From the NCBI RefSeq assembly GCF_027107535.1, contig NZ_CP114283.1:3162001-3226000 (forward strand): a DNA stretch of 64,000 nt, written 5' to 3'. The notes under the pieces are model-generated. The model was given only the letters and a program-made list of their open reading frames with translations. It was not told the origin of the DNA and made no database searches. Made by a program: the position numbers and the translations under genes. Positions 1-64,000 of the stretch are shown in pieces. The stretch's first letter is position 1. Every line of letters starts with the position of its first letter. This DNA comes from Streptomyces aurantiacus. Lineage in GTDB: Bacteria > Actinomycetota > Actinomycetes > Streptomycetales > Streptomycetaceae.

Positions 1-738
1 CTGCGCCACGTCGGCGCCCTGCTCGACGCGCAGGCCGCCCACGGTTCGCGTACCGCCCGGGACCACCTGCGCGTCCTCGCGGCGAGCAATCGTCTGCCGG
101 AGCGCCGCGTGGACGAGGTCCTGGAGGAGGCGGGTCTGGCCTCCGTCGCCCGCCGCCGGGTCAGGACGTACTCGCTGGGCATGCGCCAGCGCCTGGGCAT
201 CGCCGCCGCACTGCTCGGCGACCCGCCGGTGATCCTGCTCGACGAGCCGTCGAACGGGCTCGATCCCGAAGGCATCATCTGGATCCGGGAGTTGATGCGG
301 CGCCTGGCCCGCGAGGGCCGCACCGTGCTCGTCTCCAGCCATCTGATGAACGAGACCGCGTCGTTCGCAGATCAGCTCGTCGTGCTGGGCCGCGGCAGGC
401 TGCTCGCCGACATGCCGATGCGGGAGTTCATCCACGCGCGCGTGGACCCCCGGGTACGGGTGCGCACCACGGACGGACCGGCCCTTCGCGAACTGCTCGC
501 ACGGAACGGATACGACGCCGTGGAGAGGGCGAGCGGGGGCGAGGGCGCGGGTGAGGACGAGCGGTGGATCGTGCACCACGCGCGCGTGGAGGACATCGGC
601 CGCCTCGCGTCGGCCGCGGGCCTGCCCATCCTCGAACTCGCCGCGGAGGAGGCCACGCTGGAGCAGGCCTACCTCGATCTGACGGCCCCGGAGGCCGAGT
701 TCGCAGCCCAGTCCCCGACGCAGCCGCAGGAGGTCTGA
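1..738 (+). CDS. ABC transporter ATP-binding protein, ABC-2 type (5' end outside window)
   Basis: The frame is open from the first base, so the N-terminus with the Walker A loop lies outside the window and 245 residues are visible. Seen are an ABC signature (YSLGMRQRLG), Walker B with D-loop (VILLDEPSNGLDPEG) and an H-switch (VSSHLMNE). This is the form of ATPases that power ABC-2 drug or bacteriocin-type exporters. The C-terminal 100 residues match the usual variable tail of that family. The stop is two bases before the start of a membrane protein, so the two almost certainly form one transporter. The exported substrate is unknown. Confidence 0.93.
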   Translation: MRHVGALLDAQAAHGSRTARDHLRVLAASNRLPERRVDEVLEEAGLASVARRRVRTYSLGMRQRLGIAAALLGDPPVILLDEPSNGLDPEGIIWIRELMRRLAREGRTVLVSSHLMNETASFADQLVVLGRGRLLADMPMREFIHARVDPRVRVRTTDGPALRELLARNGYDAVERASGGEGAGEDERWIVHHARVEDIGRLASAAGLPILELAAEEATLEQAYLDLTAPEAEFAAQSPTQPQEV

Positions 739-740
739 CC

Positions 741-1466
741 GTGCCGTTCACCCCCGCACTCCACTCGGAGTGGCTCAAGATCCGTACGCTTCGGTCGCTC
801 GTCGCCGCACTGGGCGCCGTCGTGGCCGTCACCGCGGTCTTCTCCGCGCTCGCCGGGCTCGACAACTCCGGGGACGCGGACTTCGACCCCCTGTTCTCGG
901 CGTTCTTCGGCGTCAGTTTCGGGCAGATCGCGGCGATCACCTTCGGCGCGCAGGCCGTCTCCGCCGAGTTCCAGGGCGGTGCCCTGCGGGTCTCACTCGC
1001 GGCCGTGCCGCACCGGGGGCGGTGGTTCGCGGCGAAGGCGGCGGCGGTGGGGCTACCGGCCCTGGCGGCAGGCCTGCTCACCGGAGCGGCGACCCTGCTC
1101 GTCGGCAAGGCCGTCCTCGGCGACCGGGGAAGCGGGCTGAGCTGGGGCGAGGGGGTGCGGGCAGCCGTGGGCTGCGGGATCTACCTCGCACTGATGGCCC
1201 TGTTCGCCGCCGGACTGGCCGCGCTGCTGCGCAGCGGCGTCGCCACCCTGAGCATCCTCATCCCCTTCCTGCTCATCGTCTCCTTCGTGGTCGGCGACAT
1301 GTCCGGGAGCGTGGCCGACTTCCTGCCCGACAAGGCGGGACAGGTGGTCCTGCACGAGACGTGGGACGGTGCGCTCGGTCCGTGGACAGGACTCGCGGTG
1401 ACGGCGGTGTGGGCAGGGGCCGCTCTGCTGGCGGGTGCGTGGAGCGTTCGGCGCCGGGACGCGTGA
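741..1466 (+). CDS. ABC-2 type permease subunit
   Basis: A 241-residue protein that starts with GTG two bases after the stop of the ATPase gene. It begins with the LHSEWLKIRTLRS motif typical of ABC-2 permeases, in which a short cytoplasmic N-terminus leads into the first membrane helix. About six hydrophobic segments follow (near residues 20-40, 55-75, 100-125, 140-165, 170-195 and 215-235). It is expected to form the membrane channel of an exporter with the preceding ATPase. An upstream in-frame extension would overlap the ATPase gene and has no family support. Confidence 0.9.
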   Translation: MPFTPALHSEWLKIRTLRSLVAALGAVVAVTAVFSALAGLDNSGDADFDPLFSAFFGVSFGQIAAITFGAQAVSAEFQGGALRVSLAAVPHRGRWFAAKAAAVGLPALAAGLLTGAATLLVGKAVLGDRGSGLSWGEGVRAAVGCGIYLALMALFAAGLAALLRSGVATLSILIPFLLIVSFVVGDMSGSVADFLPDKAGQVVLHETWDGALGPWTGLAVTAVWAGAALLAGAWSVRRRDA

Positions 1467-1496
1467 ACCGGTGGAACGCCCCCGCACCTGACGCAT

Positions 1497-1514
1497 CGCC
1501 ACTTGTCAGTGGCG
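1497..1514 (+). promoter_or_regulatory. short inverted repeat overlapping a possible -35 box
   Basis: The arms CGCCACT and AGTGGCG are separated by TGTC. The element lies 19 bases before the ATG at 1533, and a TTGTCA hexamer (1503-1508) lies inside it. It could be a promoter/operator for the short gene downstream or a weak terminator for the ABC operon. I cannot decide between these from sequence. Confidence 0.35.
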
Positions 1515-1532
1515 GCCGCTTTACTGGAACGC

Positions 1533-1976
1533 ATGACCACGGCACAGCACCTGGCCACGATCGACCTGCTGCACACCCGCGACTTCCCCGCGGAGTACGG
1601 CAGGTCGGACGTCGGCACGGCGGGACCCGGGTATCACATCGCCGAGTTAGCGACGAGTGACGGCTTCTGGGAGGACGACGGCACCGGGCGGGAGGAGACG
1701 GAGACGCAGTACGAGCTCGACAGGGACGGTCTCTCCGAGCGGCTGACCAGCCGCTGGGGCCGTCCGGACGTCTTCAGCCTGGCCGGTGTCTTCGAGCGGA
1801 GCATGGACGGCGAGGACATACCGGAGCCCTGGGGCACGCTCAGTTCACACGTACCGGACATACACCTCTGGAGGACGGACGCCCAGGACCGCTGGATCGC
1901 CCTGGGCGTCTCCCAGTGGGACACGGAGCTGCCGTTCCAACTGCTCGCCGTGGTCACCGAGGTGGACCCGCCGTGA
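1533..1976 (+). CDS. conserved hypothetical protein
   Basis: A 147-residue soluble acidic protein starting MTTAQHLATIDLLHTRDF. I recognise it only as a type of short hypothetical protein common in Streptomyces; no catalytic motif stands out. It is rich in Trp and Asp, with a WGRPD motif near residue 70 and WGTLSSHVPDIHLW near residue 100, which suggests a compact beta-rich fold. The ATG at 1533 is chosen over the in-frame TTG at 1503, because the latter lies in the upstream inverted repeat. The gene converges on mug with a one-base gap. Confidence 0.7.
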   Translation: MTTAQHLATIDLLHTRDFPAEYGRSDVGTAGPGYHIAELATSDGFWEDDGTGREETETQYELDRDGLSERLTSRWGRPDVFSLAGVFERSMDGEDIPEPWGTLSSHVPDIHLWRTDAQDRWIALGVSQWDTELPFQLLAVVTEVDPP

Positions 1977-1977
1977 A

Positions 1978-2505
1978 TCACCCCCGGCTCTCGGACGCCT
2001 TCCGCAGCCGCCCGAACTCCTCCGCCATCGTCGCGGCCGTCCAATGCGCGTTCAGACCACTGGGGTTGGGCAGCACCCACACCCGGGTGGCACCGAACGT
2101 GCGCTCCTGCGGGCCGATCGCCGCCTTACAGTCGTCGAAGGCCGTCCGGTAGGCGGTCACACCGACCACCGCGAGCCAGCGTGGCCGCAGCCGTTCCACC
2201 TTGGCGGCGAGCAGACGCCCGCCCTCCCGGTACTCGTCCGCGCTCAGCTCGTCGGCCCGGGCGCTCGCTCGCGCCACCACGTTGGTGATGCCGAGCCCGT
2301 ACGAGAGCAACTCGTCCTGTTCCGAGGGCTTCAGCAGCCGGGGAGTGAAGCCCGCCAGATGCAGTACGGGCCAGAAGCGGTTGCCGGGGCGCGCGAAGTG
2401 GTGGCCGGTCGCCGCCGTCATGAGACCGGGATTGATCCCGCAGAACAGGACGCGGAGGCCGTCCGCGACGACATCCGGCACGAGCCGGTCGCGGGCGGCC
2501 TCCAA
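1978..2505 (-). CDS. mug: G/U mismatch-specific DNA glycosylase (Mug family)
   Basis: This is a uracil-DNA glycosylase superfamily enzyme that removes uracil or thymine opposite guanine. Seen are the motif-1 sequence FCGINPGL, whose Asn activates water, followed by a typical HFARPGNRFWPVLHLAGF stretch and the motif-2 sequence LPNPSGLNAHW near the C-terminus. The length (175 residues from a TTG start) fits the family. The start is uncertain: homologues usually begin about eight residues earlier, and here that stretch is open (TRFTPAE) back to the purB stop but holds no ATG or GTG. The TTG at 2505 is the first plausible codon. It follows purB on the same strand. Confidence 0.88.
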   Translation of the reverse strand: MEAARDRLVPDVVADGLRVLFCGINPGLMTAATGHHFARPGNRFWPVLHLAGFTPRLLKPSEQDELLSYGLGITNVVARASARADELSADEYREGGRLLAAKVERLRPRWLAVVGVTAYRTAFDDCKAAIGPQERTFGATRVWVLPNPSGLNAHWTAATMAEEFGRLRKASESRG

Positions 2506-2525
2506 CTCGGCGGGGGTGAACCGCG

Positions 2526-3965
2526 TCAGAGGATCGCCCCCGGCGTGTAGCCCGCGGCCTCCGGGTGCTGCTTCACGATCTCCTCGACGCGGGCCACGAC
2601 CACGGCCACCTGGTCGGCGGCGGCGCCCGTGAAGGACAGCTTGTCGGCCATCAGCGTGTCGAGCTGCGCACGGTCGAGCGGGATGCGCTCGTCCGCGGCG
2701 AGCTTGTCCAGCAGCTCGTTGCGCTCGGCACCCTGCTCACGCATGGCGAGCGCGGAGGCGACGGCGTTCTCCTTGATGGCCTCGTGCGCGACCTCACGGC
2801 CGACACCCGCGCGCACCGCGCCCATCAGGACCTTCGTCGTCGCGAGGAACGGCAGGTAGCGGTCCAGCTCGCGCGCGACGACAGCCGGGAAGGCGCCGAA
2901 CTCGTCGAGGACCGTGAGGAAGGTCTCCAGCAGACCGTCCAGCGCGAAGAACGCGTCCGGCAGCGCGACCCGGCGCACCACCGAGCAGGACACGTCACCC
3001 TCGTTCCACTGGTCGCCCGCGAGTTCGCCCGTCATCGAGGCGTATCCGCGCAGGATCACCATCAGGCCGTTGACGCGCTCGCAGGAGCGGGTGTTCATCT
3101 TGTGCGGCATCGCGGAGGATCCGACCTGGCCCGGCTTGAAGCCCTCGGTCACCAGCTCGTGCCCGGCCATCAGCCGGATGGTCTTGGCGGTGGACGAGGG
3201 CGCGGCCGCCAGCTGTACCAGCGCGGTCACGACCTCGTAGTCCAGCGAGCGGGGGTAGACCTGGCCCACCGACGTGAACGCCTGCGAGAAGCCGAGGTGC
3301 CCGGCGATCCGCTGCTCCAGGTCGGCGAGCTTCGACGCGTCCCCGCCCAGCAGGTCCAGCATGTCCTGGGCCGTGCCCACCGGGCCCTTGATGCCGCGCA
3401 GCGGGTAGCGGCCGAGCAGTTCCTCGACCCGGCCGTGCGCCACGAGCAGCTCGTCGGCCGCGGTCGCGAAACGCTTGCCGAGGGTCGTCGCCTGCGCCGC
3501 CACGTTGTGCGAGCGGCCCGCCATGACCAGCTCGCCGTACTCGCCCGCGAGCTTGCCCAGCCGCGCGAGGACGGCGACCGTGCGGTCGCGGACCAGTTCG
3601 AGGGAGAGCCGGATCTGCAGCTGCTCGACGTTCTCGGTGAGGTCGCGGGACGTCATGCCCTTGTGGACGTGCTCGTGTCCGGCGAGGTCGTTGAACTCCT
3701 CGATCCGGGCCTTCACGTCGTGGCGTGTGACCTTCTCGCGCTCGGCGATGGAGGCCAGGTCGACCTGGTCGAGGACCCGCTCGTAGTCGGCGAGGGCGGC
3801 GTCGGGCACCTCGATCCCGAGGTCCTTCTGGGCCCGCAGCACGGCGAGCCAGAGCTGACGCTCCAGTTTCACCTTCTGCTCGGGGGACCACAGGGTGGCG
3901 AGCTCGGCCGAGGCGTAGCGGCCGGCGAGGACGTTCGGGATACGGGGCTTTGCAGGCGCAGTCAC
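2526..3965 (-). CDS. purB: adenylosuccinate lyase
   Basis: This enzyme catalyses two fumarate-releasing steps of purine synthesis (SAICAR to AICAR and adenylosuccinate to AMP). At 479 residues it has full family length. Seen are the HKGMTSRDLTE region (about 101-111), the AGRSHNVAAQATT segment (about 149-161), and the fumarase/lyase signature GSSAMPHKMN (about 282-291) with the loop Ser. The GTG at 3965 is chosen because the protein then starts MTAPAKPRIPNVLAGRYAS, the conserved actinobacterial N-terminus. The frame stays open far upstream only as a shadow of the DUF4326 gene. Confidence 0.97.
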   Translation of the reverse strand: MTAPAKPRIPNVLAGRYASAELATLWSPEQKVKLERQLWLAVLRAQKDLGIEVPDAALADYERVLDQVDLASIAEREKVTRHDVKARIEEFNDLAGHEHVHKGMTSRDLTENVEQLQIRLSLELVRDRTVAVLARLGKLAGEYGELVMAGRSHNVAAQATTLGKRFATAADELLVAHGRVEELLGRYPLRGIKGPVGTAQDMLDLLGGDASKLADLEQRIAGHLGFSQAFTSVGQVYPRSLDYEVVTALVQLAAAPSSTAKTIRLMAGHELVTEGFKPGQVGSSAMPHKMNTRSCERVNGLMVILRGYASMTGELAGDQWNEGDVSCSVVRRVALPDAFFALDGLLETFLTVLDEFGAFPAVVARELDRYLPFLATTKVLMGAVRAGVGREVAHEAIKENAVASALAMREQGAERNELLDKLAADERIPLDRAQLDTLMADKLSFTGAAADQVAVVVARVEEIVKQHPEAAGYTPGAIL

Positions 3966-4024
3966 GTGGACGCATTCTACTGGCGGTTCCTGCAGGCCGG
4001 CGCCGCGGGCCCGTTCGTCGGAAC

Positions 4025-4393
4025 CTACGAGAGTGAACCGGGGGCGGGTGAGGTGGCCCCGGCGTCGGCGAGTTCCGCCAGGATGTCGCCGTGGCACAGC
4101 TCCGGCGCGCACCAGCAGGCCAGTGTCCTGCCGCGCAGTTCGGGCACCCGGGCCAGCAGGTCCGGGCGTTCGAGGAGGTACGTCCGGTACTTGGCCATGA
4201 CCTCGGCGCGGGTTCCGTCGCGCTTCCTGGCCGGGGTGTCGTAGGCGAACGGGTTGTGGAGCGGGTGCCGGGGGAGGTCCCAGTGCCCCATGGTCCAGCG
4301 CCGGCCGACGTAGACCAGGTCCGCCGGGGCCCGCTCCAGCCGGGCGCCGAAGTCGTGGATGTGTCCCTTGAGGTTGATCACGGTCGTGGTCAC
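4025..4393 (-). CDS. DUF4326 domain protein
   Basis: A 122-residue protein that is one DUF4326 domain. It carries the VINLKGHIHDFG start, a YVGRRWTMGHWDLPRHPLHN segment, and the hallmark LACWCAPELCHGDILAELA near the C-terminus, where the Cys-x-Cys and Cys-His residues could bind a metal. The biochemical function is unknown. The GTG at 4393 is preferred over an ATG about 13 codons upstream because the conserved domain begins here; the choice is not certain. Confidence 0.8.
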   Translation of the reverse strand: MTTTVINLKGHIHDFGARLERAPADLVYVGRRWTMGHWDLPRHPLHNPFAYDTPARKRDGTRAEVMAKYRTYLLERPDLLARVPELRGRTLACWCAPELCHGDILAELADAGATSPAPGSLS

Positions 4394-4515
4394 GGGCTCT
4401 CCGTTCACGCTCGGGGCGGCGAGCCCGATCATGCGCCGCACGGACCGTGTACGCCACCCGCCCGCCCGCCAGGGCCGCAGGCCTCGTACCACCGGCCGCG
4501 CCGCGGGTGCCGCCC

Positions 4516-5307
4516 CTACTCCGCCGGCCCCCGGTACTCCTCGTACGGCAGCAGTTCCGGTCGTTTGGGCGGGCGGCCGTCGCCCGACGAGCGGCCGGTC
4601 AGCCGGCGGCCGATCCACGGCAGCAGGTACTGACGGGCGAAGCGCGCGTCGGCCGCCCGGCGGGCGGCCCAGCCGGGCGGGGCGGAAACCGGCATCGGGG
4701 TGTGCCACTCGGCGTCCTCCGCCGCGTGCCCGAGTGCCTGCCAGACCGCCTCGGCGACCCGCCGGTGCCCCTCGCCCGTCAGGTGCAGCCGGTCCACGTC
4801 CCACATGCGGGGGTCGCCCAGGGACGCCGCTCCGTAGAGGTCGACCACGAGCGCGCCGTGGCGGGAGGCGAGATCGTCGATGCAGACGAACAGTTCCTCC
4901 ATGCGGGGGCGGAAGCGTTCCAGCACCGGGCCCTGGCGGCCGGGGCTGCGCATCAGGACGAGCTGCTTGCAGGCCGGCGCCAGACGCTCCACGGCCTCTT
5001 CCAGGAGCCCGCGGACCCGCACCATGTCGCACTTGGGCCGCAGTGTGTCGTTGAGGCCGCCGACCAGCGTGATCACGTCGGGCTGCATCGCCACTGCGAC
5101 GTCCACCTGCTCGGCGACGATCTGTCCGATGAGCTTCCCGCGCACCGCGAGGTTGGCGTAGCGGAAGCCGGGCGTCTGCGCGGCCATCCGGGCCGCGAGG
5201 AGATCCGCCCAGCCCCGGTACGAACCGTCGGGAAGGCGGTCCGACATGCCCTCGGTGAAGGAGTCGCCGACGGCGACAAGGCTGGTGAAGGTGGCATTCG
5301 TCTGCAT
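4516..5307 (-). CDS. SGNH/GDSL-family hydrolase
   Basis: A 263-residue protein with the four SGNH blocks. VAVGDSFTEG (about 11-20) holds the nucleophile Ser, a Gly follows in the ANLAVRGKLIGQ block, GGLND carries the Asn, and DVDRLHLTGEGH carries the Asp-x-x-His pair. No signal peptide is visible, so it is probably a cytoplasmic esterase or lipase-like hydrolase. The substrate is not deducible. A Pro/Arg-rich tail of about 60 residues follows the catalytic domain, as in other actinobacterial members. Confidence 0.9.
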   Translation of the reverse strand: MQTNATFTSLVAVGDSFTEGMSDRLPDGSYRGWADLLAARMAAQTPGFRYANLAVRGKLIGQIVAEQVDVAVAMQPDVITLVGGLNDTLRPKCDMVRVRGLLEEAVERLAPACKQLVLMRSPGRQGPVLERFRPRMEELFVCIDDLASRHGALVVDLYGAASLGDPRMWDVDRLHLTGEGHRRVAEAVWQALGHAAEDAEWHTPMPVSAPPGWAARRAADARFARQYLLPWIGRRLTGRSSGDGRPPKRPELLPYEEYRGPAE

Positions 5308-5372
5308 GGCGGAAGAAATGATATCGCGTGCACATACCCGCCGGTCTGCCGCTCGGCGCGCAGGCGGGCGCG

Positions 5373-5416
5373 CCCCGCGCAGCGGGGACCGACGCCGACA
5401 GGAGTCGCGTCGGCGT
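5373..5416 (-). terminator. pair of hairpins, candidate terminator after the CNNM/CBS operon
   Basis: Two adjacent stem-loops lie in the 284-base gap between the end of the CNNM/CBS operon at 5592 and the SGNH gene. One has CCCCGC and GCGGGG arms with a 3-nt loop (5373-5387). The other has ACGCCGAC and GTCGGCGT arms with a 9-nt loop (5392-5416). Neither is followed by a clear U-tract, as is common in GC-rich actinobacteria. Nothing else was recognised in this gap. Confidence 0.4.
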
Positions 5417-5591
5417 GACCTGAATCGCCATGAACCCGCGCCGCCACGACCCGGGCCGGCGGGACTCGAACGGGTGGGGCCGGCGCCACCTCGCGCCGGC
5501 CCCGTTCCGACTCCGGCCCGGCCGTGAGCCGACCCTCACGACAACACCGCCACCGGCACCCCCACCACCACTGCCACCGACACCGACACCG

Positions 5592-6614
5592 TCACACGGG
5601 CTGACCGAACAGCTCCCTCAGCACGTCCTCCATCGTCACAAGACCGGCCAGCCGCCCGTCAGCACCGAGCACCGCAGCCAGATGCGTACGACTGCGCCGC
5701 ATGGCCGTCAGGACGTCGTCGAGCGGCGTGCCCTCGCGGACGCGGGCGATGGGCCGCATGTCCTGGACCCGGAACCGCAGGTCGCGCGGCATCGCGTCCA
5801 GGGCGTCCTTGACGTGGAGGTAGCCGACGATGCGCAGCCCGTCGTCCACCACGGGGAAGCGGGAGAACCCGGACTCGGCGGACAGGGCCTCCAACTGCTC
5901 GGGCGTGACACCCAGGCGCGCGTAGACGACGCGTTCCAGCGGCAGCACCACGTCCCGCACGGGACGGCGCCCCAGTTCCAGGGCGTCGTGCAGACGCTCC
6001 TGGGCGCGGTCGTCGATGAGCCCCGCCTCGCTGGCGTCCTTCACCAGCCGGGCCAGCTCGGTGTCCGAGAAGGTCGCCGACACCTCGTCCCGGACCTCGA
6101 CGCGCAGCAGCTTCAGCAGCCCGTTGGCGAACGCGTTGACCGTGAAGATCACCGGCCGCAGCGCCCGCGACAGGCCGACCAGCGGCGGACCGAGGAGCAG
6201 TGCCGTCCGCACCGGCTCGGCGAGCGCGATGTTCTTCGGCACCATCTCGCCGAGCAGCATGTGCAGATACGTGGCCAGGCTGAGCGCGATCACGAACGAG
6301 ATCGCGTGCCCCGTGCCGGAGGAAAGCCCCACCGCGTGGAACAGCGGCTCCAGCAGATGCGCGATCGCGGGCTCGGCGACCACGCCCAGGACCAGCGTGC
6401 ACAGCGTGATGCCGAGCTGCGCGGCCGCCATCAGGGCGGACACGTGCTCCAGCCCCCAGAGCACGGCGCGTGCCCGCCGGTCCCCCGTCCCGCCGTTCTC
6501 CATGGACTGTTCGATCTGGCTGCGGCGCACGGAGATCAGCGCGAACTCGGCCCCCACGAAGAAGGCGTTCACGACCAGGGTCGCCAGGCCGATCAGCAGT
6601 TGTACGGCGGTCAT
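5592..6614 (-). CDS. CNNM/hemolysin-like transmembrane protein with CBS pair
   Basis: A 340-residue member of the CNNM (DUF21) plus CBS-domain family, thought to act in Mg2+ or cation transport or sensing at the membrane. Residues 1-150 form the DUF21 region with about four hydrophobic helices and the conserved FFVGAEFALISVRRSQIEQ start and EMVPKNIALA motif. Two CBS motifs follow (RDVVLPLERVVYA and LAGLVTMEDVLRELFGQ). The C-terminal CorC/HlyC domain found in the upstream paralogue is absent. The ATG overlaps the stop of the upstream paralogue by four bases (ATGA), so the two are translationally coupled and probably form a heteromeric complex. Confidence 0.92.
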   Translation of the reverse strand: MTAVQLLIGLATLVVNAFFVGAEFALISVRRSQIEQSMENGGTGDRRARAVLWGLEHVSALMAAAQLGITLCTLVLGVVAEPAIAHLLEPLFHAVGLSSGTGHAISFVIALSLATYLHMLLGEMVPKNIALAEPVRTALLLGPPLVGLSRALRPVIFTVNAFANGLLKLLRVEVRDEVSATFSDTELARLVKDASEAGLIDDRAQERLHDALELGRRPVRDVVLPLERVVYARLGVTPEQLEALSAESGFSRFPVVDDGLRIVGYLHVKDALDAMPRDLRFRVQDMRPIARVREGTPLDDVLTAMRRSRTHLAAVLGADGRLAGLVTMEDVLRELFGQPV

Positions 6615-7966
6615 CGTCGCCGCCCTCCTTCCGATCCGGCCCCTTCGGCACGGGTGTCCGTGGCGTCCGGCGTGTGCATCAGTACCCGAGCGGCCCGCCG
6701 CCCCGTCGCGTCCACCACGTCCAGCCGCCACCCGGCGACCTCGACCGTGTCCCCTTCGGCGGGGATGCGCCCGAGTTCGGTCGCGACCAGGCCCGCGAGC
6801 GTCTCGTACGGCCCGTCGGGCGCGCGCAGGCCGACACGGGCCAGACGGTCGGTGCGGACGGAGCCGTCGGCCGAGTACAGCGTGCGGCCCTCGTCGTCCG
6901 TGCCGGCCGGGGCCAGGTCGGGCGTCTCGTGCGGGTCGTGCTCGTCCCGCACCTCCCCGACGACCTCCTCGACGATGTCCTCGAGGGTGGCGACCCCGGC
7001 GGTGCCGCCGTACTCGTCGATGACGACGGCCATCGTGCGCTTGCCGGACAGCCGGTCCAGCAGCCGGTCGACGGTCAGCGTCTCCGGTACGAGAAGGGGC
7101 TCGCGCATCACCTGGGACACGGGTGTACGGGCCCTGCCGTCGGCGGGCACGGTGATGACGTCCTTGATGTGTGCGACTCCGACGACCGAGTCGAGGTTGC
7201 CGCGGTAGACCGGGAAGCGCGACAGCCCGGTCGCCCGCGTCGCGTTCGCCACGTCCTCGCAGGTCGCCTGGACGTCGAGGGCGATGACCTGGACGCGCGG
7301 AGTCATCACGTTCTCCGCGGTGAGGTCGGCGAGGTTCAGCGTGCGTACGAACAGTTCGGCGGTGTCCGCCTCCAGGGCCCCCTCCTTCGCGGAGTGCCGG
7401 GCCAGGGCGACCAGTTCCTGCGGGCCGCGCGCGGAGGCCAGCTCCTCGGCCGGCTCGATGCCGAAGCGGCGTACGACACGGTTGGCTGTGTTGTTGAGAT
7501 GGGTGATGAAGGGCCGGAACACCGCGCTGAACCAGCGCTGCGGCGTCGCCACCCGCTTGGCCACGGCGAGTGGCGAGGAGATCGCCCAGTTCTTGGGCAC
7601 CAGCTCGCCGACGACCATCAGGAAGACCGTCGACAGGGCCGTACCGATCACCAGGGCGACGGACGAGGTGGCCGACGGAGGTACCCCGGCGGCTTCGAGG
7701 GGCCCGGCGATGAGCTTGGCGACGGACGGCTCGGCGAGCATGCCGACGACCAGGTTGGTGACGGTGATGCCCAGCTGAGCGCCGGAGAGCTGGAAGGTGA
7801 GGTTCCGTACGGCCCTGAGGGCGCCCGCCGCGCCGACCTCGCCGCGCTCGACGGCCCGCTCCAGTTGGCTGCGCTCGACGGTGGTCAGTGAGAACTCGGC
7901 CGCGACGAAGGCGCCGCAGGCCAGCGAGAGCAGCACCGCCACGGCGAGGAGGAGCACTTCGGTCAT
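6611..7966 (-). CDS. CNNM/CorC-type membrane protein (DUF21, two CBS, CorC domain)
   Basis: A 451-residue hemolysin-family protein. It has an N-terminal DUF21 membrane domain (AAEFSLTTVERSQLERA start, LVPKNWAIS motif), two CBS repeats with the VMTPRVQVIALD motif near residue 225, an IDEYGGTAGVATLEDIVEEVVGE block, and a C-terminal CorC_HlyC domain with a basic tail. Members are linked to Mg2+/Co2+ efflux or homeostasis. It is the first gene of a two-gene coupled operon with the shorter paralogue. The ATG at 7966 has a GGAGGTGACCCG leader, which supports the start. Confidence 0.93.
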   Translation of the reverse strand: MTEVLLLAVAVLLSLACGAFVAAEFSLTTVERSQLERAVERGEVGAAGALRAVRNLTFQLSGAQLGITVTNLVVGMLAEPSVAKLIAGPLEAAGVPPSATSSVALVIGTALSTVFLMVVGELVPKNWAISSPLAVAKRVATPQRWFSAVFRPFITHLNNTANRVVRRFGIEPAEELASARGPQELVALARHSAKEGALEADTAELFVRTLNLADLTAENVMTPRVQVIALDVQATCEDVANATRATGLSRFPVYRGNLDSVVGVAHIKDVITVPADGRARTPVSQVMREPLLVPETLTVDRLLDRLSGKRTMAVVIDEYGGTAGVATLEDIVEEVVGEVRDEHDPHETPDLAPAGTDDEGRTLYSADGSVRTDRLARVGLRAPDGPYETLAGLVATELGRIPAEGDTVEVAGWRLDVVDATGRRAARVLMHTPDATDTRAEGAGSEGGRRR

Positions 7967-8098
7967 CGGGTCACCTCCGTCCAATGATCGGGCAGAGGTG
8001 GAGGAATCGCGCGATGTCGGCACGGCGGGACGCCGTGCCGTCGGTTGTCGGAAGGCTCGCCCATGGGCGGACGCTCTCACCTTTCCTCGGGGACGGTG

Positions 8099-8122
8099 CG
8101 GTCCTTCGGGAGCGAAGGACCG
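8099..8122 (-). terminator. hairpin terminator after GNAT gene
   Basis: A 9-bp perfect stem (CGGTCCTTC and GAAGGACCG) with a 6-nt loop lies 19 bases downstream of the GNAT stop codon on the minus strand and 130 bases before the CNNM gene. Confidence 0.55.
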
Positions 8123-8140
8123 GTGGGGTCCCGGCTGCGG

Positions 8141-8566
8141 TCACTCGACCAGCGGCTTGACCCAACGCCGCCAGTGCTCTTCCGGCGTGTACCCCGCCGC
8201 GCGCCAGGCATGGTGTGCCGTCTCGTTGCGTGCCAGAACCATCGCGTCGCCCCGGCGCCCGCCGAGGCGTACGAACCGTTCCTCGGCCGCCGCCAGGAGC
8301 GCCGAGCCGATGCCCTGGCGGCGCCGGTCAGGGTCCACCGCCAGCCGGTACAGATGACAGCGCCAGCCGTCGAAGCCCGCGATGACGGTGCCCACGAGCT
8401 CGCCGTCCCGCTCGGCGAGGATCAGGGCCTCGGGGTCGCGCACGATCAGCCGCTCCACCCCGTCCCGGTCGTCACTGATGCTGGTGCCCTCGGCAGCGGT
8501 CTTCCAGAAGGCGAGAACGGTGTCGAGGTCTCCCGGCGCGGCGGCCCGTATCCGAAGATCATTCAT
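8141..8566 (-). CDS. GNAT-family N-acetyltransferase
   Basis: A 141-residue single-domain GNAT protein. The acetyl-CoA pyrophosphate loop is visible as DRRRQGIGSALLAAAE (about residues 80-95), preceded by the beta-4 strand YRLAVDP and followed by ARNETAHHAWRAAGYTPEEHWRRWVK, the usual end of the fold. The acceptor substrate is unknown. It is a stand-alone gene bounded by hairpins on both sides. Confidence 0.9.
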   Translation of the reverse strand: MNDLRIRAAAPGDLDTVLAFWKTAAEGTSISDDRDGVERLIVRDPEALILAERDGELVGTVIAGFDGWRCHLYRLAVDPDRRRQGIGSALLAAAEERFVRLGGRRGDAMVLARNETAHHAWRAAGYTPEEHWRRWVKPLVE

Positions 8567-8643
8567 GCTCCGATCCCATCACGGCCGAAGCTCACGGGCA
8601 TCGGATTCCACGATGCGGACACGTCCTCGCGGGCCCTCGCGCG

Positions 8644-8661
8644 GTCCGGAACGGTCCGGAC
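8644..8661 (-). terminator. small hairpin after LLM oxidoreductase gene
   Basis: The arms GTCCGGA and TCCGGAC with a 4-nt loop start five bases after the stop codon of the LLM-class gene on the minus strand. Confidence 0.45.
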
Positions 8662-8665
8662 GCGG

Positions 8666-9553
8666 TCACTCGCCCTGGAGCCCCGCGATGACCGCTCCGA
8701 AAGCCTCCATGTACGGCTCCAGCACCGTCAGGTACGAGAAGCCGTACCGCTCCCGGACCGCCCGGACCTTCTTCCTGATCTGCTCCACCGAGCCGGCCAG
8801 CACGATCGGCAGCTCCAGGACCTGCTCCTCGGTGAGGTGCGGGATGTGGGGGAGGAGGGGCTGGACGGCGCCCTGCGGGTCGTCCGTGACGACGACCAGC
8901 TGGACGAGCAGGTTCAGTTCGGCGGGTTCGGGCCGGTCGGCGGCGAGGCGCAGGTAGGCCGCCACCCGTTCGTCGATCTCCTCGGCGGAGAGCGGCTCCA
9001 GGGTTCCGGTCGTGCTGCCCCGCACCGAGCGCGCGCCGGTGAAGGCCGCGATGTCCGCGTGCTCGGCGGTCAGCCGCAGCATCCGGTCGCCGTTGCCGCC
9101 GACGAGCAGCGGCACCCGCTTCCGCGCCGCCCCCGGCGGATGATCCGCCGTGCCGAGCAGACGGTCCAGCTCCTTGATCATGTGTCGCAGTTGGTCCACA
9201 CGCTCGCGCGGCGAACCGTACGGGAGCCCGGCCGTGTCGTGCTCCGCCTGTACGTATCCGGTGCCGAGCCCCAGTTCGAGGCGTCCGCCGGTGAGCGCGT
9301 CCGTGGTGGCGACCTCGCGGGCCAGCAGCGCCGGATTCCAGAACCCGGCGTTGAGCACGAACGTGCCGAGACGGGGCCGCTCGGTCGCCGCGGCGGCCGC
9401 GACCAGCGAGGGGAAGGGAGCGGGCATGCCGAGATGGTCGGCGACCAGGATCACGTCGTAGCCGAGCTCCTCGGCGCGGCGGCACTTGGCGCGCCATTCG
9501 CCCGCGGGGGCGGGCGTGACGAGGCTGGCTCCGAAACGGAAGGGGCGCGGCAT
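8666..9553 (-). CDS. LLM-class F420-dependent oxidoreductase
   Basis: A 295-residue TIM-barrel flavin/F420 enzyme of the luciferase-like monooxygenase superfamily. Seen are FRFGASLVTPA at the N-terminus, EELGYDVILVADHLG (about residues 28-42), the GRLELGLGTGYVQAEHD motif (about 94-110) and LLVGGNGDRMLRLTAEHADI (about 155-175). Subfamily features favour F420 over FMN as cofactor, but this is inference. The substrate is unknown. It lies downstream of and on the same strand as the FtsX-like exporter with a 60-base gap, so co-transcription is possible. Confidence 0.9.
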   Translation of the reverse strand: MPRPFRFGASLVTPAPAGEWRAKCRRAEELGYDVILVADHLGMPAPFPSLVAAAAATERPRLGTFVLNAGFWNPALLAREVATTDALTGGRLELGLGTGYVQAEHDTAGLPYGSPRERVDQLRHMIKELDRLLGTADHPPGAARKRVPLLVGGNGDRMLRLTAEHADIAAFTGARSVRGSTTGTLEPLSAEEIDERVAAYLRLAADRPEPAELNLLVQLVVVTDDPQGAVQPLLPHIPHLTEEQVLELPIVLAGSVEQIRKKVRAVRERYGFSYLTVLEPYMEAFGAVIAGLQGE

Positions 9554-9613
9554 GAACTCTCCTCACCTGCGGGCGACTTGACGCTTCGGACAGTGCTCCG
9601 CGCCTCGTACCGA

Positions 9614-12181
9614 TCACTCGTGCGCGATGGCCGCCAGCACGTTCATGCGTGACGCGCGCAACGCGGGCAGCAGCGCCGCCACGATGCCCACGACGGCCGA
9701 GCCCACGACGACCGCGACGAGGGTGGTCCACGGGATCGCGAACGCCGTCATCCCCTGCAGTGCGAGGACCTGCTGCACGCACACGCCCCACACGAGTCCG
9801 AGGGCCAGGCCGAGCACCGCGCCGAACACGGCGATCACCACCGACTCCAGCCTGATCATCCGCCGCAGCTGCCGCCGGGCGAGCCCGATCGCGCGCAGCA
9901 GGCCGATCTCGCGGGTGCGCTCCACCACCGACAGGGCAAGGGTGTTGACCACTCCGAGCACCGCGATGACGATCGCGAGTCCCAGCAGGGCGTACACCAG
10001 GTAGAGCAGGACGGCGATCTGGTCGTGGATCAGCTTCTTGTAGTCGGCGAGGTCGCGGACCTGCACCTGGGGGTACGGGTCGAGCGCCTTGTCGAGGTTG
10101 GAGCGCAGCGTGTCGGCGGAGGCGCCGGCGGCCGCGTTCACGTACAGCGCGGAGTCCTGGCCGCCCGGCACGTACTTCTCGACGGTCCCGAAGCCGAGGA
10201 AGAGCCCGCCCTGCGTTCCGAAGCCCTCGGCGGCGTCCTGGTCGGTCAGCGCCGCCACCTTCAGTTCGGTCTTCCGCCCGGCGGGGAACTCGACGGGAAT
10301 CGTGCTCCCCACGCGCACGTCGTGGTCCTTCGCGAAGCCGGCGTCCATGGCGATGTTCCCGTCCGCGAGCGCGGCGGCCGTGTCCCCCTCGGCGTAGGTG
10401 ATGCGGGCGACCTCGTCCAGCTGGGGCTCGTAGGCCGCCGCCGTCGTCTTGACGCGCTTGCCGTCGGGCAGCCGGACGGCGACCGGCGCGAAGCGCTGCC
10501 GTACGACGAGTCCCGCGCCGTCCGTGTCCTTCACCTTCTCGGTGATCTCCTGCGGGAACGGCATGAAGTTGGCGTTCTGCACCACGAAGTCGGCGCCCAG
10601 CGTCTTGTCGATCTGCTGGTCGAAGGACTTGGTCATGGACGCGCTCGCCACGGACATGCCGCCGACCAGGGCGAGGCCCACCATCAGGGCTGCCGCGGTG
10701 GCGCCCGTGCGGCGCGGGTTGCGCAGCGCGTTGCGCTGGCTCATCCGGCCGACCGGCCCGAACAGGGCCGGGAAGAAGCCGCCGAGGACACGGATCACCG
10801 GGCGGACGAGCAACGGTCCGGCGATCACCGTCGCGGTGAGGGTGAGGACGACACCGAGGCCCAGCAGGGAGGCGGCGGACGAGGTCTTCGTCGCCGTCGC
10901 GCAGCCCACCAGTGCCGCGGCGCCCAGCGGGCCGACGACCGATCCGACGACGGCCCGGACCCGCAACGGCCGGCCCACCCCGGCGATCTCGGCGTCCGAC
11001 AGCGCGGCCATCGGTGACACTCCGGCGGCGCGGCGGGCCGGAAGATACGCCGCGACGAAGGTGACGCCCACCCCGACGACGTACGCGGCGACGGGCGTCC
11101 CCCACCCGATGACCATCTCGGTGCTCTTCAGGTTCATGCCGAACAGACCCATGAGCTCGATCAGTCCGGCCGCGAGCCCGATTCCCGTGGCCAGGCCGAG
11201 CGTGGAGCCCACCAGGCCCAGCAGTGTCGCCTCCGTGAGCACGGAGCGGCGCACCTGGCGCCGGTCGGCGCCGAGCGCACGCAACAGGCCCAGTTCGCGG
11301 GTGCGTTGGGCGATCAGCATGGAGAAGGTGTTGACGATCAGGAAGATCCCGACGAGCACCGCGATCCCCGCGAAGCCGAGCATCACGTACTTGATCACGT
11401 CGAGGAATCCGCCGAGTTGGGACGCCGCCGACTCGGCCTGCTCGTCCGCGGTCTCCAACTCGTAGGTGCCGGAGCCGAGTTCGGCGGCGATGCGCTGCTT
11501 GAGCATCGCATCGCTCACTCCCTCCTTCGCGTCCACCTGGATGCTGGTGGCGGCCCCGGCCCTGCCCAGCAGCTTCTGGGACGCGACCGCCGGGTCGACG
11601 AAGAGGAGTGCGGCGCCGGGGTTGGTGGTCGTGAAGGTCGCGATGCCGACGACCTCCACCTTGAACGACCCGGGCTGCGCGATCACGGTCAGCGTGTCAC
11701 CGATGCGCACGTGCTTCTTGTCGGCCGTGTCCGCGTCGAGGAGCGCCTCACCGGGCCCGCGCGGGGCGTGCCCGGACGTCAGCTTTACGGGGCTGCGCGC
11801 GGTGACGTACCAGTCGCCGGCGATGGTCGGCGCGCCCGTGGTCGGGCCCACCGACTTGTTGTCACTGTCGACGACGGTGACGTTCTCGACGGACACGTCC
11901 TGACGCGCGAGGGCGACCCCGTCGATCTTCGCGATGCGGTCCACGAGGCTCGTGGGCACCGTCTCGACAGCCCCGGAGGGGATCTGTGACTTCAGGTCGT
12001 CCTTCGGGGCCACGGTCACGTCGGCCGACGTGGACGCGAAGAGCCGGTCGAACGTACGACTGACGGTGTCCGAGAAGATCAGGCTGCCCGCGACAAATGC
12101 CACGGACAGGACGACGGCCAGCGCCGAGAGCAGCAGCCGGCCCTTGTGGGCGAGGAAACTCCGGAGTGTCGCCTTCAGCAC
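9614..12181 (-). CDS. ABC transporter permease, FtsX/MacB type with two FtsX domains
   Basis: An 855-residue permease. The N-terminal helix (about 17-37, LLLSALAVVLSVAFVAGSLIFSD) anchors a long extracytoplasmic domain. The first FtsX block (about 265-400) ends in the QRTRELGLLRALGADRRQVRRSV coupling motif. A second MacB-like periplasmic region leads to a second FtsX block (about 720-855) with VVERTREIGLLRAIGLARRQLRRMI. This two-module layout is typical of actinobacterial exporters or mechanotransmission-type ABC systems. It starts 11 bases after the ATPase stop, so the two form one operon. The substrate is unknown. Confidence 0.95.
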   Translation of the reverse strand: MLKATLRSFLAHKGRLLLSALAVVLSVAFVAGSLIFSDTVSRTFDRLFASTSADVTVAPKDDLKSQIPSGAVETVPTSLVDRIAKIDGVALARQDVSVENVTVVDSDNKSVGPTTGAPTIAGDWYVTARSPVKLTSGHAPRGPGEALLDADTADKKHVRIGDTLTVIAQPGSFKVEVVGIATFTTTNPGAALLFVDPAVASQKLLGRAGAATSIQVDAKEGVSDAMLKQRIAAELGSGTYELETADEQAESAASQLGGFLDVIKYVMLGFAGIAVLVGIFLIVNTFSMLIAQRTRELGLLRALGADRRQVRRSVLTEATLLGLVGSTLGLATGIGLAAGLIELMGLFGMNLKSTEMVIGWGTPVAAYVVGVGVTFVAAYLPARRAAGVSPMAALSDAEIAGVGRPLRVRAVVGSVVGPLGAAALVGCATATKTSSAASLLGLGVVLTLTATVIAGPLLVRPVIRVLGGFFPALFGPVGRMSQRNALRNPRRTGATAAALMVGLALVGGMSVASASMTKSFDQQIDKTLGADFVVQNANFMPFPQEITEKVKDTDGAGLVVRQRFAPVAVRLPDGKRVKTTAAAYEPQLDEVARITYAEGDTAAALADGNIAMDAGFAKDHDVRVGSTIPVEFPAGRKTELKVAALTDQDAAEGFGTQGGLFLGFGTVEKYVPGGQDSALYVNAAAGASADTLRSNLDKALDPYPQVQVRDLADYKKLIHDQIAVLLYLVYALLGLAIVIAVLGVVNTLALSVVERTREIGLLRAIGLARRQLRRMIRLESVVIAVFGAVLGLALGLVWGVCVQQVLALQGMTAFAIPWTTLVAVVVGSAVVGIVAALLPALRASRMNVLAAIAHE

Positions 12182-12192
12182 GACGGTCTGCC

Positions 12193-13041
12193 TCAGTCTT
12201 TGTCGGGGGCGATGCCCTGGTCGAGGACGTTGTCCTGGTCGGGGGCGGCGTCACCCTCGAACGTCCCGCGGATCGTGTCGAACCTCTTCATGCGCTCCAG
12301 CACCGCGTCCGCCGTCGGCCGTGCCATCTCGTCCACGATCCGCCCGTCCCCGAGGAAGAGGACCAGGTCGGAGTGGGCGGCCGCGCCCGGATCGTGCGTG
12401 ACCATGACCACGGTCTGCCCCAGCTCGTCGACCGCGTCCCGCAGGAAGCCGAGGACCTCCAGGCCCGCCCGCGAGTCGAGGTTGCCGGTCGGCTCGTCCG
12501 CGAAGATCAGCTCGGGGCGTGACGCGAGCGCCCGGGCGCAGGCGACGCGCTGTTGCTGACCGCCGGAGAGCTGCGCGGGCCGGTGCTTCAGCCGGTCGCG
12601 CAGGCCGAGCTGGTCGATGACCTGGTTCAGCCACTTCTCGTCGGGCTTCCTGCCCGCGATGTCCATGGGCAGCGTGATGTTCTCCGCCGCGTCGAGAGTC
12701 GGGATCAGGTTGAACGACTGGAACATGAAGCCGATCCGGTCGCGGCGCAACTGGGTCAGCTCGCGCTCCTTCAGTCCGGTGATCTCGGTGTCGCCCAGCC
12801 ACACCTGTCCCGTCGAGACGCTGTCGAGCCCCGCCAGGCAGTGCATCAGGGTGGACTTTCCGGAGCCCGAGGGCCCCATGACCGCCGTGAAGCGGCCGCG
12901 CGCGATGTCCACGTCGACCGAGTCGAGGGCGAGCACGGTCGTCTCACCCGACCCGTACGCCTTCGTCAGACCCCGGGCGCGGGCCGCGATCTCCTCGGCG
13001 TCCGTGCGCCCGAGGGCGTGCTCCGTAGCTGCTGTGGACAA
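12193..13041 (-). CDS. ABC transporter ATP-binding protein, MacB/LolD type
   Basis: A 282-residue ATPase with complete motifs: Walker A GPSGSGKST (about residues 57-65), Q-loop MFQSFNLIPTL, signature LSGGQQQRVACARAL, Walker B LIFADEPTGNLD and H-switch VMVTHD. These match the LolD/MacB/FtsE-like class that pairs with FtsX-type permeases. The TTG start at 13041 is chosen because AGGAGG lies six bases upstream. An acidic tail of about 40 residues follows the domain. It is the first gene of the two-gene exporter operon. Confidence 0.95.
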   Translation of the reverse strand: MSTAATEHALGRTDAEEIAARARGLTKAYGSGETTVLALDSVDVDIARGRFTAVMGPSGSGKSTLMHCLAGLDSVSTGQVWLGDTEITGLKERELTQLRRDRIGFMFQSFNLIPTLDAAENITLPMDIAGRKPDEKWLNQVIDQLGLRDRLKHRPAQLSGGQQQRVACARALASRPELIFADEPTGNLDSRAGLEVLGFLRDAVDELGQTVVMVTHDPGAAAHSDLVLFLGDGRIVDEMARPTADAVLERMKRFDTIRGTFEGDAAPDQDNVLDQGIAPDKD

Positions 13042-13173
13042 GGCCGCCTCCTAGGTCGGACTACGGTGTCCGCGGGCGAGCCTAGTGTGATCCGGGGCAC
13101 ACCCGGTATCCCCCCGAAGTGCCGGGTGGGTCTCCGTCGCAGGTCGGTGCCCCCGAGGTCCGTGTAAGGGGCA

Positions 13174-13230
13174 CCCTTAAGGGAAGGGCCCGGCCTGCCC
13201 CCTTGCCGTTGCTAGCGTTCCGGCGCTAGC
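13174..13230 (+). promoter_or_regulatory. palindromes upstream of a toxin-antitoxin operon
   Basis: CCCTTAAGGG lies at 13174-13183. A larger inverted repeat, GCTAGCG-N6-CGCTAGC, lies at 13211-13230 and ends eight bases before the ATG of the ribbon-helix-helix gene. Antitoxins of this fold usually repress their own operon through such sites, so the second repeat is the likely autoregulatory operator. Confidence 0.5.
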
Positions 13231-13238
13231 TTCGAAGT

Positions 13239-13466
13239 ATGGCGAAGACCCAGCTGAACGTACGCGTGGACGAGGGCACCGCCCGCGCCGCGCGTGAACG
13301 CGCCCTGGCCCGCGGGATGAGCGTCAACCGCTACATCGAGGAACTGGTCAGACAGGACACCGGCGAGGCCGGCCACACCTTCGTCGAGGCCGCCGCCGAC
13401 TTCATGAAGCAGTACGAGTCCGTGTTCGCCGAGGAGTTCGGCGCGGAACGAGAAGGCCGTCGCTGA
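13239..13466 (+). CDS. ribbon-helix-helix antitoxin-like protein
   Basis: A 75-residue protein. TQLNVRVDEGTARAARERALARGMSVNRYIEELVRQD (about residues 4-40) reads as a beta strand followed by two helices, which is the ribbon-helix-helix fold used by many antitoxins to bind DNA as dimers. The acidic and amphipathic C-terminal part (about 45-75, EAAADFMKQYESVFAEEFG) would be the toxin-binding segment. The next gene starts four bases after its stop, and an inverted repeat directly upstream suggests autorepression. Confidence 0.8.
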   Translation: MAKTQLNVRVDEGTARAARERALARGMSVNRYIEELVRQDTGEAGHTFVEAAADFMKQYESVFAEEFGAEREGRR

Positions 13467-13470
13467 GCTC

Positions 13471-13854
13471 TTGAACGAACCCCTGAACATCAGAGTCGAC
13501 CTCGCCTGGCTCCTCATGGTCGCCGAACAGAAGACGCCCGGAGACCCCCAGGTCGTCGACTGGGGAGCACTCGTCGCCGCCGTCAGCCGGCACGAGGCCG
13601 CGATATTCGGCGTCCCCGTCTACGACACCCCGCACACCCGCGCCGCCGCGCTGCTCCAGCTCCTGCTGCACGTGCCGGCACTCGAACGTTCGAACGCGAT
13701 GTTCGCCATGGCCGTCGCGTACGCCTACCTCGTGGCCAGCGGCCTGAAGGTCGTCACGTCACCCGAGCAGGTCCGCGACCTGGCCAGACTGGTCAAGACG
13801 GGCGAGGCGACGGTGCAGGACATCGCGCGAGAGCTGCGCCAGTGGACCCTGTGA
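13471..13854 (+). CDS. Fic/Doc-like toxin component with a degenerate active-site motif
   Basis: A 127-residue all-helical protein resembling the small Doc branch of the Fic family, as found in Streptomyces next to RHH antitoxins. The VYDTPHTRAAALLQLLLHVPALERSNAMFAMAVAYAYL region (about residues 50-87) occupies the place of the Doc helix and catalytic loop. The canonical HxFx(D/E)GN(K/R)R is not intact: His, Glu and Asn remain as HVPALERSN with altered spacing, and the following basic residues are replaced by Ala-Met. The start is TTG at 13471. It may be a divergent kinase/AMPylase or an inactive relative. Confidence 0.72.
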   Translation: MNEPLNIRVDLAWLLMVAEQKTPGDPQVVDWGALVAAVSRHEAAIFGVPVYDTPHTRAAALLQLLLHVPALERSNAMFAMAVAYAYLVASGLKVVTSPEQVRDLARLVKTGEATVQDIARELRQWTL

Positions 13855-13863
13855 GGCCCGTCG

Positions 13864-13883
13864 GCCGTGCCCGCTCGCACGGC
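13864..13883 (+). terminator. hairpin terminator after toxin gene
   Basis: The arms GCCGTGC and GCACGGC with a 6-nt loop start ten bases after the toxin stop codon. Confidence 0.5.
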
Positions 13884-14049
13884 GACGTGAGGCCCCACGG
13901 CCGGGCGGCGCGCGTACCCGGTGCTTCGCACGGTGCTGAAGGGCTGTCGCCCACCAGGCGACGTGATGAGACGTGAGGCGGCACCGAGCCTGCCCCGTGC
14001 AGAGAATTGCGCCCGGCCCGGCCCATCCGGCCCGGTGGTCGCGACGGCT

Positions 14050-14751
14050 TCAGGAGACGGCCGGGTCCCGGGCGTCCGGACGGCGCGCGGTGCCCAGCAC
14101 GCAGTACGAACTCGGCGTCCGCGGCCCCCTGTCGGGCACCAGCAGCCGCCGGTAGGCGCCGAGCTCGTACCCCGCGTCCCTGATCGCGGCGACCGGGTCC
14201 CGGTTCACGTGACAGCCGCCGAACAGCAGCGGCCACACCGTGCGGTCGAGGACGCGCTGCCCGGTCGTCATCGCGCGGCCGCCGCCCCTGCCGTGCTCGA
14301 AGAAGCGCAGCTCACCGCCCGGGCGCAGGACACGGCGGATCTCGGCGAGCGCCCGCGGCAGGTCCCGTACGCTGCACAGCACCAGTGACACGACGGCCCC
14401 GTCGAACGCCTCGCTCTTGACCGGCAGGGCCTCCGCGACCCCCGGCACCACGTCGACCGGCACGTCGGCGCGCCGGGCCGCGGTCCCGGCCAACTGCCGC
14501 AGGCGGCGCTCGGGTTCGATCGCGACGACCTCCGAGACCGTGCCCGGATAGTGGGCGAAGTTCAGGCCGTTGCCCGCGCCGATCTCGATGACCCGGCCGG
14601 AGAGCCCGGCGAGCAACTCGTCGCGATGGACGCCGATCGCAGGCTCGGCCGCCACGCTCAGCCGGGCGTAGAAGCGGGCGAACAGCGGGTGGTGCACCGG
14701 AGGCGGAGGCAGCGTGCCGGTCTTGCCGAATCTGGAGCCGAGCGGTCGCAT
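14050..14751 (-). CDS. class I SAM-dependent methyltransferase
   Basis: A 233-residue Rossmann-fold methyltransferase of the Methyltransf_11 kind. Motif I is VIEIGAGNGLNFAHYP (about residues 53-68), followed by the acidic VVAIEPERRL after strand 2, FDGAVVSLVLCSVRD for motif II and VLRPGGELRFFEHG for motif III. The arrangement resembles phospholipid or small-molecule methyltransferases similar to UbiE/PMT proteins; the substrate is not predictable. It is a stand-alone gene. Confidence 0.9.
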   Translation of the reverse strand: MRPLGSRFGKTGTLPPPPVHHPLFARFYARLSVAAEPAIGVHRDELLAGLSGRVIEIGAGNGLNFAHYPGTVSEVVAIEPERRLRQLAGTAARRADVPVDVVPGVAEALPVKSEAFDGAVVSLVLCSVRDLPRALAEIRRVLRPGGELRFFEHGRGGGRAMTTGQRVLDRTVWPLLFGGCHVNRDPVAAIRDAGYELGAYRRLLVPDRGPRTPSSYCVLGTARRPDARDPAVS

Positions 14752-14846
14752 ACGGGCCTCCCCTGGGTGCGGACCTACCGCGATTGTCCCCCCGGAGGGC
14801 CACCCTCACCCGTCCGCCGCCCGGCGGTTCTCGCCCTCACCGCCGC

Positions 14847-14890
14847 GGTCCGCCCCGGAAACCCGGCCGCGCCGGGGCCCGGGGCGGACC
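14847..14890 (-). terminator. 12-bp stem terminator after the lipase gene
   Basis: Perfect 12-bp arms (GGTCCGCCCCGG and CCGGGGCGGACC) enclose a 20-nt loop. The element starts ten bases after the lipase stop on the minus strand, which supports a role in ending that transcript. Confidence 0.6.
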
Positions 14891-14899
14891 TGTGGGGCG

Positions 14900-15580
14900 T
14901 CAGGCGACGAAGTCGCGCACCTGCTCGTAGACGCCGTGGTCGTTGTTCATGTCGGTGTGCGAGACGCATCCGACCTCGACATTGGTGGCGCCGCTGAGGA
15001 TCGCACTGGTGTCGGGGGTCAGTGCGTCGTCGCAGTTCGACCAGTAACTGGCGTAGGAGACGCTGCCTGGTGTCTCGTCCCCCGAGTTGAGCGCGGTCAG
15101 GAACGAGCTGCCGGTGTACATCTGTGCACACGACGTGTAGAGCCACTGGCACCAGCCGGCCGTCGTGGTCCCGTGGTTCACACCGGCCGTCGACACGAAG
15201 TCGTCCACGTACGCGGTGCCGCCGAGGTTCTTGAGGTAGTAGCGGGAGTTGAGCGCGCCCATCGAGTGGACGACCAGGTCGACCTTGGCCGCTCCGGTCT
15301 GCGTGCGCACGCTCTGGATCTTGGCGGACAGCTGCTGGGCGGTCGTGACGTTCGACTGGCCCCAGTCGTACGACCAGGAGAACAGCTCGGAGCTCGTGTA
15401 GCCGTCGGCCTTGAAGTCGGCGATCCAGTCGTCCCAGCTGCTCGACGAACTGCTCAGTCCGTGTACGAAGACGACGGGATTGCGGGCGGCCGCGTGGGCC
15501 GGGGACGCGGGCAGGGACAGGAGCAGCGACGCGAGCGCGGCTGCGAAGACCGTGCCGGCAGTGCGAATGCGGCGGGTCAT
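14900..15580 (-). CDS. secreted alpha/beta-hydrolase lipase
   Basis: A 226-residue extracellular lipase/esterase. A signal peptide is clear: MTRRIRTAG, then a hydrophobic core, then an AHA-A cleavage site near residue 29. The mature part has the oxyanion-hole motif [14 protein letters not shown] (about 35-48), the nucleophile in [14 protein letters not shown] (consensus GHSMG with Val for the first Gly), and a C-terminal Asp/His region ([19 protein letters not shown]) supplying the His. Four Cys residues could form disulfides, as in Streptomyces lipases of this small type. AGGAGGC five bases before the ATG fixes the start. Confidence 0.9.
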
Positions 15581-15686
15581 GACGCCTCCTGAAGGGGGTG
15601 GGTTCGTCAGGAGTGTCCGGCGGGGTCTACGCGCGGCGCATCGGTGAAATCGCCGGTCTTTACGCACCACTTAACTCGCCAGTAAC

Positions 15687-18020
15687 GTGAAAGGCGTGGT
15701 GACTTCGGTGAACCCCCCGCCTCTCCCGCAGCATCCGCCACCGTCCCTGACGCACGCTCCGGAACAGCCGGGCGGCGTGGCGCGGACGCTCGCGCGAACG
15801 CCGATGCCCGAGGGCGTCCGGATACGGGTGCTGCGCGCCGTGCACGGCGATCCGCTCGCCGCCGCCGAACTCACGGCCGCCCTCGACGAGCGCCAACTGG
15901 CCGGTCTCGAACCGCTGCCGGCCGACCCCGCCGCCGTGGTGCCCGGCCTCCTGAGGTCGCTCCGGCCGGAGTTCCGCTCGCTCCCGTCCGACACCCGGCG
16001 TCTCCTGCTGATCGCCGCCGCCGACCAGCACCCGGTCGCCACGCACGCCTACCAACGCGCGGTGGCCGCGGCCCGGCTGGACACCGGCCCCCTCGACGAC
16101 GCGGAGGCGGCAGGGCTCGCCAGGGCCACGTCCGGCGGAGTCGTGTTCCGGGATCCCTGGACCCGCATCGCCGCCTACGAGACCGCCTCCGCCGTGGACC
16201 GGCGCGAGACACACCGGCTCCTTGCCCGGGTCCTGCGCGGCGAGGGCGAGGCACCCCGCCGGTCCTGGCACCGGGCCGCGGCCGCGCTCGGTCCCAGCCG
16301 GCGCCTTGCGGCGGAACTGCGCGCCGCGGCGCACGAGGCGCGCGCCGCCCAGGAACACGCGCTGGCCTGCGTACTCCTCGAACGGGCGGCCGAGCTGATT
16401 CCGGACCCGCGTGAACGGCCGCGCCTGCTGGCCCGCGCCGCCGCCGACGCCTGGCGCTCCGGCGACGGCGACCGGGCCCGCCGCCTGGCCTCCCACGGGA
16501 ACATCGACGGGCTGAACGGACTGCTCGCTCTACGCGCGGGGAACGCGACGGAGGCGTTCGACGCGCTCCTCGCGGGAGCGGAGCGCAGTGCCGAGCGCGG
16601 CGCGGAGAGGGGCATGGAGAGAGAGCCGGAAGCGAGCACGGGCGCCCCGTCCGACCGCACGGTCAAAGGCGCGCTGATCGAGGGCGCGGGCGGCAGCCGG
16701 GTGGTGTTCCCCGCCGCTGCCGACGCCTCCGCGCACCTGCTGGCACGTGCCACCGAAGCCGCCGTCTACACCGGGGACCTGCGCCGCTGCCGGGAGGCCG
16801 CGGCGGTCGCCGACCGGCTCGGGATCGTACCCCCGGGCACGCTGGGAGGACTGGCCGCGGCGTTCGACGGGCGCTACGAGGACGCCCGTGACCTGCTGAA
16901 GGCGGCCGCCGGGCGCTGCGGGCCCGGCGGCGACCCCACCTCGCTGATCCACGCCTCGATCGCCGCGCTGCTGCTCGGCGACCACACCCGCGCCGCGGCC
17001 GCGGCTGTCGGGGCCGCCGCCTCGGCCCGTGCCATGGGCGAGCCCGCGGCCGTTCCGCAGGCCATGGAGTTCCGGGCGTACGCCGAGTTCTGGACCGGCC
17101 GCCCGCGATCCGCCGGAGCCGCGGCGCTGGACGCCCTGCGGCAGGCGTACGCCACCGGACAGGACAACGGGGCCTGTCACCTCCAGGCGGCCCTCGCCAT
17201 GTTCGCGGCCGTCACCGGCGACGAGGAGCTCTGCCGGGCCCGCGCCGAGGCGGCCCGCACCCACGCCCTGGAACGCGGCCTCGGTCTCCCCGCCGCCCTC
17301 GCCCTGTGGGCGCTCGCCTTCCTCGACCTCAGCACGGGCCGGTACGCGGCCTCCGCGTCCCGGCTGCGGGCGCTCGCCGGGTTCGGCCCCGGGCACGGGC
17401 ACCGGGCCGTCCGCCACCTCGCCACCCCGCACTACGTGGAAGCCGCCGTCCGCACGGGGGACACCCGGGTCGCGCGCGCCGCCCACGCCGACTACGACCG
17501 CTGGGCGAGGGCCGTCCGCAGCCCCGACGACCTGGCCCTGAGCGCCCGCTGCCGGGCCCTGCTGGCCACCGGCCACGACGCCGCCGACCACTACCGGACC
17601 GCTCTCGGCCTCCACGCCGACGGGACCCGGGACTTCGAACGCGCCCGTACGGAACTCCTGTTCGGCAGCGCCCTGCGCCGGCTGCGCAACCGTACGGAGG
17701 CCCGTGACCGGCTGCACAGCGCCCTCGAGGCGTTCGAACACTTCGGCTCCCCGCACTGCGCGGCCCAGGCCAGGGCCGAGCTGCGCGCACTGGGCGAACC
17801 GGCCCGGCCCCAGGCCGCCGCACGGCCCTTGGCCGCCGTTCTCACCGCCCAGCAGCTGTTGGTGGCCCGCATGGCCGCCGAGGGCGCCACCAACCGGGAG
17901 ATCGCGTCCCGCCTGCTGCTCAGCCCCCGCACCATCGACCATCACCTGCGCGGCGTCTTCACCCGTCTCGGCATCCGCTCACGCATAGAACTGGTCCGTC
18001 TCCTGGCCTCGGAGGACTGA
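15687..18020 (+). CDS. LuxR-family regulator with TPR-like body, lacking the P-loop domain
   Basis: A 777-residue regulator. The C-terminal LuxR-type HTH (about 715-775) has LTAQQLLVARMAAEGATNREIA and SPRTIDHHLRGVFTRLGI. Before it lie some 500 residues of Ala/Arg-rich helical pairs resembling TPR repeats. The N-terminus (about 40-130, HGDPLAAAELTAALDERQL with a PLPADP) matches the end of the ATPase module of large LAL regulators, but no Walker A or B is present. Thus the usual N-terminal nucleotide-binding half is missing. Several in-frame GTG codons (15687, 15699, 15708) could start it. It is divergent from the lipase gene. Confidence 0.82.
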   Translation: MKGVVTSVNPPPLPQHPPPSLTHAPEQPGGVARTLARTPMPEGVRIRVLRAVHGDPLAAAELTAALDERQLAGLEPLPADPAAVVPGLLRSLRPEFRSLPSDTRRLLLIAAADQHPVATHAYQRAVAAARLDTGPLDDAEAAGLARATSGGVVFRDPWTRIAAYETASAVDRRETHRLLARVLRGEGEAPRRSWHRAAAALGPSRRLAAELRAAAHEARAAQEHALACVLLERAAELIPDPRERPRLLARAAADAWRSGDGDRARRLASHGNIDGLNGLLALRAGNATEAFDALLAGAERSAERGAERGMEREPEASTGAPSDRTVKGALIEGAGGSRVVFPAAADASAHLLARATEAAVYTGDLRRCREAAAVADRLGIVPPGTLGGLAAAFDGRYEDARDLLKAAAGRCGPGGDPTSLIHASIAALLLGDHTRAAAAAVGAAASARAMGEPAAVPQAMEFRAYAEFWTGRPRSAGAAALDALRQAYATGQDNGACHLQAALAMFAAVTGDEELCRARAEAARTHALERGLGLPAALALWALAFLDLSTGRYAASASRLRALAGFGPGHGHRAVRHLATPHYVEAAVRTGDTRVARAAHADYDRWARAVRSPDDLALSARCRALLATGHDAADHYRTALGLHADGTRDFERARTELLFGSALRRLRNRTEARDRLHSALEAFEHFGSPHCAAQARAELRALGEPARPQAAARPLAAVLTAQQLLVARMAAEGATNREIASRLLLSPRTIDHHLRGVFTRLGIRSRIELVRLLASED

Positions 18021-18032
18021 GCCGGAGGCGGG

Positions 18033-18752
18033 TCAGCCGCCGGTCCGCTCCGCCGCAAATGCCTCCGCGTCCCACGTGCCCCACAGACGCGGTGCCAGCC
18101 AACTGCCCGCGCTCGCGCGGAAGACGGAGGCGGGAAGCCGCCCGGCGCCCCCGGGCAGGGCGCCCAGCAGAGGCGCCCCCGCCACCACGGGAAGATCGGC
18201 CAGATTGCAACGCGACGCGAGATCGGGCTCGTCCGGCCAGCTGCCCACGACGACGCCGAGCAGGTCGAGCCGACGGAACCGCAGTTCGCGGGCGGTCAGC
18301 TCCGTCGTGTTGAGCGTGCCGAGCCCGGCCGAGGCCACCACCAGCACCGGCGCGTCCAGCAGCCGCGCGGCGTCCGCGAGCGTGCCGCCCTCGTCGTCGA
18401 ACCGTACGAGCAGCCCGCCCGCCCCCTCGACCAGCACGAGATCGTGCGCCGCGGCCAGCTTGCCCGCGGCCTCCGCCACCTCCTGCGGCCGCACCGGCGC
18501 GAGACCGGACCGCCGGGCCGCCGTGGCGGGCGCCAACGGCTCGGGATATCGGGCGAGTTCGACGGACGTCACCGCGCCCGCGAGCCGTGCCACCTCGTCG
18601 GCGTCCCCGCGCTCACCCGGCACCACACCCGTCTGCGCGGGCTTGAGCACGGCCACCGACAGGCCGGCCGCGACGGCCGCCGCGGCGACGGCGGCGGTCG
18701 TGACGGTCTTGCCGACCTCCGTACCCGTTCCCGTGATCACCAGCACCGTCAT
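18033..18752 (-). CDS. bioD: dethiobiotin synthetase
   Basis: This enzyme closes the ureido ring of DAPA with CO2 and ATP, giving dethiobiotin. At 239 residues it has full family length. Seen are the P-loop-like ITGTGTEVGKTVTTAAV (about residues 6-22), AVLKPAQTG (about 39-47), the LVLVEGAGGLLVRF block (about 107-120) and VLVVASAGLGTLNTTELTARELR (about 137-160). Its ATG starts one base after the bioA stop, so it is the last gene of bioB-bioA-bioD. Confidence 0.96.
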   Translation of the reverse strand: MTVLVITGTGTEVGKTVTTAAVAAAAVAAGLSVAVLKPAQTGVVPGERGDADEVARLAGAVTSVELARYPEPLAPATAARRSGLAPVRPQEVAEAAGKLAAAHDLVLVEGAGGLLVRFDDEGGTLADAARLLDAPVLVVASAGLGTLNTTELTARELRFRRLDLLGVVVGSWPDEPDLASRCNLADLPVVAGAPLLGALPGGAGRLPASVFRASAGSWLAPRLWGTWDAEAFAAERTGG

Positions 18753-18753
18753 G

Positions 18754-20058
18754 TCAGCCCTCCCGCGCCGCCGCGCACACGGCCGCCGTGATCCGCGCCA
18801 GGTCGGCGTCCCCGGTGACGTACGGCGGCATCGTGTAGACGAGGTCCCTGAACGGCCGCAGCCACACGCCCTCGCGCACCGCCGCCCGGGTCGCGGTCGC
18901 CATGGCCGCCTCGTCAAGGGCATGGTCCAGTTGTACGACCCCGATGGCCCCGAGCACGCGTACGTCCCTGACGCCCGGCAGCTCCGCCGCCGGAGCCAGC
19001 CCGTCCCGCAGGCCCGCCTCGATGCGTTTGACCTCGGTCTGCCAGTCCTGGCCGAGCAGGAGGTCGATCGAGGCACAGGCCACCGCGGCGGCGAGCGGAT
19101 TGCCCATGAAGGTCGGACCGTGGGCGAGGACCGGCACCTCGCCCCGCGAGATGCCCTCCGCCACCCGCGAGGTGCACAGCGTGGCCGCCATCGTCATGTA
19201 TCCGCCGGTCAGCGCCTTGCCCACACACATCACATCGGGCGTCACACCCGCGTGCCCGGCCGCGAACAAAGTCCCCGTACGTCCGAAGCCCGTGGCGATC
19301 TCGTCGAACACGAGCAGCACGTCGTGGGCGTCGCACGCCTCGCGCAGCACCCTCAGATACGCGGGTGAGTGGAACCGCATCCCGCCCGCACCCTGCACCA
19401 CGGGCTCCACGATCACGGCGGCCAGCTCGTGCGCGTGCCGCTCGATCAGCGCACGCAGATGGTCGGCGTACGACTCCTCGTACGCGGCCGGCGGTGCGTC
19501 CGCGAACACCTGGCGCTGGAGCACGCCCTGCCACAGCTCGTGCATCCCGCCCTCGGGATCGCACACCGACATCGGCTGCCAGGTGTCCCCGTGATAGCCG
19601 CCGCGCCAGGTCAGCAGGCGCTGCTTGCCCGGCCGCCCGAGCGAACGCCAGTGCTGGAGGCACATCTTGACCGCGACCTCGACGGACACCGATCCGGAGT
19701 CGGCCAGGAAGACATGCTCCAGTCCTTCGGGGGACATGTCGACAAGACGCTTCGCCAGCCGTACGGCGGGCTCGTGGGTGAGCCCGCCGAACATCACATG
19801 GCTCATCCGCCCGAGCTGGTCGCGGGCCGCCTCGTTGAGCGCCGGGTGGTTGTAGCCGTGGATCGCCGACCACCAGGAGGACATGCCGTCGATCAGCTCG
19901 TCCCGGGCGCCGGCCAGCCGCAGCCGCACCCCGCTCGCCGACTCCACGACAAGGGGTTCCTGCCGGCCGGGCATGGGCCCGTAGGGATGCCAGACGTGCC
20001 GCCGGTCGAGCTCCAGGAGTTCGGGCACGGAGAGGCCCAGGACGTGCGGGTCAGGCAT
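18754..20058 (-). CDS. bioA: adenosylmethionine-8-amino-7-oxononanoate transaminase
   Basis: A PLP class-III aminotransferase that converts KAPA to DAPA using SAM as amino donor; 434 residues. Seen are [15 protein letters not shown] at the N-terminus, [19 protein letters not shown] (about 57-75), the PLP phosphate-site [51 protein letters not shown], and the Schiff-base Lys in [11 protein letters not shown] (near residue 274). The ATG at 20058 overlaps the bioB stop by eight bases, which gives translational coupling. A start eight codons upstream is possible but lies inside bioB. Confidence 0.96.
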
Positions 20059-21277
20059 TGGGGGCGAGATCCGTTCCGGCACCGCGGCGGCGTACCGCGA
20101 CCAGGTCCGTACGGGCCTCGGCGGGAACCCGCGTGCCTGCCGGGGCCGGCTCGGCGGCGGCCGGACCGCAGGGGCCGCATCCGCCGCCCTCGTGCGAGCC
20201 GCAGCCCGCGTCCGCCTCCGCGTGCGAGCCGCATCCGGCCTCGGCGCGGGAACCGCACCCCGCGCCCGCCGCGGCCCGGTGCTCCGGGAGCGTCACCTCG
20301 CCGGCGCCCTCCACCTCGAACCCGGCGTCCGCGATCATGTCCAGGTCCGCCCTGCCCGCCTGTCCCTCGCTCGTCAGGTAGTCACCGAGGAAGATCGAGT
20401 TGGCGAGGTGCAGGGCGAGGGGCTGCATCGTACGGAGATGCACCTCGCGGCCGCCCGCGATCCGCACCTCGGCGTCCGGGCAGACGAAGCGGACCATCGC
20501 GAGAATGCGCAGACAGCGCTGCGGGGTGAGGTTCCACTCCTTGGCGAGCGGGGTGCCCTCGAACGGGATCAGGAAGTTGACCGGGACCGAGTCCGGGTCG
20601 AGCTCCCGCAGGGCGTACACGACGTCGACGAGGTCCTCGTCGCTCTCGCCCATGCCCGCGATCAGCCCGGAACAGGCGGACAGACCCGCGGCATGCGCCT
20701 TCTGGACCGTGTCCACGCGGTCGGCGTACGTGTGGGTGGTGGTGATCGCCTCGTACGTCCCCTCGGACGTGTTGAGGTTGTGGTTGTAGGCGTCGGCGCC
20801 CGCCTCGCGCAGCCGCTCGGCCTGGCCGTCCGACAGGAGCCCGAGGCAGGCGCACACCTCCACGCCGTCGTGCCGGTCCTTGATCGCCTTGATGGTGTCC
20901 GAGACCCGGTCGACGTCCCGGTCGGTGGGACCGCGTCCGCTCGCCACCAGACAGACCCGCTTGGCGCCGCCCGCGAGCCCGGCGGCCGCGGCCTCGGAAG
21001 CCTGGTCGGGCTTGAGCCAGGTGTACTTGAGGATCCCGGCCTTGGAACCGAGCCGCTGCGAGCAGTACGAGCAGTCCTCGGGGCACAGGCCCGACTTCAG
21101 GTTGACGAGGTAGTTGAGTTTCACCCGCCGGCCGAACCACTGCCGGCGTACCTTGCCGGCCGCGGCCACCACATCGAGGAGTTCGTCGTCGGAGGTGGCC
21201 AGCACGGCCAGCGCCTCGTCGCGGGTCGGCAGCTCGCGCCGAAGCCCCTTGTCCACCAGCGTGTTCAGCAGGTCCAT
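20051..21277 (-). CDS. bioB: biotin synthase with Cys-rich C-terminal extension
   Basis: A radical-SAM enzyme that inserts sulfur into dethiobiotin. The CxxxCxxC cluster motif is CPEDCSYC (Cys65, 69, 72), followed by the TIM-barrel residues [34 protein letters not shown] and the [2Fe-2S] region [14 protein letters not shown]. The protein is 408 residues, about 70 longer than typical BioB. The extra tail (about 338-408) holds five Cys in GCGS/GCGPCGP repeats with His and Glu. It could be a fused iron-sulfur or metal-handling appendage. It is the first gene of bioB-bioA-bioD. Confidence 0.96.
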
Positions 21278-21346
21278 GAGGTCCGATCCTGGCCTATCCG
21301 ACCGCACCGGGCCAAGGAGGGACCGGACAACAGAGACGGTTCGAGG

Positions 21347-21362
21347 TGTGGGTATTGCCACA
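21347..21362. promoter_or_regulatory. inverted repeat between bioB and bioF
   Basis: TGTGG-N6-CCACA lies in the 218-base region between the divergent bioB and bioF genes, about 70 bases from the bioB ATG. It could be an operator shared by both transcripts. It does not match a biotin-repressor consensus that I can recall, and short 5-bp arms may occur by chance. Confidence 0.25.
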
Positions 21363-21495
21363 TCATGGCCCGCTGGTGGTCCGGCTAGGGTCTGTGCGTT
21401 GCCTACAAAAGGCCGTGGGGGCCGCCGGGCGGAACGTCATGTGCCGGCACTCCATGCAACACCCGCACACCCGCACCTGATGGCCCGGAGGACAC

Positions 21496-22632
21496 ATGGC
21501 GCGATCGCCGTTCGAGTGGATCGACGAGCAGGCGAGGGCGCGCCACCGGGCCGGACTGGTCCGCACCCTGCGTCCGCGCCCCGCCGACTCCGCGCTGCTC
21601 GACCTCGCGGGGAACGACTATCTGGGCCTGGCCCGGCACCCCGAGGTCACGGAGGCCGCCGCCCGGGCCGCCCGCACGTGGGGCGGCGGCGCCACCGGCT
21701 CCCGGCTCGTCAGCGGCTCCACGGAACTACACACGGAACTCGAACGCGAGCTGGCCGGATTCTGCGGCTTCGAGTCCGCCCTCGTCTTCTCCTCGGGGTA
21801 CGCGGCCAACCTCGCCGCCGTCACCGCGCTGGCGCCGCACGGCTCCCTCATCGTCTCCGACGCCGGCAACCACGCCTCGCTGATCGACGGCTGCCGTCTC
21901 GCGCGCGGCACCACCCAGGTCGTCGCCCACGCGGACCCCGAGGCGGTACGCAAGGCGCTGGACACGCATGCCGGGCCCGCGATCGTCGTCTCCGACACGG
22001 TCTTCTCGGTGGACGGCGACGCGGCCCCGCTGGCGGGCCTGGCCGCCGCCTGCCGGGCATCCGGCGCGGCCCTGGTCATGGACGACGCGCACGGTCTGGG
22101 CGTCCTCGGCGACGGCGGCCGGGGTGCCGCACGGGCGGCGGGACTCGCGGGTGCGCCCGACGTCGTCACGACCGTCACGCTGTCGAAGTCGCTCGGCAGC
22201 CAGGGTGGTGCCGTCCTCGGACCGGCCCACGTCATCGACCACCTGGTGAACGCGGCCCGCACCTTCATCTTCGACACCGGTCTGGCCCCCGCCGCGGCGG
22301 GCGCGGCCCTGGCGGCCCTGCGTCTGCTGCGCCGGGAGCCGGAACGGGCCGCCCGCGCGCGTGCGGTGGCGACGGCTCTGTACGAACGGCTGACGGCCGA
22401 GGGACTCGAAGCCGTACGGCCGGACGCCGCGGTCGTCTCCGTGCGCGCTCCCTCCCCGGAGCAGGCGGTCCGCTGGGCCGCGGACTGCCGTGCTGCGGGA
22501 CTGGCCGTCGGCTGTTTCCGTCCCCCGTCGGTACCGGACGGCATCTCACGGCTGCGGCTCACCGCCCGCGCGGACCTCACCGACGGACAGCTCGACCAGG
22601 CCGTGCGCGTGATCATCGAAGCGCGGCGATAA
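21496..22632 (+). CDS. bioF: 8-amino-7-oxononanoate synthase
   Basis: A PLP enzyme of the alpha-oxoamine synthase family that condenses pimeloyl-ACP/CoA with alanine in the first biotin-ring step; 378 residues. Seen are LLDLAGNDYLGLARHP (about residues 33-48), GGGATGSRLVSGSTELHTELE, SSGYAANLAAVTAL, NHASLIDGCRL, the PLP Asp in VMDDAHGLGVLGDGGRG, and the Schiff-base Lys in TVTLSKSLGSQGGAVLG (near residue 235). It is divergent from bioB. Its 3' end overlaps the convergent DUF397 gene by 20 bases. GGAGGA upstream of the ATG supports the start. Confidence 0.96.
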   Translation: MARSPFEWIDEQARARHRAGLVRTLRPRPADSALLDLAGNDYLGLARHPEVTEAAARAARTWGGGATGSRLVSGSTELHTELERELAGFCGFESALVFSSGYAANLAAVTALAPHGSLIVSDAGNHASLIDGCRLARGTTQVVAHADPEAVRKALDTHAGPAIVVSDTVFSVDGDAAPLAGLAAACRASGAALVMDDAHGLGVLGDGGRGAARAAGLAGAPDVVTTVTLSKSLGSQGGAVLGPAHVIDHLVNAARTFIFDTGLAPAAAGAALAALRLLRREPERAARARAVATALYERLTAEGLEAVRPDAAVVSVRAPSPEQAVRWAADCRAAGLAVGCFRPPSVPDGISRLRLTARADLTDGQLDQAVRVIIEARR

Positions 22633-22837
22633 AGCCCTCCCAGGCGGCGGGGGCGAAGAGCAGGGCGGGGCCCGGCGTGTTCTTGGAGTCCCGTACCGCG
22701 AGCAGACCGGCCCACGGGCCGGAGCCGGGACGGGCTGTCTCGACGCAGTTGTTCATTCCCGTGCTGCGGCTGCTGCGCTGCCACCGCACACCGTGCAGAT
22801 GAGTGCTGGAAGGTACGTACCGAGGCATGGCGGGCAT
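22613..22837 (-). CDS. DUF397 protein
   Basis: A 74-residue protein with the DUF397 pattern: WQRSSRSTGMNNCVETA near residue 20-36, then LLAVRDSKNTPGPALLFAPAAWEGFIAALR at the end. Such genes accompany XRE/DUF5753 regulators in actinobacteria, as here, where the regulator ends nine bases upstream. They are often grouped with anti-sigma-like HATPase genes (one lies divergently nearby). The molecular role is unknown; toxin-antitoxin-like and developmental roles have been proposed for related pairs. Confidence 0.88.
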   Translation of the reverse strand: MPAMPRYVPSSTHLHGVRWQRSSRSTGMNNCVETARPGSGPWAGLLAVRDSKNTPGPALLFAPAAWEGFIAALR

Positions 22838-22846
22838 GGTGCCTCC

Positions 22847-23704
22847 TTATGCGCCGTCAGCTACACCGGCGATGAAATCCAACGTGTCCTCGGGCGAAAG
22901 GGCGTGGACCTGAAGGGAGTCGAAGGCCTCGCTGTAGGCCTGGAGGTCTTCTTTCCGTTCGAGGTAGAGGCTACTCGTCAAGTGGTCGAGAACAACCACA
23001 TCCAGATCAGATTTGCTCGGAAACGAAAAAATAACGAAGGGCCCGGTGACTCCGATGTGGGCCCCAACTCCGAACGGCAGCACCTGAATCCGCACGTGGG
23101 GGAGTTGCGCGGCCTCGCGGAGCCGCTCCAACTGCTGTGCCATGACCTCCGGTCCGCCCACCGTTCGCCGGAGCACCGCCTCGTCGAGGACGGCGCTCAG
23201 CCGGAGCGGTGGATTCGAACGCAGGACGTCCTGGCGTGCGAGGCGCACCTCCACCAGGGCGTCGACCTTGCTGTCGGGCGCCCCGTCCACGGCGGCGCGC
23301 GTCACCTCACGGGCGTACTCCGGTGTCTGCAGGAGCCCCGGCACGACGGAGTTCTCCAGCGTGCGCATCACGCCGGCCTGCGACTCCAGACTGATGAAGT
23401 CGCTGTAGGTGGACGGCAGAAGCCCCCGGTAGGCCCGCCACCAGTGCTGCCGGCCGTCGTCGTCAGAGCCCGCCAGTGCGACGAGCAACTCGTGCAGTTC
23501 CACGTCCCGGACGTCGTACGCGTCCAGGAGCAGCCGTACGTCCGCGGGCTTGACCCCGCTGCGGCCGGTCTCGATCCGGCTCACCTTCGACTGGTGCCAG
23601 CCGACGAGCCGGGCCGCCTCACCGCTCGTGAGGCCCGCAAGGGCACGCAGGGCGCGCAGTTCGGCGCCGAGTTTCCGTCGGCGCACCGCGGGACCGTACT
23701 GCAT
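22847..23704 (-). CDS. XRE-family regulator with DUF5753 domain
   Basis: A 285-residue protein. An N-terminal HTH_31/XRE domain (about 8-65) contains LGAELRALRALAGLTSGEAARLVGWHQSKVSRIETGRSGV. A DUF5753 domain (about 100-275) carries the hallmark ENSVVPGLLQTPEYAREV and a FVIFSFPSKSDLDVVVLDHLTSSLYLE section. Its partner DUF397 gene follows directly. It is probably an autoregulated DNA-binding protein. The ATG at 23704 has a GGAGACGGCC leader. Confidence 0.93.
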   Translation of the reverse strand: MQYGPAVRRRKLGAELRALRALAGLTSGEAARLVGWHQSKVSRIETGRSGVKPADVRLLLDAYDVRDVELHELLVALAGSDDDGRQHWWRAYRGLLPSTYSDFISLESQAGVMRTLENSVVPGLLQTPEYAREVTRAAVDGAPDSKVDALVEVRLARQDVLRSNPPLRLSAVLDEAVLRRTVGGPEVMAQQLERLREAAQLPHVRIQVLPFGVGAHIGVTGPFVIFSFPSKSDLDVVVLDHLTSSLYLERKEDLQAYSEAFDSLQVHALSPEDTLDFIAGVADGA

Positions 23705-23827
23705 GGCCGTCTCCTTCCGACCGTCGCGCCGACGCTATGACGTCCGGCATCACGCCGACGGTAGAGGACGAATCGGCGGCCCGCCCAAATACGGTCGGCG
23801 GTCGTAGAGTTCACCGCTTCGAGCGAC

Positions 23828-23843
23828 AGATATATGCATATCT
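23828..23843. promoter_or_regulatory. AT-rich inverted repeat in divergent intergenic region
   Basis: AGATAT-ATGC-ATATCT is an inverted repeat in the 263-base gap between the XRE regulator (124 bases away) and the HATPase gene (125 bases away). Its AT content stands out sharply from the surrounding DNA. It is a candidate operator or a -10 region for one of the two divergent genes. Nothing else was recognised in this gap. Confidence 0.4.
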
Positions 23844-23967
23844 TGGTGGATCGGCACCGTGAACGGCGAGGTAGTGGCACTCTGGCGCAAGCACCAGTCC
23901 GGGACCGTACTCGAATCAACCGCTTCGTGTCGGACTCCGGTCCCGTGGGGAAAGGGACGACGTCGCC

Positions 23968-24411
23968 ATGGCAGACCACCAGGAAGCATCCGTCACTCTG
24001 CCGAGCGATCCCGCCTCGGTCCACGCCGCCCGCACGTACGTCACCGACGTCCTGGCCGAATGGGGGCTTCCGTCCGGCTCGGAGGCCGCCGACACCGTCC
24101 GGCTCATCGTCTCCGAGCTCGCCACGAACGCCGTCCAGCACACGTTCGGGCAGTCACCCACCTTCACGGTGGACATCGCGCTCGACCGTGACGAACAACT
24201 GCGCATCGGCGTGACCGACAGCCACCCGCGCTTCCCCAAGCGACTGCCCGCGGCGGTCCAGCAGGACAACGGCCGCGGCATGGTGATCGTCCGCTGGCTC
24301 ACCGTCGAGTGCGGTGGCAAGCTCACGGTCCGGCCCACGAGGGAGGGCGGAAAGACGGTGTCGATCATGCTGCCCTGGACCGTTCCGGTGGCGCCGGTAC
24401 CGGCGGACTGA
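23968..24411 (+). CDS. ATP-binding protein, RsbW-like anti-sigma HATPase
   Basis: A 147-residue single HATPase_c domain of the RsbW/SpoIIAB-like type. The N-box is LIVSELATNAVQHTFG (about 47-62), the G1 box is LRIGVTDSHPRFPK (about 76-89, with DS for the usual DxG), and the G2-like segment is DNGRGMVIVRWLT (about 98-110). In Streptomyces many such small ATPases lie by DUF397/XRE genes and are thought to phosphorylate anti-sigma antagonists or bind sigma factors. No cognate sigma factor gene is visible here. Confidence 0.88.
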   Translation: MADHQEASVTLPSDPASVHAARTYVTDVLAEWGLPSGSEAADTVRLIVSELATNAVQHTFGQSPTFTVDIALDRDEQLRIGVTDSHPRFPKRLPAAVQQDNGRGMVIVRWLTVECGGKLTVRPTREGGKTVSIMLPWTVPVAPVPAD

Positions 24412-24447
24412 ACCTGTCCCCTCCGAAGCCGGGAACGCCGGCCTGAG

Positions 24448-24969
24448 CTACCCGTCCTCCGAGCCGTCCTCGTCCTTCCCGTTCGCGCCTTTGACGGTGG
24501 CGCGCTTCACCAGGTAGGGCATGACGGCCCACAGGCCGGTGCACACGAACAGAGTGGCCGAGCCCGCGGCGATACCCTCGGCCCGGTCCACCGCCACGTC
24601 CACGACGAGCAGGACGGAGCCGGACAGGGCGAGCGCGAGGGCGGCCATGCCGAGCTGCGCGAGATGCGACGACACGTGCACGACCTGAGGCTTGGCGCCC
24701 TGCTGGAAGAGCCGGCGGTGCAGTGCGGCGGGGGCAGTGAAGAGGGTCGCGGCCAGAACGGACAGCAGCAGCGTGGTGACGTACGTGGCGCGCTGCATCG
24801 CGTCGAGGGAGGGGAACCGCGGGGTGAAGGCGAGGGTCAGCAGGAAGGCGAAGAGGATCTGTACGCCGGTCTGCGTGACCCGCAGCTCCTGGAGGAGCTC
24901 GTTGAAGTTGCGGTCGGCGCGCTCGAGTCGGGTCTCGTTGCGCTCCTCGTGGTGGTGACGTTCGGCCAT
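24448..24969 (-). CDS. DUF6328 family membrane protein
   Basis: A 173-residue protein. A charged N-terminus (HHHEERNETRLERADRNFNELLQELR) precedes four hydrophobic segments near residues 38-56, 66-86, 105-128 and 138-155, followed by an acidic tail. The layout and the ELLQELRVTQTGVQILFAFLL motif fit the DUF6328 family of actinobacterial inner-membrane proteins of unknown function. The gene converges with the HATPase gene. Confidence 0.8.
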   Translation of the reverse strand: MAERHHHEERNETRLERADRNFNELLQELRVTQTGVQILFAFLLTLAFTPRFPSLDAMQRATYVTTLLLSVLAATLFTAPAALHRRLFQQGAKPQVVHVSSHLAQLGMAALALALSGSVLLVVDVAVDRAEGIAAGSATLFVCTGLWAVMPYLVKRATVKGANGKDEDGSEDG

Positions 24970-25018
24970 AGCTGAACAAGTAACCGTTCAGCCGCGAATA
25001 TCACGCCACGGCCCCTCA

Positions 25019-25052
25019 CGGGGTGGCAGCGGCGATCGCCGCTGCCACCCCG
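25019..25052 (-). terminator. 34-bp perfect palindrome, strong terminator
   Basis: A perfect 34-bp palindrome (17-bp arms, centre between 25035 and 25036) begins eight bases after the NlpC/P60 stop codon on the minus strand. In RNA it would fold into a stem of about 15 bp with a tetraloop, so it is very likely the terminator of the hydrolase transcript and it also insulates the next gene. Confidence 0.75.
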
Positions 25053-25060
25053 GGGGCAGG

Positions 25061-25534
25061 TCACCTCACCCGGCCGTACCAGACGCTCTTCGTCCAGATC
25101 TTCTGGAGCTTCACCACTTCCCCGGTCTTCGGGGAGTGCCAGATCCGTCCCTTCCCGGCGTAGATGCCGACGTGGTAGACGTTCCGGCCGGAGTGGAAGA
25201 AGACGAGGTCCCCCTGCTTACGCTTCGAAGCGGAGATGTGGTTCGTCTTGTTGTACTGCGCCGCGGCCGTTCGGGGCAGGCTCTTGCCCGCCTTCTTGAA
25301 CGAGTAGAGCGTCAGGCCGGAGCAGTCGAAGCGCTTGGGCCCCACCGCTCCGTACTTGTAAGGGGAGCCCTTCTTCGAGGCCGCCACCTGAAGTGCCTTC
25401 GTCGCGGGTGTGGCCGCTTCCGCACCGGACGCGAAGCCCGGGGCCACAATGCCGCCGCCGACAGCGGCGATGGTCAGAGCCGATGCGGTACCGGCCCTGG
25501 TGAACAGCGACGGGACACGATTGAGCGCAGTCAT
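25061..25534 (-). CDS. secreted NlpC/P60 (C40) peptidoglycan hydrolase
   Basis: A 157-residue extracellular cell-wall endopeptidase. An N-terminal signal (about residues 1-35, hydrophobic ASALTIAAVGGGIVAPGFA with an A-x-A site) leads to one NlpC/P60 domain. The catalytic Cys lies in FDCSGLTLYSFKKAG (about 76-90), the His in VYHVGIYAGKGRIWHSP (about 123-139), with QGDLVFFHSG between. No LysM or coiled-coil domain is present. Its mRNA begins with a ydaO-like leader, so synthesis is probably shut down when c-di-AMP is high, as known for other Streptomyces wall hydrolases. The stop is followed by a 34-bp palindrome. Confidence 0.93.
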   Translation of the reverse strand: MTALNRVPSLFTRAGTASALTIAAVGGGIVAPGFASGAEAATPATKALQVAASKKGSPYKYGAVGPKRFDCSGLTLYSFKKAGKSLPRTAAAQYNKTNHISASKRKQGDLVFFHSGRNVYHVGIYAGKGRIWHSPKTGEVVKLQKIWTKSVWYGRVR

Positions 25535-25540
25535 GCGCAA

Positions 25541-25668
25541 CCCTTCGTCAGCCGCCTGTGAAGGATGACCTGTCGGATTCGGGCTGGCGAAGTTGCCCGG
25601 CCGCTGCTGCGGCTTCACCCCAAGGGCTGCTCGGCCCGGTCATGGCGTGACCGTTCCGGCGACCCGTC
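25541..25668 (-). ncRNA. ydaO/yuaA-type c-di-AMP riboswitch
   Basis: The leader of the NlpC/P60 gene, read on the minus strand, has the conserved ydaO core in order: GGTCGCCGGAACGG, CCTTGGGGTGAAGCCGC, GGCCGGGCAACTTC and CCCGAATCCGACAGGTCATCC, then a closing GGCGGCTGACG. The 5' GGTCGCC and 3' GGCGGCT can pair to close the junction. The element ends about seven bases before the ATG. Such leaders upstream of wall hydrolase genes are established in Streptomyces, where the ligand c-di-AMP represses expression. Confidence 0.87.
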
Positions 25669-25714
25669 GTGCTTGGGTCCTCCACTCCTGCCGATCCACT
25701 TCTGTCGACCTGTC

Positions 25715-25772
25715 ATCCGGGCGGCGGCAGGACTCGGCGTCCGCCCGGATCGCCCCGCCGCTTGTGGCGGGG
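25715..25772 (-). promoter_or_regulatory. two stable hairpins upstream of the riboswitch
   Basis: ATCCGGGCGG and CCGCCCGGAT form a perfect 10-bp stem with a 16-nt loop (25715-25750). CCCCGCC and GGCGGGG form a second stem (25753-25772). They lie upstream of the ydaO element on the minus strand, either in the 5' part of the same transcript or before its promoter. Their role is unclear. Confidence 0.35.
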
Positions 25773-25784
25773 TCTTGTCGTCGG

Positions 25785-26086
25785 AAGGGATCTTGACGCA
25801 CTGATGTCCCAAAAGCCGAGCGGAATCGGCGATTTGTGGGCTTACTCACCACTCACCCGTTCGGGTGGACAGCCCTTTCCATTGAAGGCGTCGAGAGGGC
25901 GGGGGACCCCCGTACCAGCACCGGAACGGGTTGTTCCGCCCTGGTGGTGCGCGTGCTGCGCAAGTTCCGGGGGCCTGAAGAAGCAGCCCCGTCTACGCCA
26001 TCCGGGGGTACACCGTTTGGTCCGATTCAACCCTTGCCCGGACGCCTCGTCAGATGCCCGTGTGACGCCGGGCCGGTGGCTGTGCG
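25785..26086. other. intergenic stretch with no recognisable gene
   Basis: About 300 bases between the NlpC/P60 upstream region and the small gene after clpP. The short open frames here give low-complexity Pro/Arg-rich products with no family pattern. It probably carries the promoter of the NlpC/P60 transcript at its left end. I see no RNA gene. Confidence 0.4.
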
Positions 26087-26395
26087 TCAGGTGCCGGAGC
26101 CGGGCGGCAGGGCGACCCGGCCCGCCCGGCGCTCACCGTCCAGGACGCGCAGGGCCCGCGCCAGGGTCGGCGCGTGCACCTCGTGCTCGCCCCGCTGGTG
26201 CATCAGCGTCAGGGCGTCGCGCAGTGCGGTGGCCCTGCCGACCAGGGCCTGGGCCGCACGCAGTCCGCGGTAGGTGTCCCCGGAGTGTGCCGGGTTGATC
26301 CGGCCGAGCAGGTCGACCACCTCCAGGTAACGGTCGATCAGCTCGGCCTCGGCCCGGGTCAGCGCCGGCAGCGGGGGCAACTCGGGTGGGAGCAC
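26087..26395 (-). CDS. small hypothetical protein downstream of clpP
   Basis: A 102-residue helical protein. It starts MLPPELPPLPALTRAEAELIDRY, then has helices LEVVDLLGRINPAHSG and AAQALVGRATALRDALTLMHQRGE, and ends with ALRVLDGERRAGRV. The stop of clpP is seven bases upstream, so it is probably in the same operon. No domain is recognised. An adaptor or regulator of the protease is possible but purely contextual. Confidence 0.62.
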   Translation of the reverse strand: MLPPELPPLPALTRAEAELIDRYLEVVDLLGRINPAHSGDTYRGLRAAQALVGRATALRDALTLMHQRGEHEVHAPTLARALRVLDGERRAGRVALPPGSGT

Positions 26396-26402
26396 CGGCG
26401 GT

Positions 26403-27038
26403 TCACCTCGCGCCGGGTGTGCCGAAAGCCGCTCGGCGGCTCGGGACGATCCGGTCGATCAGGCCGTACTCCAGCGCCGCCGGGGCGTCGAGGATCTTGT
26501 CCCGCTCGATGTCCGCGCTCACCTGCTCGCGGCTCCGGCCCGTGTGCAGCGCGAGCATCTCCTCCAGCCGGGTGCGGGTGCGCAGCAGTTCGTCGGCCTG
26601 GATGGCCAGGTCGGACGCCTGCCCCTGGACGGGCTCGGAGAACGACGGCTGGTGGATCAGCACGCGGGCGCCGGGCAGGGCGGACCGCTTGCCCGGGGTG
26701 CCGGCCGCCAGCAGTACCGCCGCGGCCGACGCGGCCTGGCCCAGGCAGACGGTCTCCACCTCGCAGCTGACGAACCGCATCGTGTCGTAGACGGCCGCCA
26801 TGGCGCTGAAGGAGCCGCCCGGGGAGTTGATGTAGAGCGAGATGTCCCGGTCGGGCGCCTGGTACTCGAGGTGCATGAACTGCGCCATCACGTCGTTCGC
26901 GGACGTGTCGTCGATCGGCGTGCCGAGAAAAACGATCCGCTCTTCGAGGAGCTTGGAGTACGGGTCCATGGTCAGCGTCCCCGAACTGGTGCGTTCGGTG
27001 AACTGGGGCAGGACGTAGCGGGCGGACGGTCGGGTCAT
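26403..27038 (-). CDS. clpP: ATP-dependent Clp protease proteolytic subunit
   Basis: A 211-residue serine protease subunit. The catalytic Ser104 lies in [16 protein letters not shown] and His129 in VLIHQPSF; their spacing of 25 residues equals that of E. coli ClpP. The acidic member is expected in DIERD (about 176-180). Substrate-channel motifs [20 protein letters not shown] and [14 protein letters not shown] are present. It is a stand-alone copy, so it resembles the accessory ClpP paralogues of Streptomyces rather than the clpP1P2-clpX set. The ATG at 27038 with GGAGGCGTG upstream is chosen over an earlier in-frame codon. Confidence 0.94.
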
Positions 27039-27072
27039 GACACACGCCTCCTCCGGGTGAGGTTCTGTAAAA

Positions 27073-27088
27073 ACGTACAGGACGTACA
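27073..27088. promoter_or_regulatory. direct repeat in the clpP promoter region
   Basis: ACGTACA occurs twice nine bases apart (27073-27079 and 27082-27088), followed by a partial third copy (ATGACGTGA), 35 bases upstream of the clpP ATG. The repeats could bind a regulator of this accessory clpP. They do not match the known TCTGCC-N3-GGCAGA PopR site. Confidence 0.3.
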
Positions 27089-27193
27089 TGACGTGATGAT
27101 GGGCCCGGATTCTAGTGATCCATATATCACAGCTGGTCAGCCCCTGTTTACGCTGATCGTGAAGCAGGCTTCTCTTATGTTCATCTGGTGTGT

Positions 27194-27330
27194 TCAGGCA
27201 GCCGTGTCGTCCTGGAAGCCGAGCAGAACCGTGAGGTGATCGGAGGCGGCACGCAGGTCCTCGGGGCTCGGATGGACATGGACGCGCTTCGTGAACGACG
27301 CGCTCACGTGGCCCTGTCCCTGGCGAAAAT
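27194..27330 (-). pseudogene. 3' fragment of an unidentified gene next to a transposase remnant
   Basis: The minus strand encodes an open tail [20 protein letters not shown] and [18 protein letters not shown] ending at a TGA at 27194-27196. It reads like real protein, with balanced composition and good helix content, but it begins only at the edge of the transposase remnant. It is probably the 3' end of a gene cut by that insertion. The family is not recognised. Confidence 0.35.
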
Positions 27331-27344
27331 TTCGTCCGTGCAGG

Positions 27345-27705
27345 TCAGGCCGCATGCTGGTACTCGTGGAGGGTGCCGCTGAGGCGGTCGCGTCGTCGTA
27401 TGTCGAGGTGGGCGATGGCGTCCGGGCCGGTGATCGGTGGTGGCAGGGGGGTGCAGCGGGCGGGCGTCTGCGATGCCTTGGTGGGGCCGGTGGGAGTTGT
27501 AGGGCTGTTCGAACTCGCGCAGGGCGTGGAGCAGGTGGCGCTGGTTCCAGACCAGGGTGCGGTCCAGCAGTTCGCGTCGACAGGTCTGCACCCAGCGTTC
27601 CGTGAGCGCGTTCATTCGCGGCATCCGGACCCCGCTGAGTGCGGCCTCGATGCCGCATCCTCAAGGACGGTGTCGAACAGCGTGGGGTGCTTCGAGTCTG
27701 GCGCA
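27345..27705 (-). pseudogene. integrase-core transposase remnant with frameshifts
   Basis: Read on the minus strand in three frames, the C-terminal part of a DDE integrase-type transposase common in Streptomyces is recognisable. It runs DSKHPTLFDTVLEDA, then GIEAALSGVRMPRMNALTERW and NQRHLLHALREFEQPYNSHR, and after another frame change LDIRRRDRLSGTLHEYQHAA with its stop at 27345-27347. At least two frameshifts separate these blocks, and the N-terminal half with the first catalytic Asp residues is missing. It is therefore inactive. No clear terminal inverted repeats were found. Confidence 0.82.
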
Positions 27706-27759
27706 CGCGCTCCGCGGCCTCCGCTGGACTTCCGATTACGTTCCGAATGCTATGGATCC

Positions 27760-28224
27760 ATGCCCATAGCAGCAGGCCTCCCCGTGGCGACTCGGCGCTC
27801 CTCGGACCTGAGCAAGCACTCCGCCGAGGTCTTCGCCGAGGACGAGGACCACCCCGTGACGGTGACCCGGCGCGACGGTGAGGCTCTGGTCCTGATGTCG
27901 CAGCGCGAGGCCGAGGGCCGTGCCCGCTTGCTGAACTTTGCCGCGCAGCTCATCACCGTCACCCTCGACGACCGCGGCTCGCTCGCCGAGCGGATGTCCA
28001 AGGCCTTCCCTTGGATGCTCGCGCTGTCGCCGGCCGACCGGGAGTCCTGCGCGCAGGACCTCGTCGATGCGGCGCGCGCGTCGTTCGCCACCGGCCAGCC
28101 GCACCTCGCGATCGCAGAGCTGACCTCCTGGAAGGAGACGGCCACGGCCGTCGCGGCCGGGCTCAGCAGCGGCAGCGCCGGTCTGGAGTGGTTCGACGAC
28201 GATGAGACCGTGGAGCGTCCGTAG
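27760..28224 (+). CDS. Phd/YefM-like antitoxin with long C-terminus
   Basis: A 154-residue protein. Residues 8-50 (LPVATRRSSDLSKHSAEVFA, HPVTVTRRDGEALVLMSQREAE) have the Phd/YefM pattern: an N-terminal strand-helix dimerisation unit in which a residue block sets up hydrophobic DNA binding. The longer C-terminal half is mixed helical and ends with an acidic tail (EWFDDDETVERP), suited to covering a basic toxin. The gene for the putative toxin begins two bases after its stop. The ATG at 27760 follows directly on the transposase remnant, so the pair may have arrived with mobile DNA. Confidence 0.72.
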   Translation: MPIAAGLPVATRRSSDLSKHSAEVFAEDEDHPVTVTRRDGEALVLMSQREAEGRARLLNFAAQLITVTLDDRGSLAERMSKAFPWMLALSPADRESCAQDLVDAARASFATGQPHLAIAELTSWKETATAVAAGLSSGSAGLEWFDDDETVERP

Positions 28225-28226
28225 CC

Positions 28227-28499
28227 GTGGCGGCCGCCAGGAAGGGCGAGCTGGTCGCGACGATCCGCAACCCCATGACGGAGACCTGGGACTTCCTCAC
28301 GCGGACGCCACTGTCCACGACGCCGACGAACTACCGGCTCAAGGGTGAGCTCGGCGTCATCGAGCGTGGCGGCGCGACCCATGAGCGGTGGCAGCACAAA
28401 CCGACTGCCAAGGGCGCCGCGCGCATCTGGTTCTACGTCCACGAGCGCACGGTCTTCCTGGAACAGGTGCACACGAGCCACCCGAACGAGACGAAGTAG
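28227..28499 (+). CDS. RelE/YoeB-like toxin
   Basis: A 90-residue basic protein starting at GTG. It contains TWDFLTRTPLSTTPTNYRLKG (about 20-40), HERWQHKPTAKGAARIWFYVHERTVFLEQVHTSHPNETK (split by a short loop, about 50-90). The last part, RIWFYV followed by LEQVHTSHP, resembles the beta-sheet and terminal catalytic region of RelE-superfamily mRNA interferases, with several Arg, Lys and His residues. Adjacency to a Phd-like gene (two-base gap) supports a type II toxin-antitoxin module. The family assignment rests on short motifs. Confidence 0.68.
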   Translation: MAAARKGELVATIRNPMTETWDFLTRTPLSTTPTNYRLKGELGVIERGGATHERWQHKPTAKGAARIWFYVHERTVFLEQVHTSHPNETK

Positions 28500-28659
28500 G
28501 CGCGCTTCGCAGCGGCTTCGTCAGCTTGGAGGGTTCGCGCCGCTGGTCCATGAAATCGTGCATGCTCGATAGAGCGAGGGCTTTCTCGGCACACTGCGAA
28601 CGCCTGCTCGACGGGGGCGCTCGGGTGTGTGGATCCAGGTGAGTGACCGGCATCATGAG

Positions 28660-29010
28660 TCACGGAGCCATAGGGAGACCCTCGAGCGCCCGGTCGAGCG
28701 TCTGCCACACCCCGAGGGCAGGGAGCCCGTCCGGGCGGAGCCAGAGACGGCGCAGCAGGCCCGCCGACGCAGCGTTGCCGGCAGCCACTGCCCCCTGCTG
28801 CCACTTGTCTGCGAGCTGATCAGGAGCCGGGCCACTGGCGTCGCCCAGGACGAACTCGACGAAGTACTCGCGCCAGCCGTCGCGGCGCGGTGTCGACTGC
28901 AGCGGCGACGCTCGCCAGGATCGCGAGGCCAGGGGCGACGCCGAGGTGCTGGGCGGACGCGAGCAGCGCCGAGGCGATCTCCGGTTGTCGTGGTCCGCTC
29001 CATGGACTGC
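28660..29010 (-). pseudogene. frameshifted 3' remnant of an unidentified gene
   Basis: Two minus-strand frames join into one plausible protein: RQPEIASALLASAQHLGVA, LAILASVAAAVDTAPRR, then after a frame change within CGCCGCGACGG, DGWREYFVEFVLGD, APDQLADKWQQGAVAAGN, LLRRLWLRPDGLPALGVW and a stop at 28660-28662. The 5' end breaks off at about 29010, where a plus-strand hydrolase fragment begins. The family is not recognised. Frame change and truncation together suggest a dead gene. Confidence 0.5.
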
Positions 29011-29013
29011 GGC

Positions 29014-29383
29014 CTGGTCCGGGCAGTTCCTCTTCCTCACCCGCACCGCGGGCGGGCGTCGGGCCGGCAAGGAGTTCCTGGCCCGGTTGAAGGAACGTAC
29101 CCACGACAGAGACAAGGCGATCTCGCTCACGTCGTACGGTGCTCAGCTCAAGGTCATTCATCGCTGGGGGCTGGAGCAGCCCCACGATCTCTCCGCCATC
29201 CATCAGCCCGTGCTCGTCGCGAACGGTGAGAGCGACAGGATGGTTCCGTCGCAGAACTCGGCCGACCTGGCGAGGCGGATGTCGAACGGCGAGTTAGTGA
29301 TCTCCCCCGACGCCGGTCACGGCGGCATCTTCCAGTTCCACCGACAGTTCGTGCAGACGGCTCTCGAGTTTCTCGAACGGTAG
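29014..29383 (+). pseudogene. 5'-truncated alpha/beta hydrolase
   Basis: The frame encodes only the C-terminal 120 or so residues of an alpha/beta hydrolase: QFLFLTRTAGGRRAGKEFL, LKERTHDRDKAISLTSYGAQ, the Asp region PVLVANGESDRMVPS and the catalytic His in ISPDAGHGGIFQFH. It lines up well with residues 165-288 of the intact hydrolase at 39388-40254. The nucleophile elbow and oxyanion parts are gone, and DNA upstream of about 29014 belongs to an opposite-strand remnant. An open frame reaching back to 28946 is a shadow of that remnant. Confidence 0.8.
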
Positions 29384-29424
29384 TAGGCGTCGAGTGCGGT
29401 CGCCGTATGAGACGGGGGTGTCGC

Positions 29425-29446
29425 CCCAGGGCCGTGGCGCCCTGGG
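29425..29446. terminator. hairpin between convergent hydrolase fragment and TetR gene
   Basis: The arms CCCAGGGC and GCCCTGGG with a 6-nt loop lie between the end of the plus-strand hydrolase remnant and the 3' end of the minus-strand TetR gene, so it may end transcripts from either side. Confidence 0.5.
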
Positions 29447-29550
29447 TATGAGCGAGTCGGGCAGACCCTCCGGAGGTGCAGCCCTGCTTACCTCCCGGGC
29501 ATCCCGGTGAGGCTGGGCTGAGCGTTGTACAAGGCCGTGAACGGTTCCCC

Positions 29551-30129
29551 TCAGCGCATGAAGGAGAGGGCGTTCTCGATCCCCTGCGTCAGGACCTCGT
29601 CTGAGAACTTCTGGTCGGAGAGGGCTCGGGACAACTGCAACGTGCCCACCATCATGGTGAAGAGCCCGATGGCCTTGCCCCGGGCGGACTGCGGATTCGC
29701 AGGCGTCAGGCGGGCGGCGATCTCGTCCACGATGTCTCGTGCGCCGTCGGTGTAGGCCTGCTGCGTCTCGTCCCCACAACGGCTGATCTCGTCGAGCAGC
29801 GCGGCGGAGGGGCATCCGTCGCCGGGGCGGTCCCGGTGCCCAGGCGACAGGTATTCGCGAACCAGGTCTTCGAGACCCTGGCGGCCGGGCCGCAGAGTGC
29901 CGTACCTCGCGACCTGTGTGCGCAGTTGGTCGGTCACGACGTTGGCGACGAGGTCGTCCTTGGATGCGAAGTGGGCGTAGAAGGCTCCGTTGGTGAGCCC
30001 GGCATCCGACATCAGGGTGGAGACGCCCGAACCGTCGATGCCGTCCTGCTTGAATCGGTGGCCCGCCGTCTCGATGATCCGTTGCCGTGTCGCCTGCTTG
30101 TGCTCCTTGGCGTAGCGCACCACGAGCAT
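29551..30129 (-). CDS. TetR/AcrR-family regulator (NemR/AcuR-like)
   Basis: A 192-residue repressor. The HTH (about residues 12-60) has TRQRIIETAGHRFKQDGIDG, STLMSDAGLTNGAFYAHFASKDDLVANVV. The ligand domain includes GHRDRPGDGCPSAALLDEISRC, the GDGCP/AAL block common in NemR/AcuR-like regulators that sense electrophiles through Cys. An Old Yellow Enzyme gene lies 700 bases upstream on the same strand, which fits the nemR-nemA theme. A 12-bp palindrome 61 bases upstream of its start is the likely operator. Confidence 0.9.
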   Translation of the reverse strand: MLVVRYAKEHKQATRQRIIETAGHRFKQDGIDGSGVSTLMSDAGLTNGAFYAHFASKDDLVANVVTDQLRTQVARYGTLRPGRQGLEDLVREYLSPGHRDRPGDGCPSAALLDEISRCGDETQQAYTDGARDIVDEIAARLTPANPQSARGKAIGLFTMMVGTLQLSRALSDQKFSDEVLTQGIENALSFMR

Positions 30130-30832
30130 CCTCCGTTCGCTCCGTAAGACCGATGCCTCGCAGTCCAGCCTAGTCCATTGCCTGATGTGCGTAATATTAC
30201 GATCGAAAGGACATTCGGGTGAAGGTTCTCCGGCTGTTCGGAGTCGGGGCGGCCCGCCCGGTCCCGGCCGGCCGGTGACTTCCCTGGCGGGAGGGCGAAT
30301 GTTTCCTGGAGCGCTCGACGACGCGGACTGGAGTGCCGCAGTCGGTGTGGCCAGCGTTCAGCACGGGACCCTCGGGGCCGAGTACGTATGCTTCGCCCCA
30401 CTGGCTCAGCGGGACGGCCTTCAGGATGCCGACCGAGATCAACTTCCGGAAACGGTCACTGGGGACGCCTCCGACAGGTCGATGTGGCGGTGGAAGTCGT
30501 CGAAGCGTCGGACTCCTGGTCGCGTCACGCGGGATCGGCAACGTCCATTCCCATGACACGGGCACGGTGCGGACCATCGGCGCCGTTGTCGGCCAGGGCT
30601 GTCAAACCGCCCTGGCCCAGGCGCAGTTGGCAGCCCGGGCGGACCTCCTTCTTGCCCATGGTTCCGGCAGCCGCATGCTCTTTTCGGTGTGTCTCCCTCT
30701 CGAAGGTGCGAGGGAAATACCTGCGGGCACGGTGGTGACGGCCCGCTGCTCCTCGGGTCGTCACCACCGTGCGGCGTACGCCTGTTCCAGGCGTGCGAGG
30801 GCGATGATTTCGCCCGGACGCCCGGTCCTTCG
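30130..30832. other. 703-base stretch with no recognised gene
   Basis: This lies between the TetR gene and the Old Yellow Enzyme gene. Apart from the palindrome near its left end I recognise nothing. Minus-strand frames contain short plausible protein pieces (for example RFRKLISVGILKAVPLSQWG near 30450 and LGQGGLTALADNGADGPHRA near 30580), so it may hold decayed gene remnants. No family can be named. Confidence 0.4.
30190..30201. promoter_or_regulatory. 12-bp perfect palindrome, candidate TetR operator
   Basis: CGTAATATTACG lies 61 bases upstream of the start of the TetR gene at 30129 (minus strand). Its AT-rich centre stands out from the GC-rich context. Position and symmetry fit an autoregulatory TetR site. 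Confidence 0.55.
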
Positions 30833-31900
30833 TCAGGCGGCGAGGGCGGGGTAGTCGGTGTAGCCGGCCGCGCCGCCGCCGTAGAAGGTGTTGGGGTCGG
30901 GGGTGTTCAGGGGTGCGCTGGTGCGTACGCGCTCGACGAGGTCGGGGTTGGCGAGTGCCATGGTGCCGACGGTGACCACATCGGCCAGGCCGTCTTCGAT
31001 GTCCTTGGCGCGGGTGGAGAGATCGGCACCGCCCCGGTTGAGGAGCAGCGTGGTCGGCCACAGCTTCCGGAGGGTGTGCAGGAGTTCCTCGTCGCCGCCG
31101 TGGCCGATGTGCAGGTAGGCGAGGTTGAGGGGAGCGAGGGCGCGCAGGAGGTGCGGGTAGAGCTCGTGGGGATCGCTCTCCGTGAGGTCGTTGATCTGGA
31201 AGGGGTTGCCGGGAGAGATCCGGATGCCGGTGCGGCCGGCGCCGATCTCGTCGGCCACGGCCGTGGCGACCTCCACCGCGAAGCGGATGCGGTTGTCGAG
31301 GGAGCCCCCGTACCGGTCGGTGCGCTGGTTGGTGCTGGGGAAGAGGAACTGGTTGACGAGGTAGCCGTTGGCCCCGTGGATCTCGACGCCGTCGGCGCCG
31401 GCTGCGATGGCGGCTGCGGCGGCGCGCCGGAAGTCGTCGACCGTCGCAGCGACTTCTGCCGTCGACAGCTCGCGCGGCACCGGCATCTCCTGGAGCCCGG
31501 ACGGGGTGAACGTCCGGCCGTCCGGCTTGATGGCGGAGGGGGCGACCGGCTGCCGGTGGTGGGGGGTGTTGTCCGGGTGGGCGATGCGTCCGGCGTGCAT
31601 GAGCTGGATGACGATGCGTCCGTCGGCCTCGTGTACCGCGTCGGTGACCTTGCGCCAGCCGGCGATGTGTTCCTCGGTGTAGATGCCCGGGGTCACTGGG
31701 TAGCCCTGGCCGTCGGCGGAGGGCTGGGTGCCCTCGGTGACGATGAGCGCGTGTGAGGCGCGCTGGGCGTAGTACTCGGCGTTGAGCTCGGTCGGCACGC
31801 CGTCGGGGGTGGCCCGGCTTCGGGTCAGAGGGGCCATGGCGAGCCGGTGCGGCAGGGAGATCTCTCCGGCGACGGTCGGGTTCCACAGGGCGTTGAGCAT
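30833..31900 (-). CDS. Old Yellow Enzyme-type alkene reductase
   Basis: A 355-residue FMN-dependent TIM-barrel enzyme that reduces activated C=C bonds, nitrate esters or quinones. Seen are LWNPTVAGEISLPHRLAMAPLTRSRA at the N-terminus (split here by function: FMN-binding PLTR), QLMHAGRIAHPDN (about 98-110), the substrate-binding pair in GVEIHGANGYLVNQFL (consensus HxxN, about 175-190), STNQRTDRYGGSLDNRIRF and a C-terminal FMN phosphate region (VTVGTMALANPDLVERV). The ATG at 31900 is chosen because the protein then starts in the family way. A NemR-like TetR gene downstream on the same strand is a possible regulator. Confidence 0.95.
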   Translation of the reverse strand: MLNALWNPTVAGEISLPHRLAMAPLTRSRATPDGVPTELNAEYYAQRASHALIVTEGTQPSADGQGYPVTPGIYTEEHIAGWRKVTDAVHEADGRIVIQLMHAGRIAHPDNTPHHRQPVAPSAIKPDGRTFTPSGLQEMPVPRELSTAEVAATVDDFRRAAAAAIAAGADGVEIHGANGYLVNQFLFPSTNQRTDRYGGSLDNRIRFAVEVATAVADEIGAGRTGIRISPGNPFQINDLTESDPHELYPHLLRALAPLNLAYLHIGHGGDEELLHTLRKLWPTTLLLNRGGADLSTRAKDIEDGLADVVTVGTMALANPDLVERVRTSAPLNTPDPNTFYGGGAAGYTDYPALAA

Positions 31901-32192
31901 GGGTGATTCCTCAGGTGATGAGTAGTCGATCGCTGAGGGCGGGGGCCGGCAGTAGGTGTGATCAGCCGAGCGGGAGGACCGGGCCGTCCTGCTTGGGGCC
32001 CGATGGGGACCCGTCATGACCCCTGTCGGCCGAGCTGTGTCGGCGCGATCTATGGAATTACAATCATAATACTATGTGGGTGTGCGGGCAGTTGCAAGCA
32101 GGAGTCGGTAGTCTGCGGGGCCTCCGAGTTGGTGTGCCGCACGGCACGGTCCGGAAGCTCGCCCGTCGTCGACCGGGCTGCGGGTCAGCCGT

Positions 32193-34082
32193 TCACGCGG
32201 TGTGGCCAGGGCGTCGGAGAACAGGGCGCAGGGCCTCGATGACGCCGGGGTCGTCCACCGTGGAGGGGATGGGTTCGTCGTGCCCGTGGGCGATGCCGCG
32301 CATCGTCTTGCGCAGGATCTTTCCTGAACGGGTCTTGGGCAGGGCGGCCACGACCGCGACCTCTTTGAGGGAGGCGACGGCTCCGATGCGCTCGCGTACG
32401 AGCTGGACGAGTTCGGACTCGACCTCGCCCGGTTCGCGGTCGACGCCGGCCTTCAGGACGACGAAGCCGCGCGGTACCTGTCCCTTGAGGGCGTCGGCGA
32501 CGCCGATGACGGCGCATTCGGCGACGTCGGGGTGGGCGGCCAGTGCCTCTTCCATGCTGCCGGTGGACAGACGGTGCCCGGCGATGTTGATGACGTCGTC
32601 GGTGCGGCCCATGACGAAGACGTAGCCGTCGTCGTCGATGTGACCGCTGTCGCCGGTGAGGTAGAAGCCGTCGTAGGCGGAGAGGTAGGAGGCGATGTAG
32701 CGGTCGTCGTCCTGCCAGAGCGTGGGCAGTGCGCCGGGCGGCAGGGGGAGCCGTACGACAATTGCGCCGTCGATGCCTGTGGCCACCGGTTCGCCCGAGG
32801 GGTCGAGGACACGGACGTCCCACCCTGGCAGCGGGCGGGTGGGGGACCCGGACTTGAGGGGAGCCGCCTCGATGCCCACCGGGTTGGCGACGACGGGCCA
32901 GCCGGTCTCGGTCTGCCACCAGTGATCGATGACCGGGATGCCCAGGAGATCGCTTGCCCAGTGGTAGGTCTCGGGGTCGAGGCGCTCACCGGCGAGGAAG
33001 AGGTGGCGCAGACCGGTCAGGTCGTGGCCCGCCGTGAGCGTTCCCTTCGGGTCTTCCTTGCGGATGGCCCGGAACGCGGTGGGCGCCGTGAACATGGTCT
33101 TGGCCCCGTACTCGGCGGCAACGCGCCAGAACTGTCCCGCGTCCGGGGTGCCGACCGGCTTGCCCTCGTACAGCACCGTCGTGGCGCCGGCCAGCAGGGG
33201 CGCGTAGACGATGTACGAGTGTCCGACGACCCAGCCGACGTCGGAGCCGGTGAACATTGTCTCGCCCGGGCCCACGTCGTAGACGGCTCCCATCGACCAG
33301 TGGAGGGCGACCGCGTAGCCGCCGCAGTCACGCACGACTCCCTTGGGTTTTCCGGTGGTTCCGGAGGTGTAGAGGATGTAGAGGGGGTCGGTTGCGGGGA
33401 CGGGAACACAGTCGGCCGGCGGTGCGGCAGCCACCAGGTCGGCCCAGTCGAGATCGTGAGGCCCCAACTCGGCTGTCTCCTGTGGGCGTTGCAGAATCAC
33501 GCTCTTCTCCGGCTTGTGGGCCGCGAGTTCGATCGCCTGGTCGAGGAGAGGCTTGTACGCGATGACACGCTTGCCCTCGATGCCGCAGGAGGCGGAGACG
33601 ACCACCTTGGGGGCCGCGTCGTCGATACGGAGGGCGAGTTCGCGCGGGGCGAACCCGCCGAAGACGACCGAGTGGACCGCGCCGATGCGTGCGCAGGCCA
33701 GCATCGCGACGGCTGCCTCGGGGACCATCGGCATGTAGATGACCACGCGGTCGCCCTGTCCCACGCCGAGCTGTGCGAGCGCTCCGGCGAAGGCCGCCAC
33801 CTCGTCCCTCAGCTGTTCGTAGGTGTAGGTGCGGCGGGTGCCGGTCACGGGTGAGTCGTAGACGAGCGCGGGTTGCTCGCCCCGGCCGGCTTCGATGTGC
33901 CGGTCGAGCGCGTTGAAACAGACGTTGAGCCGTCCGTCGGGAAACCAGCGGTAGAAGGGCGCGCCCGAGTAGTCCAGAGCGCGTCGTGGAGCGACATCCC
34001 AGTCGATGCTCTCTGCCGCCTTCAGCCAGAAGCCCTCCGGGTCCTCGGTACTCAAGCGGAAGACGTCCTCGTACGTTCCCAT
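32193..34082 (-). CDS. prpE: propionyl-CoA synthetase (acyl-CoA ligase, ACS family)
   Basis: A 629-residue adenylate-forming enzyme that activates short acids to CoA esters by way of an acyl-AMP. Seen are the ACS N-terminal block (YEDVFRLSTEDPEGFWLKAA, ALDYSGAPFYRWFPDGRLN), the P-loop-like YILYTSGTTGKPKGVVRD (about 240-258), DHWWQTETGWPV (motif A5), FYLTGDSGHIDDDGYVFVMGRTDDVINIAGHRLST in two parts (A7-A8) and the catalytic Lys in PKTRSGKILRKTMRG (near residue 595). The sequence is nearer to PrpE than to Acs, judging by the N-terminus and lengths. Acetate is a possible second substrate. Confidence 0.87.
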   Translation of the reverse strand: MGTYEDVFRLSTEDPEGFWLKAAESIDWDVAPRRALDYSGAPFYRWFPDGRLNVCFNALDRHIEAGRGEQPALVYDSPVTGTRRTYTYEQLRDEVAAFAGALAQLGVGQGDRVVIYMPMVPEAAVAMLACARIGAVHSVVFGGFAPRELALRIDDAAPKVVVSASCGIEGKRVIAYKPLLDQAIELAAHKPEKSVILQRPQETAELGPHDLDWADLVAAAPPADCVPVPATDPLYILYTSGTTGKPKGVVRDCGGYAVALHWSMGAVYDVGPGETMFTGSDVGWVVGHSYIVYAPLLAGATTVLYEGKPVGTPDAGQFWRVAAEYGAKTMFTAPTAFRAIRKEDPKGTLTAGHDLTGLRHLFLAGERLDPETYHWASDLLGIPVIDHWWQTETGWPVVANPVGIEAAPLKSGSPTRPLPGWDVRVLDPSGEPVATGIDGAIVVRLPLPPGALPTLWQDDDRYIASYLSAYDGFYLTGDSGHIDDDGYVFVMGRTDDVINIAGHRLSTGSMEEALAAHPDVAECAVIGVADALKGQVPRGFVVLKAGVDREPGEVESELVQLVRERIGAVASLKEVAVVAALPKTRSGKILRKTMRGIAHGHDEPIPSTVDDPGVIEALRPVLRRPGHTA

Positions 34083-34258
34083 CGCGCACTCCTTTGTGGC
34101 ATCGAGGGACGGTGGTGGGGCTGCTTGCGGAACGGTGCCGGACACAAGTACCGCATGCCGGCGGGCATGGCCGAGCAGGATGCAGGAGACCGGTCGCCGG
34201 ATGGCGGTGGTGCGGCGGCCCGGCCGTCGACAGGCCCGTCGTCAGGTACCGCTTCTGC

Positions 34259-35170
34259 TCACGTGCCGAGGTGCTTGCGCAGCCACTGACCCATCTGCTG
34301 GATCGCCTGGTCCACCTCGGGTACGCGCCCGGCGCCCAGGACGAACGAGTGCTGCCCTTCGGGCATCGGGTGCACCTCGGAGGTGACCTTGAAGTCCGTC
34401 AGGCGGCGGCCGAGTTCGGCGCCGTCGTCGGCGAGGGTCTCGTACTCGCCGTAGTGGACGGTCGTGGGCGGCAGGCCGGTCAGATCGGCGTTCGCGATGC
34501 TGATCGAGGGGTCGGTGAAGTCCACGGCGGGGTCCTGCAGCCAGGCTCCTCGGAAGAGTTCGAGGGTGTTCCTGCTGAGCATCTTGTCGTTGTCTTCGTT
34601 CTCGTCCACCGACGCGTTCTGGATGGTGAGGTCGGTCCACGGTGAGACGCTGACGATCGCGCCCGGGGTGGCCTCCCCCTTCGCGAGCAGGCGCAGCGGG
34701 AGCATCACCGCGAGGGTGCCGCCGATCGAGTGGCCCGTGCTGCCGATGTTCCGCGGCTCGTAGCCCTGCGAGAGCAGCCAGCGGTAGGCGGTCTCGGCGT
34801 CGTCGAGCTGCGCGGGGTAGGGGTGTTCGGGTGCCAGGCGGAAGTCCACGACGAGGGAGCGGGCTCCGGCGGCCTTGGCGATGTGGCCGGCGGCCTTGCG
34901 GTCCGAGTGCATGGAGGCGGTGACGGATCCGCCGAAGTGGAAGTGGAGCAGCGCCTTGTCGGGGTCGGCGCCCTCGGGGATGGCCCACAGGGCGGGGACT
35001 CCGCCCGCGTCCACCTCGGCGTACGTGACGCCTTCCGGCTCGGTCGACGCCTTGTGGTTCGAGTCCACGATGTCGCGGATGACGGCCAGGTCGAGACCGG
35101 GTGTCGACGACTTCGCGCTCACGCTCGCGAGGAACTCCGCGAACTCGTGTGCCTCTTGGCTTACTCCCAT
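34259..35170 (-). CDS. HSL-type alpha/beta hydrolase
   Basis: A 303-residue esterase of the hormone-sensitive lipase group. The oxyanion motif is HFHFGGSVTASM (Gly-Gly form, replacing HGGG), the HSL family block is VVDFRLAPEHPYPAQLDDAETAYRW (about 114-138), and the nucleophile is in GSTGHSIGGTLAVML (GxSxG, near residue 160). The Asp falls in VHYGEYETLADDG and the His in MPEGQHSFVLGAG. A cytoplasmic location is likely because no signal is seen. It stands alone, with an inverted repeat about 80 bases upstream. Confidence 0.92.
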   Translation of the reverse strand: MGVSQEAHEFAEFLASVSAKSSTPGLDLAVIRDIVDSNHKASTEPEGVTYAEVDAGGVPALWAIPEGADPDKALLHFHFGGSVTASMHSDRKAAGHIAKAAGARSLVVDFRLAPEHPYPAQLDDAETAYRWLLSQGYEPRNIGSTGHSIGGTLAVMLPLRLLAKGEATPGAIVSVSPWTDLTIQNASVDENEDNDKMLSRNTLELFRGAWLQDPAVDFTDPSISIANADLTGLPPTTVHYGEYETLADDGAELGRRLTDFKVTSEVHPMPEGQHSFVLGAGRVPEVDQAIQQMGQWLRKHLGT

Positions 35171-35251
35171 GGTGCTGCTCCTTGTCGGGCGGGTGCCGTG
35201 CCGCGTTCCCCCGCGGCGGGCGGGTCGAGGTACTGGTCATGACGCTAGTTG

Positions 35252-35275
35252 CTGAGTATAAGAAAGTAAACTCAG
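35252..35275. promoter_or_regulatory. inverted repeat upstream of HSL hydrolase
   Basis: CTGAGT-N12-ACTCAG lies 82 bases upstream of the hydrolase ATG in an AT-rich patch (gctgagtataagaaag). It is a candidate operator. The half-site GAGT/ACTC resembles that near two TetR genes further right in the window. Confidence 0.4.
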
Positions 35276-35763
35276 AAGGCTCGAGTCACCTGATGGATGC
35301 GCGGAGCCCATGACGGGGCATCGGGCATGGATCCTTCAGGGCGCCTGCCGGGCGGGTCGCGACCTGTGGGCCGGACCGCCCGGGAGCCGGTGGGGCGAGT
35401 GCGTGCGACGCGCCTGTGGGCGGCGTCCGCGCCGGCGATCCGGGGATTCTGCCGCCGCGTCCAGGCTTGGCTTCGGGGCGGTCGCGTGGCGGTGGGTGTG
35501 GGCGCGACAGCCGGGCGCCACTGCGCCCGGCCTGCATCGCGCGGGCTTGCCCGCCTCGGTCGGCCGTACCGGCAGGCCTGTCGGCTTGCCGGGCAACTGG
35601 TCAGGCCGACGGGATCGGCGGCGATCCGACCGCTGGACTGTCCTGTGTCTGCGACGGTGGAGGCGCAGATGACTTCTTGGATGAGAAGGCGCGCTTGTCG
35701 CAGTCCTGGGACCCCTTGGGCTGGGCCGTCATCGCACACCAGGCATCAGCGACTGCACGGGTG
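35276..35763. other. 488-base GC-rich stretch with no recognised gene
   Basis: This lies between the HSL hydrolase promoter side and the 3' end of the next hydrolase. All frames on both strands give Arg/Pro/Gly-rich products without family features. I see no RNA gene or long repeat. It may be a decayed remnant. Confidence 0.4.
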
Positions 35764-36603
35764 CTACTCGTCGAGGAACTGAATGGCGTGCTTCAGGAAG
35801 CGCTCGGGGTTCTGGAACTGTGCTCCATGCCCGGCGTCGGGGTAGATCAGCAGTTGTGCGTTGGGGATGTTCTGGGCGAGGTGCCAGGAGTTGATCGAGG
35901 CGATCATCACGTCGTTCTCGCCGTTGAGGACCAGCGTCGGCTGGGTGATCGCGTTCAGGTGGGCGTAGGGGTTCTCGCCCGGCAGCGGTTCCCCGTAGGC
36001 GATGGTCGCTTCGAACTGCGCCTGTGCGACTTCGGGCGAGGTCGGCGGGTCCTGGTCGGCCCGCTGGTGGCGGCGCTCCCAGAAGGCCTTGCCCGCTTGC
36101 TTCGCGGCTTCCGAGCGGCCGAAGAACAGGAAGAGGAAGTCCTCCAGGGTGGGGACCGGGTTCAGGGCGTACTGGGGCACCTGGGGGTCACTTGTCGGGT
36201 CCCCGCCGCGGAGGCCGGTGCCGAGCAGGAGGAGCTTGCGTACCAGCTGGGGGTGGCGCAGCGTGACCTCCTGCGCCTGGAAACCGCCGAGCGAGAAGCC
36301 GAGCAGGTCGACCTGCTCCAGCCCCAGTGCGCGGATGACCGCGGCGATGTCGTCGGCCATGTCCTCCATCCGGTTACGTGGCGTGCCCGATGACGAGGCG
36401 ATGCCGCGGCCGTTGAACAGGATGACCTCACGGCCTTCGGCCAGGCCGTCGGTGAGCAGCGGGTCCCAGTTGTCCATTCCCCCGCGGAAGTGCTGGACCA
36501 GGAAGATCGGGACTCCGGAGGGCTTGCCCCAGCGGCGGTAGGCGAACCGGTCGCCGTCGACCTCGATGTACTGAGTCGGTGCGGTCACATGTGTGTCACT
36601 CAT
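35764..36603 (-). CDS. alpha/beta hydrolase
   Basis: A 279-residue cytoplasmic hydrolase of the epoxide hydrolase/peroxidase-like group. Seen are the oxyanion region IFLVQHFRGGMDNWDPLL (about 32-49), nucleophile elbow VDLLGFSLGGFQAQEV (GFSLGG, Ser near 103), Asp region TLVLNGENDVMIAS and His in IYPDAGHGAQFQNPERF. The ATG at 36603 is chosen over an earlier in-frame codon because the family N-terminus starts here. It is divergent from a TetR gene across a 20-bp perfect palindrome and is therefore probably its target. Confidence 0.92.
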   Translation of the reverse strand: MSDTHVTAPTQYIEVDGDRFAYRRWGKPSGVPIFLVQHFRGGMDNWDPLLTDGLAEGREVILFNGRGIASSSGTPRNRMEDMADDIAAVIRALGLEQVDLLGFSLGGFQAQEVTLRHPQLVRKLLLLGTGLRGGDPTSDPQVPQYALNPVPTLEDFLFLFFGRSEAAKQAGKAFWERRHQRADQDPPTSPEVAQAQFEATIAYGEPLPGENPYAHLNAITQPTLVLNGENDVMIASINSWHLAQNIPNAQLLIYPDAGHGAQFQNPERFLKHAIQFLDE

Positions 36604-36668
36604 GGCCTGGGCCTTTCTGTAGCGGGTGATCAATACGATGACGGTCATAATCTAAAAAGTCAACCCCT

Positions 36669-36688
36669 TAGATGTCGATCGACATCTA
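36669..36688. promoter_or_regulatory. 20-bp perfect palindrome, probable TetR operator
   Basis: TAGATGTCGATCGACATCTA is a perfect 20-bp palindrome between the divergent hydrolase (ATG at 36603) and TetR gene (ATG at 36735). It is placed to control both promoters. Confidence 0.75.
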
Positions 36689-36734
36689 TGTATGCTTGAC
36701 CGTCGAGCGTCGACCGAGGAAGGGACGGCTGGAC

Positions 36735-37343
36735 ATGCGGGTCCCCAAGGCACAGGCAGAGAAGAGCAGGGCTCACATCGTCGCGACAGCCGCCAGGCTG
36801 TTCCGTGAGCGCGGATATGACGGTGTCGGCGTGGCAGAACTGATGGCAGCCGCCGGGTTCACCCATGGCGGGTTCTACAAGCACTTCCGCTCCAAGGCTG
36901 ACCTGATGGCCGAAGCGTCCGCAAGCGGACTCTCACAGACCGCGGCACGGACGGAAGGTCTGGACCCCGCCGAGTTCGTCGAGCGCTACGTCTCGCGGGA
37001 GCATCGCGACGGGCGCGGTGACGGCTGCACCATCGCGGCCCTCAGCGGCGACGCCGCACGCCAGCCGGCGGACATCAAAACAGAGTTCGCAGCCGGGATC
37101 GAGAACCTGCTGACGGCCCTTCAGTCCCAAAGTGATACACCGGGGGATGCGGACCAGCGCGCGGCCCGCACCATGGTGATCGGCATGCTCGCCCATTCGG
37201 TCGGCGCGATCATGTTGTCGCGGGCATGCCCTGACGGTTCTCCGCTGGCGGACGAAATCCTCGATGTCTGCCGCGCGGGGATTCTTGCGTCACTGACACA
37301 CGGCAACGTCGACGGGTCGGAGGCGATGGGCTCGGAAGCCTGA
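36735..37343 (+). CDS. TetR/AcrR-family regulator
   Basis: A 202-residue regulator. The HTH (about 8-58) contains KSRAHIVATAARLFRERGYDG, VAELMAAAGFTHGGFYKHFRSKADLMAEA. The C-terminal part has SREHRDGRGDGCTIAALSGDAARQ, the same GDGC/AAL block as the TetR at 29551. The ATG at 36735 is preferred over one at 36672, because the latter lies inside the palindromic operator and a GAGGAAGGGACGG leader precedes 36735. It probably represses the divergent alpha/beta hydrolase and itself. Confidence 0.92.
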   Translation: MRVPKAQAEKSRAHIVATAARLFRERGYDGVGVAELMAAAGFTHGGFYKHFRSKADLMAEASASGLSQTAARTEGLDPAEFVERYVSREHRDGRGDGCTIAALSGDAARQPADIKTEFAAGIENLLTALQSQSDTPGDADQRAARTMVIGMLAHSVGAIMLSRACPDGSPLADEILDVCRAGILASLTHGNVDGSEAMGSEA

Positions 37344-37349
37344 CCGCAG

Positions 37350-37441
37350 CCGAGTGGTCTTGCCGAGTTGCGCGGCGCGGATCGCGGTGACGTACCCGCT
37401 GTTCCGGCGCCGAGGGCGACGACGCCGTAGTGCGTGCTCAT
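37350..37441 (-). pseudogene. 5' fragment of dihydrolipoyl dehydrogenase
   Basis: The minus strand from 37441 reads MSTHYGVVALGAGTAG, then after a one-base frame change GYVTAIRAAQLGKTTRL. This is the FAD-binding start (GxGxxG) of dihydrolipoamide dehydrogenase/LpdA-type flavoproteins. Only about 30 residues remain, and the rest is replaced by the end of the plus-strand TetR gene. An intact ancestor must have been deleted here. Confidence 0.75.
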
Positions 37442-37489
37442 GATGTGCCCCCTTTCCGGGGTTTGATGGGTGGCGCGTGGAGCGAGCGG

Positions 37490-38113
37490 TCATGCGGCGC
37501 GGTGGTGGGGCGCCAGGGTGGCGTGGATCTGGGCGCGGATGTCGGCGAGGACGGCATCGTCGCTGCGGTGCAGGTACACGGTGGCGGTGGTGCTGATGTG
37601 GATGATCGCGGTGATCACCCGCGCCAGCGTTGCCGCGTCGGCGGCACCGATGTGCTCGTCGCGCGTGAGCAGGCCGGTGACGCTGTCCTCGAGACGGCCG
37701 GCAAGGGCCAGGCCCGCTTGCCGGTAGGGCTCGGCCGGGTCGCCGAAGACGAGTTCGTGCAGGTATGTGCGGCCGTTCTCGATGTGCTCCCTCACGCACT
37801 CCACTACGGGACGGATGAGAGCGATGACCCGCTCCAGCGCGCCCTGTCCGACGGCGGTGTTCGCGGCGGCGAGGCCGGAATCGACGGCGGCGGCGAACTT
37901 CTCGTTCTGCACCATGATCAGCAACTCGGCCTTGGTGGACGCGTACAGGTAGAGCGTCCCGATCGCGACATCGGCCCGGCGGGCAACCTGCTGCGTCGTG
38001 ACCTTGTCGACGCCGTGTTCGACGAACAGCTCGCGGGCTGCGGTCATGATGCGCTCGCGCTTGGCCTGTTTGGCCCGCTCGCGGCGCCCGATCGGCATGT
38101 GACCGCTTCCCAT
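37490..38113 (-). CDS. TetR-family regulator (paralogue of the one at 43574)
   Basis: A 207-residue regulator. The HTH (about 8-58) has ERIMTAARELFVEHGVDKVTTQQVARRADVAIGTLYLYASTK in two parts. The ligand domain has VVECVREHIENGRTYLHELVFGDPAEP, closely matched by the TetR at 43574-44176. The ATG at 38113 is chosen because GGGAGG stands just before it. It is divergent from the 38263-42048 enzyme operon and is flanked by two GAGTNNACTC elements, so it likely controls that operon. Confidence 0.92.
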   Translation of the reverse strand: MGSGHMPIGRRERAKQAKRERIMTAARELFVEHGVDKVTTQQVARRADVAIGTLYLYASTKAELLIMVQNEKFAAAVDSGLAAANTAVGQGALERVIALIRPVVECVREHIENGRTYLHELVFGDPAEPYRQAGLALAGRLEDSVTGLLTRDEHIGAADAATLARVITAIIHISTTATVYLHRSDDAVLADIRAQIHATLAPHHRAA

Positions 38114-38138
38114 GGGGACCTCCCTTGACAATATTTCT

Positions 38139-38164
38139 GAGTGGACTCATAGTTGAGTGTACTC
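38139..38164. promoter_or_regulatory. tandem GAGTNNACTC operators
   Basis: GAGTGGACTC (38139-38148) and GAGTGTACTC (38155-38164) are two 10-bp inverted repeats whose starts are 16 bases apart. They lie between the divergent TetR gene and the oxidoreductase operon. A similar GAGTGTAATC lies before the paralogous TetR at 43574. Confidence 0.6.
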
Positions 38165-38262
38165 GGGTTGGTCGGGCGGGGCGAGACCCCGGATGCCACA
38201 CCGGGTTGGCCGGTCCAATCGCAAACGTGAATAAATAAGACAAATTCTAGGAGTGGCGCCCC

Positions 38263-39285
38263 ATGCGAGCGTTCGTCGTCACCAAGTACAAGGAGCCGCT
38301 GCAGGAGGCGGACGTCCCCGAACCCACCGTGGGGGAGCACGACGTGCTCGTCCGGGTGGAGGCCGCCGGACTGAACCCGCTGGATGAGAAGATCCGCGCC
38401 GGTGAGTTCAAGCAGATCCTGCCCTACAAGCTGCCGCTGATCCTGGGCAACGACGTCGCGGGCACCGTCATCAGCGCCGGGACGGCAGTTCGCGGCTTCA
38501 AGCCCGGAGACGAGGTCTACGCCCGGCCCCACCAGGACCGCATCGGCACGTTCGCCGAACGCATCGCCGTAGCGGAGGGCGACCTGGCGCTCAAGCCTGC
38601 TTCCATCAGCATGGAAGAGGCGGGCTCACTGCCGCTGGCGGCGCTCACGGCGTGGCAGGCGCTGGTGGAGCGCGGGAAGGTACGGCCCGGGCAGAAGGTC
38701 CTCATCCACGCCGGGGCCGGCGGGGTCGGTTCGATCGCGATCCAGCTCGCCGCGCACCTCGGTGCGAGCGTCGCCACGACCGCCAGCGGTTCCAACGCGG
38801 ACTTCGTGCGCGCGCTCGGCGCGGACACGGTGATCGACTACCGCACCCAGGACTTCGAGCAGCTCCTGAGCGGCTACGACCTGGTGCTGGACAGCATCGG
38901 CGGGGAGACTCTGGAGAAGTCCCTGCGGGTGCTCAGGCCCGGCGGCAAGGCCATCGGGATCGCCGGTCCGCCGGACCCCGCGTTCGCCCGCGAGGCCGGC
39001 CTGAACCCGCTGATGCGCCTGGCGGTCGCAGGCCTGAGCGGCAAGATCCGCAGGCAGGCCAAGAAGCTCGGCGTGACGTACGAGTTCCTGTTCATGCGCG
39101 CCAGCGGCGACCAGCTCCGCCAGATCACCACCCTCATCGACCAGGGCGTGGTGCGCCCGGTCGTGGGAAAGGTGGTCCGCTTCGACCAGACCCCGCAGGC
39201 ACTGCAGTCCCTGTCCCAGGGCGGCATCCGCGGCAAGGCCGTCATCGCAAACAGCCGACCCAGCCGACCCAGCCGACCCAGCTGA
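38263..39285 (+). CDS. NADP-dependent medium-chain oxidoreductase (quinone reductase type)
   Basis: A 340-residue zinc-independent MDR protein. It starts MRAFVVTKYKEPLQEADVPEP, has the GroES-like part with GLNPLDEKIRAG and LGNDVAGTVISAG, and a Rossmann fold with VLIHAGAGGVGSIAIQLAAHLGA (about 147-169; NADPH motif AxxGGVG). No zinc-binding Cys cluster is visible, so it is probably an enone or quinone reductase. The last residues RPSRPSRPS arise from a 9-bp tandem repeat that contains the stop codon. It is the first gene of a four-gene operon. Confidence 0.92.
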   Translation: MRAFVVTKYKEPLQEADVPEPTVGEHDVLVRVEAAGLNPLDEKIRAGEFKQILPYKLPLILGNDVAGTVISAGTAVRGFKPGDEVYARPHQDRIGTFAERIAVAEGDLALKPASISMEEAGSLPLAALTAWQALVERGKVRPGQKVLIHAGAGGVGSIAIQLAAHLGASVATTASGSNADFVRALGADTVIDYRTQDFEQLLSGYDLVLDSIGGETLEKSLRVLRPGGKAIGIAGPPDPAFAREAGLNPLMRLAVAGLSGKIRRQAKKLGVTYEFLFMRASGDQLRQITTLIDQGVVRPVVGKVVRFDQTPQALQSLSQGGIRGKAVIANSRPSRPSRPS

Positions 39286-39329
39286 CCCAGCTGACCCAGC
39301 TGACCCAGCTCACCCGGCTCACCCGGCGC
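39251..39329 (+). repeat. 9-bp tandem repeat across a stop codon
   Basis: About nine tandem copies of a 9-bp unit (CCCAGCYGA, drifting to CCCGGCTCA) run from inside the 3' end of the oxidoreductase gene into the intergenic region. Copies with C in the variable position code for Arg-Pro-Ser, while copies with T carry the in-frame TGA stop. Copy-number slippage would change the protein tail without breaking the frame. Confidence 0.85.
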
Positions 39330-39387
39330 AACCGCGACGGGCGACACAGAACACACAGCGGCACAGAACACACGAGGAGAATCCGTC

Positions 39388-40254
39388 ATGAGCAGCACCG
39401 GCACCCCGAACGAAGCCGTCGTCACCTCCTACGCGAAGGCCCCGGCCCGCACCGTCAGCGCCGGTGGCGTCACCTACGCCTACCGGGAGCTGGGCCCGAA
39501 GGGCGGTATCCCCGTCGTCTTCTTCGTCCACCTCGCCGCCACCCTGGACAACTGGGACCCCCGCATCGTCGATCCCATCGCGCAGGGCCGTCACGTCATC
39601 GCCTTCGACAACCGCGGGGTCGGGGCGTCCACCGGCCAGGTGCCGGACAGTGTCGAGGCGATGGCCGACGACGCCTACACCTTCATCAGGGCGCTCGGAT
39701 ACGACAAGATCGACGTCTTCTCCTTCTCCCTCGGCGGCATGGTCGCCCAGGCCCTGGTGGTCAAGCACCCCGAGCTCGTCCGCAAGCTTGTCCTCACCGG
39801 CACCGGGCCCAAGGGCGGCAAGGACATGGACAAGGTCGCCAGAGTCACCTACTGGGACATCCTGCGCGCCACGTTGACCCGCTCGGACCCCAAGGAGTTC
39901 CTGTTCTTCAACCGCAACGCCACCGGCAAGCCCGCCGCGCGCGCGTTCGTCAACCGGCTCAAGGAGCGCACCGTCGACCGCGACGTGGACATCAAGACCA
40001 AGGCGTTCCAGACACAGCTGAAGGCGATCAAGAAGTGGGGGCGCTCCGCCCCCGACGACCTGTCGACGCTCACGCAGCCCACCCTGATCGCCAACGGCGA
40101 CAACGACCGCATGGTGCCCTCGGTCCTGTCGGAGGACCTGCACCAGCGCATCAAGGGCAGTGAGCTGATCATCTACCCCGACTCCGGGCACGGCGGCATC
40201 TTCCAGTTCCACGACCGGTTCGCCCCCGTGGCGGTCGAGTTCCTCGCCCCGTGA
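39388..40254 (+). CDS. alpha/beta hydrolase
   Basis: A 288-residue cytoplasmic hydrolase. Seen are VVFFVHLAATLDNWDPRIVD (oxyanion region, about 45-64), the IAFDNRGVGASTG block (about 71-83), nucleophile elbow DVFSFSLGGMVAQAL (SFSLGG, Ser near 115), Asp region PTLIANGDNDRMVPS and the His in IYPDSGHGGIFQFH (near 271). It is the intact relative of the truncated copy at 29014. It lies between the oxidoreductase and an EthD-like gene on the same strand, with GAGGAGAAT before the ATG. Confidence 0.93.
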   Translation: MSSTGTPNEAVVTSYAKAPARTVSAGGVTYAYRELGPKGGIPVVFFVHLAATLDNWDPRIVDPIAQGRHVIAFDNRGVGASTGQVPDSVEAMADDAYTFIRALGYDKIDVFSFSLGGMVAQALVVKHPELVRKLVLTGTGPKGGKDMDKVARVTYWDILRATLTRSDPKEFLFFNRNATGKPAARAFVNRLKERTVDRDVDIKTKAFQTQLKAIKKWGRSAPDDLSTLTQPTLIANGDNDRMVPSVLSEDLHQRIKGSELIIYPDSGHGGIFQFHDRFAPVAVEFLAP

Positions 40255-40287
40255 CCACCGCCTGACCAGGAAGAGAAGGGCAGCACC

Positions 40288-41094
40288 ATGAGTACGTCAC
40301 CGGCCGTCGCACCCCTGGAAGTGAAGAAGCCCCTCACCTCCTCGATCCTGCTGTGGGTGCGCACCGACCAGCCCCGCCAGAGGGGCATGGACCACTGGAA
40401 GGGCCCGCACTCAGGGATCATCTCCGCCACCCCGGGCCTGGAGGAGTACCGGCAGATCCACCTCGCCGAGCACAACACGGGCCTGTGGCCGGCCACCGAC
40501 GGGGTCCAGACCGCGATTCCCGCCGACCGGAAGATCGACGGCGTCGCGGAAGTCACCTTCCAATCGGCGCTTGCACCCCTGAAAGGGCGCAAGCAGACGA
40601 AGCTGGCCTACGCCGACGAGATCAACGTGTTCCGCCGCACCCTGCTCTACGCCGGCCCGCCGAACTCATCCCGCTGGTACGACGTCGCAGGACCCGGACA
40701 GCCGGTCGGTGCCCGCGCGCTGATCTACCTTCGCCGCAGAGACGGGGTCGGCTCCGGCGCCTTCCGGAAGTTCGTCAACGAGCAGCTCGCCCCCGCGCTC
40801 GCCGGCACCGGAGCGCTGACGGAACTGCGCACGCAGACGTTCCTGCCCTGGATCGAAAAACTCTGGGACACCCCGGACGTCGCCCACGACAACCCCCACG
40901 ACCAGCACTTCCACGCCTCGGTCAGCCTCGGGTTCGCCGACACCGCAGCACGGGACGCCTTCTTCACCGGCAACCTGGTCCAGGACCTGTCCAACCGTCT
41001 GGCACCGCAGGTCTCCGCGATCCACGCCTACGACGTCACCGCCGCCCTCACCTACGTCAAGAACGGCGACATCCTCCCGCACTACGAGGAGTGA
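40288..41094 (+). CDS. EthD-like/double dimeric-barrel protein of unknown function
   Basis: A 268-residue soluble protein. Two halves can be seen with similar beginnings: SSILLWVRTDQPRQRGMDHWKGPHSGIISATPGLEEY (about 17-55) and GARALIYLRRRDGVGSGAFRKFVNEQLAPAL (about 146-178). Each fits the short strand-helix-helix-strand plan of EthD/Dabb ferredoxin-like barrels. Related proteins have sometimes been labelled strictosidine synthase in databases, as far as I recall, but no six-blade propeller features are visible. It is third in the operon after the alpha/beta hydrolase. A role in oxidative turnover of an aromatic or lipid substrate is only a guess. Confidence 0.68.
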   Translation: MSTSPAVAPLEVKKPLTSSILLWVRTDQPRQRGMDHWKGPHSGIISATPGLEEYRQIHLAEHNTGLWPATDGVQTAIPADRKIDGVAEVTFQSALAPLKGRKQTKLAYADEINVFRRTLLYAGPPNSSRWYDVAGPGQPVGARALIYLRRRDGVGSGAFRKFVNEQLAPALAGTGALTELRTQTFLPWIEKLWDTPDVAHDNPHDQHFHASVSLGFADTAARDAFFTGNLVQDLSNRLAPQVSAIHAYDVTAALTYVKNGDILPHYEE

Positions 41095-41217
41095 GCGGCG
41101 CGCACAGACGGGAAGCGGGACCACCGGATCTGCTCGGCAAATCCATCCGCCCCGGCTTCCTGGCCCTCCTCACGCCCCCGTCGCCATCTGTCACCCCTCA
41201 CACATCCGGAGCCAGCC

Positions 41218-42048
41218 ATGAGCGAGCACAGCACCATCCACTACGAGCGCACCTCACCGCAGATCGCGAAGATCACCTTCGCCAACCCGCCCGTCAACCT
41301 CATCACCGGCGAGACCGTCCTGCGCCTCATCGAGATCGTCGAAGAACTGGCCACCGACCCGGACATCCAGGTCGTGCTGTTCGACAGCGCGACCCCCGAC
41401 TTCTTCTACAACCACTTCGACCTGGCTGCCGCCGCCGACTTCCCCGCCCCCGAGGACCCGGAAGCGGCGCCGGCATGGACGAATCTGGTCCTGGAACTCT
41501 CCAGAGCGCCCTACATCACCATCGCGGCCATCCGGGGACGCACCCGCGGCGGCGGGAACGAGCTCGCCCTCGCCCTCGATCTGCGCTACGCCAGTCGTGA
41601 GAAGGCGATCTTCGGACAGCCCGAGGTCGGCAGCGGACTGCTGCCCGGCGGTGGCGGCGCCGAACGCCTCCCCCGGGCCATCGGACGCGACCGCGCCCTG
41701 GAAGCCATTCTTACCAGCGACGATTACGACGCCGACACCGCCGAGCGCTGGGGCTGGGTCACCCGCGCCCTCCCCGACAGTGAACTCGACGCCTTCGTCG
41801 GCACCGTCGCCGCCCGGCTCGCCTCCTTCGACCGCACCTCACTCGCCTCGGCCAAAGCCCAGGTCAACCGGGCATCCCTGCCCCCGGACGCGGACCTGGT
41901 CGCCGCGTACGGCGAGTTCGCCCACTCCCTCACCCTCCCCGGTTTCCTCGCCCGGGCCGCAGGCACGCAGGCCCTCGCCGAACAGGCCGGCATCGACTTC
42001 GAATACCGTCTCGGGCACTACATCGGCGTCGCCAACCAGCAACGCTGA
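41218..42048 (+). CDS. enoyl-CoA hydratase/isomerase family protein
   Basis: A 276-residue crotonase-fold protein. Seen are ITFANPPVNLITGETV (about 18-33), the first oxyanion-hole region PDFFYNHFDLAAA, the second AAIRGRTRGGGNELALALDLRYAS (about 101-124) and a GQPEVGSGLLPGGGGAERLPRAIGR block (about 131-155). The usual catalytic Glu pair is only partly recognisable (the Glu in GQPEVGSG is present; the other lies at GGGNE). It may be a hydratase, isomerase or hydrolase. It is the last gene of the four-gene operon divergent from the TetR at 38113. Confidence 0.88.
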   Translation: MSEHSTIHYERTSPQIAKITFANPPVNLITGETVLRLIEIVEELATDPDIQVVLFDSATPDFFYNHFDLAAAADFPAPEDPEAAPAWTNLVLELSRAPYITIAAIRGRTRGGGNELALALDLRYASREKAIFGQPEVGSGLLPGGGGAERLPRAIGRDRALEAILTSDDYDADTAERWGWVTRALPDSELDAFVGTVAARLASFDRTSLASAKAQVNRASLPPDADLVAAYGEFAHSLTLPGFLARAAGTQALAEQAGIDFEYRLGHYIGVANQQR

Positions 42049-42204
42049 CACGCGGCAGGAAGCGAGCACGTACGCAGCAGATGCCGCGGCCGTGCTCGTT
42101 TGTCGCGAGTCCCATCTGGGTCGTCGTGCGCCTGCCCGATGGGGGAGGGGAACGATGGCGCGAAGCCCGGTCACCATCAAGGACGACCGACGGATCGGGG
42201 CTGC

Positions 42205-42660
42205 TGCGGACGCGGTGCGGTGTTCGACGTCTTCCGTACCGTGGTCGACCGGCGCCCCGGCAGGGCCGGCGAATTCGAGCGCGTCGGCGCCCCGCGTCGG
42301 GGCACAGGCCGACTGACCAGGGCTCACCACCCAGTGGCGCGGCCTGTACGCCGACAGGGCTGCGGATGGTGTCGGGGAAGTGTCCTTGGCGGTCGCCGGG
42401 CGAACTGCACCGGACGATGCTCGACGAAGCGCTCGCCGGGCATGGCCTGTCCGAGTTTCACCGACACCGACCGGGGTGAACTCGCGGCACCTGGCACCGC
42501 CTGCGCCCGTGGCCCGACAGCCGCGATGGTCTGTCCTCACGATGGTGCCGGGCTGCTGATCGATCGGACTGCTGCTTGGGCCGACTGCCGATACGGCGGT
42601 GAACGCCTTCGCGATACCGGCAAACCGTTCGAACCCCATGGATCACGCGGTCCCGACGTC
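42205..42660 (+). pseudogene. haloacid dehalogenase type II pseudogene
   Basis: Pieces of an L-2-haloacid dehalogenase/HAD type II protein appear in order but in different frames: VFDVFRTVVDRRPGRAGEFE (motif I, VFDVFGT in the family), QWRGLYADR, LHRTMLDEALAGHGLSEF, TWHRLRPWPDSRDGLS and LLIDRTAAWADCRYGGE. At least three frame changes separate them. The DVF nucleophile region survives, but the gene is not translatable as one protein. It lies between the enoyl-CoA hydratase gene and the SDR gene. Confidence 0.82.
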
Positions 42661-42690
42661 AGGAGATCACACCGGGACCGAAGGACAAGT

Positions 42691-43404
42691 TCAGGCGTTC
42701 GTGCCGCGCAGGTCCGGGTAGAGCGCCTCGACCGGGCCGCTCAGAGCCGCCTTGACCCCCTGGGTCAACTGGTCGGCCAAGACCTCGTACTCGCCGGCCT
42801 CGACCGCGTCGTAGACCGTCGTCACCAGCTGCGTCGGCAGCATCTTGGGTCCCTCGGCGTGCGCGGCCATGTCGGTGTCGACGTAACCCATGTGCACGCC
42901 CGTCACGTGGACGCCCATGGGTGCGAGCTCGATGCGCAGCGAGTTGGTGGCCGACCACAGTGCGGCCTTGGACGCGCTGTAGGCGCCGCCGAAGGCGTAC
43001 CAACTGGCAACGGAGTGCACGTCGATGAGGATCGACCCCTGCTTGGCGGCGAGGATCGGTGCGAAGGCGCGGGCAAGGAAGACCGGTCCGAAGAAGTTCG
43101 TCTCCATGTTCGCCCGGATGTCCGCCTCGGTGACGTCCAGCAGGCTCGCGCTCGGCGGGGTGGCGCCCGCGTTGTTGACGAGCACGGTGACGTCCGCCGC
43201 GGCGGCGACGGCCGCGTCGATCGACGCGCGGTCGGTGACGTCAAGGGCCAGGGGGACGATGCGTTCGTCGTCCCAGGCGCGGGGGGAACGGGCGGTGGCG
43301 TAGACCTTGGCGGCGCCGCGATCCAGGGCGTCGTGGACGAAGTGGGTGCCGATACCGCCATTGGCGCCGGTGACGAGGACGACTGCTCCATCGAGGGAGG
43401 GCAT
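42691..43404 (-). CDS. short-chain dehydrogenase/reductase
   Basis: A 237-residue classical SDR. Seen are the cofactor motif VLVTGANGGIGTHFVHDAL (TGxxxGxG, about 9-27), LALDVTDRAS (about 52-61), VNNAGATPP (NNAG, about 74-82) and the catalytic Ser-Tyr-Lys as SVASWYAFGGAYSASKAAL (YSASK, Tyr near 142). The acidic/basic residues after strand 2 favour NADP (TARSPRAW). The substrate is unknown. It is divergent from a TetR gene 169 bases away and is its likely target. Confidence 0.93.
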   Translation of the reverse strand: MPSLDGAVVLVTGANGGIGTHFVHDALDRGAAKVYATARSPRAWDDERIVPLALDVTDRASIDAAVAAAADVTVLVNNAGATPPSASLLDVTEADIRANMETNFFGPVFLARAFAPILAAKQGSILIDVHSVASWYAFGGAYSASKAALWSATNSLRIELAPMGVHVTGVHMGYVDTDMAAHAEGPKMLPTQLVTTVYDAVEAGEYEVLADQLTQGVKAALSGPVEALYPDLRGTNA

Positions 43405-43520
43405 GGGTGTTCCTTCGTTCCAGGGGGATGTGAAGTGCGTGGCTCTGCCCGGATGGAGCAATGACTGCTCGCCCTGTCATGGGAGAATGAGCGTAGCCAT
43501 ATTCGAGCCCACGCGGTACT

Positions 43521-43547
43521 GAGTGTAATCATAAGTGACTAAGGTCA
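43521..43547. promoter_or_regulatory. candidate operator between SDR and TetR genes
   Basis: GAGTGTAATC (43521-43530) is one mismatch from the GAGTGTACTC element at 38155. TGAC-TAAG-GTCA (43536-43547) follows directly. Both lie between the divergent SDR and TetR genes. Confidence 0.45.
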
Positions 43548-43573
43548 GAAGTGTATCCCTGGAGGACATCGCC

Positions 43574-44176
43574 ATGTCTGTCGCCCCCCGGCCGGTCGGA
43601 CGGCGCGAGCGGAACAAGCAGGAGAAATTCGACCGCATCGTCGCTGCCGCGACTGAGTTGTTCGCCGAACACGGCGTCGATGAGGTCACAACCCAGCAGA
43701 TCGCCGACAAGGCCGACATCGGCACCGGGACCCTGTTCCTTTACGCCAAGACCAAGGGCGAACTCCTCCTCCTTGTCCAGAACGCCAAGTACGCCGAAGC
43801 ACTTGAGCAGGGCCTTGCGGACGCCGAGACCGTCCCAGGCGTGCTGGACGCGGTGCTGGCGATCGTCCGGCCGATCGTCGAGTGCAACCGCATCCAGATC
43901 GACAACGGACGCACCTACCTGCGAGAGATGGTCTTCGGCGACCCCGAGGAGCCCCGGCACGGTGCGGCACTCGCCATCGTCGCGCAGACCGAGGAGGCCG
44001 TCGCCGCCGTGCTCCGCCGAGACGAGCGGGTCGCGGAGGGCGACGCCGCGACGCTGGCACACATCGTGTCCGCCGTGATGTTCCTCAGCATGGCGGTGAG
44101 CGTGAACATCGCCTTGAGTGTCGAGGAGATCGTGCAGGACATCCGGGGGCAGGTTGAGGTCCTGCTGCCTCGCTGA
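43574..44176 (+). CDS. TetR-family regulator (paralogue of the one at 38113)
   Basis: A 200-residue regulator. The HTH (about 8-58) has KFDRIVAAATELFAEHGVDEVTTQQIADKADIGTGTLFLYAKTK in two parts. The ligand domain has IVECNRIQIDNGRTYLREMVFGDPEEP, which closely resembles the TetR at 37490-38113. The ATG at 43574, with GGAGGACATCGCC before it, is preferred over a GTG at 43535. It probably controls the divergent SDR gene and itself. Confidence 0.92.
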   Translation: MSVAPRPVGRRERNKQEKFDRIVAAATELFAEHGVDEVTTQQIADKADIGTGTLFLYAKTKGELLLLVQNAKYAEALEQGLADAETVPGVLDAVLAIVRPIVECNRIQIDNGRTYLREMVFGDPEEPRHGAALAIVAQTEEAVAAVLRRDERVAEGDAATLAHIVSAVMFLSMAVSVNIALSVEEIVQDIRGQVEVLLPR

Positions 44177-44313
44177 AGCGCGGCCGGTCTCCGTCCCAGG
44201 CGATCATCAGGATGGTTCTCGGCTACGCCATGGCTCTGATCCTGATCGCCGCGACCAGGCGGCGGCTGTGGTTCCATCGGCGGGATTCCACCGCACCTGC
44301 ATCTCGCCGGCGT

Positions 44314-45249
44314 TCACTCCGGAAGCAGTTCATCGGCCCGTTCGGCGACCTCTTGCAGTAGCGCGGCCCACAGGGTGCGCACGGCGGCGTGTGTCACCGC
44401 CTCCCGGCGGACGGCCAGGGTGACGGGGAGCCGGATGTCGATCTCGTCGGGGAGCAGCCGGCGCAGTTGCGTCCGCTGGGCCAGGAAGGCCGGAAGGACG
44501 CCAATGCCGGCTCCCTGCCGGGTGGCTTCGAGTTGCGCGAAGACGTTCGTCGAGGAGAAGGCGGGGGCCATGCCGGGAAGGTGGCGCTCGATGTCGAGGT
44601 CGCCGACCTGCAGCACGGACTCGATGTAGAAGATGAGCGGGTGCTCGCGCGGCTCCGCCAGCGACTTCGGCCGGCCGTACTTGGCCAGGTAGTCGTCGCA
44701 GGCGTAGAGCCCCAGCGTGTAGTCGGTGAGGTGCTCGGTCACCAGGCGGCTGCTGGAGGGAACGCCGATGACTACGGCGAGATCGAAACCGGACGGGCGC
44801 AGGGCGAGCTGCCGTGTCGCGGTGATGAGTTCGACCTGGAGCTGGGGATGGTGGCGGCGCACCCGTACGAGGGCGGGCGTGGCGAAGGCGGTGCCGAAGC
44901 CGTCGGGCGCGCTGACGCGCACCGTGCCGTGCAGGGACGGCGAGTCCTGGCCCTCCACGGTGTCGACGACACGGTCGACGGCCTCCTCGATCACGCGCGC
45001 GCTGTCCGAGATGGCTCTTCCGATCTCCGTCAGCGTCCATCCGTCCGGGCCGCGCTCGATGAGGCGCAGGCCGATGCTCTTCTCCAGCGCCGCGACACGG
45101 CGTTCGACCAGCGAAGGCGCCGCTGGCGTTTCGCCTTCGACCGCAACGCCTCCACCCGTGCCGGCACCACGTCCGGACCGAACAACACGGCCAACTCCTG
45201 GCAGGTCAACGGCCCCCTGATGGAGCCGGTCCCGGTTTGTGAGCGCCAT
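44314..45249 (-). pseudogene. LysR-family regulator with replaced N-terminus
   Basis: From about 45117 to the stop at 44314 the frame encodes an almost complete LysR protein: PSLVERRVAALEKSIGLRLIERG (end of the HTH region), then HGTVRVSAPDGFGTAFATPALVRVRR and a normal effector domain to RADELLPE. The first helices of the HTH are missing. The frame stays open to 45249, but that part (MALTNRDRLHQG) belongs to a different gene family (see the next remnant). Without the recognition helix it cannot bind DNA normally, so it is scored as a pseudogene. Confidence 0.75.
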
Positions 45250-45383
45250 AAGGATGCGCTGGTAGTCCGCCGACAGTACCGACCAGGCTCGGCCTGGACA
45301 CGGTCGGCTTCCTCTCGCAGCTCGTCAACACGACGGCGAGCACCCAGCTCACGCTGTTCCAACAGACCAACCACCGACGGCAT
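45118..45383 (-). pseudogene. remnant of a wHTH-type gene often found near transposases
   Basis: Minus-strand frames give MPSVVGLLEQRELGARRRVD and ELREEADRVQAEPG, then in another frame SADYQRILMALTNRDRLHQG, then back in the first frame GPLTCQELAVLFGPDVVPAR and VEALRSKAKR. These match, in order, a Streptomyces family that I recall as lying beside IS elements. Internal deletion and two frame changes make it dead. Its 3' end is joined to the LysR remnant near 45118. Confidence 0.7.
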
Positions 45384-45984
45384 CCACGGCCTCCCGGGCA
45401 GCGGCAGCACGACAGGCCGCAACTCCCACGGGATCGCCGCCCCTACACCTGACCAGCGGAAACGCAGACCTCAAGTCCGGAAAGACAACAGCTTCTGAGG
45501 TGATCGTGCAGGTGACGCCGTAATCGCACAGGCTGAGCATGACGCTGGTGTCGTCCAGGAAGCCCTGACCGGTGAGGAGGAAGGTGAACGCGCCGACGGT
45601 GGCCACGACCGCAGCGACCGCTTCGAAGTCGGCGGCGGACCCACAGGACGGGCAAGCGGGTGGGCACCGCACATTTCGGGTGCACCGAGATACCGGTGAT
45701 CGTGGGCACTGCAGCGGTGGATGTCCGTGCCGCAATGCGGCTGAACGGTCGCAGTCACTGCCGATGTGCCTCTCGGTGTTATGGCATACCGCCGAAATGA
45801 CGATCTGGGAGTCTGGTCGGAACAAGCGAGCTGTGTTCCGCATGCCAGGACGATGTCTTGCATTGACGTAAGGACTCTGGGCCCGTCATAGTGCTGCGAA
45901 CAATCCTCGGGATCTGGTTCGGCTCCAGCCCGGTCCGGAAGGACCCCGAAGCTGAAGCCGGAGTGCCGTATTGGGGAGAACGGG
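45384..45984. other. 601-base stretch with no recognised gene
   Basis: This lies between the wHTH remnant and the GPP34 gene. A minus-strand frame (near 45480-45660) contains plausible protein text such as TFLLTGQGFLDDTSVMLSLC, so a decayed gene may be present. I cannot assign a family. The promoter of the GPP34 gene should lie at the right end. Confidence 0.4.
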
Positions 45985-46605
45985 ATGAAGACCGATACCA
46001 CCTCCGGCCTTTGCGGAGACTTCATGCTGGCTGTGTACCTGGACGAGCAAGGTCGTGTTCCCGGCTATCGCACCGGCCTCGGCTTCGGCCTGAGCGGCGC
46101 GATGCTGATGGAACTCGCTCTGGGTGGCTTCATCGACGTCCTGGACGGACGCGTTGTCGCCGTCCACGGTGCGCAGCCGCGTGACCGGGCGCTCGGCGAG
46201 GTGCTCGTCCGGATCCGGTCGTCTCGCAGACTGCGTACGGCGTCGGAGTGGGTCAGGGCTTTGAGCATCGGGGCGCACAAGCGGCTGGCGGTTGGCTTGA
46301 TCGCTGAGCGTGTCCTCGTTCGCACGCGGGGACGGTTGCCGTTGCCGGCCTGGTGGGCTCGTCGCTACGACGTCCTGGTTGGAGGGAGGCGGGATGCCGT
46401 GGTCCGGTCCCTTGGTGTTACGGCTGATTCCTCTGATCGCTTGATCGCGCTGGCCGCACTGGCGAGTGCGTGTGGGGTCGCGTCGGGCGGCCGGGACTGG
46501 AGCGAGTACGAGGCGATGCTGCGGTCCACGAACCCGGTCTGTGCCCAGATCCTGACCGCGGTCGCCGACTCTGTGTGGCTCGGAACGCTCTCTTCCTGGA
46601 CCTGA
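45985..46605 (+). CDS. GPP34-family phosphoprotein (GOLPH3-like)
   Basis: A 206-residue protein of the GPP34 type. It begins SGLCGDFMLAVYLDEQGRVPGY, then has GLGFGLSGAMLMELALGGFIDVLDGRVVAVHG (about 31-62; the usual ALAGALLLELAL core), ERVLVRTRGRLPL and further helices to the end. In eukaryotes GOLPH3 binds PI4P; bacterial members are of unknown function and are numerous in Streptomyces. It is convergent with the acetamidase gene. Confidence 0.85.
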   Translation: MKTDTTSGLCGDFMLAVYLDEQGRVPGYRTGLGFGLSGAMLMELALGGFIDVLDGRVVAVHGAQPRDRALGEVLVRIRSSRRLRTASEWVRALSIGAHKRLAVGLIAERVLVRTRGRLPLPAWWARRYDVLVGGRRDAVVRSLGVTADSSDRLIALAALASACGVASGGRDWSEYEAMLRSTNPVCAQILTAVADSVWLGTLSSWT

Positions 46606-46656
46606 CCCGCCGCCCGGTCCGCATCGCGTTTCCGCGGCGGGAATCGGTTCCGCGGG

Positions 46657-47799
46657 TCAGTGCGGTCGACGGACCTCGCGGAAGTCTGACTTGCGGATCC
46701 TCGCGTGGACGCCCTTCACGTCGTCGACGACCTGGGAGACCGCGAAGTCGCCTGCCGCGCTGAGGTACGCCATCGCCAGATGGCGTTCGATGCCGTAGTC
46801 GGTCACGAGCAGGTCGAGCGCGCAGCGCACGCAGTCGCGCATCGCCTCGTTGAGATCCTTGTCCAGGCCGATGGGCACCAGATAGTCGTCCGTCTCGGCG
46901 AACGGTGCGACGCGCCCGTGGCCGGGCCGCAGAGCCGCGCCGCCCGGCACCACCTCGAGCTTGACGGTGGCGCGCAACGATGCCTCGAACGCGGTCAGGG
47001 CGACCTCGCCGTCGCCCTGAGCGAAGTGCGGGTCCCCGAAGTAGACCAGCGCGTCGTCGACCTGCACCGGGAGGAACAGCGTGGCGCCCTCGCCGAGCAG
47101 GGAGATGTCGATGTTGCCCCCGTGGCGCCCCGGCGGCACCGAGTGCGGTCGCTCGTCCCCGGGCACCGCCACGCCCATCACGCCGAGGAAAGGCCGCAGC
47201 GGGAAGCGGAGTGAGCCGCGGGCGGGGTCCGTCGGATCCACCGCAATCCGGCCCCACGCGCCCTGGTGATCCGCGAGTGCCGTGGCGAAGGTGAAGACAG
47301 GACCGGGCGTCGACGGCATCTCGCCGGGGAGTGCGCCGAAGCCGTGGCGGGCGGAGACCATGCCGTACGGAACCCGTGGGGCGAGGTTGAGGACGGTCAC
47401 CGCGAGCAGATCGCCGGGCCGGGCGCCGGCCACGGCGATCGGCCCGGTGACGAGGTGCGGTCCGTCGTCGTCGAAGTCGTGCGGCATTCCGGAGTCCGCC
47501 ACCTGCTGGGCGTCGTCGAGCACCTGGCTGCCGCCGACGCCGTAACGGCCGAAGAACTCGACCGGGTTGCGGCCCTGGTCCTCGAGCACTCCCTCGTGGC
47601 TGATCGTGTCGACCGTGACGACGGAGCCCGGTCGAACGACGGCGCACGGGGGGTCCGCCTCGCACGGAAGGCGGCCCCACAGGGTGTTCCCCGGCGTGGC
47701 CGGGACGTAGGTCGTCGACGCGATCGCTCCGTGGCCGGGCTGGAGGATCGGGAAGCCGGTGGTGGCGACGTCGAGGAAGGGCGAGTCGATCGCGGTCAT
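46657..47799 (-). CDS. acetamidase/formamidase family protein
   Basis: A 380-residue protein of the FmdA/AmdA amidase family, which releases ammonia from formamide, acetamide or small amides. Seen are TVDTISHEGVLED (about 65-77), GARPGDLLAVTVLNLAPRVPYG (about 127-148), the RHGGNIDISLLGEGATLFLPVQVDDALVYFGDPHFAQGDGEVA region (conserved GGN-D, QGDGE) and a CALDLL/AYLSAAGDFAVSQVVD C-terminal part. The ATG at 47799 is chosen from the family start. It is divergent from a TSUP permease, and it could remove an amide or formyl product of the neighbouring catabolic genes. Confidence 0.92.
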   Translation of the reverse strand: MTAIDSPFLDVATTGFPILQPGHGAIASTTYVPATPGNTLWGRLPCEADPPCAVVRPGSVVTVDTISHEGVLEDQGRNPVEFFGRYGVGGSQVLDDAQQVADSGMPHDFDDDGPHLVTGPIAVAGARPGDLLAVTVLNLAPRVPYGMVSARHGFGALPGEMPSTPGPVFTFATALADHQGAWGRIAVDPTDPARGSLRFPLRPFLGVMGVAVPGDERPHSVPPGRHGGNIDISLLGEGATLFLPVQVDDALVYFGDPHFAQGDGEVALTAFEASLRATVKLEVVPGGAALRPGHGRVAPFAETDDYLVPIGLDKDLNEAMRDCVRCALDLLVTDYGIERHLAMAYLSAAGDFAVSQVVDDVKGVHARIRKSDFREVRRPH

Positions 47800-47941
47800 G
47801 GCCCACCTTTCAGGGAGTGGAAGGGCTGGCCCGACGTTAGGAACGTTGCGTTGCCCCGGTGTTTCCGGTGGGGGTCTGTGCCGTAAAGCTGTCTCGTATG
47901 GCAACATGGCATCTCGCATATGTGCTGCAGAGGAGACCTGG

Positions 47942-48688
47942 ATGGATGTCGGCGACGTTGTTCTCATCGGCGGAGCCGGCCTTGTCGGTGGATTCGTCAA
48001 CTCCATAGCCGGCGGCGGGTCACTGCTCCTCTTCCCCGCGCTGGTCGCCGGCGGGCTGGGTACGGTGGCCGCCAACGTCACCAACTCCGTGGCGCTCTGG
48101 CCGGGCTACCTGGGCAATGTCGCGGCACTGAGGGGGTCTTCCCGCCCGTCTTCCGTCATGTCACTGGCGGTCGTGTCCGCAGTGGGTGCCGCCGCCGGAT
48201 GCGCGCTGCTGCTGCTCACTCCGTCGCGGACCTTCTCGGTCGCGGTGCCGTTCCTCGTCCTCGGCGCCAGTGCGCTCCTCGCCTTCCAGCCCCGGTTGCG
48301 GGCACTGCTCGGCGCCGACGAAGGTGACCATCGCGTCAGGCTCTACGCCGGCACGCTCGCCGGCGCGGTCTACGGCGGTTACTTCGGAGGTGGGCTGGGA
48401 GTCATCCTGATGGCTCTGCTCGGCCTGACGCTGTCCGCTCCGCTGGCCGAAGTGAGCGTACTCAAGGGGACGTTGCAGCTGGTCGTGGCCACCGTGTCGC
48501 TCGTCGTCTTCGCGTTGTTCGGCCCCGTGCACTGGATGATCGCGCTCGTGGTCGCGCCGGCGTCCCTTGTCGGCGGAGTGCTCGGCGGCCGGCTGGCGAC
48601 GAGGCTGAGCGAGCCGGTACTGCGTGCCGCCGTGGTCGGATTCGGCGTACTGGCCGGCGTCTGGCTGGGCATCCGCGCCTTCGGCTGA
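47942..48688 (+). CDS. TSUP/TauE-SafE family permease
   Basis: A 248-residue membrane protein with about eight hydrophobic segments. The repeated TSUP motif is visible twice: VNSIAGGGSLLLFPALVAGGL (about residues 20-40) and GGYFGGGLGVILMALLGL (about 140-157). The family exports sulfite, sulfoacetate or other organic anions. Its place by the acetamidase and P450 suggests removal or uptake of an anionic product, but this is inference. The ATG at 47942 follows AGAGGAGACCTGG. Confidence 0.9.
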   Translation: MDVGDVVLIGGAGLVGGFVNSIAGGGSLLLFPALVAGGLGTVAANVTNSVALWPGYLGNVAALRGSSRPSSVMSLAVVSAVGAAAGCALLLLTPSRTFSVAVPFLVLGASALLAFQPRLRALLGADEGDHRVRLYAGTLAGAVYGGYFGGGLGVILMALLGLTLSAPLAEVSVLKGTLQLVVATVSLVVFALFGPVHWMIALVVAPASLVGGVLGGRLATRLSEPVLRAAVVGFGVLAGVWLGIRAFG

Positions 48689-48733
48689 CCGCTTCCGGAG
48701 ACGGAAGGCCGGGCCGCGCCGGCCCGGCCACGG

Positions 48734-48778
48734 GCGCGGGTCCGACGGCGAACGTCGTGTCCGCTGTCGGACCCGTGC
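48734..48778. terminator. bidirectional terminator hairpin
   Basis: Arms of about 13 bp (GCGCGGGTCCGAC and GTCGGACCCGTGC, one G-U pair) with a 19-nt loop lie between the convergent TSUP permease and P450 genes. Confidence 0.6.
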
Positions 48779-48836
48779 GGCAGCCCGCTGGTGCCGGGCC
48801 GTCGGTCCCCGAACGCCGTCCGTCGGCGAGGACGGC

Positions 48837-51038
48837 TCAGATGTCCAGGACCAGTCGGTCGCCCTGACACCGGCCGACACAGATCATCATCGTGCGCCCG
48901 GCAAGACGTTCCTCGTCGCTGAGTACGGAGTCCCGGTGCTCCGGCGTCCCGGCGAGCACACGGGTCTCGCAGGCACCGCAGTACCCCTTCTCGCAGTCGT
49001 AGGACAGGCCGCTCACGGCGTCGCGCAGGACCTCGATGAGGCGGCGGTCGGCCGGCACGGTGAGCGTGGCTCCCGTACGCGCGAGCTGGACCTCGAAGGT
49101 CCGGTTCTCCGTGGCGTCGAACGCCGTCTCGAGGCCGTCGCCGGCCGTGAAGCGCTCCAGATGCAGCCGGTCGGTGAGATCCAGGCGGGCGCACTCGCGC
49201 TCGACGGCCGCCAGCATCGGCGGCGGCCCGCACGCATAGACGGCGGTGTCCGCGTCCAGCCCGCCCAGCAGCCGGGGAAGGTCGGGCAGCCCGGCCTCGT
49301 CCTGCGGGAGGAGGATGAGCGCGTCGCCGACGACGGCGGACAGCTCGTCGGCGAACGCCATCGTCGAGCGGGTGCGTCCGCCGTACACGACGGAGAAGGG
49401 TGTGCCGCGTCCGGCGGCCGCACGGGCCATGGCGAGGATCGGTGTGACGCCGATGCCGCCGGCGAGGAACAGGTAGGAAGGCGCCGGCACTAGCGGGAAG
49501 TGGTTGCGTGGCCCGCGTACCGCGAAGGTGGCTCCCGGGCGGGCCAGTTCGTGCAGTTCGGCCGATCCGCCCCGGCCCTCGGGCTCGCGCAGGACGCCGA
49601 TGCGCCACGTCGTGGCGTCGGTGGGGTCACCGCAGAGGGAGTACTGACGGAGCCTGCCCGAGGGCAGCCGCACCTCGATGTGCGCGCCGGGCCGCCACGT
49701 GGGGAGTTCGCCGCCGTCCGGCAGGCCGAGGTCGACGGCGACGACATCCTGCGCCGCCGCGCGGACCGCGGTCACCCGCAGCGGGGTCGGCGTGGTCAGC
49801 GCGCGGACCGAGCCGGCCGTGCCACTCGCCCGGGGACCGGGTGTGAAGACCGCCGGGATCGCGTCCCAGCCGGACTGGTTGCCGCGCGTCGGGTAGGCGA
49901 CGAGCCCCTCCTCGATCACCCGGTAGTCGGGCAGCCGGGTCAGTACCTGCGTCATCATCGCGCGGAACATGGCCCGGGCGAGGTGTGCGCCGGCGCACCG
50001 GTGGGAGCCGATGCCGAAGCTGAGATGCCGGCTGGCGTCGCGGTCCAGCCGCACCTGCTCGGGGTCGGGGAACACGGCGGGGTCGTGGTTGGCGGCGACC
50101 CACGGGATCAGCACCCGGTCGCCCGCTCGCATCGGGCAGCCGCCGACCTCGGTGTCCTGGGTGACCGTACGGGCCATCGACTGCGAGGGGGCGAACGCGC
50201 GCAGGAATTCCTCGGTCGCGGTGTCCAGCAGATCGGGGGAGTCGATCAGCCGCTGGCGCTGCTCGGGGTTGCGGGCGAGGTGGACGAGCGTCCATCCGGT
50301 CAGGGAGGTGGTGGTGTCGACGCCGCCGGCGATGAGCAGGCCGATCACCGACACCAGCTCGTCCTCGGCGAACTCGCTGCCGTCGCCGCGCCGGCCGGCC
50401 ACCAGCTCGCTGACCGCGTCGGCCCGTGGCGCCAGCCGGCGCTCGGCGATCAGCTCGCGGATGCGCTGGTCCATGTAGGCCAGTCCGGCGGCCCCGCGCA
50501 CGGCGCGCTCGCTGTCGGCCGGTGCGGCGAAGATGTCGTGGATCGGACCGGCCAGCTTCGCCCAGTCCTCCTCGGGGAAACCGAGCCAGTCCAAGGTCAC
50601 CGCGGCCGGCAGCGGGTTGGTGAGGTCGCGCACGAAGTCGCAGGAGCCGAGCTCGATGAAGTCGTCCACGACGCGGGCGGCATGGCGCTCGATCATGGGC
50701 ACCAGTTGCTCGACCGCCTCCGGGGTCAGCAGCGGGTTGATCAGTTGCCGGTACTCGGTCGAACGCGGCGGGTCGAGCTCGATCGGATACTGATCGAGCC
50801 CCGGTCCCTTGGGGATGACGATGCCGACCCCCTGGCCGCCGTGGTCGCTGCGGGCCGAGGAGAACGTCTCGTCGTCGCGGGCGATGCGGGCCACGTCGGC
50901 ATACCGCGTCGTGTAGGTGAAGCCGCCGTAGGCGGCGGACCGGCCTACCGGGCAGGACTCGCGAAAGCGCGCGTAGTAGGCGACCGGATCGGCGTTGGCC
51001 TCATCGGAGTGGTGATCGAAGTCGATGTCGGCGGACAT
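48837..51038 (-). CDS. self-sufficient cytochrome P450 fused to PFOR-type reductase (CYP116-like)
   Basis: A 733-residue class VII-type fusion. The P450 part (1-400) has the I-helix AGGVDTTTS (237-245), ExxR (277-280) and heme-binding FGIGSHRCAG with Cys348. The reductase part (about 410-733) has the flavin motif RQYSLC (464-469), NAD motif GGIGVTP (527-533), CGPPPM (603-608) and a [2Fe-2S] domain with Cys682, 687, 690 and 720. Such enzymes take electrons from NAD(P)H through FMN and the cluster to the heme without partners, and hydroxylate or dealkylate substrates. The ATG at 51038 is preferred over GTG at 51047. Neighbouring dehydrogenases would oxidise the products. Confidence 0.95.
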   Translation of the reverse strand: MSADIDFDHHSDEANADPVAYYARFRESCPVGRSAAYGGFTYTTRYADVARIARDDETFSSARSDHGGQGVGIVIPKGPGLDQYPIELDPPRSTEYRQLINPLLTPEAVEQLVPMIERHAARVVDDFIELGSCDFVRDLTNPLPAAVTLDWLGFPEEDWAKLAGPIHDIFAAPADSERAVRGAAGLAYMDQRIRELIAERRLAPRADAVSELVAGRRGDGSEFAEDELVSVIGLLIAGGVDTTTSLTGWTLVHLARNPEQRQRLIDSPDLLDTATEEFLRAFAPSQSMARTVTQDTEVGGCPMRAGDRVLIPWVAANHDPAVFPDPEQVRLDRDASRHLSFGIGSHRCAGAHLARAMFRAMMTQVLTRLPDYRVIEEGLVAYPTRGNQSGWDAIPAVFTPGPRASGTAGSVRALTTPTPLRVTAVRAAAQDVVAVDLGLPDGGELPTWRPGAHIEVRLPSGRLRQYSLCGDPTDATTWRIGVLREPEGRGGSAELHELARPGATFAVRGPRNHFPLVPAPSYLFLAGGIGVTPILAMARAAAGRGTPFSVVYGGRTRSTMAFADELSAVVGDALILLPQDEAGLPDLPRLLGGLDADTAVYACGPPPMLAAVERECARLDLTDRLHLERFTAGDGLETAFDATENRTFEVQLARTGATLTVPADRRLIEVLRDAVSGLSYDCEKGYCGACETRVLAGTPEHRDSVLSDEERLAGRTMMICVGRCQGDRLVLDI

Positions 51039-51170
51039 GGTGGGCACGCTCCACGTGCTCGGCCTTCTGCGCGGTGTTGTCCGGCCGCGCCACCGGATGT
51101 CTGGTGCCTCATCGGCGTCGCCACCCTAAGGCGCTGCCGCGGTGTGCGACAACGAAGGGTGGGCGACATC

Positions 51171-52253
51171 TCAGAAGGTCAGCACAGCTTTGCCGACCGA
51201 GCCGGACCGGACCGCCGCGACGGCCTCGTTGATCTGCTCGAACGGGAAGTAGGTGATCATCTTCTCGACCGGAAACCGGCCCTTGGCGTTCAGGTCGAGG
51301 AGCTGGGGCAGGAACACCTGCGGCAGGCTGGACCCGGCGATGATGCCGGTGACGCTGCGCCCGTTGAGGATGCTGCGCCACTCGAAACTCATCGACTCGC
51401 TCGGCCCGATGCCGATGACCCCGGCGCGGCCGAGCGGCCCGAGCGACTCCACCGCGACGCGCAGGACGTCCTCGCGCCCGGTGGTGTCGATGACGAAGTC
51501 GAATCCCTCGGGGACGAGGGCGGCCAGCTGCTCGGCGGCCGGTCCGGCCGAGGAGTCGACCGTGTGCGTGGCGCCGAAGCCGCGGGCCGCCTCCAGCTTG
51601 GCCGGGTTCATGTCGACGGCGGCGACGATCGCGCAGCCGCTCAGTGCGGCCGCGATGATGGCGGCCACGCCGACAGCCCCCGCCCCGAAGACGGCGATCG
51701 ACGAGCCGGGGCGCGGCTGCAGCACGTTGAGCACGCCGCCGGCGCCGGTCTGGAATCCGCAGCCGAAGGGTCCGGCCCGCCGCAAGTCCAGTGAGGGGTC
51801 GATCTTCACGACCGCCCGCTCCGGTGCGACGACGTGGCTGGCGAACGACGACTGGCCCAGGAAGTGGGCGTTGACCTCCCGCCCCTCATGGGTCACGGCG
51901 GTGGAGCCGTCGGGGCGGCGGCCGGAGAAGTTCACGGCGTCGAAGCCGCGGCAGTAGGCGGGCGAGCCGGTGCGGCACAGCGTGCACGAGCCGCACGACG
52001 CGAAGGACATGGTGACGCTGTCGCCCGGGCGTACGGAGGTGACGTGCGCGCCGACCTTCTCGACGATGCCCGACCCCTCGTGCCCGAGCAGCGCCGGCGT
52101 GGGGAAGAAGGTCGCGAACTCGAGGTCGGTGCCGCAGATGCCAACGCCGACGACGCGGACGAGCACCTCGTCGGGACGGGGCTCCTCCAGGTCCACCTCG
52201 GTCAGGACGAATGGCTGTCCGGCTTGCTCCAGCAGAGCGGCGGTGGCGCGCAC
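51171..52253 (-). CDS. zinc-dependent alcohol dehydrogenase (aryl-alcohol type)
   Basis: A 360-residue NAD-dependent MDR enzyme. Catalytic zinc ligands lie in GICGTDLEF (Cys near 39) and LGHEGSGIVEKVG (His/Glu near 58), and the structural zinc Cys cluster in FASCGSCTLCRTGSPAYCRG (about 85-104). The coenzyme motif is VFGAGAVGVAAIIAA (about 190-204), with VDMNPAKLEAARGFGA after strand 2. It resembles benzyl or aryl alcohol dehydrogenases. The start is GTG at 52253. It lies between the P450 gene and a divergent aldehyde dehydrogenase, so P450, alcohol and aldehyde oxidation are likely linked. Confidence 0.94.
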   Translation of the reverse strand: MRATAALLEQAGQPFVLTEVDLEEPRPDEVLVRVVGVGICGTDLEFATFFPTPALLGHEGSGIVEKVGAHVTSVRPGDSVTMSFASCGSCTLCRTGSPAYCRGFDAVNFSGRRPDGSTAVTHEGREVNAHFLGQSSFASHVVAPERAVVKIDPSLDLRRAGPFGCGFQTGAGGVLNVLQPRPGSSIAVFGAGAVGVAAIIAAALSGCAIVAAVDMNPAKLEAARGFGATHTVDSSAGPAAEQLAALVPEGFDFVIDTTGREDVLRVAVESLGPLGRAGVIGIGPSESMSFEWRSILNGRSVTGIIAGSSLPQVFLPQLLDLNAKGRFPVEKMITYFPFEQINEAVAAVRSGSVGKAVLTF

Positions 52254-52284
52254 CAGGCCTCCTGTAGTGACTCACATAGCGAGA

Positions 52285-52292
52285 TCGCATAT
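52285..52292. promoter_or_regulatory. TCGCATAT motif between divergent dehydrogenase genes
   Basis: TCGCATAT lies in the 73-base gap between the alcohol and aldehyde dehydrogenase genes. The same octamer occurs at 47914-47921 before the TSUP gene. It is a candidate half-site for the local regulator, though chance is not excluded. Confidence 0.3.
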
Positions 52293-52326
52293 TGACATGC
52301 GTGACAAGGTCGGTCAAGGTTCGCGT

Positions 52327-53772
52327 ATGGCTGCTGTTGACTTCCCTTCTTCCCAGCACTTCATCGACGGCGAGTGGGTCGCGGCCCGTGACGGCGGCAC
52401 CCTGGACATCGTCGATCCGGCCACGCGGCAGGTGATCACCAAGGTGGCACTGTCGGGCGGAGCCGATGTCGACGACGCGGTCGCCGCGGCGCGCCGCGCC
52501 TCCCCTGCCTGGGCTGTGACCAACCCCAGCGAGCGCGGGACGCTGATCCGGCGCTGGGCCGACCTGATCCTCGCCGACGTCGAGGCGCTGGCCGCCGTAG
52601 AGGCGAGGGACGTGGGCAAGCCGCTGTCCGGGGGCCGGACGAACATCTACATCGCCCACGACATCGTCAACTACTTCGCGGGCGCGGCCGACAAGCTCAC
52701 CGGGGTCACGCTGCCGACACGCAGCCCCGACTACCTGGGCTACACGGTGCCCGAGCCGTACGGCGTGTGCGCCGTCGTCATCCCGTGGAACGTGCCGGCC
52801 GTGCTCATGGCCGCGAACGTCGCGCCGGCGCTCGCCGCGGGCAATACGGTCGTCCTCAAGCCGTCCGAGATCGCACCGCTGACCCCGTTCGCACTCGTCG
52901 AACTCGCCCGCCGCGCCGGCTTCCCGCCCGGGGTGCTCAACGTCGTCGCGGGCGGCCCCGAGGCGGGCGCCGCACTGACCTCGCACCCGGGCGTCGACCA
53001 CATCAGCTTCGTCGGCTCCACCGCCACCGGGCGGGCGATCATGACGGCCGCCGCGCAGAACCTCGTCCCGGTGAAGCTCGAACTCGGCGGCAAGTCGCCG
53101 AACGTGCTGTTCGCCGACGCCGACCTCGACACGGCGATCGAAGCGGTCGTCGCCTCGATCACCGAGAACGCGGGGCAGAACTGCTACGCCGGTTCCCGGC
53201 TGCTCGTCGAGGCCTCGGTGCACGACGAGGTCGTGGAGCGGGTCGCCGCCGCCATGGCCGCGATCAAGACGGGGCCCTGGGACGCCGACCTGGACATGGG
53301 ACCGCTGGTCAGCGCCGCGCAGTTCGCCCGCGTCAGCGGCTTCCTCCAGGACGCCCCTCGCGAGGGCGCGCGGCTGGTCACCGGTGGCGCGCCCACCGGC
53401 GACGGATGGTTCGTCCAGCCGACCGTGTACGACGGTGTGGACGCGGGCATGCGCGTCGCCCGCGAGGAGGTCTTCGGCCCGGTTCTCGCCGTCCAGTCCT
53501 TCCGTGACACGGCCGAGGCGACCCAGCTGATGAACGCGACGGACTTCGGCCTGCTGGCCTGCATCTGGACCAACGACGTCTCCCGGGCGCTGCGGCTGGC
53601 GAAGGACGTCCGCTCCGGGCAGGTGGCGGTCAACCAGTTCCACGACGCGGGAGTGATCGGCTTTCCGTTCAACATGCAGAAGGACAGCGGCTTCAGCCGG
53701 GGCGGCGGGTACGGGGCGCTGCGCGAGTACACCCAGGAGAAGGGCGTGGCCATCCGGTTGTTGGCCCGCTGA
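52327..53772 (+). CDS. NAD(P)-dependent aldehyde dehydrogenase
   Basis: A 481-residue ALDH. Seen are the N-terminal FIDGEWVAARDGGTLDIVDPAT, VIPWNVPAVLMAANVAPALAAGNTVVLKPSE (NAD site, about 155-185), the general base Glu in VKLELGGKSPNVLF (near 255) and the nucleophile Cys in ENAGQNCYAGSRLL (near 289). The C-terminal motif FGPVLAVQSF is present. It starts with ATG at 52327, and the PucR gene begins 11 bases after its stop, so both are in one operon. It would oxidise an aldehyde made by the P450 or alcohol dehydrogenase. Confidence 0.95.
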   Translation: MAAVDFPSSQHFIDGEWVAARDGGTLDIVDPATRQVITKVALSGGADVDDAVAAARRASPAWAVTNPSERGTLIRRWADLILADVEALAAVEARDVGKPLSGGRTNIYIAHDIVNYFAGAADKLTGVTLPTRSPDYLGYTVPEPYGVCAVVIPWNVPAVLMAANVAPALAAGNTVVLKPSEIAPLTPFALVELARRAGFPPGVLNVVAGGPEAGAALTSHPGVDHISFVGSTATGRAIMTAAAQNLVPVKLELGGKSPNVLFADADLDTAIEAVVASITENAGQNCYAGSRLLVEASVHDEVVERVAAAMAAIKTGPWDADLDMGPLVSAAQFARVSGFLQDAPREGARLVTGGAPTGDGWFVQPTVYDGVDAGMRVAREEVFGPVLAVQSFRDTAEATQLMNATDFGLLACIWTNDVSRALRLAKDVRSGQVAVNQFHDAGVIGFPFNMQKDSGFSRGGGYGALREYTQEKGVAIRLLAR

Positions 53773-53783
53773 GAGTCGACATC

Positions 53784-55010
53784 ATGGGAACCGTCGCTGA
53801 AGCGCGGTCCGGCCCGGCCCGGGAGAGGGCCGGGCCGGACCGCGAACCCGCCGGGCCGGACCGCGAACCTGCCGGGCTGGAGCGGGAACTGACCGAGGCC
53901 GTGCTCGCCGGCGCCGCGCGCTCGGACGTGCTCCGCGCGCTTCTGCGGGCGACTGGCCGGCAGGTGCGGCTGCTGTCCGCCGAGGGTGTGCCGCTGGCGA
54001 CCACCGACGGCGGATCCGGAGTCGCGGCCACGGTCGCGGACGGCGTGCTCTCCGGCGTGGCCGAACCGGTGGTCGACACGCTCGACGGGCTGTGCGCCAC
54101 GGCGTTGCCCGTACGAGCGGGGACGACGTTGGGCGGTGTGCTGCTGACCGTCGGTCCCGCCGATCCGCGGGTGCAGGCGCTGGCCGGTGCCGCCGTCACC
54201 GCGCTCCTCATCGACGCCGTGCGCGCGGGGGACGCCTCGGCCGAGGTCTCGCCGCGGCACACACCGGCCGACGTCGTCGCCGCGCTGCGGTCCGGGACGG
54301 TGAGCCCCTCGGTGTGCGCGGCGGCCGCGGGACTGGGGATCGATCTGCGGCGACCGCCGGCCGGTGCCGTACTGCACTACAGCGGCTCCCGACTGCGTGC
54401 CTGGTCCACCGCCCTCGCCTGGCTGGAGCACCCTGTGCGGCAGGAGGGGCGTACGGCGTGGACGGTGGTGTCGGGCGAGGTCGTACTCGCCCGACTGCAG
54501 AGCAGGCTGCGCCTCATGACCGGCGACGAGTCCGCCGGTGACCACGTCGTCGCGGCGAGCGGTTTCTACCCCGACTCGACGATCGGTCTGGCCCGGTCCT
54601 TCATCGAGGCAGAACGGCTGCTCGGGCTGGCCAGGAGCCGGCGCGTCCCGCTGCTCACCTTCGCCGGCTGCGGGGTGGTCCAGCTGCTGTTGCCCCTCCC
54701 GCGCGCGGAGCTGGAGGCGTACGCCGAGGCGCACCTCGGGCCGATCCGGCAGCGTCCGGAGCTGATGGCGACCCTCCGTGCCTGGCTGGCCGAGCGGGGC
54801 AGCCGGCAGAGCGTCTCCGAACAACTCCATCTCCACCGCAACTCGGTGGGCTACCGGGTCCGCCAGATCAAGAACCTCCTCGGCACGGACCCCCTGATTC
54901 CCGCCGCCTCGGCGCAGTTGCACCTGGCGCTCGCGGCGCTCGACCTGCTCGCCGCCGACGATCAGCGGCTGCGCGGCGACGACGAAGAACCGGTCTCCGC
55001 CGGACGCTGA
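53784..55010 (+). CDS. PucR/CdaR-family transcriptional regulator
   Basis: A 408-residue regulator. An N-terminal tail has three imperfect Gly-Pro-Asp-Arg-Glu-Pro-Ala repeats (about 14-34). A GAF-like part (about 35-155) precedes a GGDEF-like middle (GFYPDSTIGLARSFIEAERLLGLAR, about 250-275), and the C-terminal HTH_30 has WLAERGSRQSVSEQLHLHRNSVGYRVRQIKNLLG (about 325-360). PucR proteins often activate purine, allantoin or amino-compound catabolism. It follows the aldehyde dehydrogenase in an operon and lies just before a strong promoter with a CTCGCAATGCGAG element, so it likely regulates the whole locus. Confidence 0.9.
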   Translation: MGTVAEARSGPARERAGPDREPAGPDREPAGLERELTEAVLAGAARSDVLRALLRATGRQVRLLSAEGVPLATTDGGSGVAATVADGVLSGVAEPVVDTLDGLCATALPVRAGTTLGGVLLTVGPADPRVQALAGAAVTALLIDAVRAGDASAEVSPRHTPADVVAALRSGTVSPSVCAAAAGLGIDLRRPPAGAVLHYSGSRLRAWSTALAWLEHPVRQEGRTAWTVVSGEVVLARLQSRLRLMTGDESAGDHVVAASGFYPDSTIGLARSFIEAERLLGLARSRRVPLLTFAGCGVVQLLLPLPRAELEAYAEAHLGPIRQRPELMATLRAWLAERGSRQSVSEQLHLHRNSVGYRVRQIKNLLGTDPLIPAASAQLHLALAALDLLAADDQRLRGDDEEPVSAGR

Positions 55011-55164
55011 ACCGTCCTTGGCCTGTGCCGCCAGGGGGGTGCGTCGCAATGCGTCCGCACCCGCTCACGCGCCGCCGCGGCCTGCGTGGTGAGCCTTAAC
55101 AGCAAGCGAAATGCCGATAACAGTCGGTGAAACGACGACGAAACCCAGTTTTTCCATACAAGCG

Positions 55165-55193
55165 TTGACAGCACTGGTCGGCATGGGCAGAGT
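55165..55193 (+). promoter_or_regulatory. sigma-70-type promoter of the dehydrogenase-importer operon
   Basis: TTGACA (55165-55170) is followed after 17 bases by CAGAGT (55188-55193), a good Streptomyces housekeeping -35/-10 pair. The start of transcription would be near 55200, about 50 bases before the GTG at 55254. Confidence 0.65.
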
Positions 55194-55216
55194 GGCCTCA
55201 CAATACGTTCCACCGC

Positions 55217-55229
55217 CTCGCAATGCGAG
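55217..55229. promoter_or_regulatory. palindromic operator CTCGCAATGCGAG
   Basis: The 13-bp odd palindrome CTCGCAATGCGAG lies just downstream of the -10 box at 55188. It has the right place for a regulator that blocks or modulates transcription of the operon, with PucR the nearest candidate. The octamer TCGCATAT at two other divergent promoters of this locus resembles its half. Confidence 0.55.
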
Positions 55230-55253
55230 ACGGCAAAGGTGAGGAGGGCCGCG

Positions 55254-56285
55254 GTGCGAGCGATGGTGCAGACCGATTTCGGGGGAACCGAAGTCGTGTC
55301 TCCGCAGGACATCCCGGAGCCGGTGTGCGGTGCGCGCGATGTCGTCGTCGAGGTCGCGTACTGCGGGCTGAACCGCCTGGACCTGCTGCAGCGCAAGGGG
55401 CCCGGTCTGATCCCCGGCTTCCGTCTTCCCCACGTACCGGGCATGGACTTCGCCGGAACGGTGGTGGCGACCGGATCCGCGGTCAGCTCCATAGTCCCAG
55501 GCGACCGGGTCGTCGCCGACCCCACCCAGGGCTGCGGGAGCTGTCCACGTTGCTCGGTGGGCGATCGCGCGTACTGCGTCAGCCCGCGCATCCTCGGCGG
55601 CAACATCCCGGGCGCGCTGGCCGAATACGTCCTGGCGTCCGCCGAATCGATCGTACGGGTCCCCAAGTCGGTGTCGCTCGACGAGGCCGTCACCCTGCCC
55701 ACCGCCTTCGCGACGGCATGGCACGCGGTACACAGCGTCGGAGCACTGGACGCCGGTGAGACCTTCGTGGTGCACGCGGCCGCGAGTCCTGTCAGCCTGG
55801 CGGCCATCGCGCTGGCCAAGCAGGCCGGTGCCTCGGTCGTCGCGTTCGCGGGCAGCGACGCGAAGCTGGCCGCGGCCCGCGCGGCCGGCGCGGACCTGGC
55901 CCTGCGCAACGACGAACCGGATCCGGCGAAAGCGGTGACCGCCTTCACCGACGGCGCCGGCGCGCACCTGGTCCTGGACCACGTCGGCACCGGCACCTGG
56001 CGCACCTCACTGGACTGCCTCGGCATCCGCGGGCGACTGGTGCTGCTGGGCAACACCAGCGGCGACCAGGTCTCCTTCTCACTGAGAGAGGTCTTCCACC
56101 GTGGCCTGAAACTGCTGGGCGCCGGGGGCTACACCTCGGCCGACTTCGTCGCCGCCACCTCGGCCTGTTTCGCCGACGGCCTGCACCTTCCCACCGCCGC
56201 CCGCTTCCCGCTCGATGATCTCGCCGACGCCTGGGACGTGCTCGGCGCCCGCGACACCATAGGAAAGGTCGTGATCACGCCATGA
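55254..56285 (+). CDS. zinc-binding alcohol dehydrogenase family protein
   Basis: A 343-residue MDR protein. Seen are FGGTEVVSPQDIPEPVCGARDVVVEVAYCGLNRLDLLQ at the N-terminus, the HVPGMDFAGTVVATG block, a structural-zinc-like Cys cluster in QGCGSCPRCSVGDRAYC (about 88-104), and a Rossmann segment VVHAAASPVSLAAIALAKQAGA (AxxSPVS, an unusual form of GxGxxG). The usual catalytic-zinc Cys is replaced (YCGLNRLDL), so zinc catalysis is doubtful. GTG at 55254 is chosen for its AGGAGGG leader; GTG at 55239 and ATG at 55263 are alternatives. It is the first gene of the importer operon. Confidence 0.88.
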   Translation: MRAMVQTDFGGTEVVSPQDIPEPVCGARDVVVEVAYCGLNRLDLLQRKGPGLIPGFRLPHVPGMDFAGTVVATGSAVSSIVPGDRVVADPTQGCGSCPRCSVGDRAYCVSPRILGGNIPGALAEYVLASAESIVRVPKSVSLDEAVTLPTAFATAWHAVHSVGALDAGETFVVHAAASPVSLAAIALAKQAGASVVAFAGSDAKLAAARAAGADLALRNDEPDPAKAVTAFTDGAGAHLVLDHVGTGTWRTSLDCLGIRGRLVLLGNTSGDQVSFSLREVFHRGLKLLGAGGYTSADFVAATSACFADGLHLPTAARFPLDDLADAWDVLGARDTIGKVVITP

Positions 56286-57661
56286 GCGACCTGCTCATCG
56301 TGGGGGGCGACATCGTCACCATGGACTCCGCACGGCGGGTCCTCACCGGCGCGACGATCGCCGTGTCCGGGGACAGCATCGCCGCACTCGGCACCACCGA
56401 GGACCTGCGCGCCCGTTTCCCGGACGCGAGAGAGATCGACGCGACGGGCTGTGTCGTCATCCCGGGCCTCGTCGACGCCCACCAGCACACGACCGTCGAC
56501 CCCCTCGTACGCAGCACGATCCCGGACCACATCAGCTCGCAGGAGTCGATCTTCGATTGGATCGTCCCGCTGCACGCCCACGCCGACGGTGACGACGACG
56601 AACTCGCGGCGACAATCACCGCCGTCGAGTGCCTGTCCCGGGGCATCACCACCGTGCTGGAACCGGGCACGGTGGCCTACCCGGAACGGGTCGCCGCCGG
56701 GCTGGCCGCCGCGGGGATCCGCGCCCGGGTCGGCGGCTGGGGCTGGGACGCCGAGGGCGTGCCGTTCGGCGCACCCGCCGACGAGGTGCTCGCCCGGCAG
56801 GAGGACATCGTCAAGTCCCTGCCGGCCACCGGGCCGGTCACCGGATGGGTGACACTCGTCGGCCACGACCTCGCCAGCGACGAACTCTTCACCGGAGCGG
56901 CGAACCTGGCCGAGCGGCTCGACACCGGACTGACCTGGCACGTCTCGCCCGGGCCCGCCGACATCGAGGCCTACGCCCAGCGTTGCGGGCGCCGGCCGGT
57001 GGTCCACTTCGGAGAACTGGGCGTACTCGGCCCGCGCCTGCTGCTGGGGCACGCCGTGTGGCTCGACGACGCCGAGGTCGACGCGATCCTTGACACCCGT
57101 ACCGCCGTCGCCGCCTGCCCGGGGGCCTACCTGCGCCTCGCCCAGGGCTACACCCGCGCCTCGCGCCACGCCGAGCTGGTGCGCAGGGGAGGCAGGGTGG
57201 CCCTGGGCTGCGACGCCCACAACGCCGGCGACGCCCCGGACATCCTCCTGGCCGCCTATCTGTTCGCCGGCCTCGAACGCGACCGTGACCTGCCCGACCC
57301 CATCCGCGCCGAGCAGGCGTTCGCGCTCGCGACGGTCGACGGCGCCGAAGCGGTCGGTCTGGGCGGGCGGACCGGCTCCCTGGAGGTCGGCAAGGCCGCC
57401 GACCTCGTCGTACTCGACACCAGCGACCCCGCCTGGATGCCGCGGGGCGACCTGGCCCGCCAGCTCGTCTGGGGCCACGTGTCGCGCACCGTCCGTGACG
57501 TGCTGGTCGACGGCCGCGTGGTCGTCCGCGACCGGCAGCCGACCGGCATCGACCTCACCGCCGTAGCCGAGGCCGCCGCCGAGCGGTCCGCCGCCCTCCT
57601 GCGGCGCGCCGGCATCAAGCCCCGCCCGACCTGGCCGACAGAGCCGGCGGGCACCCCGTGA
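56282..57661 (+). CDS. amidohydrolase of the ATZ/TRZ/8-oxoguanine deaminase type
   Basis: A 459-residue metal-dependent hydrolase of subtype III. Seen are the first metal-binding motif GLVDAHQHTTVD (HxH, about 62-73), a third metal His in WHVSPGPADIE, another in GHAVWLDDAEVDAI and the final Asp in VALGCDAHNAGDAPDILLA (about 314-332). This set belongs to chlorohydrolases, guanine/8-oxoguanine deaminases and melamine deaminase relatives. It overlaps the previous gene by four bases (ATGA) and is followed by a flavin reductase-like gene. Hydrolytic removal of an amino or similar group from a heterocycle is the likely reaction. Confidence 0.92.
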   Translation: MSDLLIVGGDIVTMDSARRVLTGATIAVSGDSIAALGTTEDLRARFPDAREIDATGCVVIPGLVDAHQHTTVDPLVRSTIPDHISSQESIFDWIVPLHAHADGDDDELAATITAVECLSRGITTVLEPGTVAYPERVAAGLAAAGIRARVGGWGWDAEGVPFGAPADEVLARQEDIVKSLPATGPVTGWVTLVGHDLASDELFTGAANLAERLDTGLTWHVSPGPADIEAYAQRCGRRPVVHFGELGVLGPRLLLGHAVWLDDAEVDAILDTRTAVAACPGAYLRLAQGYTRASRHAELVRRGGRVALGCDAHNAGDAPDILLAAYLFAGLERDRDLPDPIRAEQAFALATVDGAEAVGLGGRTGSLEVGKAADLVVLDTSDPAWMPRGDLARQLVWGHVSRTVRDVLVDGRVVVRDRQPTGIDLTAVAEAAAERSAALLRRAGIKPRPTWPTEPAGTP

Positions 57662-57674
57662 AGGAGACCACCCG

Positions 57675-58343
57675 TTGAACGTCATCGACATGTCAGGACG
57701 CTCCCCGGCACAGAAGCAGGGCCTGCTCTCACAACTGGTGGTACCGCGGCCGATCGCGATGATCACCACACTCGACCCGGACGGAGGGGTCAACGTCGCG
57801 CCGTACAGCTACTACATGCCGGTCAGCGGCGAGCCCCCGCTGATCGCCGTCACCATCGGCGCCCAGCGGGAGGCGACCCGTGAGCCGAAGGACACGTGGC
57901 TCAACATCGAGCGCACGGGCGAGTTCGTCGTCAACGTCACCACCGCCGAGATCGCCGAGCACATCGAGGCGGTGGCCCGCGAATACCCTCGCGGTGTCAG
58001 CGAGATGGACGTCGCCGACTGGCGATCGGTGCCCTCACAGGTCGTCGACACGCCGTCGCTGGCCGACAGCCCCGCGCACCTGGAGTGCCGGGTGCACGAG
58101 GTGATCGACCGCGGCGACCACACCTCCTGCTTCTCGGGCGTGCACATCGTCCTCGCCGAGGTCGTCTGCATCACCACCGACGACTCGCTCATGTCCGCCC
58201 CGGGCCGCGTCGACCCCACCCGGGTCCGAGCGGTCGGGCGGATGGGCTTCCCGTGGTTCGTCGCCGCGGGGGAGGAGTCCATCTTCCACCAGGCGCGTGT
58301 CTCCTACGCCGAGCTCGACCGGGCCGACCGGTCCGCCAACTGA
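57675..58343 (+). CDS. flavin reductase-like domain protein
   Basis: A 222-residue protein of the FMN-binding split-barrel (Flavin_Reduct) family. Seen are VVPRPIAMITTLDPDGGVNVAPYSYYMPVSGEPPLIAVTIG (about 18-58) and a WLNIERTGEFVVNVTTAEIAEHIEAVA segment (about 75-101), then LECRVHEVIDRGDHTSCFSGVHIVLAEV (about 137-165). TTG at 57675 has an AAGGAG leader and is chosen over ATG at 57690. It may supply reduced flavin, or bind flavin to act on its own. No monooxygenase partner other than the P450 fusion is in the window. Confidence 0.9.
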   Translation: MNVIDMSGRSPAQKQGLLSQLVVPRPIAMITTLDPDGGVNVAPYSYYMPVSGEPPLIAVTIGAQREATREPKDTWLNIERTGEFVVNVTTAEIAEHIEAVAREYPRGVSEMDVADWRSVPSQVVDTPSLADSPAHLECRVHEVIDRGDHTSCFSGVHIVLAEVVCITTDDSLMSAPGRVDPTRVRAVGRMGFPWFVAAGEESIFHQARVSYAELDRADRSAN

Positions 58344-58353
58344 CCCACTCCCC

Positions 58354-58408
58354 GCAAAGTCCCCCCGCGAAGTCACCCCCCCCGCGAAGTCACTCCCTCC
58401 GAAGTCAC
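58354..58408 (+). repeat. iterated GAAGTCAC elements before the importer operon
   Basis: Three copies of GAAGTCAC (58369-58376, 58386-58393, 58401-58408) and a degenerate AAAGTC copy (58356-58361) lie at 15-17-base spacing in the gap between the flavin reductase and substrate-binding protein genes. They could be binding sites for a regulator or part of an mRNA structure. Confidence 0.55.
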
Positions 58409-58454
58409 CACCGCCTCCACAGGGCGGTGCCACCCAGCGAACGGAACCGCAGAC

Positions 58455-59546
58455 ATGACTGCAGGCAGATCTCTCTGGCGTAGTAGGGCGGCGCTCGGCC
58501 TCGCCCTCACAGGAGCCCTCGCGCTCTCCGGCTGCGCCAGCAACGACGCGACGGCACCCAAGGCGACCGCCGCGGCCACTGGCGGCAGCGGCGGATCGGG
58601 CCTCAACGAGCCCGACGTCAACGGCGACGGCAAGGTCGTCATCGGTGTCCTCAGCCCCGGTGACATCAACGACCGCGGCTACTACGAGAGTTTCGTCGAC
58701 TCGGCGGACGCCTACGCCAAGGAGAAGAGCTGGACGGTCATCAAGCGCGGCAGCGTGCCCGCGAGCGACGCGCTCAGCGCCGCCCGCGCGCTGTGCCAGC
58801 AGCACGTCGACATGGTCGCGCTCGCCGCGAGTGAGCTCAAGGCCGCCATCCCGGCCTCCGAGGAGCCGGTCTGCGCCAAGACCGCCTGGTACGTGCCGTC
58901 GTCGGCGAACATCGACCAGACCCCGCGGATCATGCTGTCCTCCGACAACCCCAACCAGTCGATGCTCGCCGCCGGCTACGCCGCGGGCCTGAAGATGAAG
59001 GCGGGCGGCTACACCAAGGCCGGATTCGTCACCGGCATCAAGGCCGACTTCAGTGTCCTGGGAGCGAAGGCATTCCTCGCCGGTATCCGGGAGGTCGTCC
59101 CCAAGGCCACCCTGGTGAGCACCTACACCGGTGACTTCAACGACTCGGCGAAGGCCAAGGAAGCCATCCAGGCCCAGATCAGCCAGGGTGCCAAGGTCAT
59201 CTACCCCTACCTCGGGGGCGCGACCGACGCCGCGGCGCAGGTGGCGAACGCGAGCGGCGTGCTGACCCTCACTCCGGGCACCGACCGGTGCGCCTCGACC
59301 AGCCCGAAGTTCGACATCTCGGTGATCTTCAGCCCGGGTGACTACTTCCGGGCCGCGCTGGAGGACTTCGCCAAGGACGACCTGAAGATGGGCACGCCGC
59401 GCGTGTGGCAGCTGGGCGTCGACCCCTACCCGACCATCAAGATCTGCAAGGGCCAGGGCGACGAGGACCAGCGGCTGGCGGAGTTCATGAAGAAGATCGG
59501 CAACAAGGAGATCGACCCGGAGGCCGAGGTCAAGCGCCTCGGCTGA
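58455..59546 (+). CDS. BMP-family ABC transporter substrate-binding lipoprotein
   Basis: A 363-residue lipoprotein. The signal MTAGRSLWRSRAALGLALTGALALSGCAS ends in the lipobox LSGC, with Cys near residue 27. The mature part reads as the BMP/PnrA-like fold: KVVIGVLSPGDINDRGYYESFVDSAD, TPRIMLSSDNPNQSMLAAGYAAGLKMK, and IYPYLGGATDAAAQVANASGVLTLTPGTDRC. BMP proteins bind nucleosides or related compounds; a Thr-rich pocket and the Asp in SPGDINDRGYY fit a polar ligand. It is the first gene of the importer operon. Confidence 0.93.
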   Translation: MTAGRSLWRSRAALGLALTGALALSGCASNDATAPKATAAATGGSGGSGLNEPDVNGDGKVVIGVLSPGDINDRGYYESFVDSADAYAKEKSWTVIKRGSVPASDALSAARALCQQHVDMVALAASELKAAIPASEEPVCAKTAWYVPSSANIDQTPRIMLSSDNPNQSMLAAGYAAGLKMKAGGYTKAGFVTGIKADFSVLGAKAFLAGIREVVPKATLVSTYTGDFNDSAKAKEAIQAQISQGAKVIYPYLGGATDAAAQVANASGVLTLTPGTDRCASTSPKFDISVIFSPGDYFRAALEDFAKDDLKMGTPRVWQLGVDPYPTIKICKGQGDEDQRLAEFMKKIGNKEIDPEAEVKRLG

Positions 59547-59584
59547 CCGACCGTGCCGACACCGACCCAGGAGATTCACACGCG

Positions 59585-61141
59585 ATGACACCGACGACCT
59601 CAGCGGCCCGGATCCTCGAGCTGCGTGGCATCACCAAGTCCTACGGGTCCGTCACGGCCTGCGACGCCGTGGACCTCACCGTCGACGCCGGCGAGATCCA
59701 CGGTCTCCTGGGCGAGAACGGGGCGGGCAAGTCCAGTCTCATGAAGGTTCTGCTCGGACTGATCCGGCGCGACGCCGGCACCGTGCTGGTGCGCGGTGAA
59801 CAGGTCGCGCTGGACAGCCCGCAGGAGGCGGCCGAGCTGGGCATCGGCATGGTGCACCAGCACTTCAGCCTCATCAACGGGCTCACCGTGTGGGAGAACG
59901 TCGCACTCGGCGACACCGGCGCGGTGAACAAGCAGGCCATCTGCGCCGACATCGCCGAGGTCGCCGCGCGGTACGGGCTGCCGGTCGACCCCGAGGCGCG
60001 CGTCGACGCGCTCTCGGCGGGCGAGCGGCAGCGCGTCGAGGTGGTCAAGTGTCTGCGGCGCAACCCTCAGATCCTGATCCTCGACGAGCCCACCTCGGTG
60101 CTGACCCAGGCCGAGTCGCAGGAGCTGTTCGCCGTGCTCGGCCGGGTGGTGCAGGAGGAGGGCCGCGCCGTCATCCTCATCAGCCACAAGCTCGCCGAGA
60201 TCGTGCAGGCCACGGACCGGGTGACGGTCCTGCGCAAGGGCGCTGTCGCCTTCCGGGCGGTCACCGCCGAGACCACCGCGCCGGAACTGGCCCGCCAGAT
60301 GGTGGGCCGTGACGTGTCGCTGCACGAGGAGGGAGCCGCCCTCGGCCTGCTGCCGGTCGACACGACCCGCACGGGCCGGGGCGGGGCCCACGACCGGCCC
60401 CCGCCCGTCCTGAGCCTGGCCGGGCTCACCGTCGAAAAGGGCGGGGTGAAGGTTCTTCAAGGAGTCGACCTGACCGTGGGCGAGGGCGAGATCTGCGCCC
60501 TCTACGGCGTCGAGGGCAGCGGCCAGGCGACGCTCGGCGAAGTCCTCGCCGGGCTGGTCCCGCCGACCACCGGCACCATCGAGGTCGCCGGCCGCAGGGT
60601 CGACGTGACCCGGCCCGGCGCGCTCGGAAAGGCCGGTCTCGGCATCGTGCCGGAGGACCGGCATCAAAGCGGCGTCGTCCTCGACATGAGTGTCACCGAA
60701 AACCTGACGATGAAGTCGCTCGACAAACTCAGCGGCCGGTTCCTGCTGCGCCGGAGCGCGATGCACGCCGAGGCCCGTCGCCTCGCGGACGAGTTCAACA
60801 TCAGCGCGCCCTCGCTCGACGCGCCGCTGCGCAGCCTCTCCGGAGGCAACCAGCAGCGCGTCGTACTCGCCCGGGAACTGTCAGGTCACACCAGCGTCCT
60901 GGTGGCCGCGCAGCCCACCCACGGGCTGGACGTCGGCGCCATCGAGGACATGTACGCCCGGCTGCGCGGGGCGGCCGCGGACGGCGTCGGAGTGCTGCTC
61001 ATCTCCACCGAACTCGAGGAAGTCATGGCCCTTGCAACCTGGATCGCGGTGATCTCGTCCGGGCGGATCACCGGAGCCCTCCCCGTCTCGGAGGCGACTC
61101 CCGAGCGACTGGGCATGCTGGTCGGCGGTGAGGCCGCATGA
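59585..61141 (+). CDS. ABC transporter ATP-binding protein with two ABC domains
   Basis: A 518-residue double ATPase of the nucleoside/BMP importer kind. Domain 1 has Walker A GENGAGKSS (about 42-50), signature LSAGERQRVEV and Walker B ILILDEPTSVL. Domain 2 (about 275-518) has GVEGSGQAT in place of Walker A (no Lys), signature LSGGNQQRVVLAREL and AAQPTHGLD in place of Walker B (no Glu). Such a degenerate second domain is normal for this family. The ATG overlaps a GAGATTCACACGCG leader, and the permease gene overlaps its stop by four bases. Confidence 0.95.
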   Translation: MTPTTSAARILELRGITKSYGSVTACDAVDLTVDAGEIHGLLGENGAGKSSLMKVLLGLIRRDAGTVLVRGEQVALDSPQEAAELGIGMVHQHFSLINGLTVWENVALGDTGAVNKQAICADIAEVAARYGLPVDPEARVDALSAGERQRVEVVKCLRRNPQILILDEPTSVLTQAESQELFAVLGRVVQEEGRAVILISHKLAEIVQATDRVTVLRKGAVAFRAVTAETTAPELARQMVGRDVSLHEEGAALGLLPVDTTRTGRGGAHDRPPPVLSLAGLTVEKGGVKVLQGVDLTVGEGEICALYGVEGSGQATLGEVLAGLVPPTTGTIEVAGRRVDVTRPGALGKAGLGIVPEDRHQSGVVLDMSVTENLTMKSLDKLSGRFLLRRSAMHAEARRLADEFNISAPSLDAPLRSLSGGNQQRVVLARELSGHTSVLVAAQPTHGLDVGAIEDMYARLRGAAADGVGVLLISTELEEVMALATWIAVISSGRITGALPVSEATPERLGMLVGGEAA

Positions 61142-62316
61142 GTGCCGCCTCGCTGACGGACGGGGACGACCTCGCCCGGCGCTTCCTCGCCCGGCTTCGG
61201 CCCGGGCGCGACGGCTGGATGACGGCGGGCCTGACCGCCGTACTGGTCGCCGTCGCCGCGGGCGCCTCCGCGCTGCTGCTCGTACTGACCGGTGGCTCGC
61301 CTAGTGCTTCGGCGGACGCGATATGGACCGGAAGTCTGGCCGACGCGACGGGATGGACGACGACGCTCCTCAACACGGCGCCGTTGCTGCTGGTCGCGGT
61401 CGGTGCGTGCGTCTGCGCGTCGGCCGGCACGTTCAACATCGGCCAGGAGGGACAGGTCCTCATCGGCGGCCTGGTCGGAGCATGGGTCGGGCTGCGGCTG
61501 GCCGTGCCCGGCCCGACGCTGGTCGTCGTGGTGCTGGTCGCCGCGGCCGTCGGCGGTGGCGCCTGGGCCGCGCTCAGCGCGGTGATGCTCCGCCTGCGCG
61601 GCGTCAACGTCCCGGTGAGCACCCTGCTGATGACGTTCCTCGCCATCCAGCTCGTCACGTTCGCGGTCAGCACGCCGTGGCTGCAGGAGAGCGCGCAGGG
61701 CTCCTCGGGCATCACCGACGCGGCGTCCAACCCCCTGCCGGCAGGCGCCCGGCTCGGCGGCTTCGGGCAGTACCCGTCGGTGCAGTGGAACATCGGCCTG
61801 TTCATCGCCCTCGTCGCCGCTGTCGGTGTCGCCGTGGTCCTCACCCGCAGCCGGTGGGGCTTCAGGGTGCGCATGCTCGGACTGAACCCGCTGACCGCCA
61901 AGCACACCGGAGTGAGGGTGGCCGCGCTCGGCGGCTTCGCCCTGGCACTGTCCGGAGCCTTCGCGGGGCTGGCTGGCGGGCTGCTGCTGGTCAGCCCGGT
62001 CGGCACCAACCGCCTGCAGGCCGGGCTCTCGGACAACTTCGGCTGGGACGGTCTGCTCGTCGCGCTCGTCGCACGCAACCGGCCCCTGGTCGCGATCCCG
62101 GTGTCGCTGGTGTTCGCCGTACTGCGCGCGGGCGGCGATTTCCTCTCCGCCACGGGCGTGCCGTACTACCTCGTCGATGTCGTCAAAGCACTGCTGGTCC
62201 TCGCGTTCGTCGCGCCTCCCGTGCTCGTCGATCTTTTCCGCCGGCGTCGCGGTGCCACACCGCGGGCGACGCCCGGCCTGTCCGTAGTCCCGACCAAGGT
62301 GAAGGCAGCCGCGTGA
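61138..62316 (+). CDS. ABC transporter permease (BMP/nucleoside type), subunit 1
   Basis: A 392-residue permease with about ten hydrophobic segments, a long cytoplasmic N-terminus, and the family motif GTFNIGQEGQVLIGGLVGAWVG (about 98-119; consensus GxxNIGxEGxx). Further along are FRVRMLGLNPLTAKHTGV, the coupling-helix region contacting the ATPase. Its ATG overlaps the ATPase stop by four bases (ATGA), and the second permease overlaps its stop in the same way (GTGA). Confidence 0.94.
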   Translation: MSAASLTDGDDLARRFLARLRPGRDGWMTAGLTAVLVAVAAGASALLLVLTGGSPSASADAIWTGSLADATGWTTTLLNTAPLLLVAVGACVCASAGTFNIGQEGQVLIGGLVGAWVGLRLAVPGPTLVVVVLVAAAVGGGAWAALSAVMLRLRGVNVPVSTLLMTFLAIQLVTFAVSTPWLQESAQGSSGITDAASNPLPAGARLGGFGQYPSVQWNIGLFIALVAAVGVAVVLTRSRWGFRVRMLGLNPLTAKHTGVRVAALGGFALALSGAFAGLAGGLLLVSPVGTNRLQAGLSDNFGWDGLLVALVARNRPLVAIPVSLVFAVLRAGGDFLSATGVPYYLVDVVKALLVLAFVAPPVLVDLFRRRRGATPRATPGLSVVPTKVKAAA

Positions 62317-63227
62317 GCGTTCTGGACAGCACCACCACCATTCTCGCCAGCGGTGTCCGGCTGACCGTGCCTCTGGCGTTCGCCGCCTGCGGTGAGTACG
62401 TGGCCGAGCGCGCCGGCACGATGAACATCTCCGTCGAGGCGATGATGCTCGGCGCCGCGTTCACCTCGATCGCCACCGCGAGCGCGACCGGCAGCGCCAC
62501 CGCCGGCCTCGTGGCGGGCGTCGTGACGGGCCTCGTTCTCGGCTTCACGCACGGCAACCTCTCCCACCGGGCACAGATCAATACTTTCGTCGTCGGCCTG
62601 GTGCTGAACGCGCTGGTGCTCGGGCTGACGAGCTACCTGATCACGACGAACGAGTTCGTCTCGCACCAGGTAGACGTGTTGTCGATCCCGCTGCTGCAGG
62701 ACATCCCCCTCCTCGGCAAGCCGCTGTTCTCCGAACGCTGGCCGGCCTTCCTGCTGTTCGCGCTGGTGCCGCTCACCTGGTGGCTGGTGGAGCGTAGCCG
62801 CTGGGGCCTGGAACTGCGGGCGGTGGGGGAGAACCCTCAGGCCGCCGACGTCACGGGCATCAAGGTGAACATGCGGCGCCGGCAGGCTCTGCTGTGGGCC
62901 GGCGCTCTGGCCGGTCTCGGTGGCGCCTACCTCGCGGTCGGCGAGGTCGGATCGTTCAACCAGAACATGACCGCCGGGCGCGGATACCTCGTCATCGCCG
63001 CCGTGATCTTCGGGGCGTGGCGGCTCGGCCGGACCATGCTCGGCTGCCTGGTCTTCGGCCTCTCCGACGCGATGCGCCTGGCGCTCCCGGCACTCGGCGT
63101 CACCCTCAACGCCCAGCTGCTCGTCGCGGCCCCGTACCTCCTGGCGCTGCTGGCCATGCTCCTGTTCGCCACGCAACACCGGGAACCCGGCGCGCTCGGC
63201 CGTCCCTTCGAGCGTGGGTCGACGTGA
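62313..63227 (+). CDS. ABC transporter permease (BMP/nucleoside type), subunit 2
   Basis: A 304-residue permease with about nine hydrophobic segments. The motif GTMNISVEAMMLGAAFTSIA (about 30-49) and the coupling region WGLELRAVGENPQAADVTGI (about 166-185) match the second subunit of BMP importers. The GTG at 62313 overlaps the previous stop. A 20-bp-stem hairpin 16 bases after its stop ends the operon. Confidence 0.94.
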   Translation: MSVLDSTTTILASGVRLTVPLAFAACGEYVAERAGTMNISVEAMMLGAAFTSIATASATGSATAGLVAGVVTGLVLGFTHGNLSHRAQINTFVVGLVLNALVLGLTSYLITTNEFVSHQVDVLSIPLLQDIPLLGKPLFSERWPAFLLFALVPLTWWLVERSRWGLELRAVGENPQAADVTGIKVNMRRRQALLWAGALAGLGGAYLAVGEVGSFNQNMTAGRGYLVIAAVIFGAWRLGRTMLGCLVFGLSDAMRLALPALGVTLNAQLLVAAPYLLALLAMLLFATQHREPGALGRPFERGST

Positions 63228-63243
63228 CGGGCCAGGTCCGGCG

Positions 63244-63289
63244 ACGGCGGATGCCGGCCCCGCGAAGGCGCGGGGCCGGCATCCGCCGT
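63244..63289. terminator. 20-bp perfect stem, bidirectional terminator
   Basis: The arms at 63244-63263 and 63270-63289 are perfectly complementary over 20 bp, with the 6-nt loop GAAGGC. The element lies between the convergent importer operon and aldo/keto reductase gene, 16 and 18 bases from their stop codons. Confidence 0.85.
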
Positions 63290-63307
63290 GGGTGTGCGGC
63301 ACCGCCG

Positions 63308-64000
63308 TCAGCGTCGGCGCAGCGCCGCGGTCTCCAGCGCCGGCGGCGTGTGGCCGACGTCCAGCGGGTTGAGGACGCTGCCCGGCGCGACCAGCGCGTC
63401 GATCCTGTCCAGCGCCTCGGTCGACAAGGGCCGGTCCACCGCGGTGAGCTGCGACAGGAGCTGGTCGTGGGTGCGCGCGCCCATGACGGCCGAGGTGACA
63501 CCGGGATGGGCGAGCACGAAGCGCAGCGCCAGCTCGACGAGCGTGCAGCCCTCCTCGGCGGCCACGCGGACAAGCTCCTCGACGACGGCGAGCTTGCGCG
63601 TACGCACCTGCTCGTCGGCGAAGTCGAAGTGCTCGCTGTTGCGCAGCGCGCGCGAGTCTCCCGCCGGTTCGGCGCCGGCCCGGTACTTGCCCGTCAGCCA
63701 GCCGCCGTTGAGCGGGCTCCAGACCATGACGCCCATACGGTGCCGCTGCGCGGTGGGCAGGGCAGCGGCCTCCGCGTGCCGGGCGAGGAGCGAGTACGAC
63801 AACTGCTCCACGGTGAACCGCTCGCGGCCACCGCGCCGCGCCGCCCACTGGGCCTCCACGATCTCCTCGGCCGGGAAGCTCGACGAGCCGATCGCCCGTA
63901 CCTTGCCCGCCCGCACCAGGTCGCTGAGCGCCCCGAGGGTCTCCTCGACGTCGGTGTGGGGATCGGGACGGTGGACGAGGTACACGTCCAGGTGGTCCGT
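63308..64000 (-). CDS. aldo/keto reductase (5' end outside window)
   Basis: The frame stays open to the right edge, so the N-terminal part with the catalytic Asp-Tyr-Lys is missing and about 230 residues are visible. Seen are YLVHRPDPHTDVEETLGALSDLVRAGKVRAIGSS (beta strand 4-5 with HRPD), the YSLLARHAEA loop, VMVWSPLNGGWLTGKYRAG, and the NADPH-binding tail ELALRFVLAHPGVTSAVMGARTHDQL. It belongs to the AKR superfamily of NADPH-dependent carbonyl reductases. It is convergent with the importer operon. The substrate is unknown. Confidence 0.92.
   Translation of the reverse strand, partial: TDHLDVYLVHRPDPHTDVEETLGALSDLVRAGKVRAIGSSSFPAEEIVEAQWAARRGGRERFTVEQLSYSLLARHAEAAALPTAQRHRMGVMVWSPLNGGWLTGKYRAGAEPAGDSRALRNSEHFDFADEQVRTRKLAVVEELVRVAAEEGCTLVELALRFVLAHPGVTSAVMGARTHDQLLSQLTAVDRPLSTEALDRIDALVAPGSVLNPLDVGHTPPALETAALRRR

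Follow-up and report, generated by a model that had tools for sequence, protein, structure and literature searches.

What does a locus break down that combines a self-sufficient cytochrome P450, an ATZ/TRZ-like amidohydrolase and a complete BMP-type importer? The earlier note on this DNA had proposed one locus in which a nitrogen heterocycle is taken up, oxidised by the P450, passed through an aldehyde dehydrogenase step and hydrolysed. This is right in kind, and all protein families the note named were recovered with Pfam at or near the places where it had put them in the window (the whole stretch of 64,000 nucleotides that was analysed; Table 1). Judged by protein comparisons, the region is probably the left half of a catabolic locus of lum type, directed at lumichrome or a closely related flavin, in which a module around the amidohydrolase AmiH would replace LumH-L. 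While its assignment to lum is strong, we infer the exact substrate and the replacement chemistry.

Table 1. Genes of the locus inside the window (positions in window numbering)
Feature	Position	Strand	Basis
FmdA/AmdA-type amidase (acetamidase/formamidase family)	46657..47799	-	PF03069, 96 bits
TSUP (TauE/SafE) permease	47942..48688	+	PF01925; start codon picked by eye
Self-sufficient P450 (heme + reductase + 2Fe-2S), putative LumU counterpart	48837..51047	-	Pfam; 736 aa
ADH1, zinc alcohol dehydrogenase	51171..52253	-	PDB relatives
Aldehyde dehydrogenase (ALDH), LumN counterpart	52327..53772	+	PF00171; 61% to LumN
PucR/CdaR-type regulator (HTH_30)	53784..55010	+	PF13556
MDR2, zinc-binding oxidoreductase	55239..56285	+	Pfam
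AmiH, COG0402-type (ATZ/TRZ-like) amidohydrolase	56282..57661	+	Amidohydro_1
Flavin reductase-like protein	57675..58343	+	PF01613
BMP-type substrate-binding lipoprotein	58455..59546	+	PF02608
Importer ABC ATPase	59585..61141	+	PF00005, two ABC_tran stretches
ABC permease 1	61138..62316	+	PF02653 (BPD_transp_2)
ABC permease 2	62313..63227	+	PF02653 (BPD_transp_2)
Aldo/keto reductase (AKR), extends beyond window end	63308..64000	-	PF00248

Extent and recurrence of the locus

The locus had been thought to end at 63227, but its recurrent genes continue for about 19 kb to the right, as far as TauD, the last of them, which ends at 81851 in window numbering. Beyond the window lie genes for VOC and SnoaL proteins, a second flavin reductase, FAH (LumV), AmiH2 (LumW) and HpcH (LumX); for a cupin (LumY), IclR, FNR (LumA), Fdx (LumB) and Rieske alpha/beta (LumC/D); and for an extradiol enzyme (LumE), a LumF-like protein, CoA transferase A/B (scoring above the curated cut-offs) and TauD. 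The LumA-D and LumE counterparts occupy positions 3234941-3239594 of the same genome (G000:C2).

The P450 gene and the LumE-like gene each occur in three of 394 genomes of the class, the same three and our own included, and a set of 36 genomes divides into 22 with both and 14 with neither; in the order of G570 no further P450 of the window's type was detected, the one positive among 166 being G570 itself. Eighteen loci were assembled around these two genes and underlie the following counts. ALDH, FAH, AmiH2, cupin, IclR, Rieske A/B and VOC are present in all 18, AmiH and SnoaL in 17 each, MDR2 in 16 and the FmdA-type gene in 11, and in most loci VOC, SnoaL and TauD proteins accompany the amidohydrolase, MDR2 and BMP importer known from the window. 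At a minimum of 45% identity, the PucR/CdaR-type regulator was found in seven loci and the TSUP permease, which is probably peripheral, in four; the flavin reductase-like protein at 57675..58343 is an optional member (4/18 loci). The gene order recurs elsewhere: P450 and ADH genes divergent from ALDH, followed by MDR2, AmiH and the importer, are kept in loci of Streptomyces, Actinomadura, Microtetraspora and Micromonospora, and the same set is found rearranged in Trujillonella. These genes do not stand together by chance. Streptomyces species with the locus include S. resistomycificus (L011) and S. aurantiogriseus (L014).

Counterparts of the lumichrome pathway

The lum operon of Nocardioides simplex encodes lumichrome catabolism by enzymes that were assayed there; it was not until 2025 that a complete lumichrome section of vitamin B2 breakdown was described, for a single Nocardioides (PMC12746152). 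Our reference for comparison was a Nocardioides-like operon that agrees with lumA-Y in gene order and in the masses of most proteins (its LumH has 50 kDa, compared with 80 in PMC12746152). The counterparts of the Rieske system LumA-D and the extradiol enzyme LumE share 68, 75, 81, 70 and 77% identity with this operon, LumF 55%, the pyrone hydrolase LumW, hydratase LumY and aldolase LumX 77, 73 and 64%, and LumN, LumU, LumV and IclR 61, 58, 67 and 72%. Together with the four-gene BMP-type importer, the set in common thus spans 35-81% identity. The blocks IclR-A-B-C-D-E-F and V-W-X-Y each retain their internal order, but are arranged differently here; the positions of LumM and LumT are taken by the non-orthologous AmiH and ADH1, and MDR2, VOC, SnoaL and TauD, often also FmdA (an amidase type with no counterpart in the lum set) and AKR, are additional. 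The statement of the earlier note that no described pathway has exactly this set is true of the precise combination, but roughly half of the genes in the window (P450, ALDH and the four importer genes) have matches in a described operon (PMC12746152).

The P450 is predicted to be a lumichrome 7-methyl monooxygenase, the counterpart of LumU. LumU, likewise self-sufficient, oxidises lumichrome at the 7-methyl group, and in this pathway the ring methyl group is converted to a carboxylate (PMC12746152). Aligned over 740 columns, the window's P450 and LumU of the Nocardioides-like operon are 58% identical; its mass is 79.3 kDa compared with 81 kDa in PMC12746152, and in the P450 tree eight LumU rows (assigned from operon order and protein masses, not from a published sequence) fall inside the window-type set together with P450s of Actinomadura and Microtetraspora (support 97/98), on a long branch (0.52). 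A different role had been suggested in the earlier note. The fusion of P450, NAD_binding_1 and Fer2 resembles that of CYP116B enzymes such as CYP116B46 (PDB 6laa, the best full-length PDB match), in which the P450 chain likewise continues into a phthalate-dioxygenase-reductase-type module; the reductase of the window's protein has NAD-binding and 2Fe-2S parts. The note had called the protein CYP116-like and had expected it to remove alkyl groups oxidatively from a purine alkaloid or triazine. That AmiH is near AtzA and TrzN in fold and the substrate-binding protein near AtzT, and that a Rieske protein in P450-less relatives is near SxtDIOX and NdmA, would agree with this reading. However, the likeness to CYP116 applies to the layout and not to the heme domain, which when searched alone is closest to CYP125, CYP130 and CYP142 and also closer to P450cin, CYP116B46 being absent from the best 60 of 76 matches (E<=1e-40). 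In addition, the P450 groups with LumU, and its partners, ALDH and most of the enzymes encoded downstream, correspond to lumichrome pathway enzymes and fit methyl oxidation and ring cleavage. We consider dealkylation highly improbable; the CYP116 dealkylase reading was rejected on the heme-domain search and the P450 tree. Literature searches for CYP116 with an amidohydrolase, and for BMP with Rieske and hydantoinase proteins, showed nothing relevant among the papers listed.

ADH1 and ALDH would carry the resulting alcohol via the aldehyde to the acid. By sequence ADH1 is not an orthologue of LumT (only 30% identity), and it is predicted to perform the hydroxymethyl to formyl step; among its named PDB relatives, benzyl alcohol dehydrogenase scores best (1f8f, 290 bits; 298 for the unnamed zinc alcohol dehydrogenase 5tnx, 223 for class I and about 181 for class III enzymes), which fits methyl oxidation. 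A function as class III or mycothiol formaldehyde dehydrogenase, with release of formaldehyde, was considered and rejected: NCBIfam scores are far below the cut-offs and benzyl alcohol dehydrogenase ranks much higher. The conservation of the P450-ADH-ALDH trio in the loci bears on the question why LumN and LumT exist. By homology to the N. simplex enzymes, the Rieske, extradiol and LumW/Y/X counterparts to the right of the window would open the remaining rings to pyruvate and acetoacetate, and the CoA transferase pair beside the locus in some genomes could activate the end products.

The AmiH module, a proposed substitute for LumH-L

LumH, I, J, K and L take apart the pyrimidine and quinoxaline rings in N. 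simplex (PMC12746152), and none of them gave a match in the fetched stretches of the 18 loci (tblastn, E<=1e-10). The genome-wide search outside the loci covered LumL only, in all 23 genomes; in our own genome its best match (1.7e-10, 29% over 181 residues) is on another contig. Five places with molybdenum hydroxylases in this genome show 29-33% identity to LumJ over the longest stretches and up to 37% over shorter ones. No LumM orthologue was found: AmiH is 27% identical, and the best of the eight own amidohydrolase loci compared (among 22 genome matches) reaches 31%.

In AmiH itself, the Glu position of the HxxE motif is occupied by Pro (P223), in 34 of 34 AmiH-A and 13 of 13 AmiH-B rows (47 of 49 rows were used, two shorter than 400 aa being excluded), and in all six LumM rows listed it is Ser. 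HxxE with a catalytic Glu is the motif of ATZ/TRZ aminohydrolases, and AmiH differs in this position from the ATZ/TRZ and adenosine/isocytosine deaminase group (4f0s, 7ww2, AtzA 4v1x, TrzN 3ls9). AmiH and MDR2, as parts of an alternative ring-opening and uptake module, may together with VOC, SnoaL and TauD, and fed by the BMP importer, bring the ring system to a common quinoxaline-type intermediate, which would bypass the hydantoinase-type and isochorismatase-type hydrolases, molybdenum hydroxylase and split thiamine decarboxylase of the LumH-L route. Against the lum reading as a whole stand the low identities of ADH1 and AmiH to LumT and LumM and of the importer to the lum positions, 35% for BMP (lumO), 49% for the ATPase (lumP), 37% for permease 1 (lumQ) and 55% for permease 2 (lumR), as well as the deviating mass of LumH and the long LumU branch. 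The module may also do something other than replace LumH-M, because four Actinomadura genomes with the AmiH module hold lumH-M genes at a separate place.

Substrate, unity and origin of the locus

The same A-ring pathway could be fed by another imported compound, i.e. riboflavin or a dimethyl-benzo heterocycle (lumiflavin, alpha-ribazole/dimethylbenzimidazole), with AmiH, MDR2, VOC, SnoaL and TauD handling the other ring and the ribosyl or ribityl part. We regard this as unlikely, yet as the most serious alternative. Sugars, pterins, cytokinins and methylated purines had been considered at first and were set aside. The early proteins (P450, ALDH, importer) are indeed more diverged from their lum counterparts than the late ones (Rieske alpha, LumE, LumW), the lumH-M genes of the four Actinomadura would fit, and an older Pseudomonas route opens the C-ring before ribose removal (recounted in PMC12746152). 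Moreover, in the fold search the BMP protein was nearest to 4p98 (an unassigned substrate-binding protein), then PnrA, Lbp, BmpD and AtzT, the BMP folds near the top being nucleoside binders and riboflavin-binding RfuA ranking 21. Binders of nucleosides, purines and flavins were not resolved from one another by this search; fold and full four-gene set are like those of BMP/PnrA-type nucleoside and riboflavin importers, but identity to the solved members listed is below 20%. A pfkB/ribokinase-type gene is found in five of the 18 loci (a raw count with no background rate; the G204 copy was scanned), but the stretches of the other 13 contain none of that cluster. The grouping of the P450 with LumU likewise speaks for lumichrome, and no riboflavin monooxygenase (RcaE) was recognised, by inspection rather than a dedicated sequence search.

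It is also conceivable, but improbable, that two units, the lum A-ring pathway and an unrelated uptake and amidohydrolase pathway, are neighbours by chance. The 14 of 36 genomes that lack P450 and LumE also have AmiH-type genes, in many cases beside a BMP importer and in some with other oxygenases, and close AmiH copies are missing from the Nocardioides-like operons and, as is SnoaL, from the lum-type locus G902. The 14 genomes and G902 also count against the main reading. However, AmiH, SnoaL and VOC accompany the lum-type set in nearly all loci over five named genera, and a chance neighbourhood should not persist to that extent; without the AmiH module, the Streptomyces loci would show no route from lumichrome to the Rieske substrate.

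If the variant lumichrome locus is real, lumichrome breakdown would be spread over several further actinobacterial genera, including Streptomyces, and would involve a different ring-opening chemistry with named candidate genes; in soils, lumichrome is said to serve as a signal to plants and bacteria (PMC12746152). Tentatively, and with the balance leaning slightly against it, we propose a second, undescribed way to dismantle flavin rings, in which AmiH, MDR2, VOC, SnoaL and a TauD-type dioxygenase would replace LumH-M without molybdenum hydroxylase or thiamine decarboxylase in Streptomyces, Micromonospora, Microtetraspora, Trujillonella and one Actinomadura. The position of LumU inside the window-type P450s and the presence of both gene sets in four Actinomadura suggest that the Nocardioides operon would be the later form, lumH-M having replaced the AmiH module.

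MDR2-type genes are also found near AmiH in P450-less loci. Some small proteins there, considered as molybdenum hydroxylase subunits, are judged by eye to be of VOC, GntR, cupin and hydantoinase A types. Plasmid searches yielded no named catabolic plasmid; one large Streptomyces record from these searches carries close copies of AmiH and BMP.

Gene content of the locus and its likeness to the lum operon

The locus lies in a genome of 9.9 Mb, and its nearest named relatives are Streptomyces. Pfam searches recovered in the window all gene families that the earlier note had read there from the sequence. The genes for the P450-reductase fusion (P450) and the zinc MDR protein ADH1 are oriented leftward; those for the aldehyde dehydrogenase (ALDH), PucR, a second zinc MDR protein (MDR2), the COG0402-type amidohydrolase AmiH, a flavin reductase (FlvR), and the BMP protein, ATPase and two permeases of the importer are oriented rightward, with a four-base overlap between MDR2 and AmiH. 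The locus continues to the right of the window and stops approximately 19 kb past the end given in the earlier note; in this part, a first stretch encoding AKR, VOC, SnoaL, a second flavin reductase (FlvR2), FAH, a second amidohydrolase (AmiH2), an HpcH aldolase, a cupin and IclR is followed by a reductase, a ferredoxin, Rieske alpha and beta subunits, a Dabb-glyoxalase (extradiol) protein, a LumF-like protein with no Pfam match, both subunits of a CoA transferase and a TauD-type dioxygenase. Both CoA transferase subunits score above the curated cut-offs as 3-oxoacid CoA transferases, which fits acetoacetate as a product.

Coordinates of the locus and of further features
Feature	Position	Strand	Remarks
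Window	G000:C2:3162001-3226000		own contig
Right end of locus	81851 (window numbering)		end of the TauD-type dioxygenase gene
Transposase-like frames	L070:8788-9872	-	just past the right end of the locus; two overlapping frames, IS630-type (by eye)
Possible further catabolic stretch	window 35764-44176		alpha/beta hydrolases, TetR regulators, MDR reductase, enoyl-CoA hydratase-like protein, SDR (by eye)
Biotin synthesis genes	window 18033-22632		bioD, bioA, bioB, bioF-like (by eye)
pfkB/ribokinase-type gene	L087:2828-3763	-	inside or at the edge of a locus
AmiH and BMP copies	NZ_CP108854.1 663499-666227		Streptomyces sp. NBC_00841, plasmid record of 1.51 Mb; close AmiH (89.5%) and BMP (83%)
Separate lumH-M genes	L159-L163		Actinomadura G888, G890, G891, G906

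According to the main text of PMC12746152 (with a commentary on the subject in PMC12752717), Nocardioides simplex breaks down lumichrome by means of a 25-gene operon, lumA-Y. LumU, a single-chain P450 that includes all its redox domains, converts the 7-methyl group to a carboxylate, the last two oxidations also being possible by LumT and LumN; the pyrimidine ring is degraded by LumH, LumI and LumM, LumK/L are assigned to decarboxylation and LumJ to hydroxylation, the rest of the molecule is opened by LumA-D and LumE, and LumW, LumY and LumX lead to pyruvate and acetoacetate. The genes lumOPQR are designated transport-related, and the authors call the existence of pathway variants possible.

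As sequence stand-ins for this operon we used Nocardioides-like genomes of a family chosen via a 16S-type pattern (3 of 69 genomes matched, all of one family). Among 341 genomes of this family 53 match the P450 query at E<=1e-90, and only eight do so over the full length, at 59-60% identity. Gene order in these eight neighbourhoods fits the letters A to Y, on the assumption that the lettering runs along the operon; the full run was seen in G1087 and G1162, and the other six genomes, two of them fetched in part, give parts of it. In contrast to the published operon, which has no letters for such a set, G1162, G1064, G1130 and G1016 have LumM and LumN separated by an additional set of ABC transporter genes. 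Masses predicted for G1162 agree with the published ones (kDa, in brackets; PMC12746152) for LumC 49.5 (49), LumE 46.3 (46), LumI 23.5 (24), LumJ as two frames 139.4 (140), LumM 52.5 (52), LumU 81.1 (81), LumW 40.2 (40) and LumX 27.3 (26), and are 1-4 kDa lower for LumA 34.6 (38), LumB 12.6 (14), LumD 19.9 (23), LumK 18.1 (20), LumL 19.5 (23) and LumY 14.0 (16); LumH does not match (50.1 predicted, 80 published).

The proteins of our locus are 68, 75, 81, 70, 77 and 55% identical to LumA to LumF, respectively, and 61% (LumN, ALDH), 58% (LumU, P450), 67% (LumV, FAH), 77% (LumW, AmiH2), 64% (LumX, HpcH), 73% (LumY, cupin) and 72% (IclR) to their other counterparts; the importer proteins reach 35, 49, 37 and 55%. 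At two lum positions identity is low, with AmiH at 27% to LumM and ADH1 at 30% to LumT, and no match in the lum set was found for FmdA, TSUP, PucR, both flavin reductases, AKR, VOC, SnoaL, CoA transferase and TauD. In a 40-row P450 tree the eight LumU rows fall inside the window-type P450s, beside five Actinomadura and Microtetraspora (97/98), and the 11 next-best fused P450s of the lum-operon family form a separate set. Given the long LumU branch (0.52) and the midpoint rooting, the grouping is more secure than the precise nesting.

P450 affinities and conservation of the neighbourhood

The earlier note had called the P450 CYP116-like and inferred oxidative dealkylation. CYP116B46 is indeed the best PDB match of the full-length protein, but the heme domain alone is closest to CYP125, CYP130, CYP142 and P450cin, and CYP116B46 is absent from the best 60 of its 76 PDB matches; by its heme domain, the P450 is thus not a CYP116. 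ADH1 scores best against the zinc alcohol dehydrogenase 5tnx (298 bits) and benzyl alcohol dehydrogenase (290 bits); class I enzymes follow with 223 bits and class III enzymes with about 181. Together with ALDH, these affinities suggest oxidation of a methyl group instead of dealkylation. The family of G433 also has a second, separate set of P450-reductase fusions (L129-L140), which share 36-42% identity with the window P450.

P450 (E<=1e-150) and LumE-like (E<=1e-50) matches were each found in 3 of 394 genomes of the class, our own included, and these are the same three (Fisher P about 1e-7, relatedness ignored). In a set of 36 genomes (35 reached via AmiH, and G570 via the P450), 22 have both genes and 14 neither (P 2.6e-10, relatedness again ignored). 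Including our own, 23 genomes have both, and 18 loci were assembled around the pair, so that both are present in 18/18 by choice; left out were G880, G885, G887, G894 (the two genes on different contigs) and G906.

Occurrence of further genes in the 18 assembled loci, at >=45% identity
Loci	Genes
18/18	ALDH, permease 2, VOC, FAH, AmiH2, cupin, IclR, Rieske A, Rieske B
17/18	AmiH, BMP, ATPase, permease 1, SnoaL, HpcH
16/18	MDR2, TauD, ADH1
13/18	LumF-like
12/18	reductase, ferredoxin
11/18	FmdA
9/18	AKR
7/18	PucR
5/18	CoA transferase
4/18	TSUP, FlvR
3/18	FlvR2

In G879 and G888, where ADH1 was not called as a gene, tblastn finds it (L009, L018). The locus of S. uncialis (G902) is without close AmiH and SnoaL; it contains an AmiH of the second type and a paralogue of MDR2, and the close AmiH of this genome sits at another place (L032).

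The gene-order search in other actinobacteria that the earlier note had proposed found a conserved neighbourhood: an AmiH scan gave 39 loci, 28 of them (L009-L036) with a close relative (at least 53%), and P450, ADH1 and ALDH occur together in 18 of these 28, the contig of L024 stopping short of them. Loci of Frankia, Pseudofrankia and Spongiactinospora, one of the two from S. uncialis and those of some MAGs combine AmiH with importer and MDR2-type genes but lack the P450. Across the phylum, AmiH (E<=1e-60) is present in 9 of 396 sampled genomes, our own included, seven of them outside the class; several of the nine have two AmiH types. In P450-less relatives (L064-L067, L071, L027, L028, L031, L035), Rieske oxygenases of various kinds (near SxtDIOX/NdmA in L066, near carnitine monooxygenase in L027) are often found along with the second AmiH type and a protein resembling O-methyltransferases; AmiH thus seems to pair with different oxygenases. 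At four AmiH loci (L025, L029, L030, L032) there are genes that would suit a side chain of the sugar or polyol type: an FGGY sugar kinase, a class I aldolase-type protein and one more MDR dehydrogenase. In view of the AmiH and BMP copies on a plasmid record, large replicons may serve as vehicles for the locus.

LumH-M counterparts and the proposed route

In the fetched stretches of the 18 loci LumH, I, J, K and L have no match at E<=1e-10, and LumM has paralogue-level matches only (best three 30-32%). Among 31 whole genomes, LumL is found in all eight Nocardioides-like genomes (in one in pieces) and, away from the P450-type locus, in four of five Actinomadura (51-54%); the remaining 19 give weak matches only (best E 1.8e-15, 34%), one of them none at E<=0.001. 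LumL therefore seems to be absent from Streptomyces, Micromonospora, Microtetraspora, Trujillonella, A. latina and G570, and both sets are present in four Actinomadura. At this second place counterparts of LumH to LumM (49-69%) are clustered with an IclR gene beside a different ABC transporter in three genomes; in G888, whose contig stops at LumJ, only J-M are seen. Elsewhere in our own genome, five places encode molybdenum hydroxylases, with 29-33% identity to LumJ over the longest stretches; the 13 thiamine-enzyme matches of this genome are all in frames of at least 348 aa, compared with 195 aa for LumL.

The pathway type has been known since 2025. Among the papers listed by our searches, titles and abstract openings describe no locus of this type that has the AmiH module but not lumH-L, and the words Streptomyces and Actinomadura are absent from the main text of PMC12746152, whose distribution figure sits in the supplement.

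By homology to the lum enzymes, the locus would oxidize a methyl group and would yield pyruvate and acetoacetate from a quinoxaline-type intermediate. The same Rieske substrate is expected because Rieske alpha is 81% identical to LumC, and we infer that AmiH, MDR2, VOC, SnoaL and TauD lead to it from a carboxylated flavin. Divergence is greater for the proteins of the early steps (P450 58%, ALDH 61%, importer 35-55%), so that the compound entering the pathway could be a different one. Five of the 18 loci (L087 and the loci of G893, G884, G903 and G896) have a pfkB/ribokinase-type gene within them or at their border; the copy in G204 scores 263 bits as a ribokinase, with a cut-off of 300. Such a gene and the BMP fold would fit a ribosylated flavin, without being proof of it. 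AmiH itself has an adenosine-deaminase/AtzA-type fold, with HxxP in place of the HxxE motif of ATZ/TRZ aminohydrolases; LumM has Ser at the position of the Glu.
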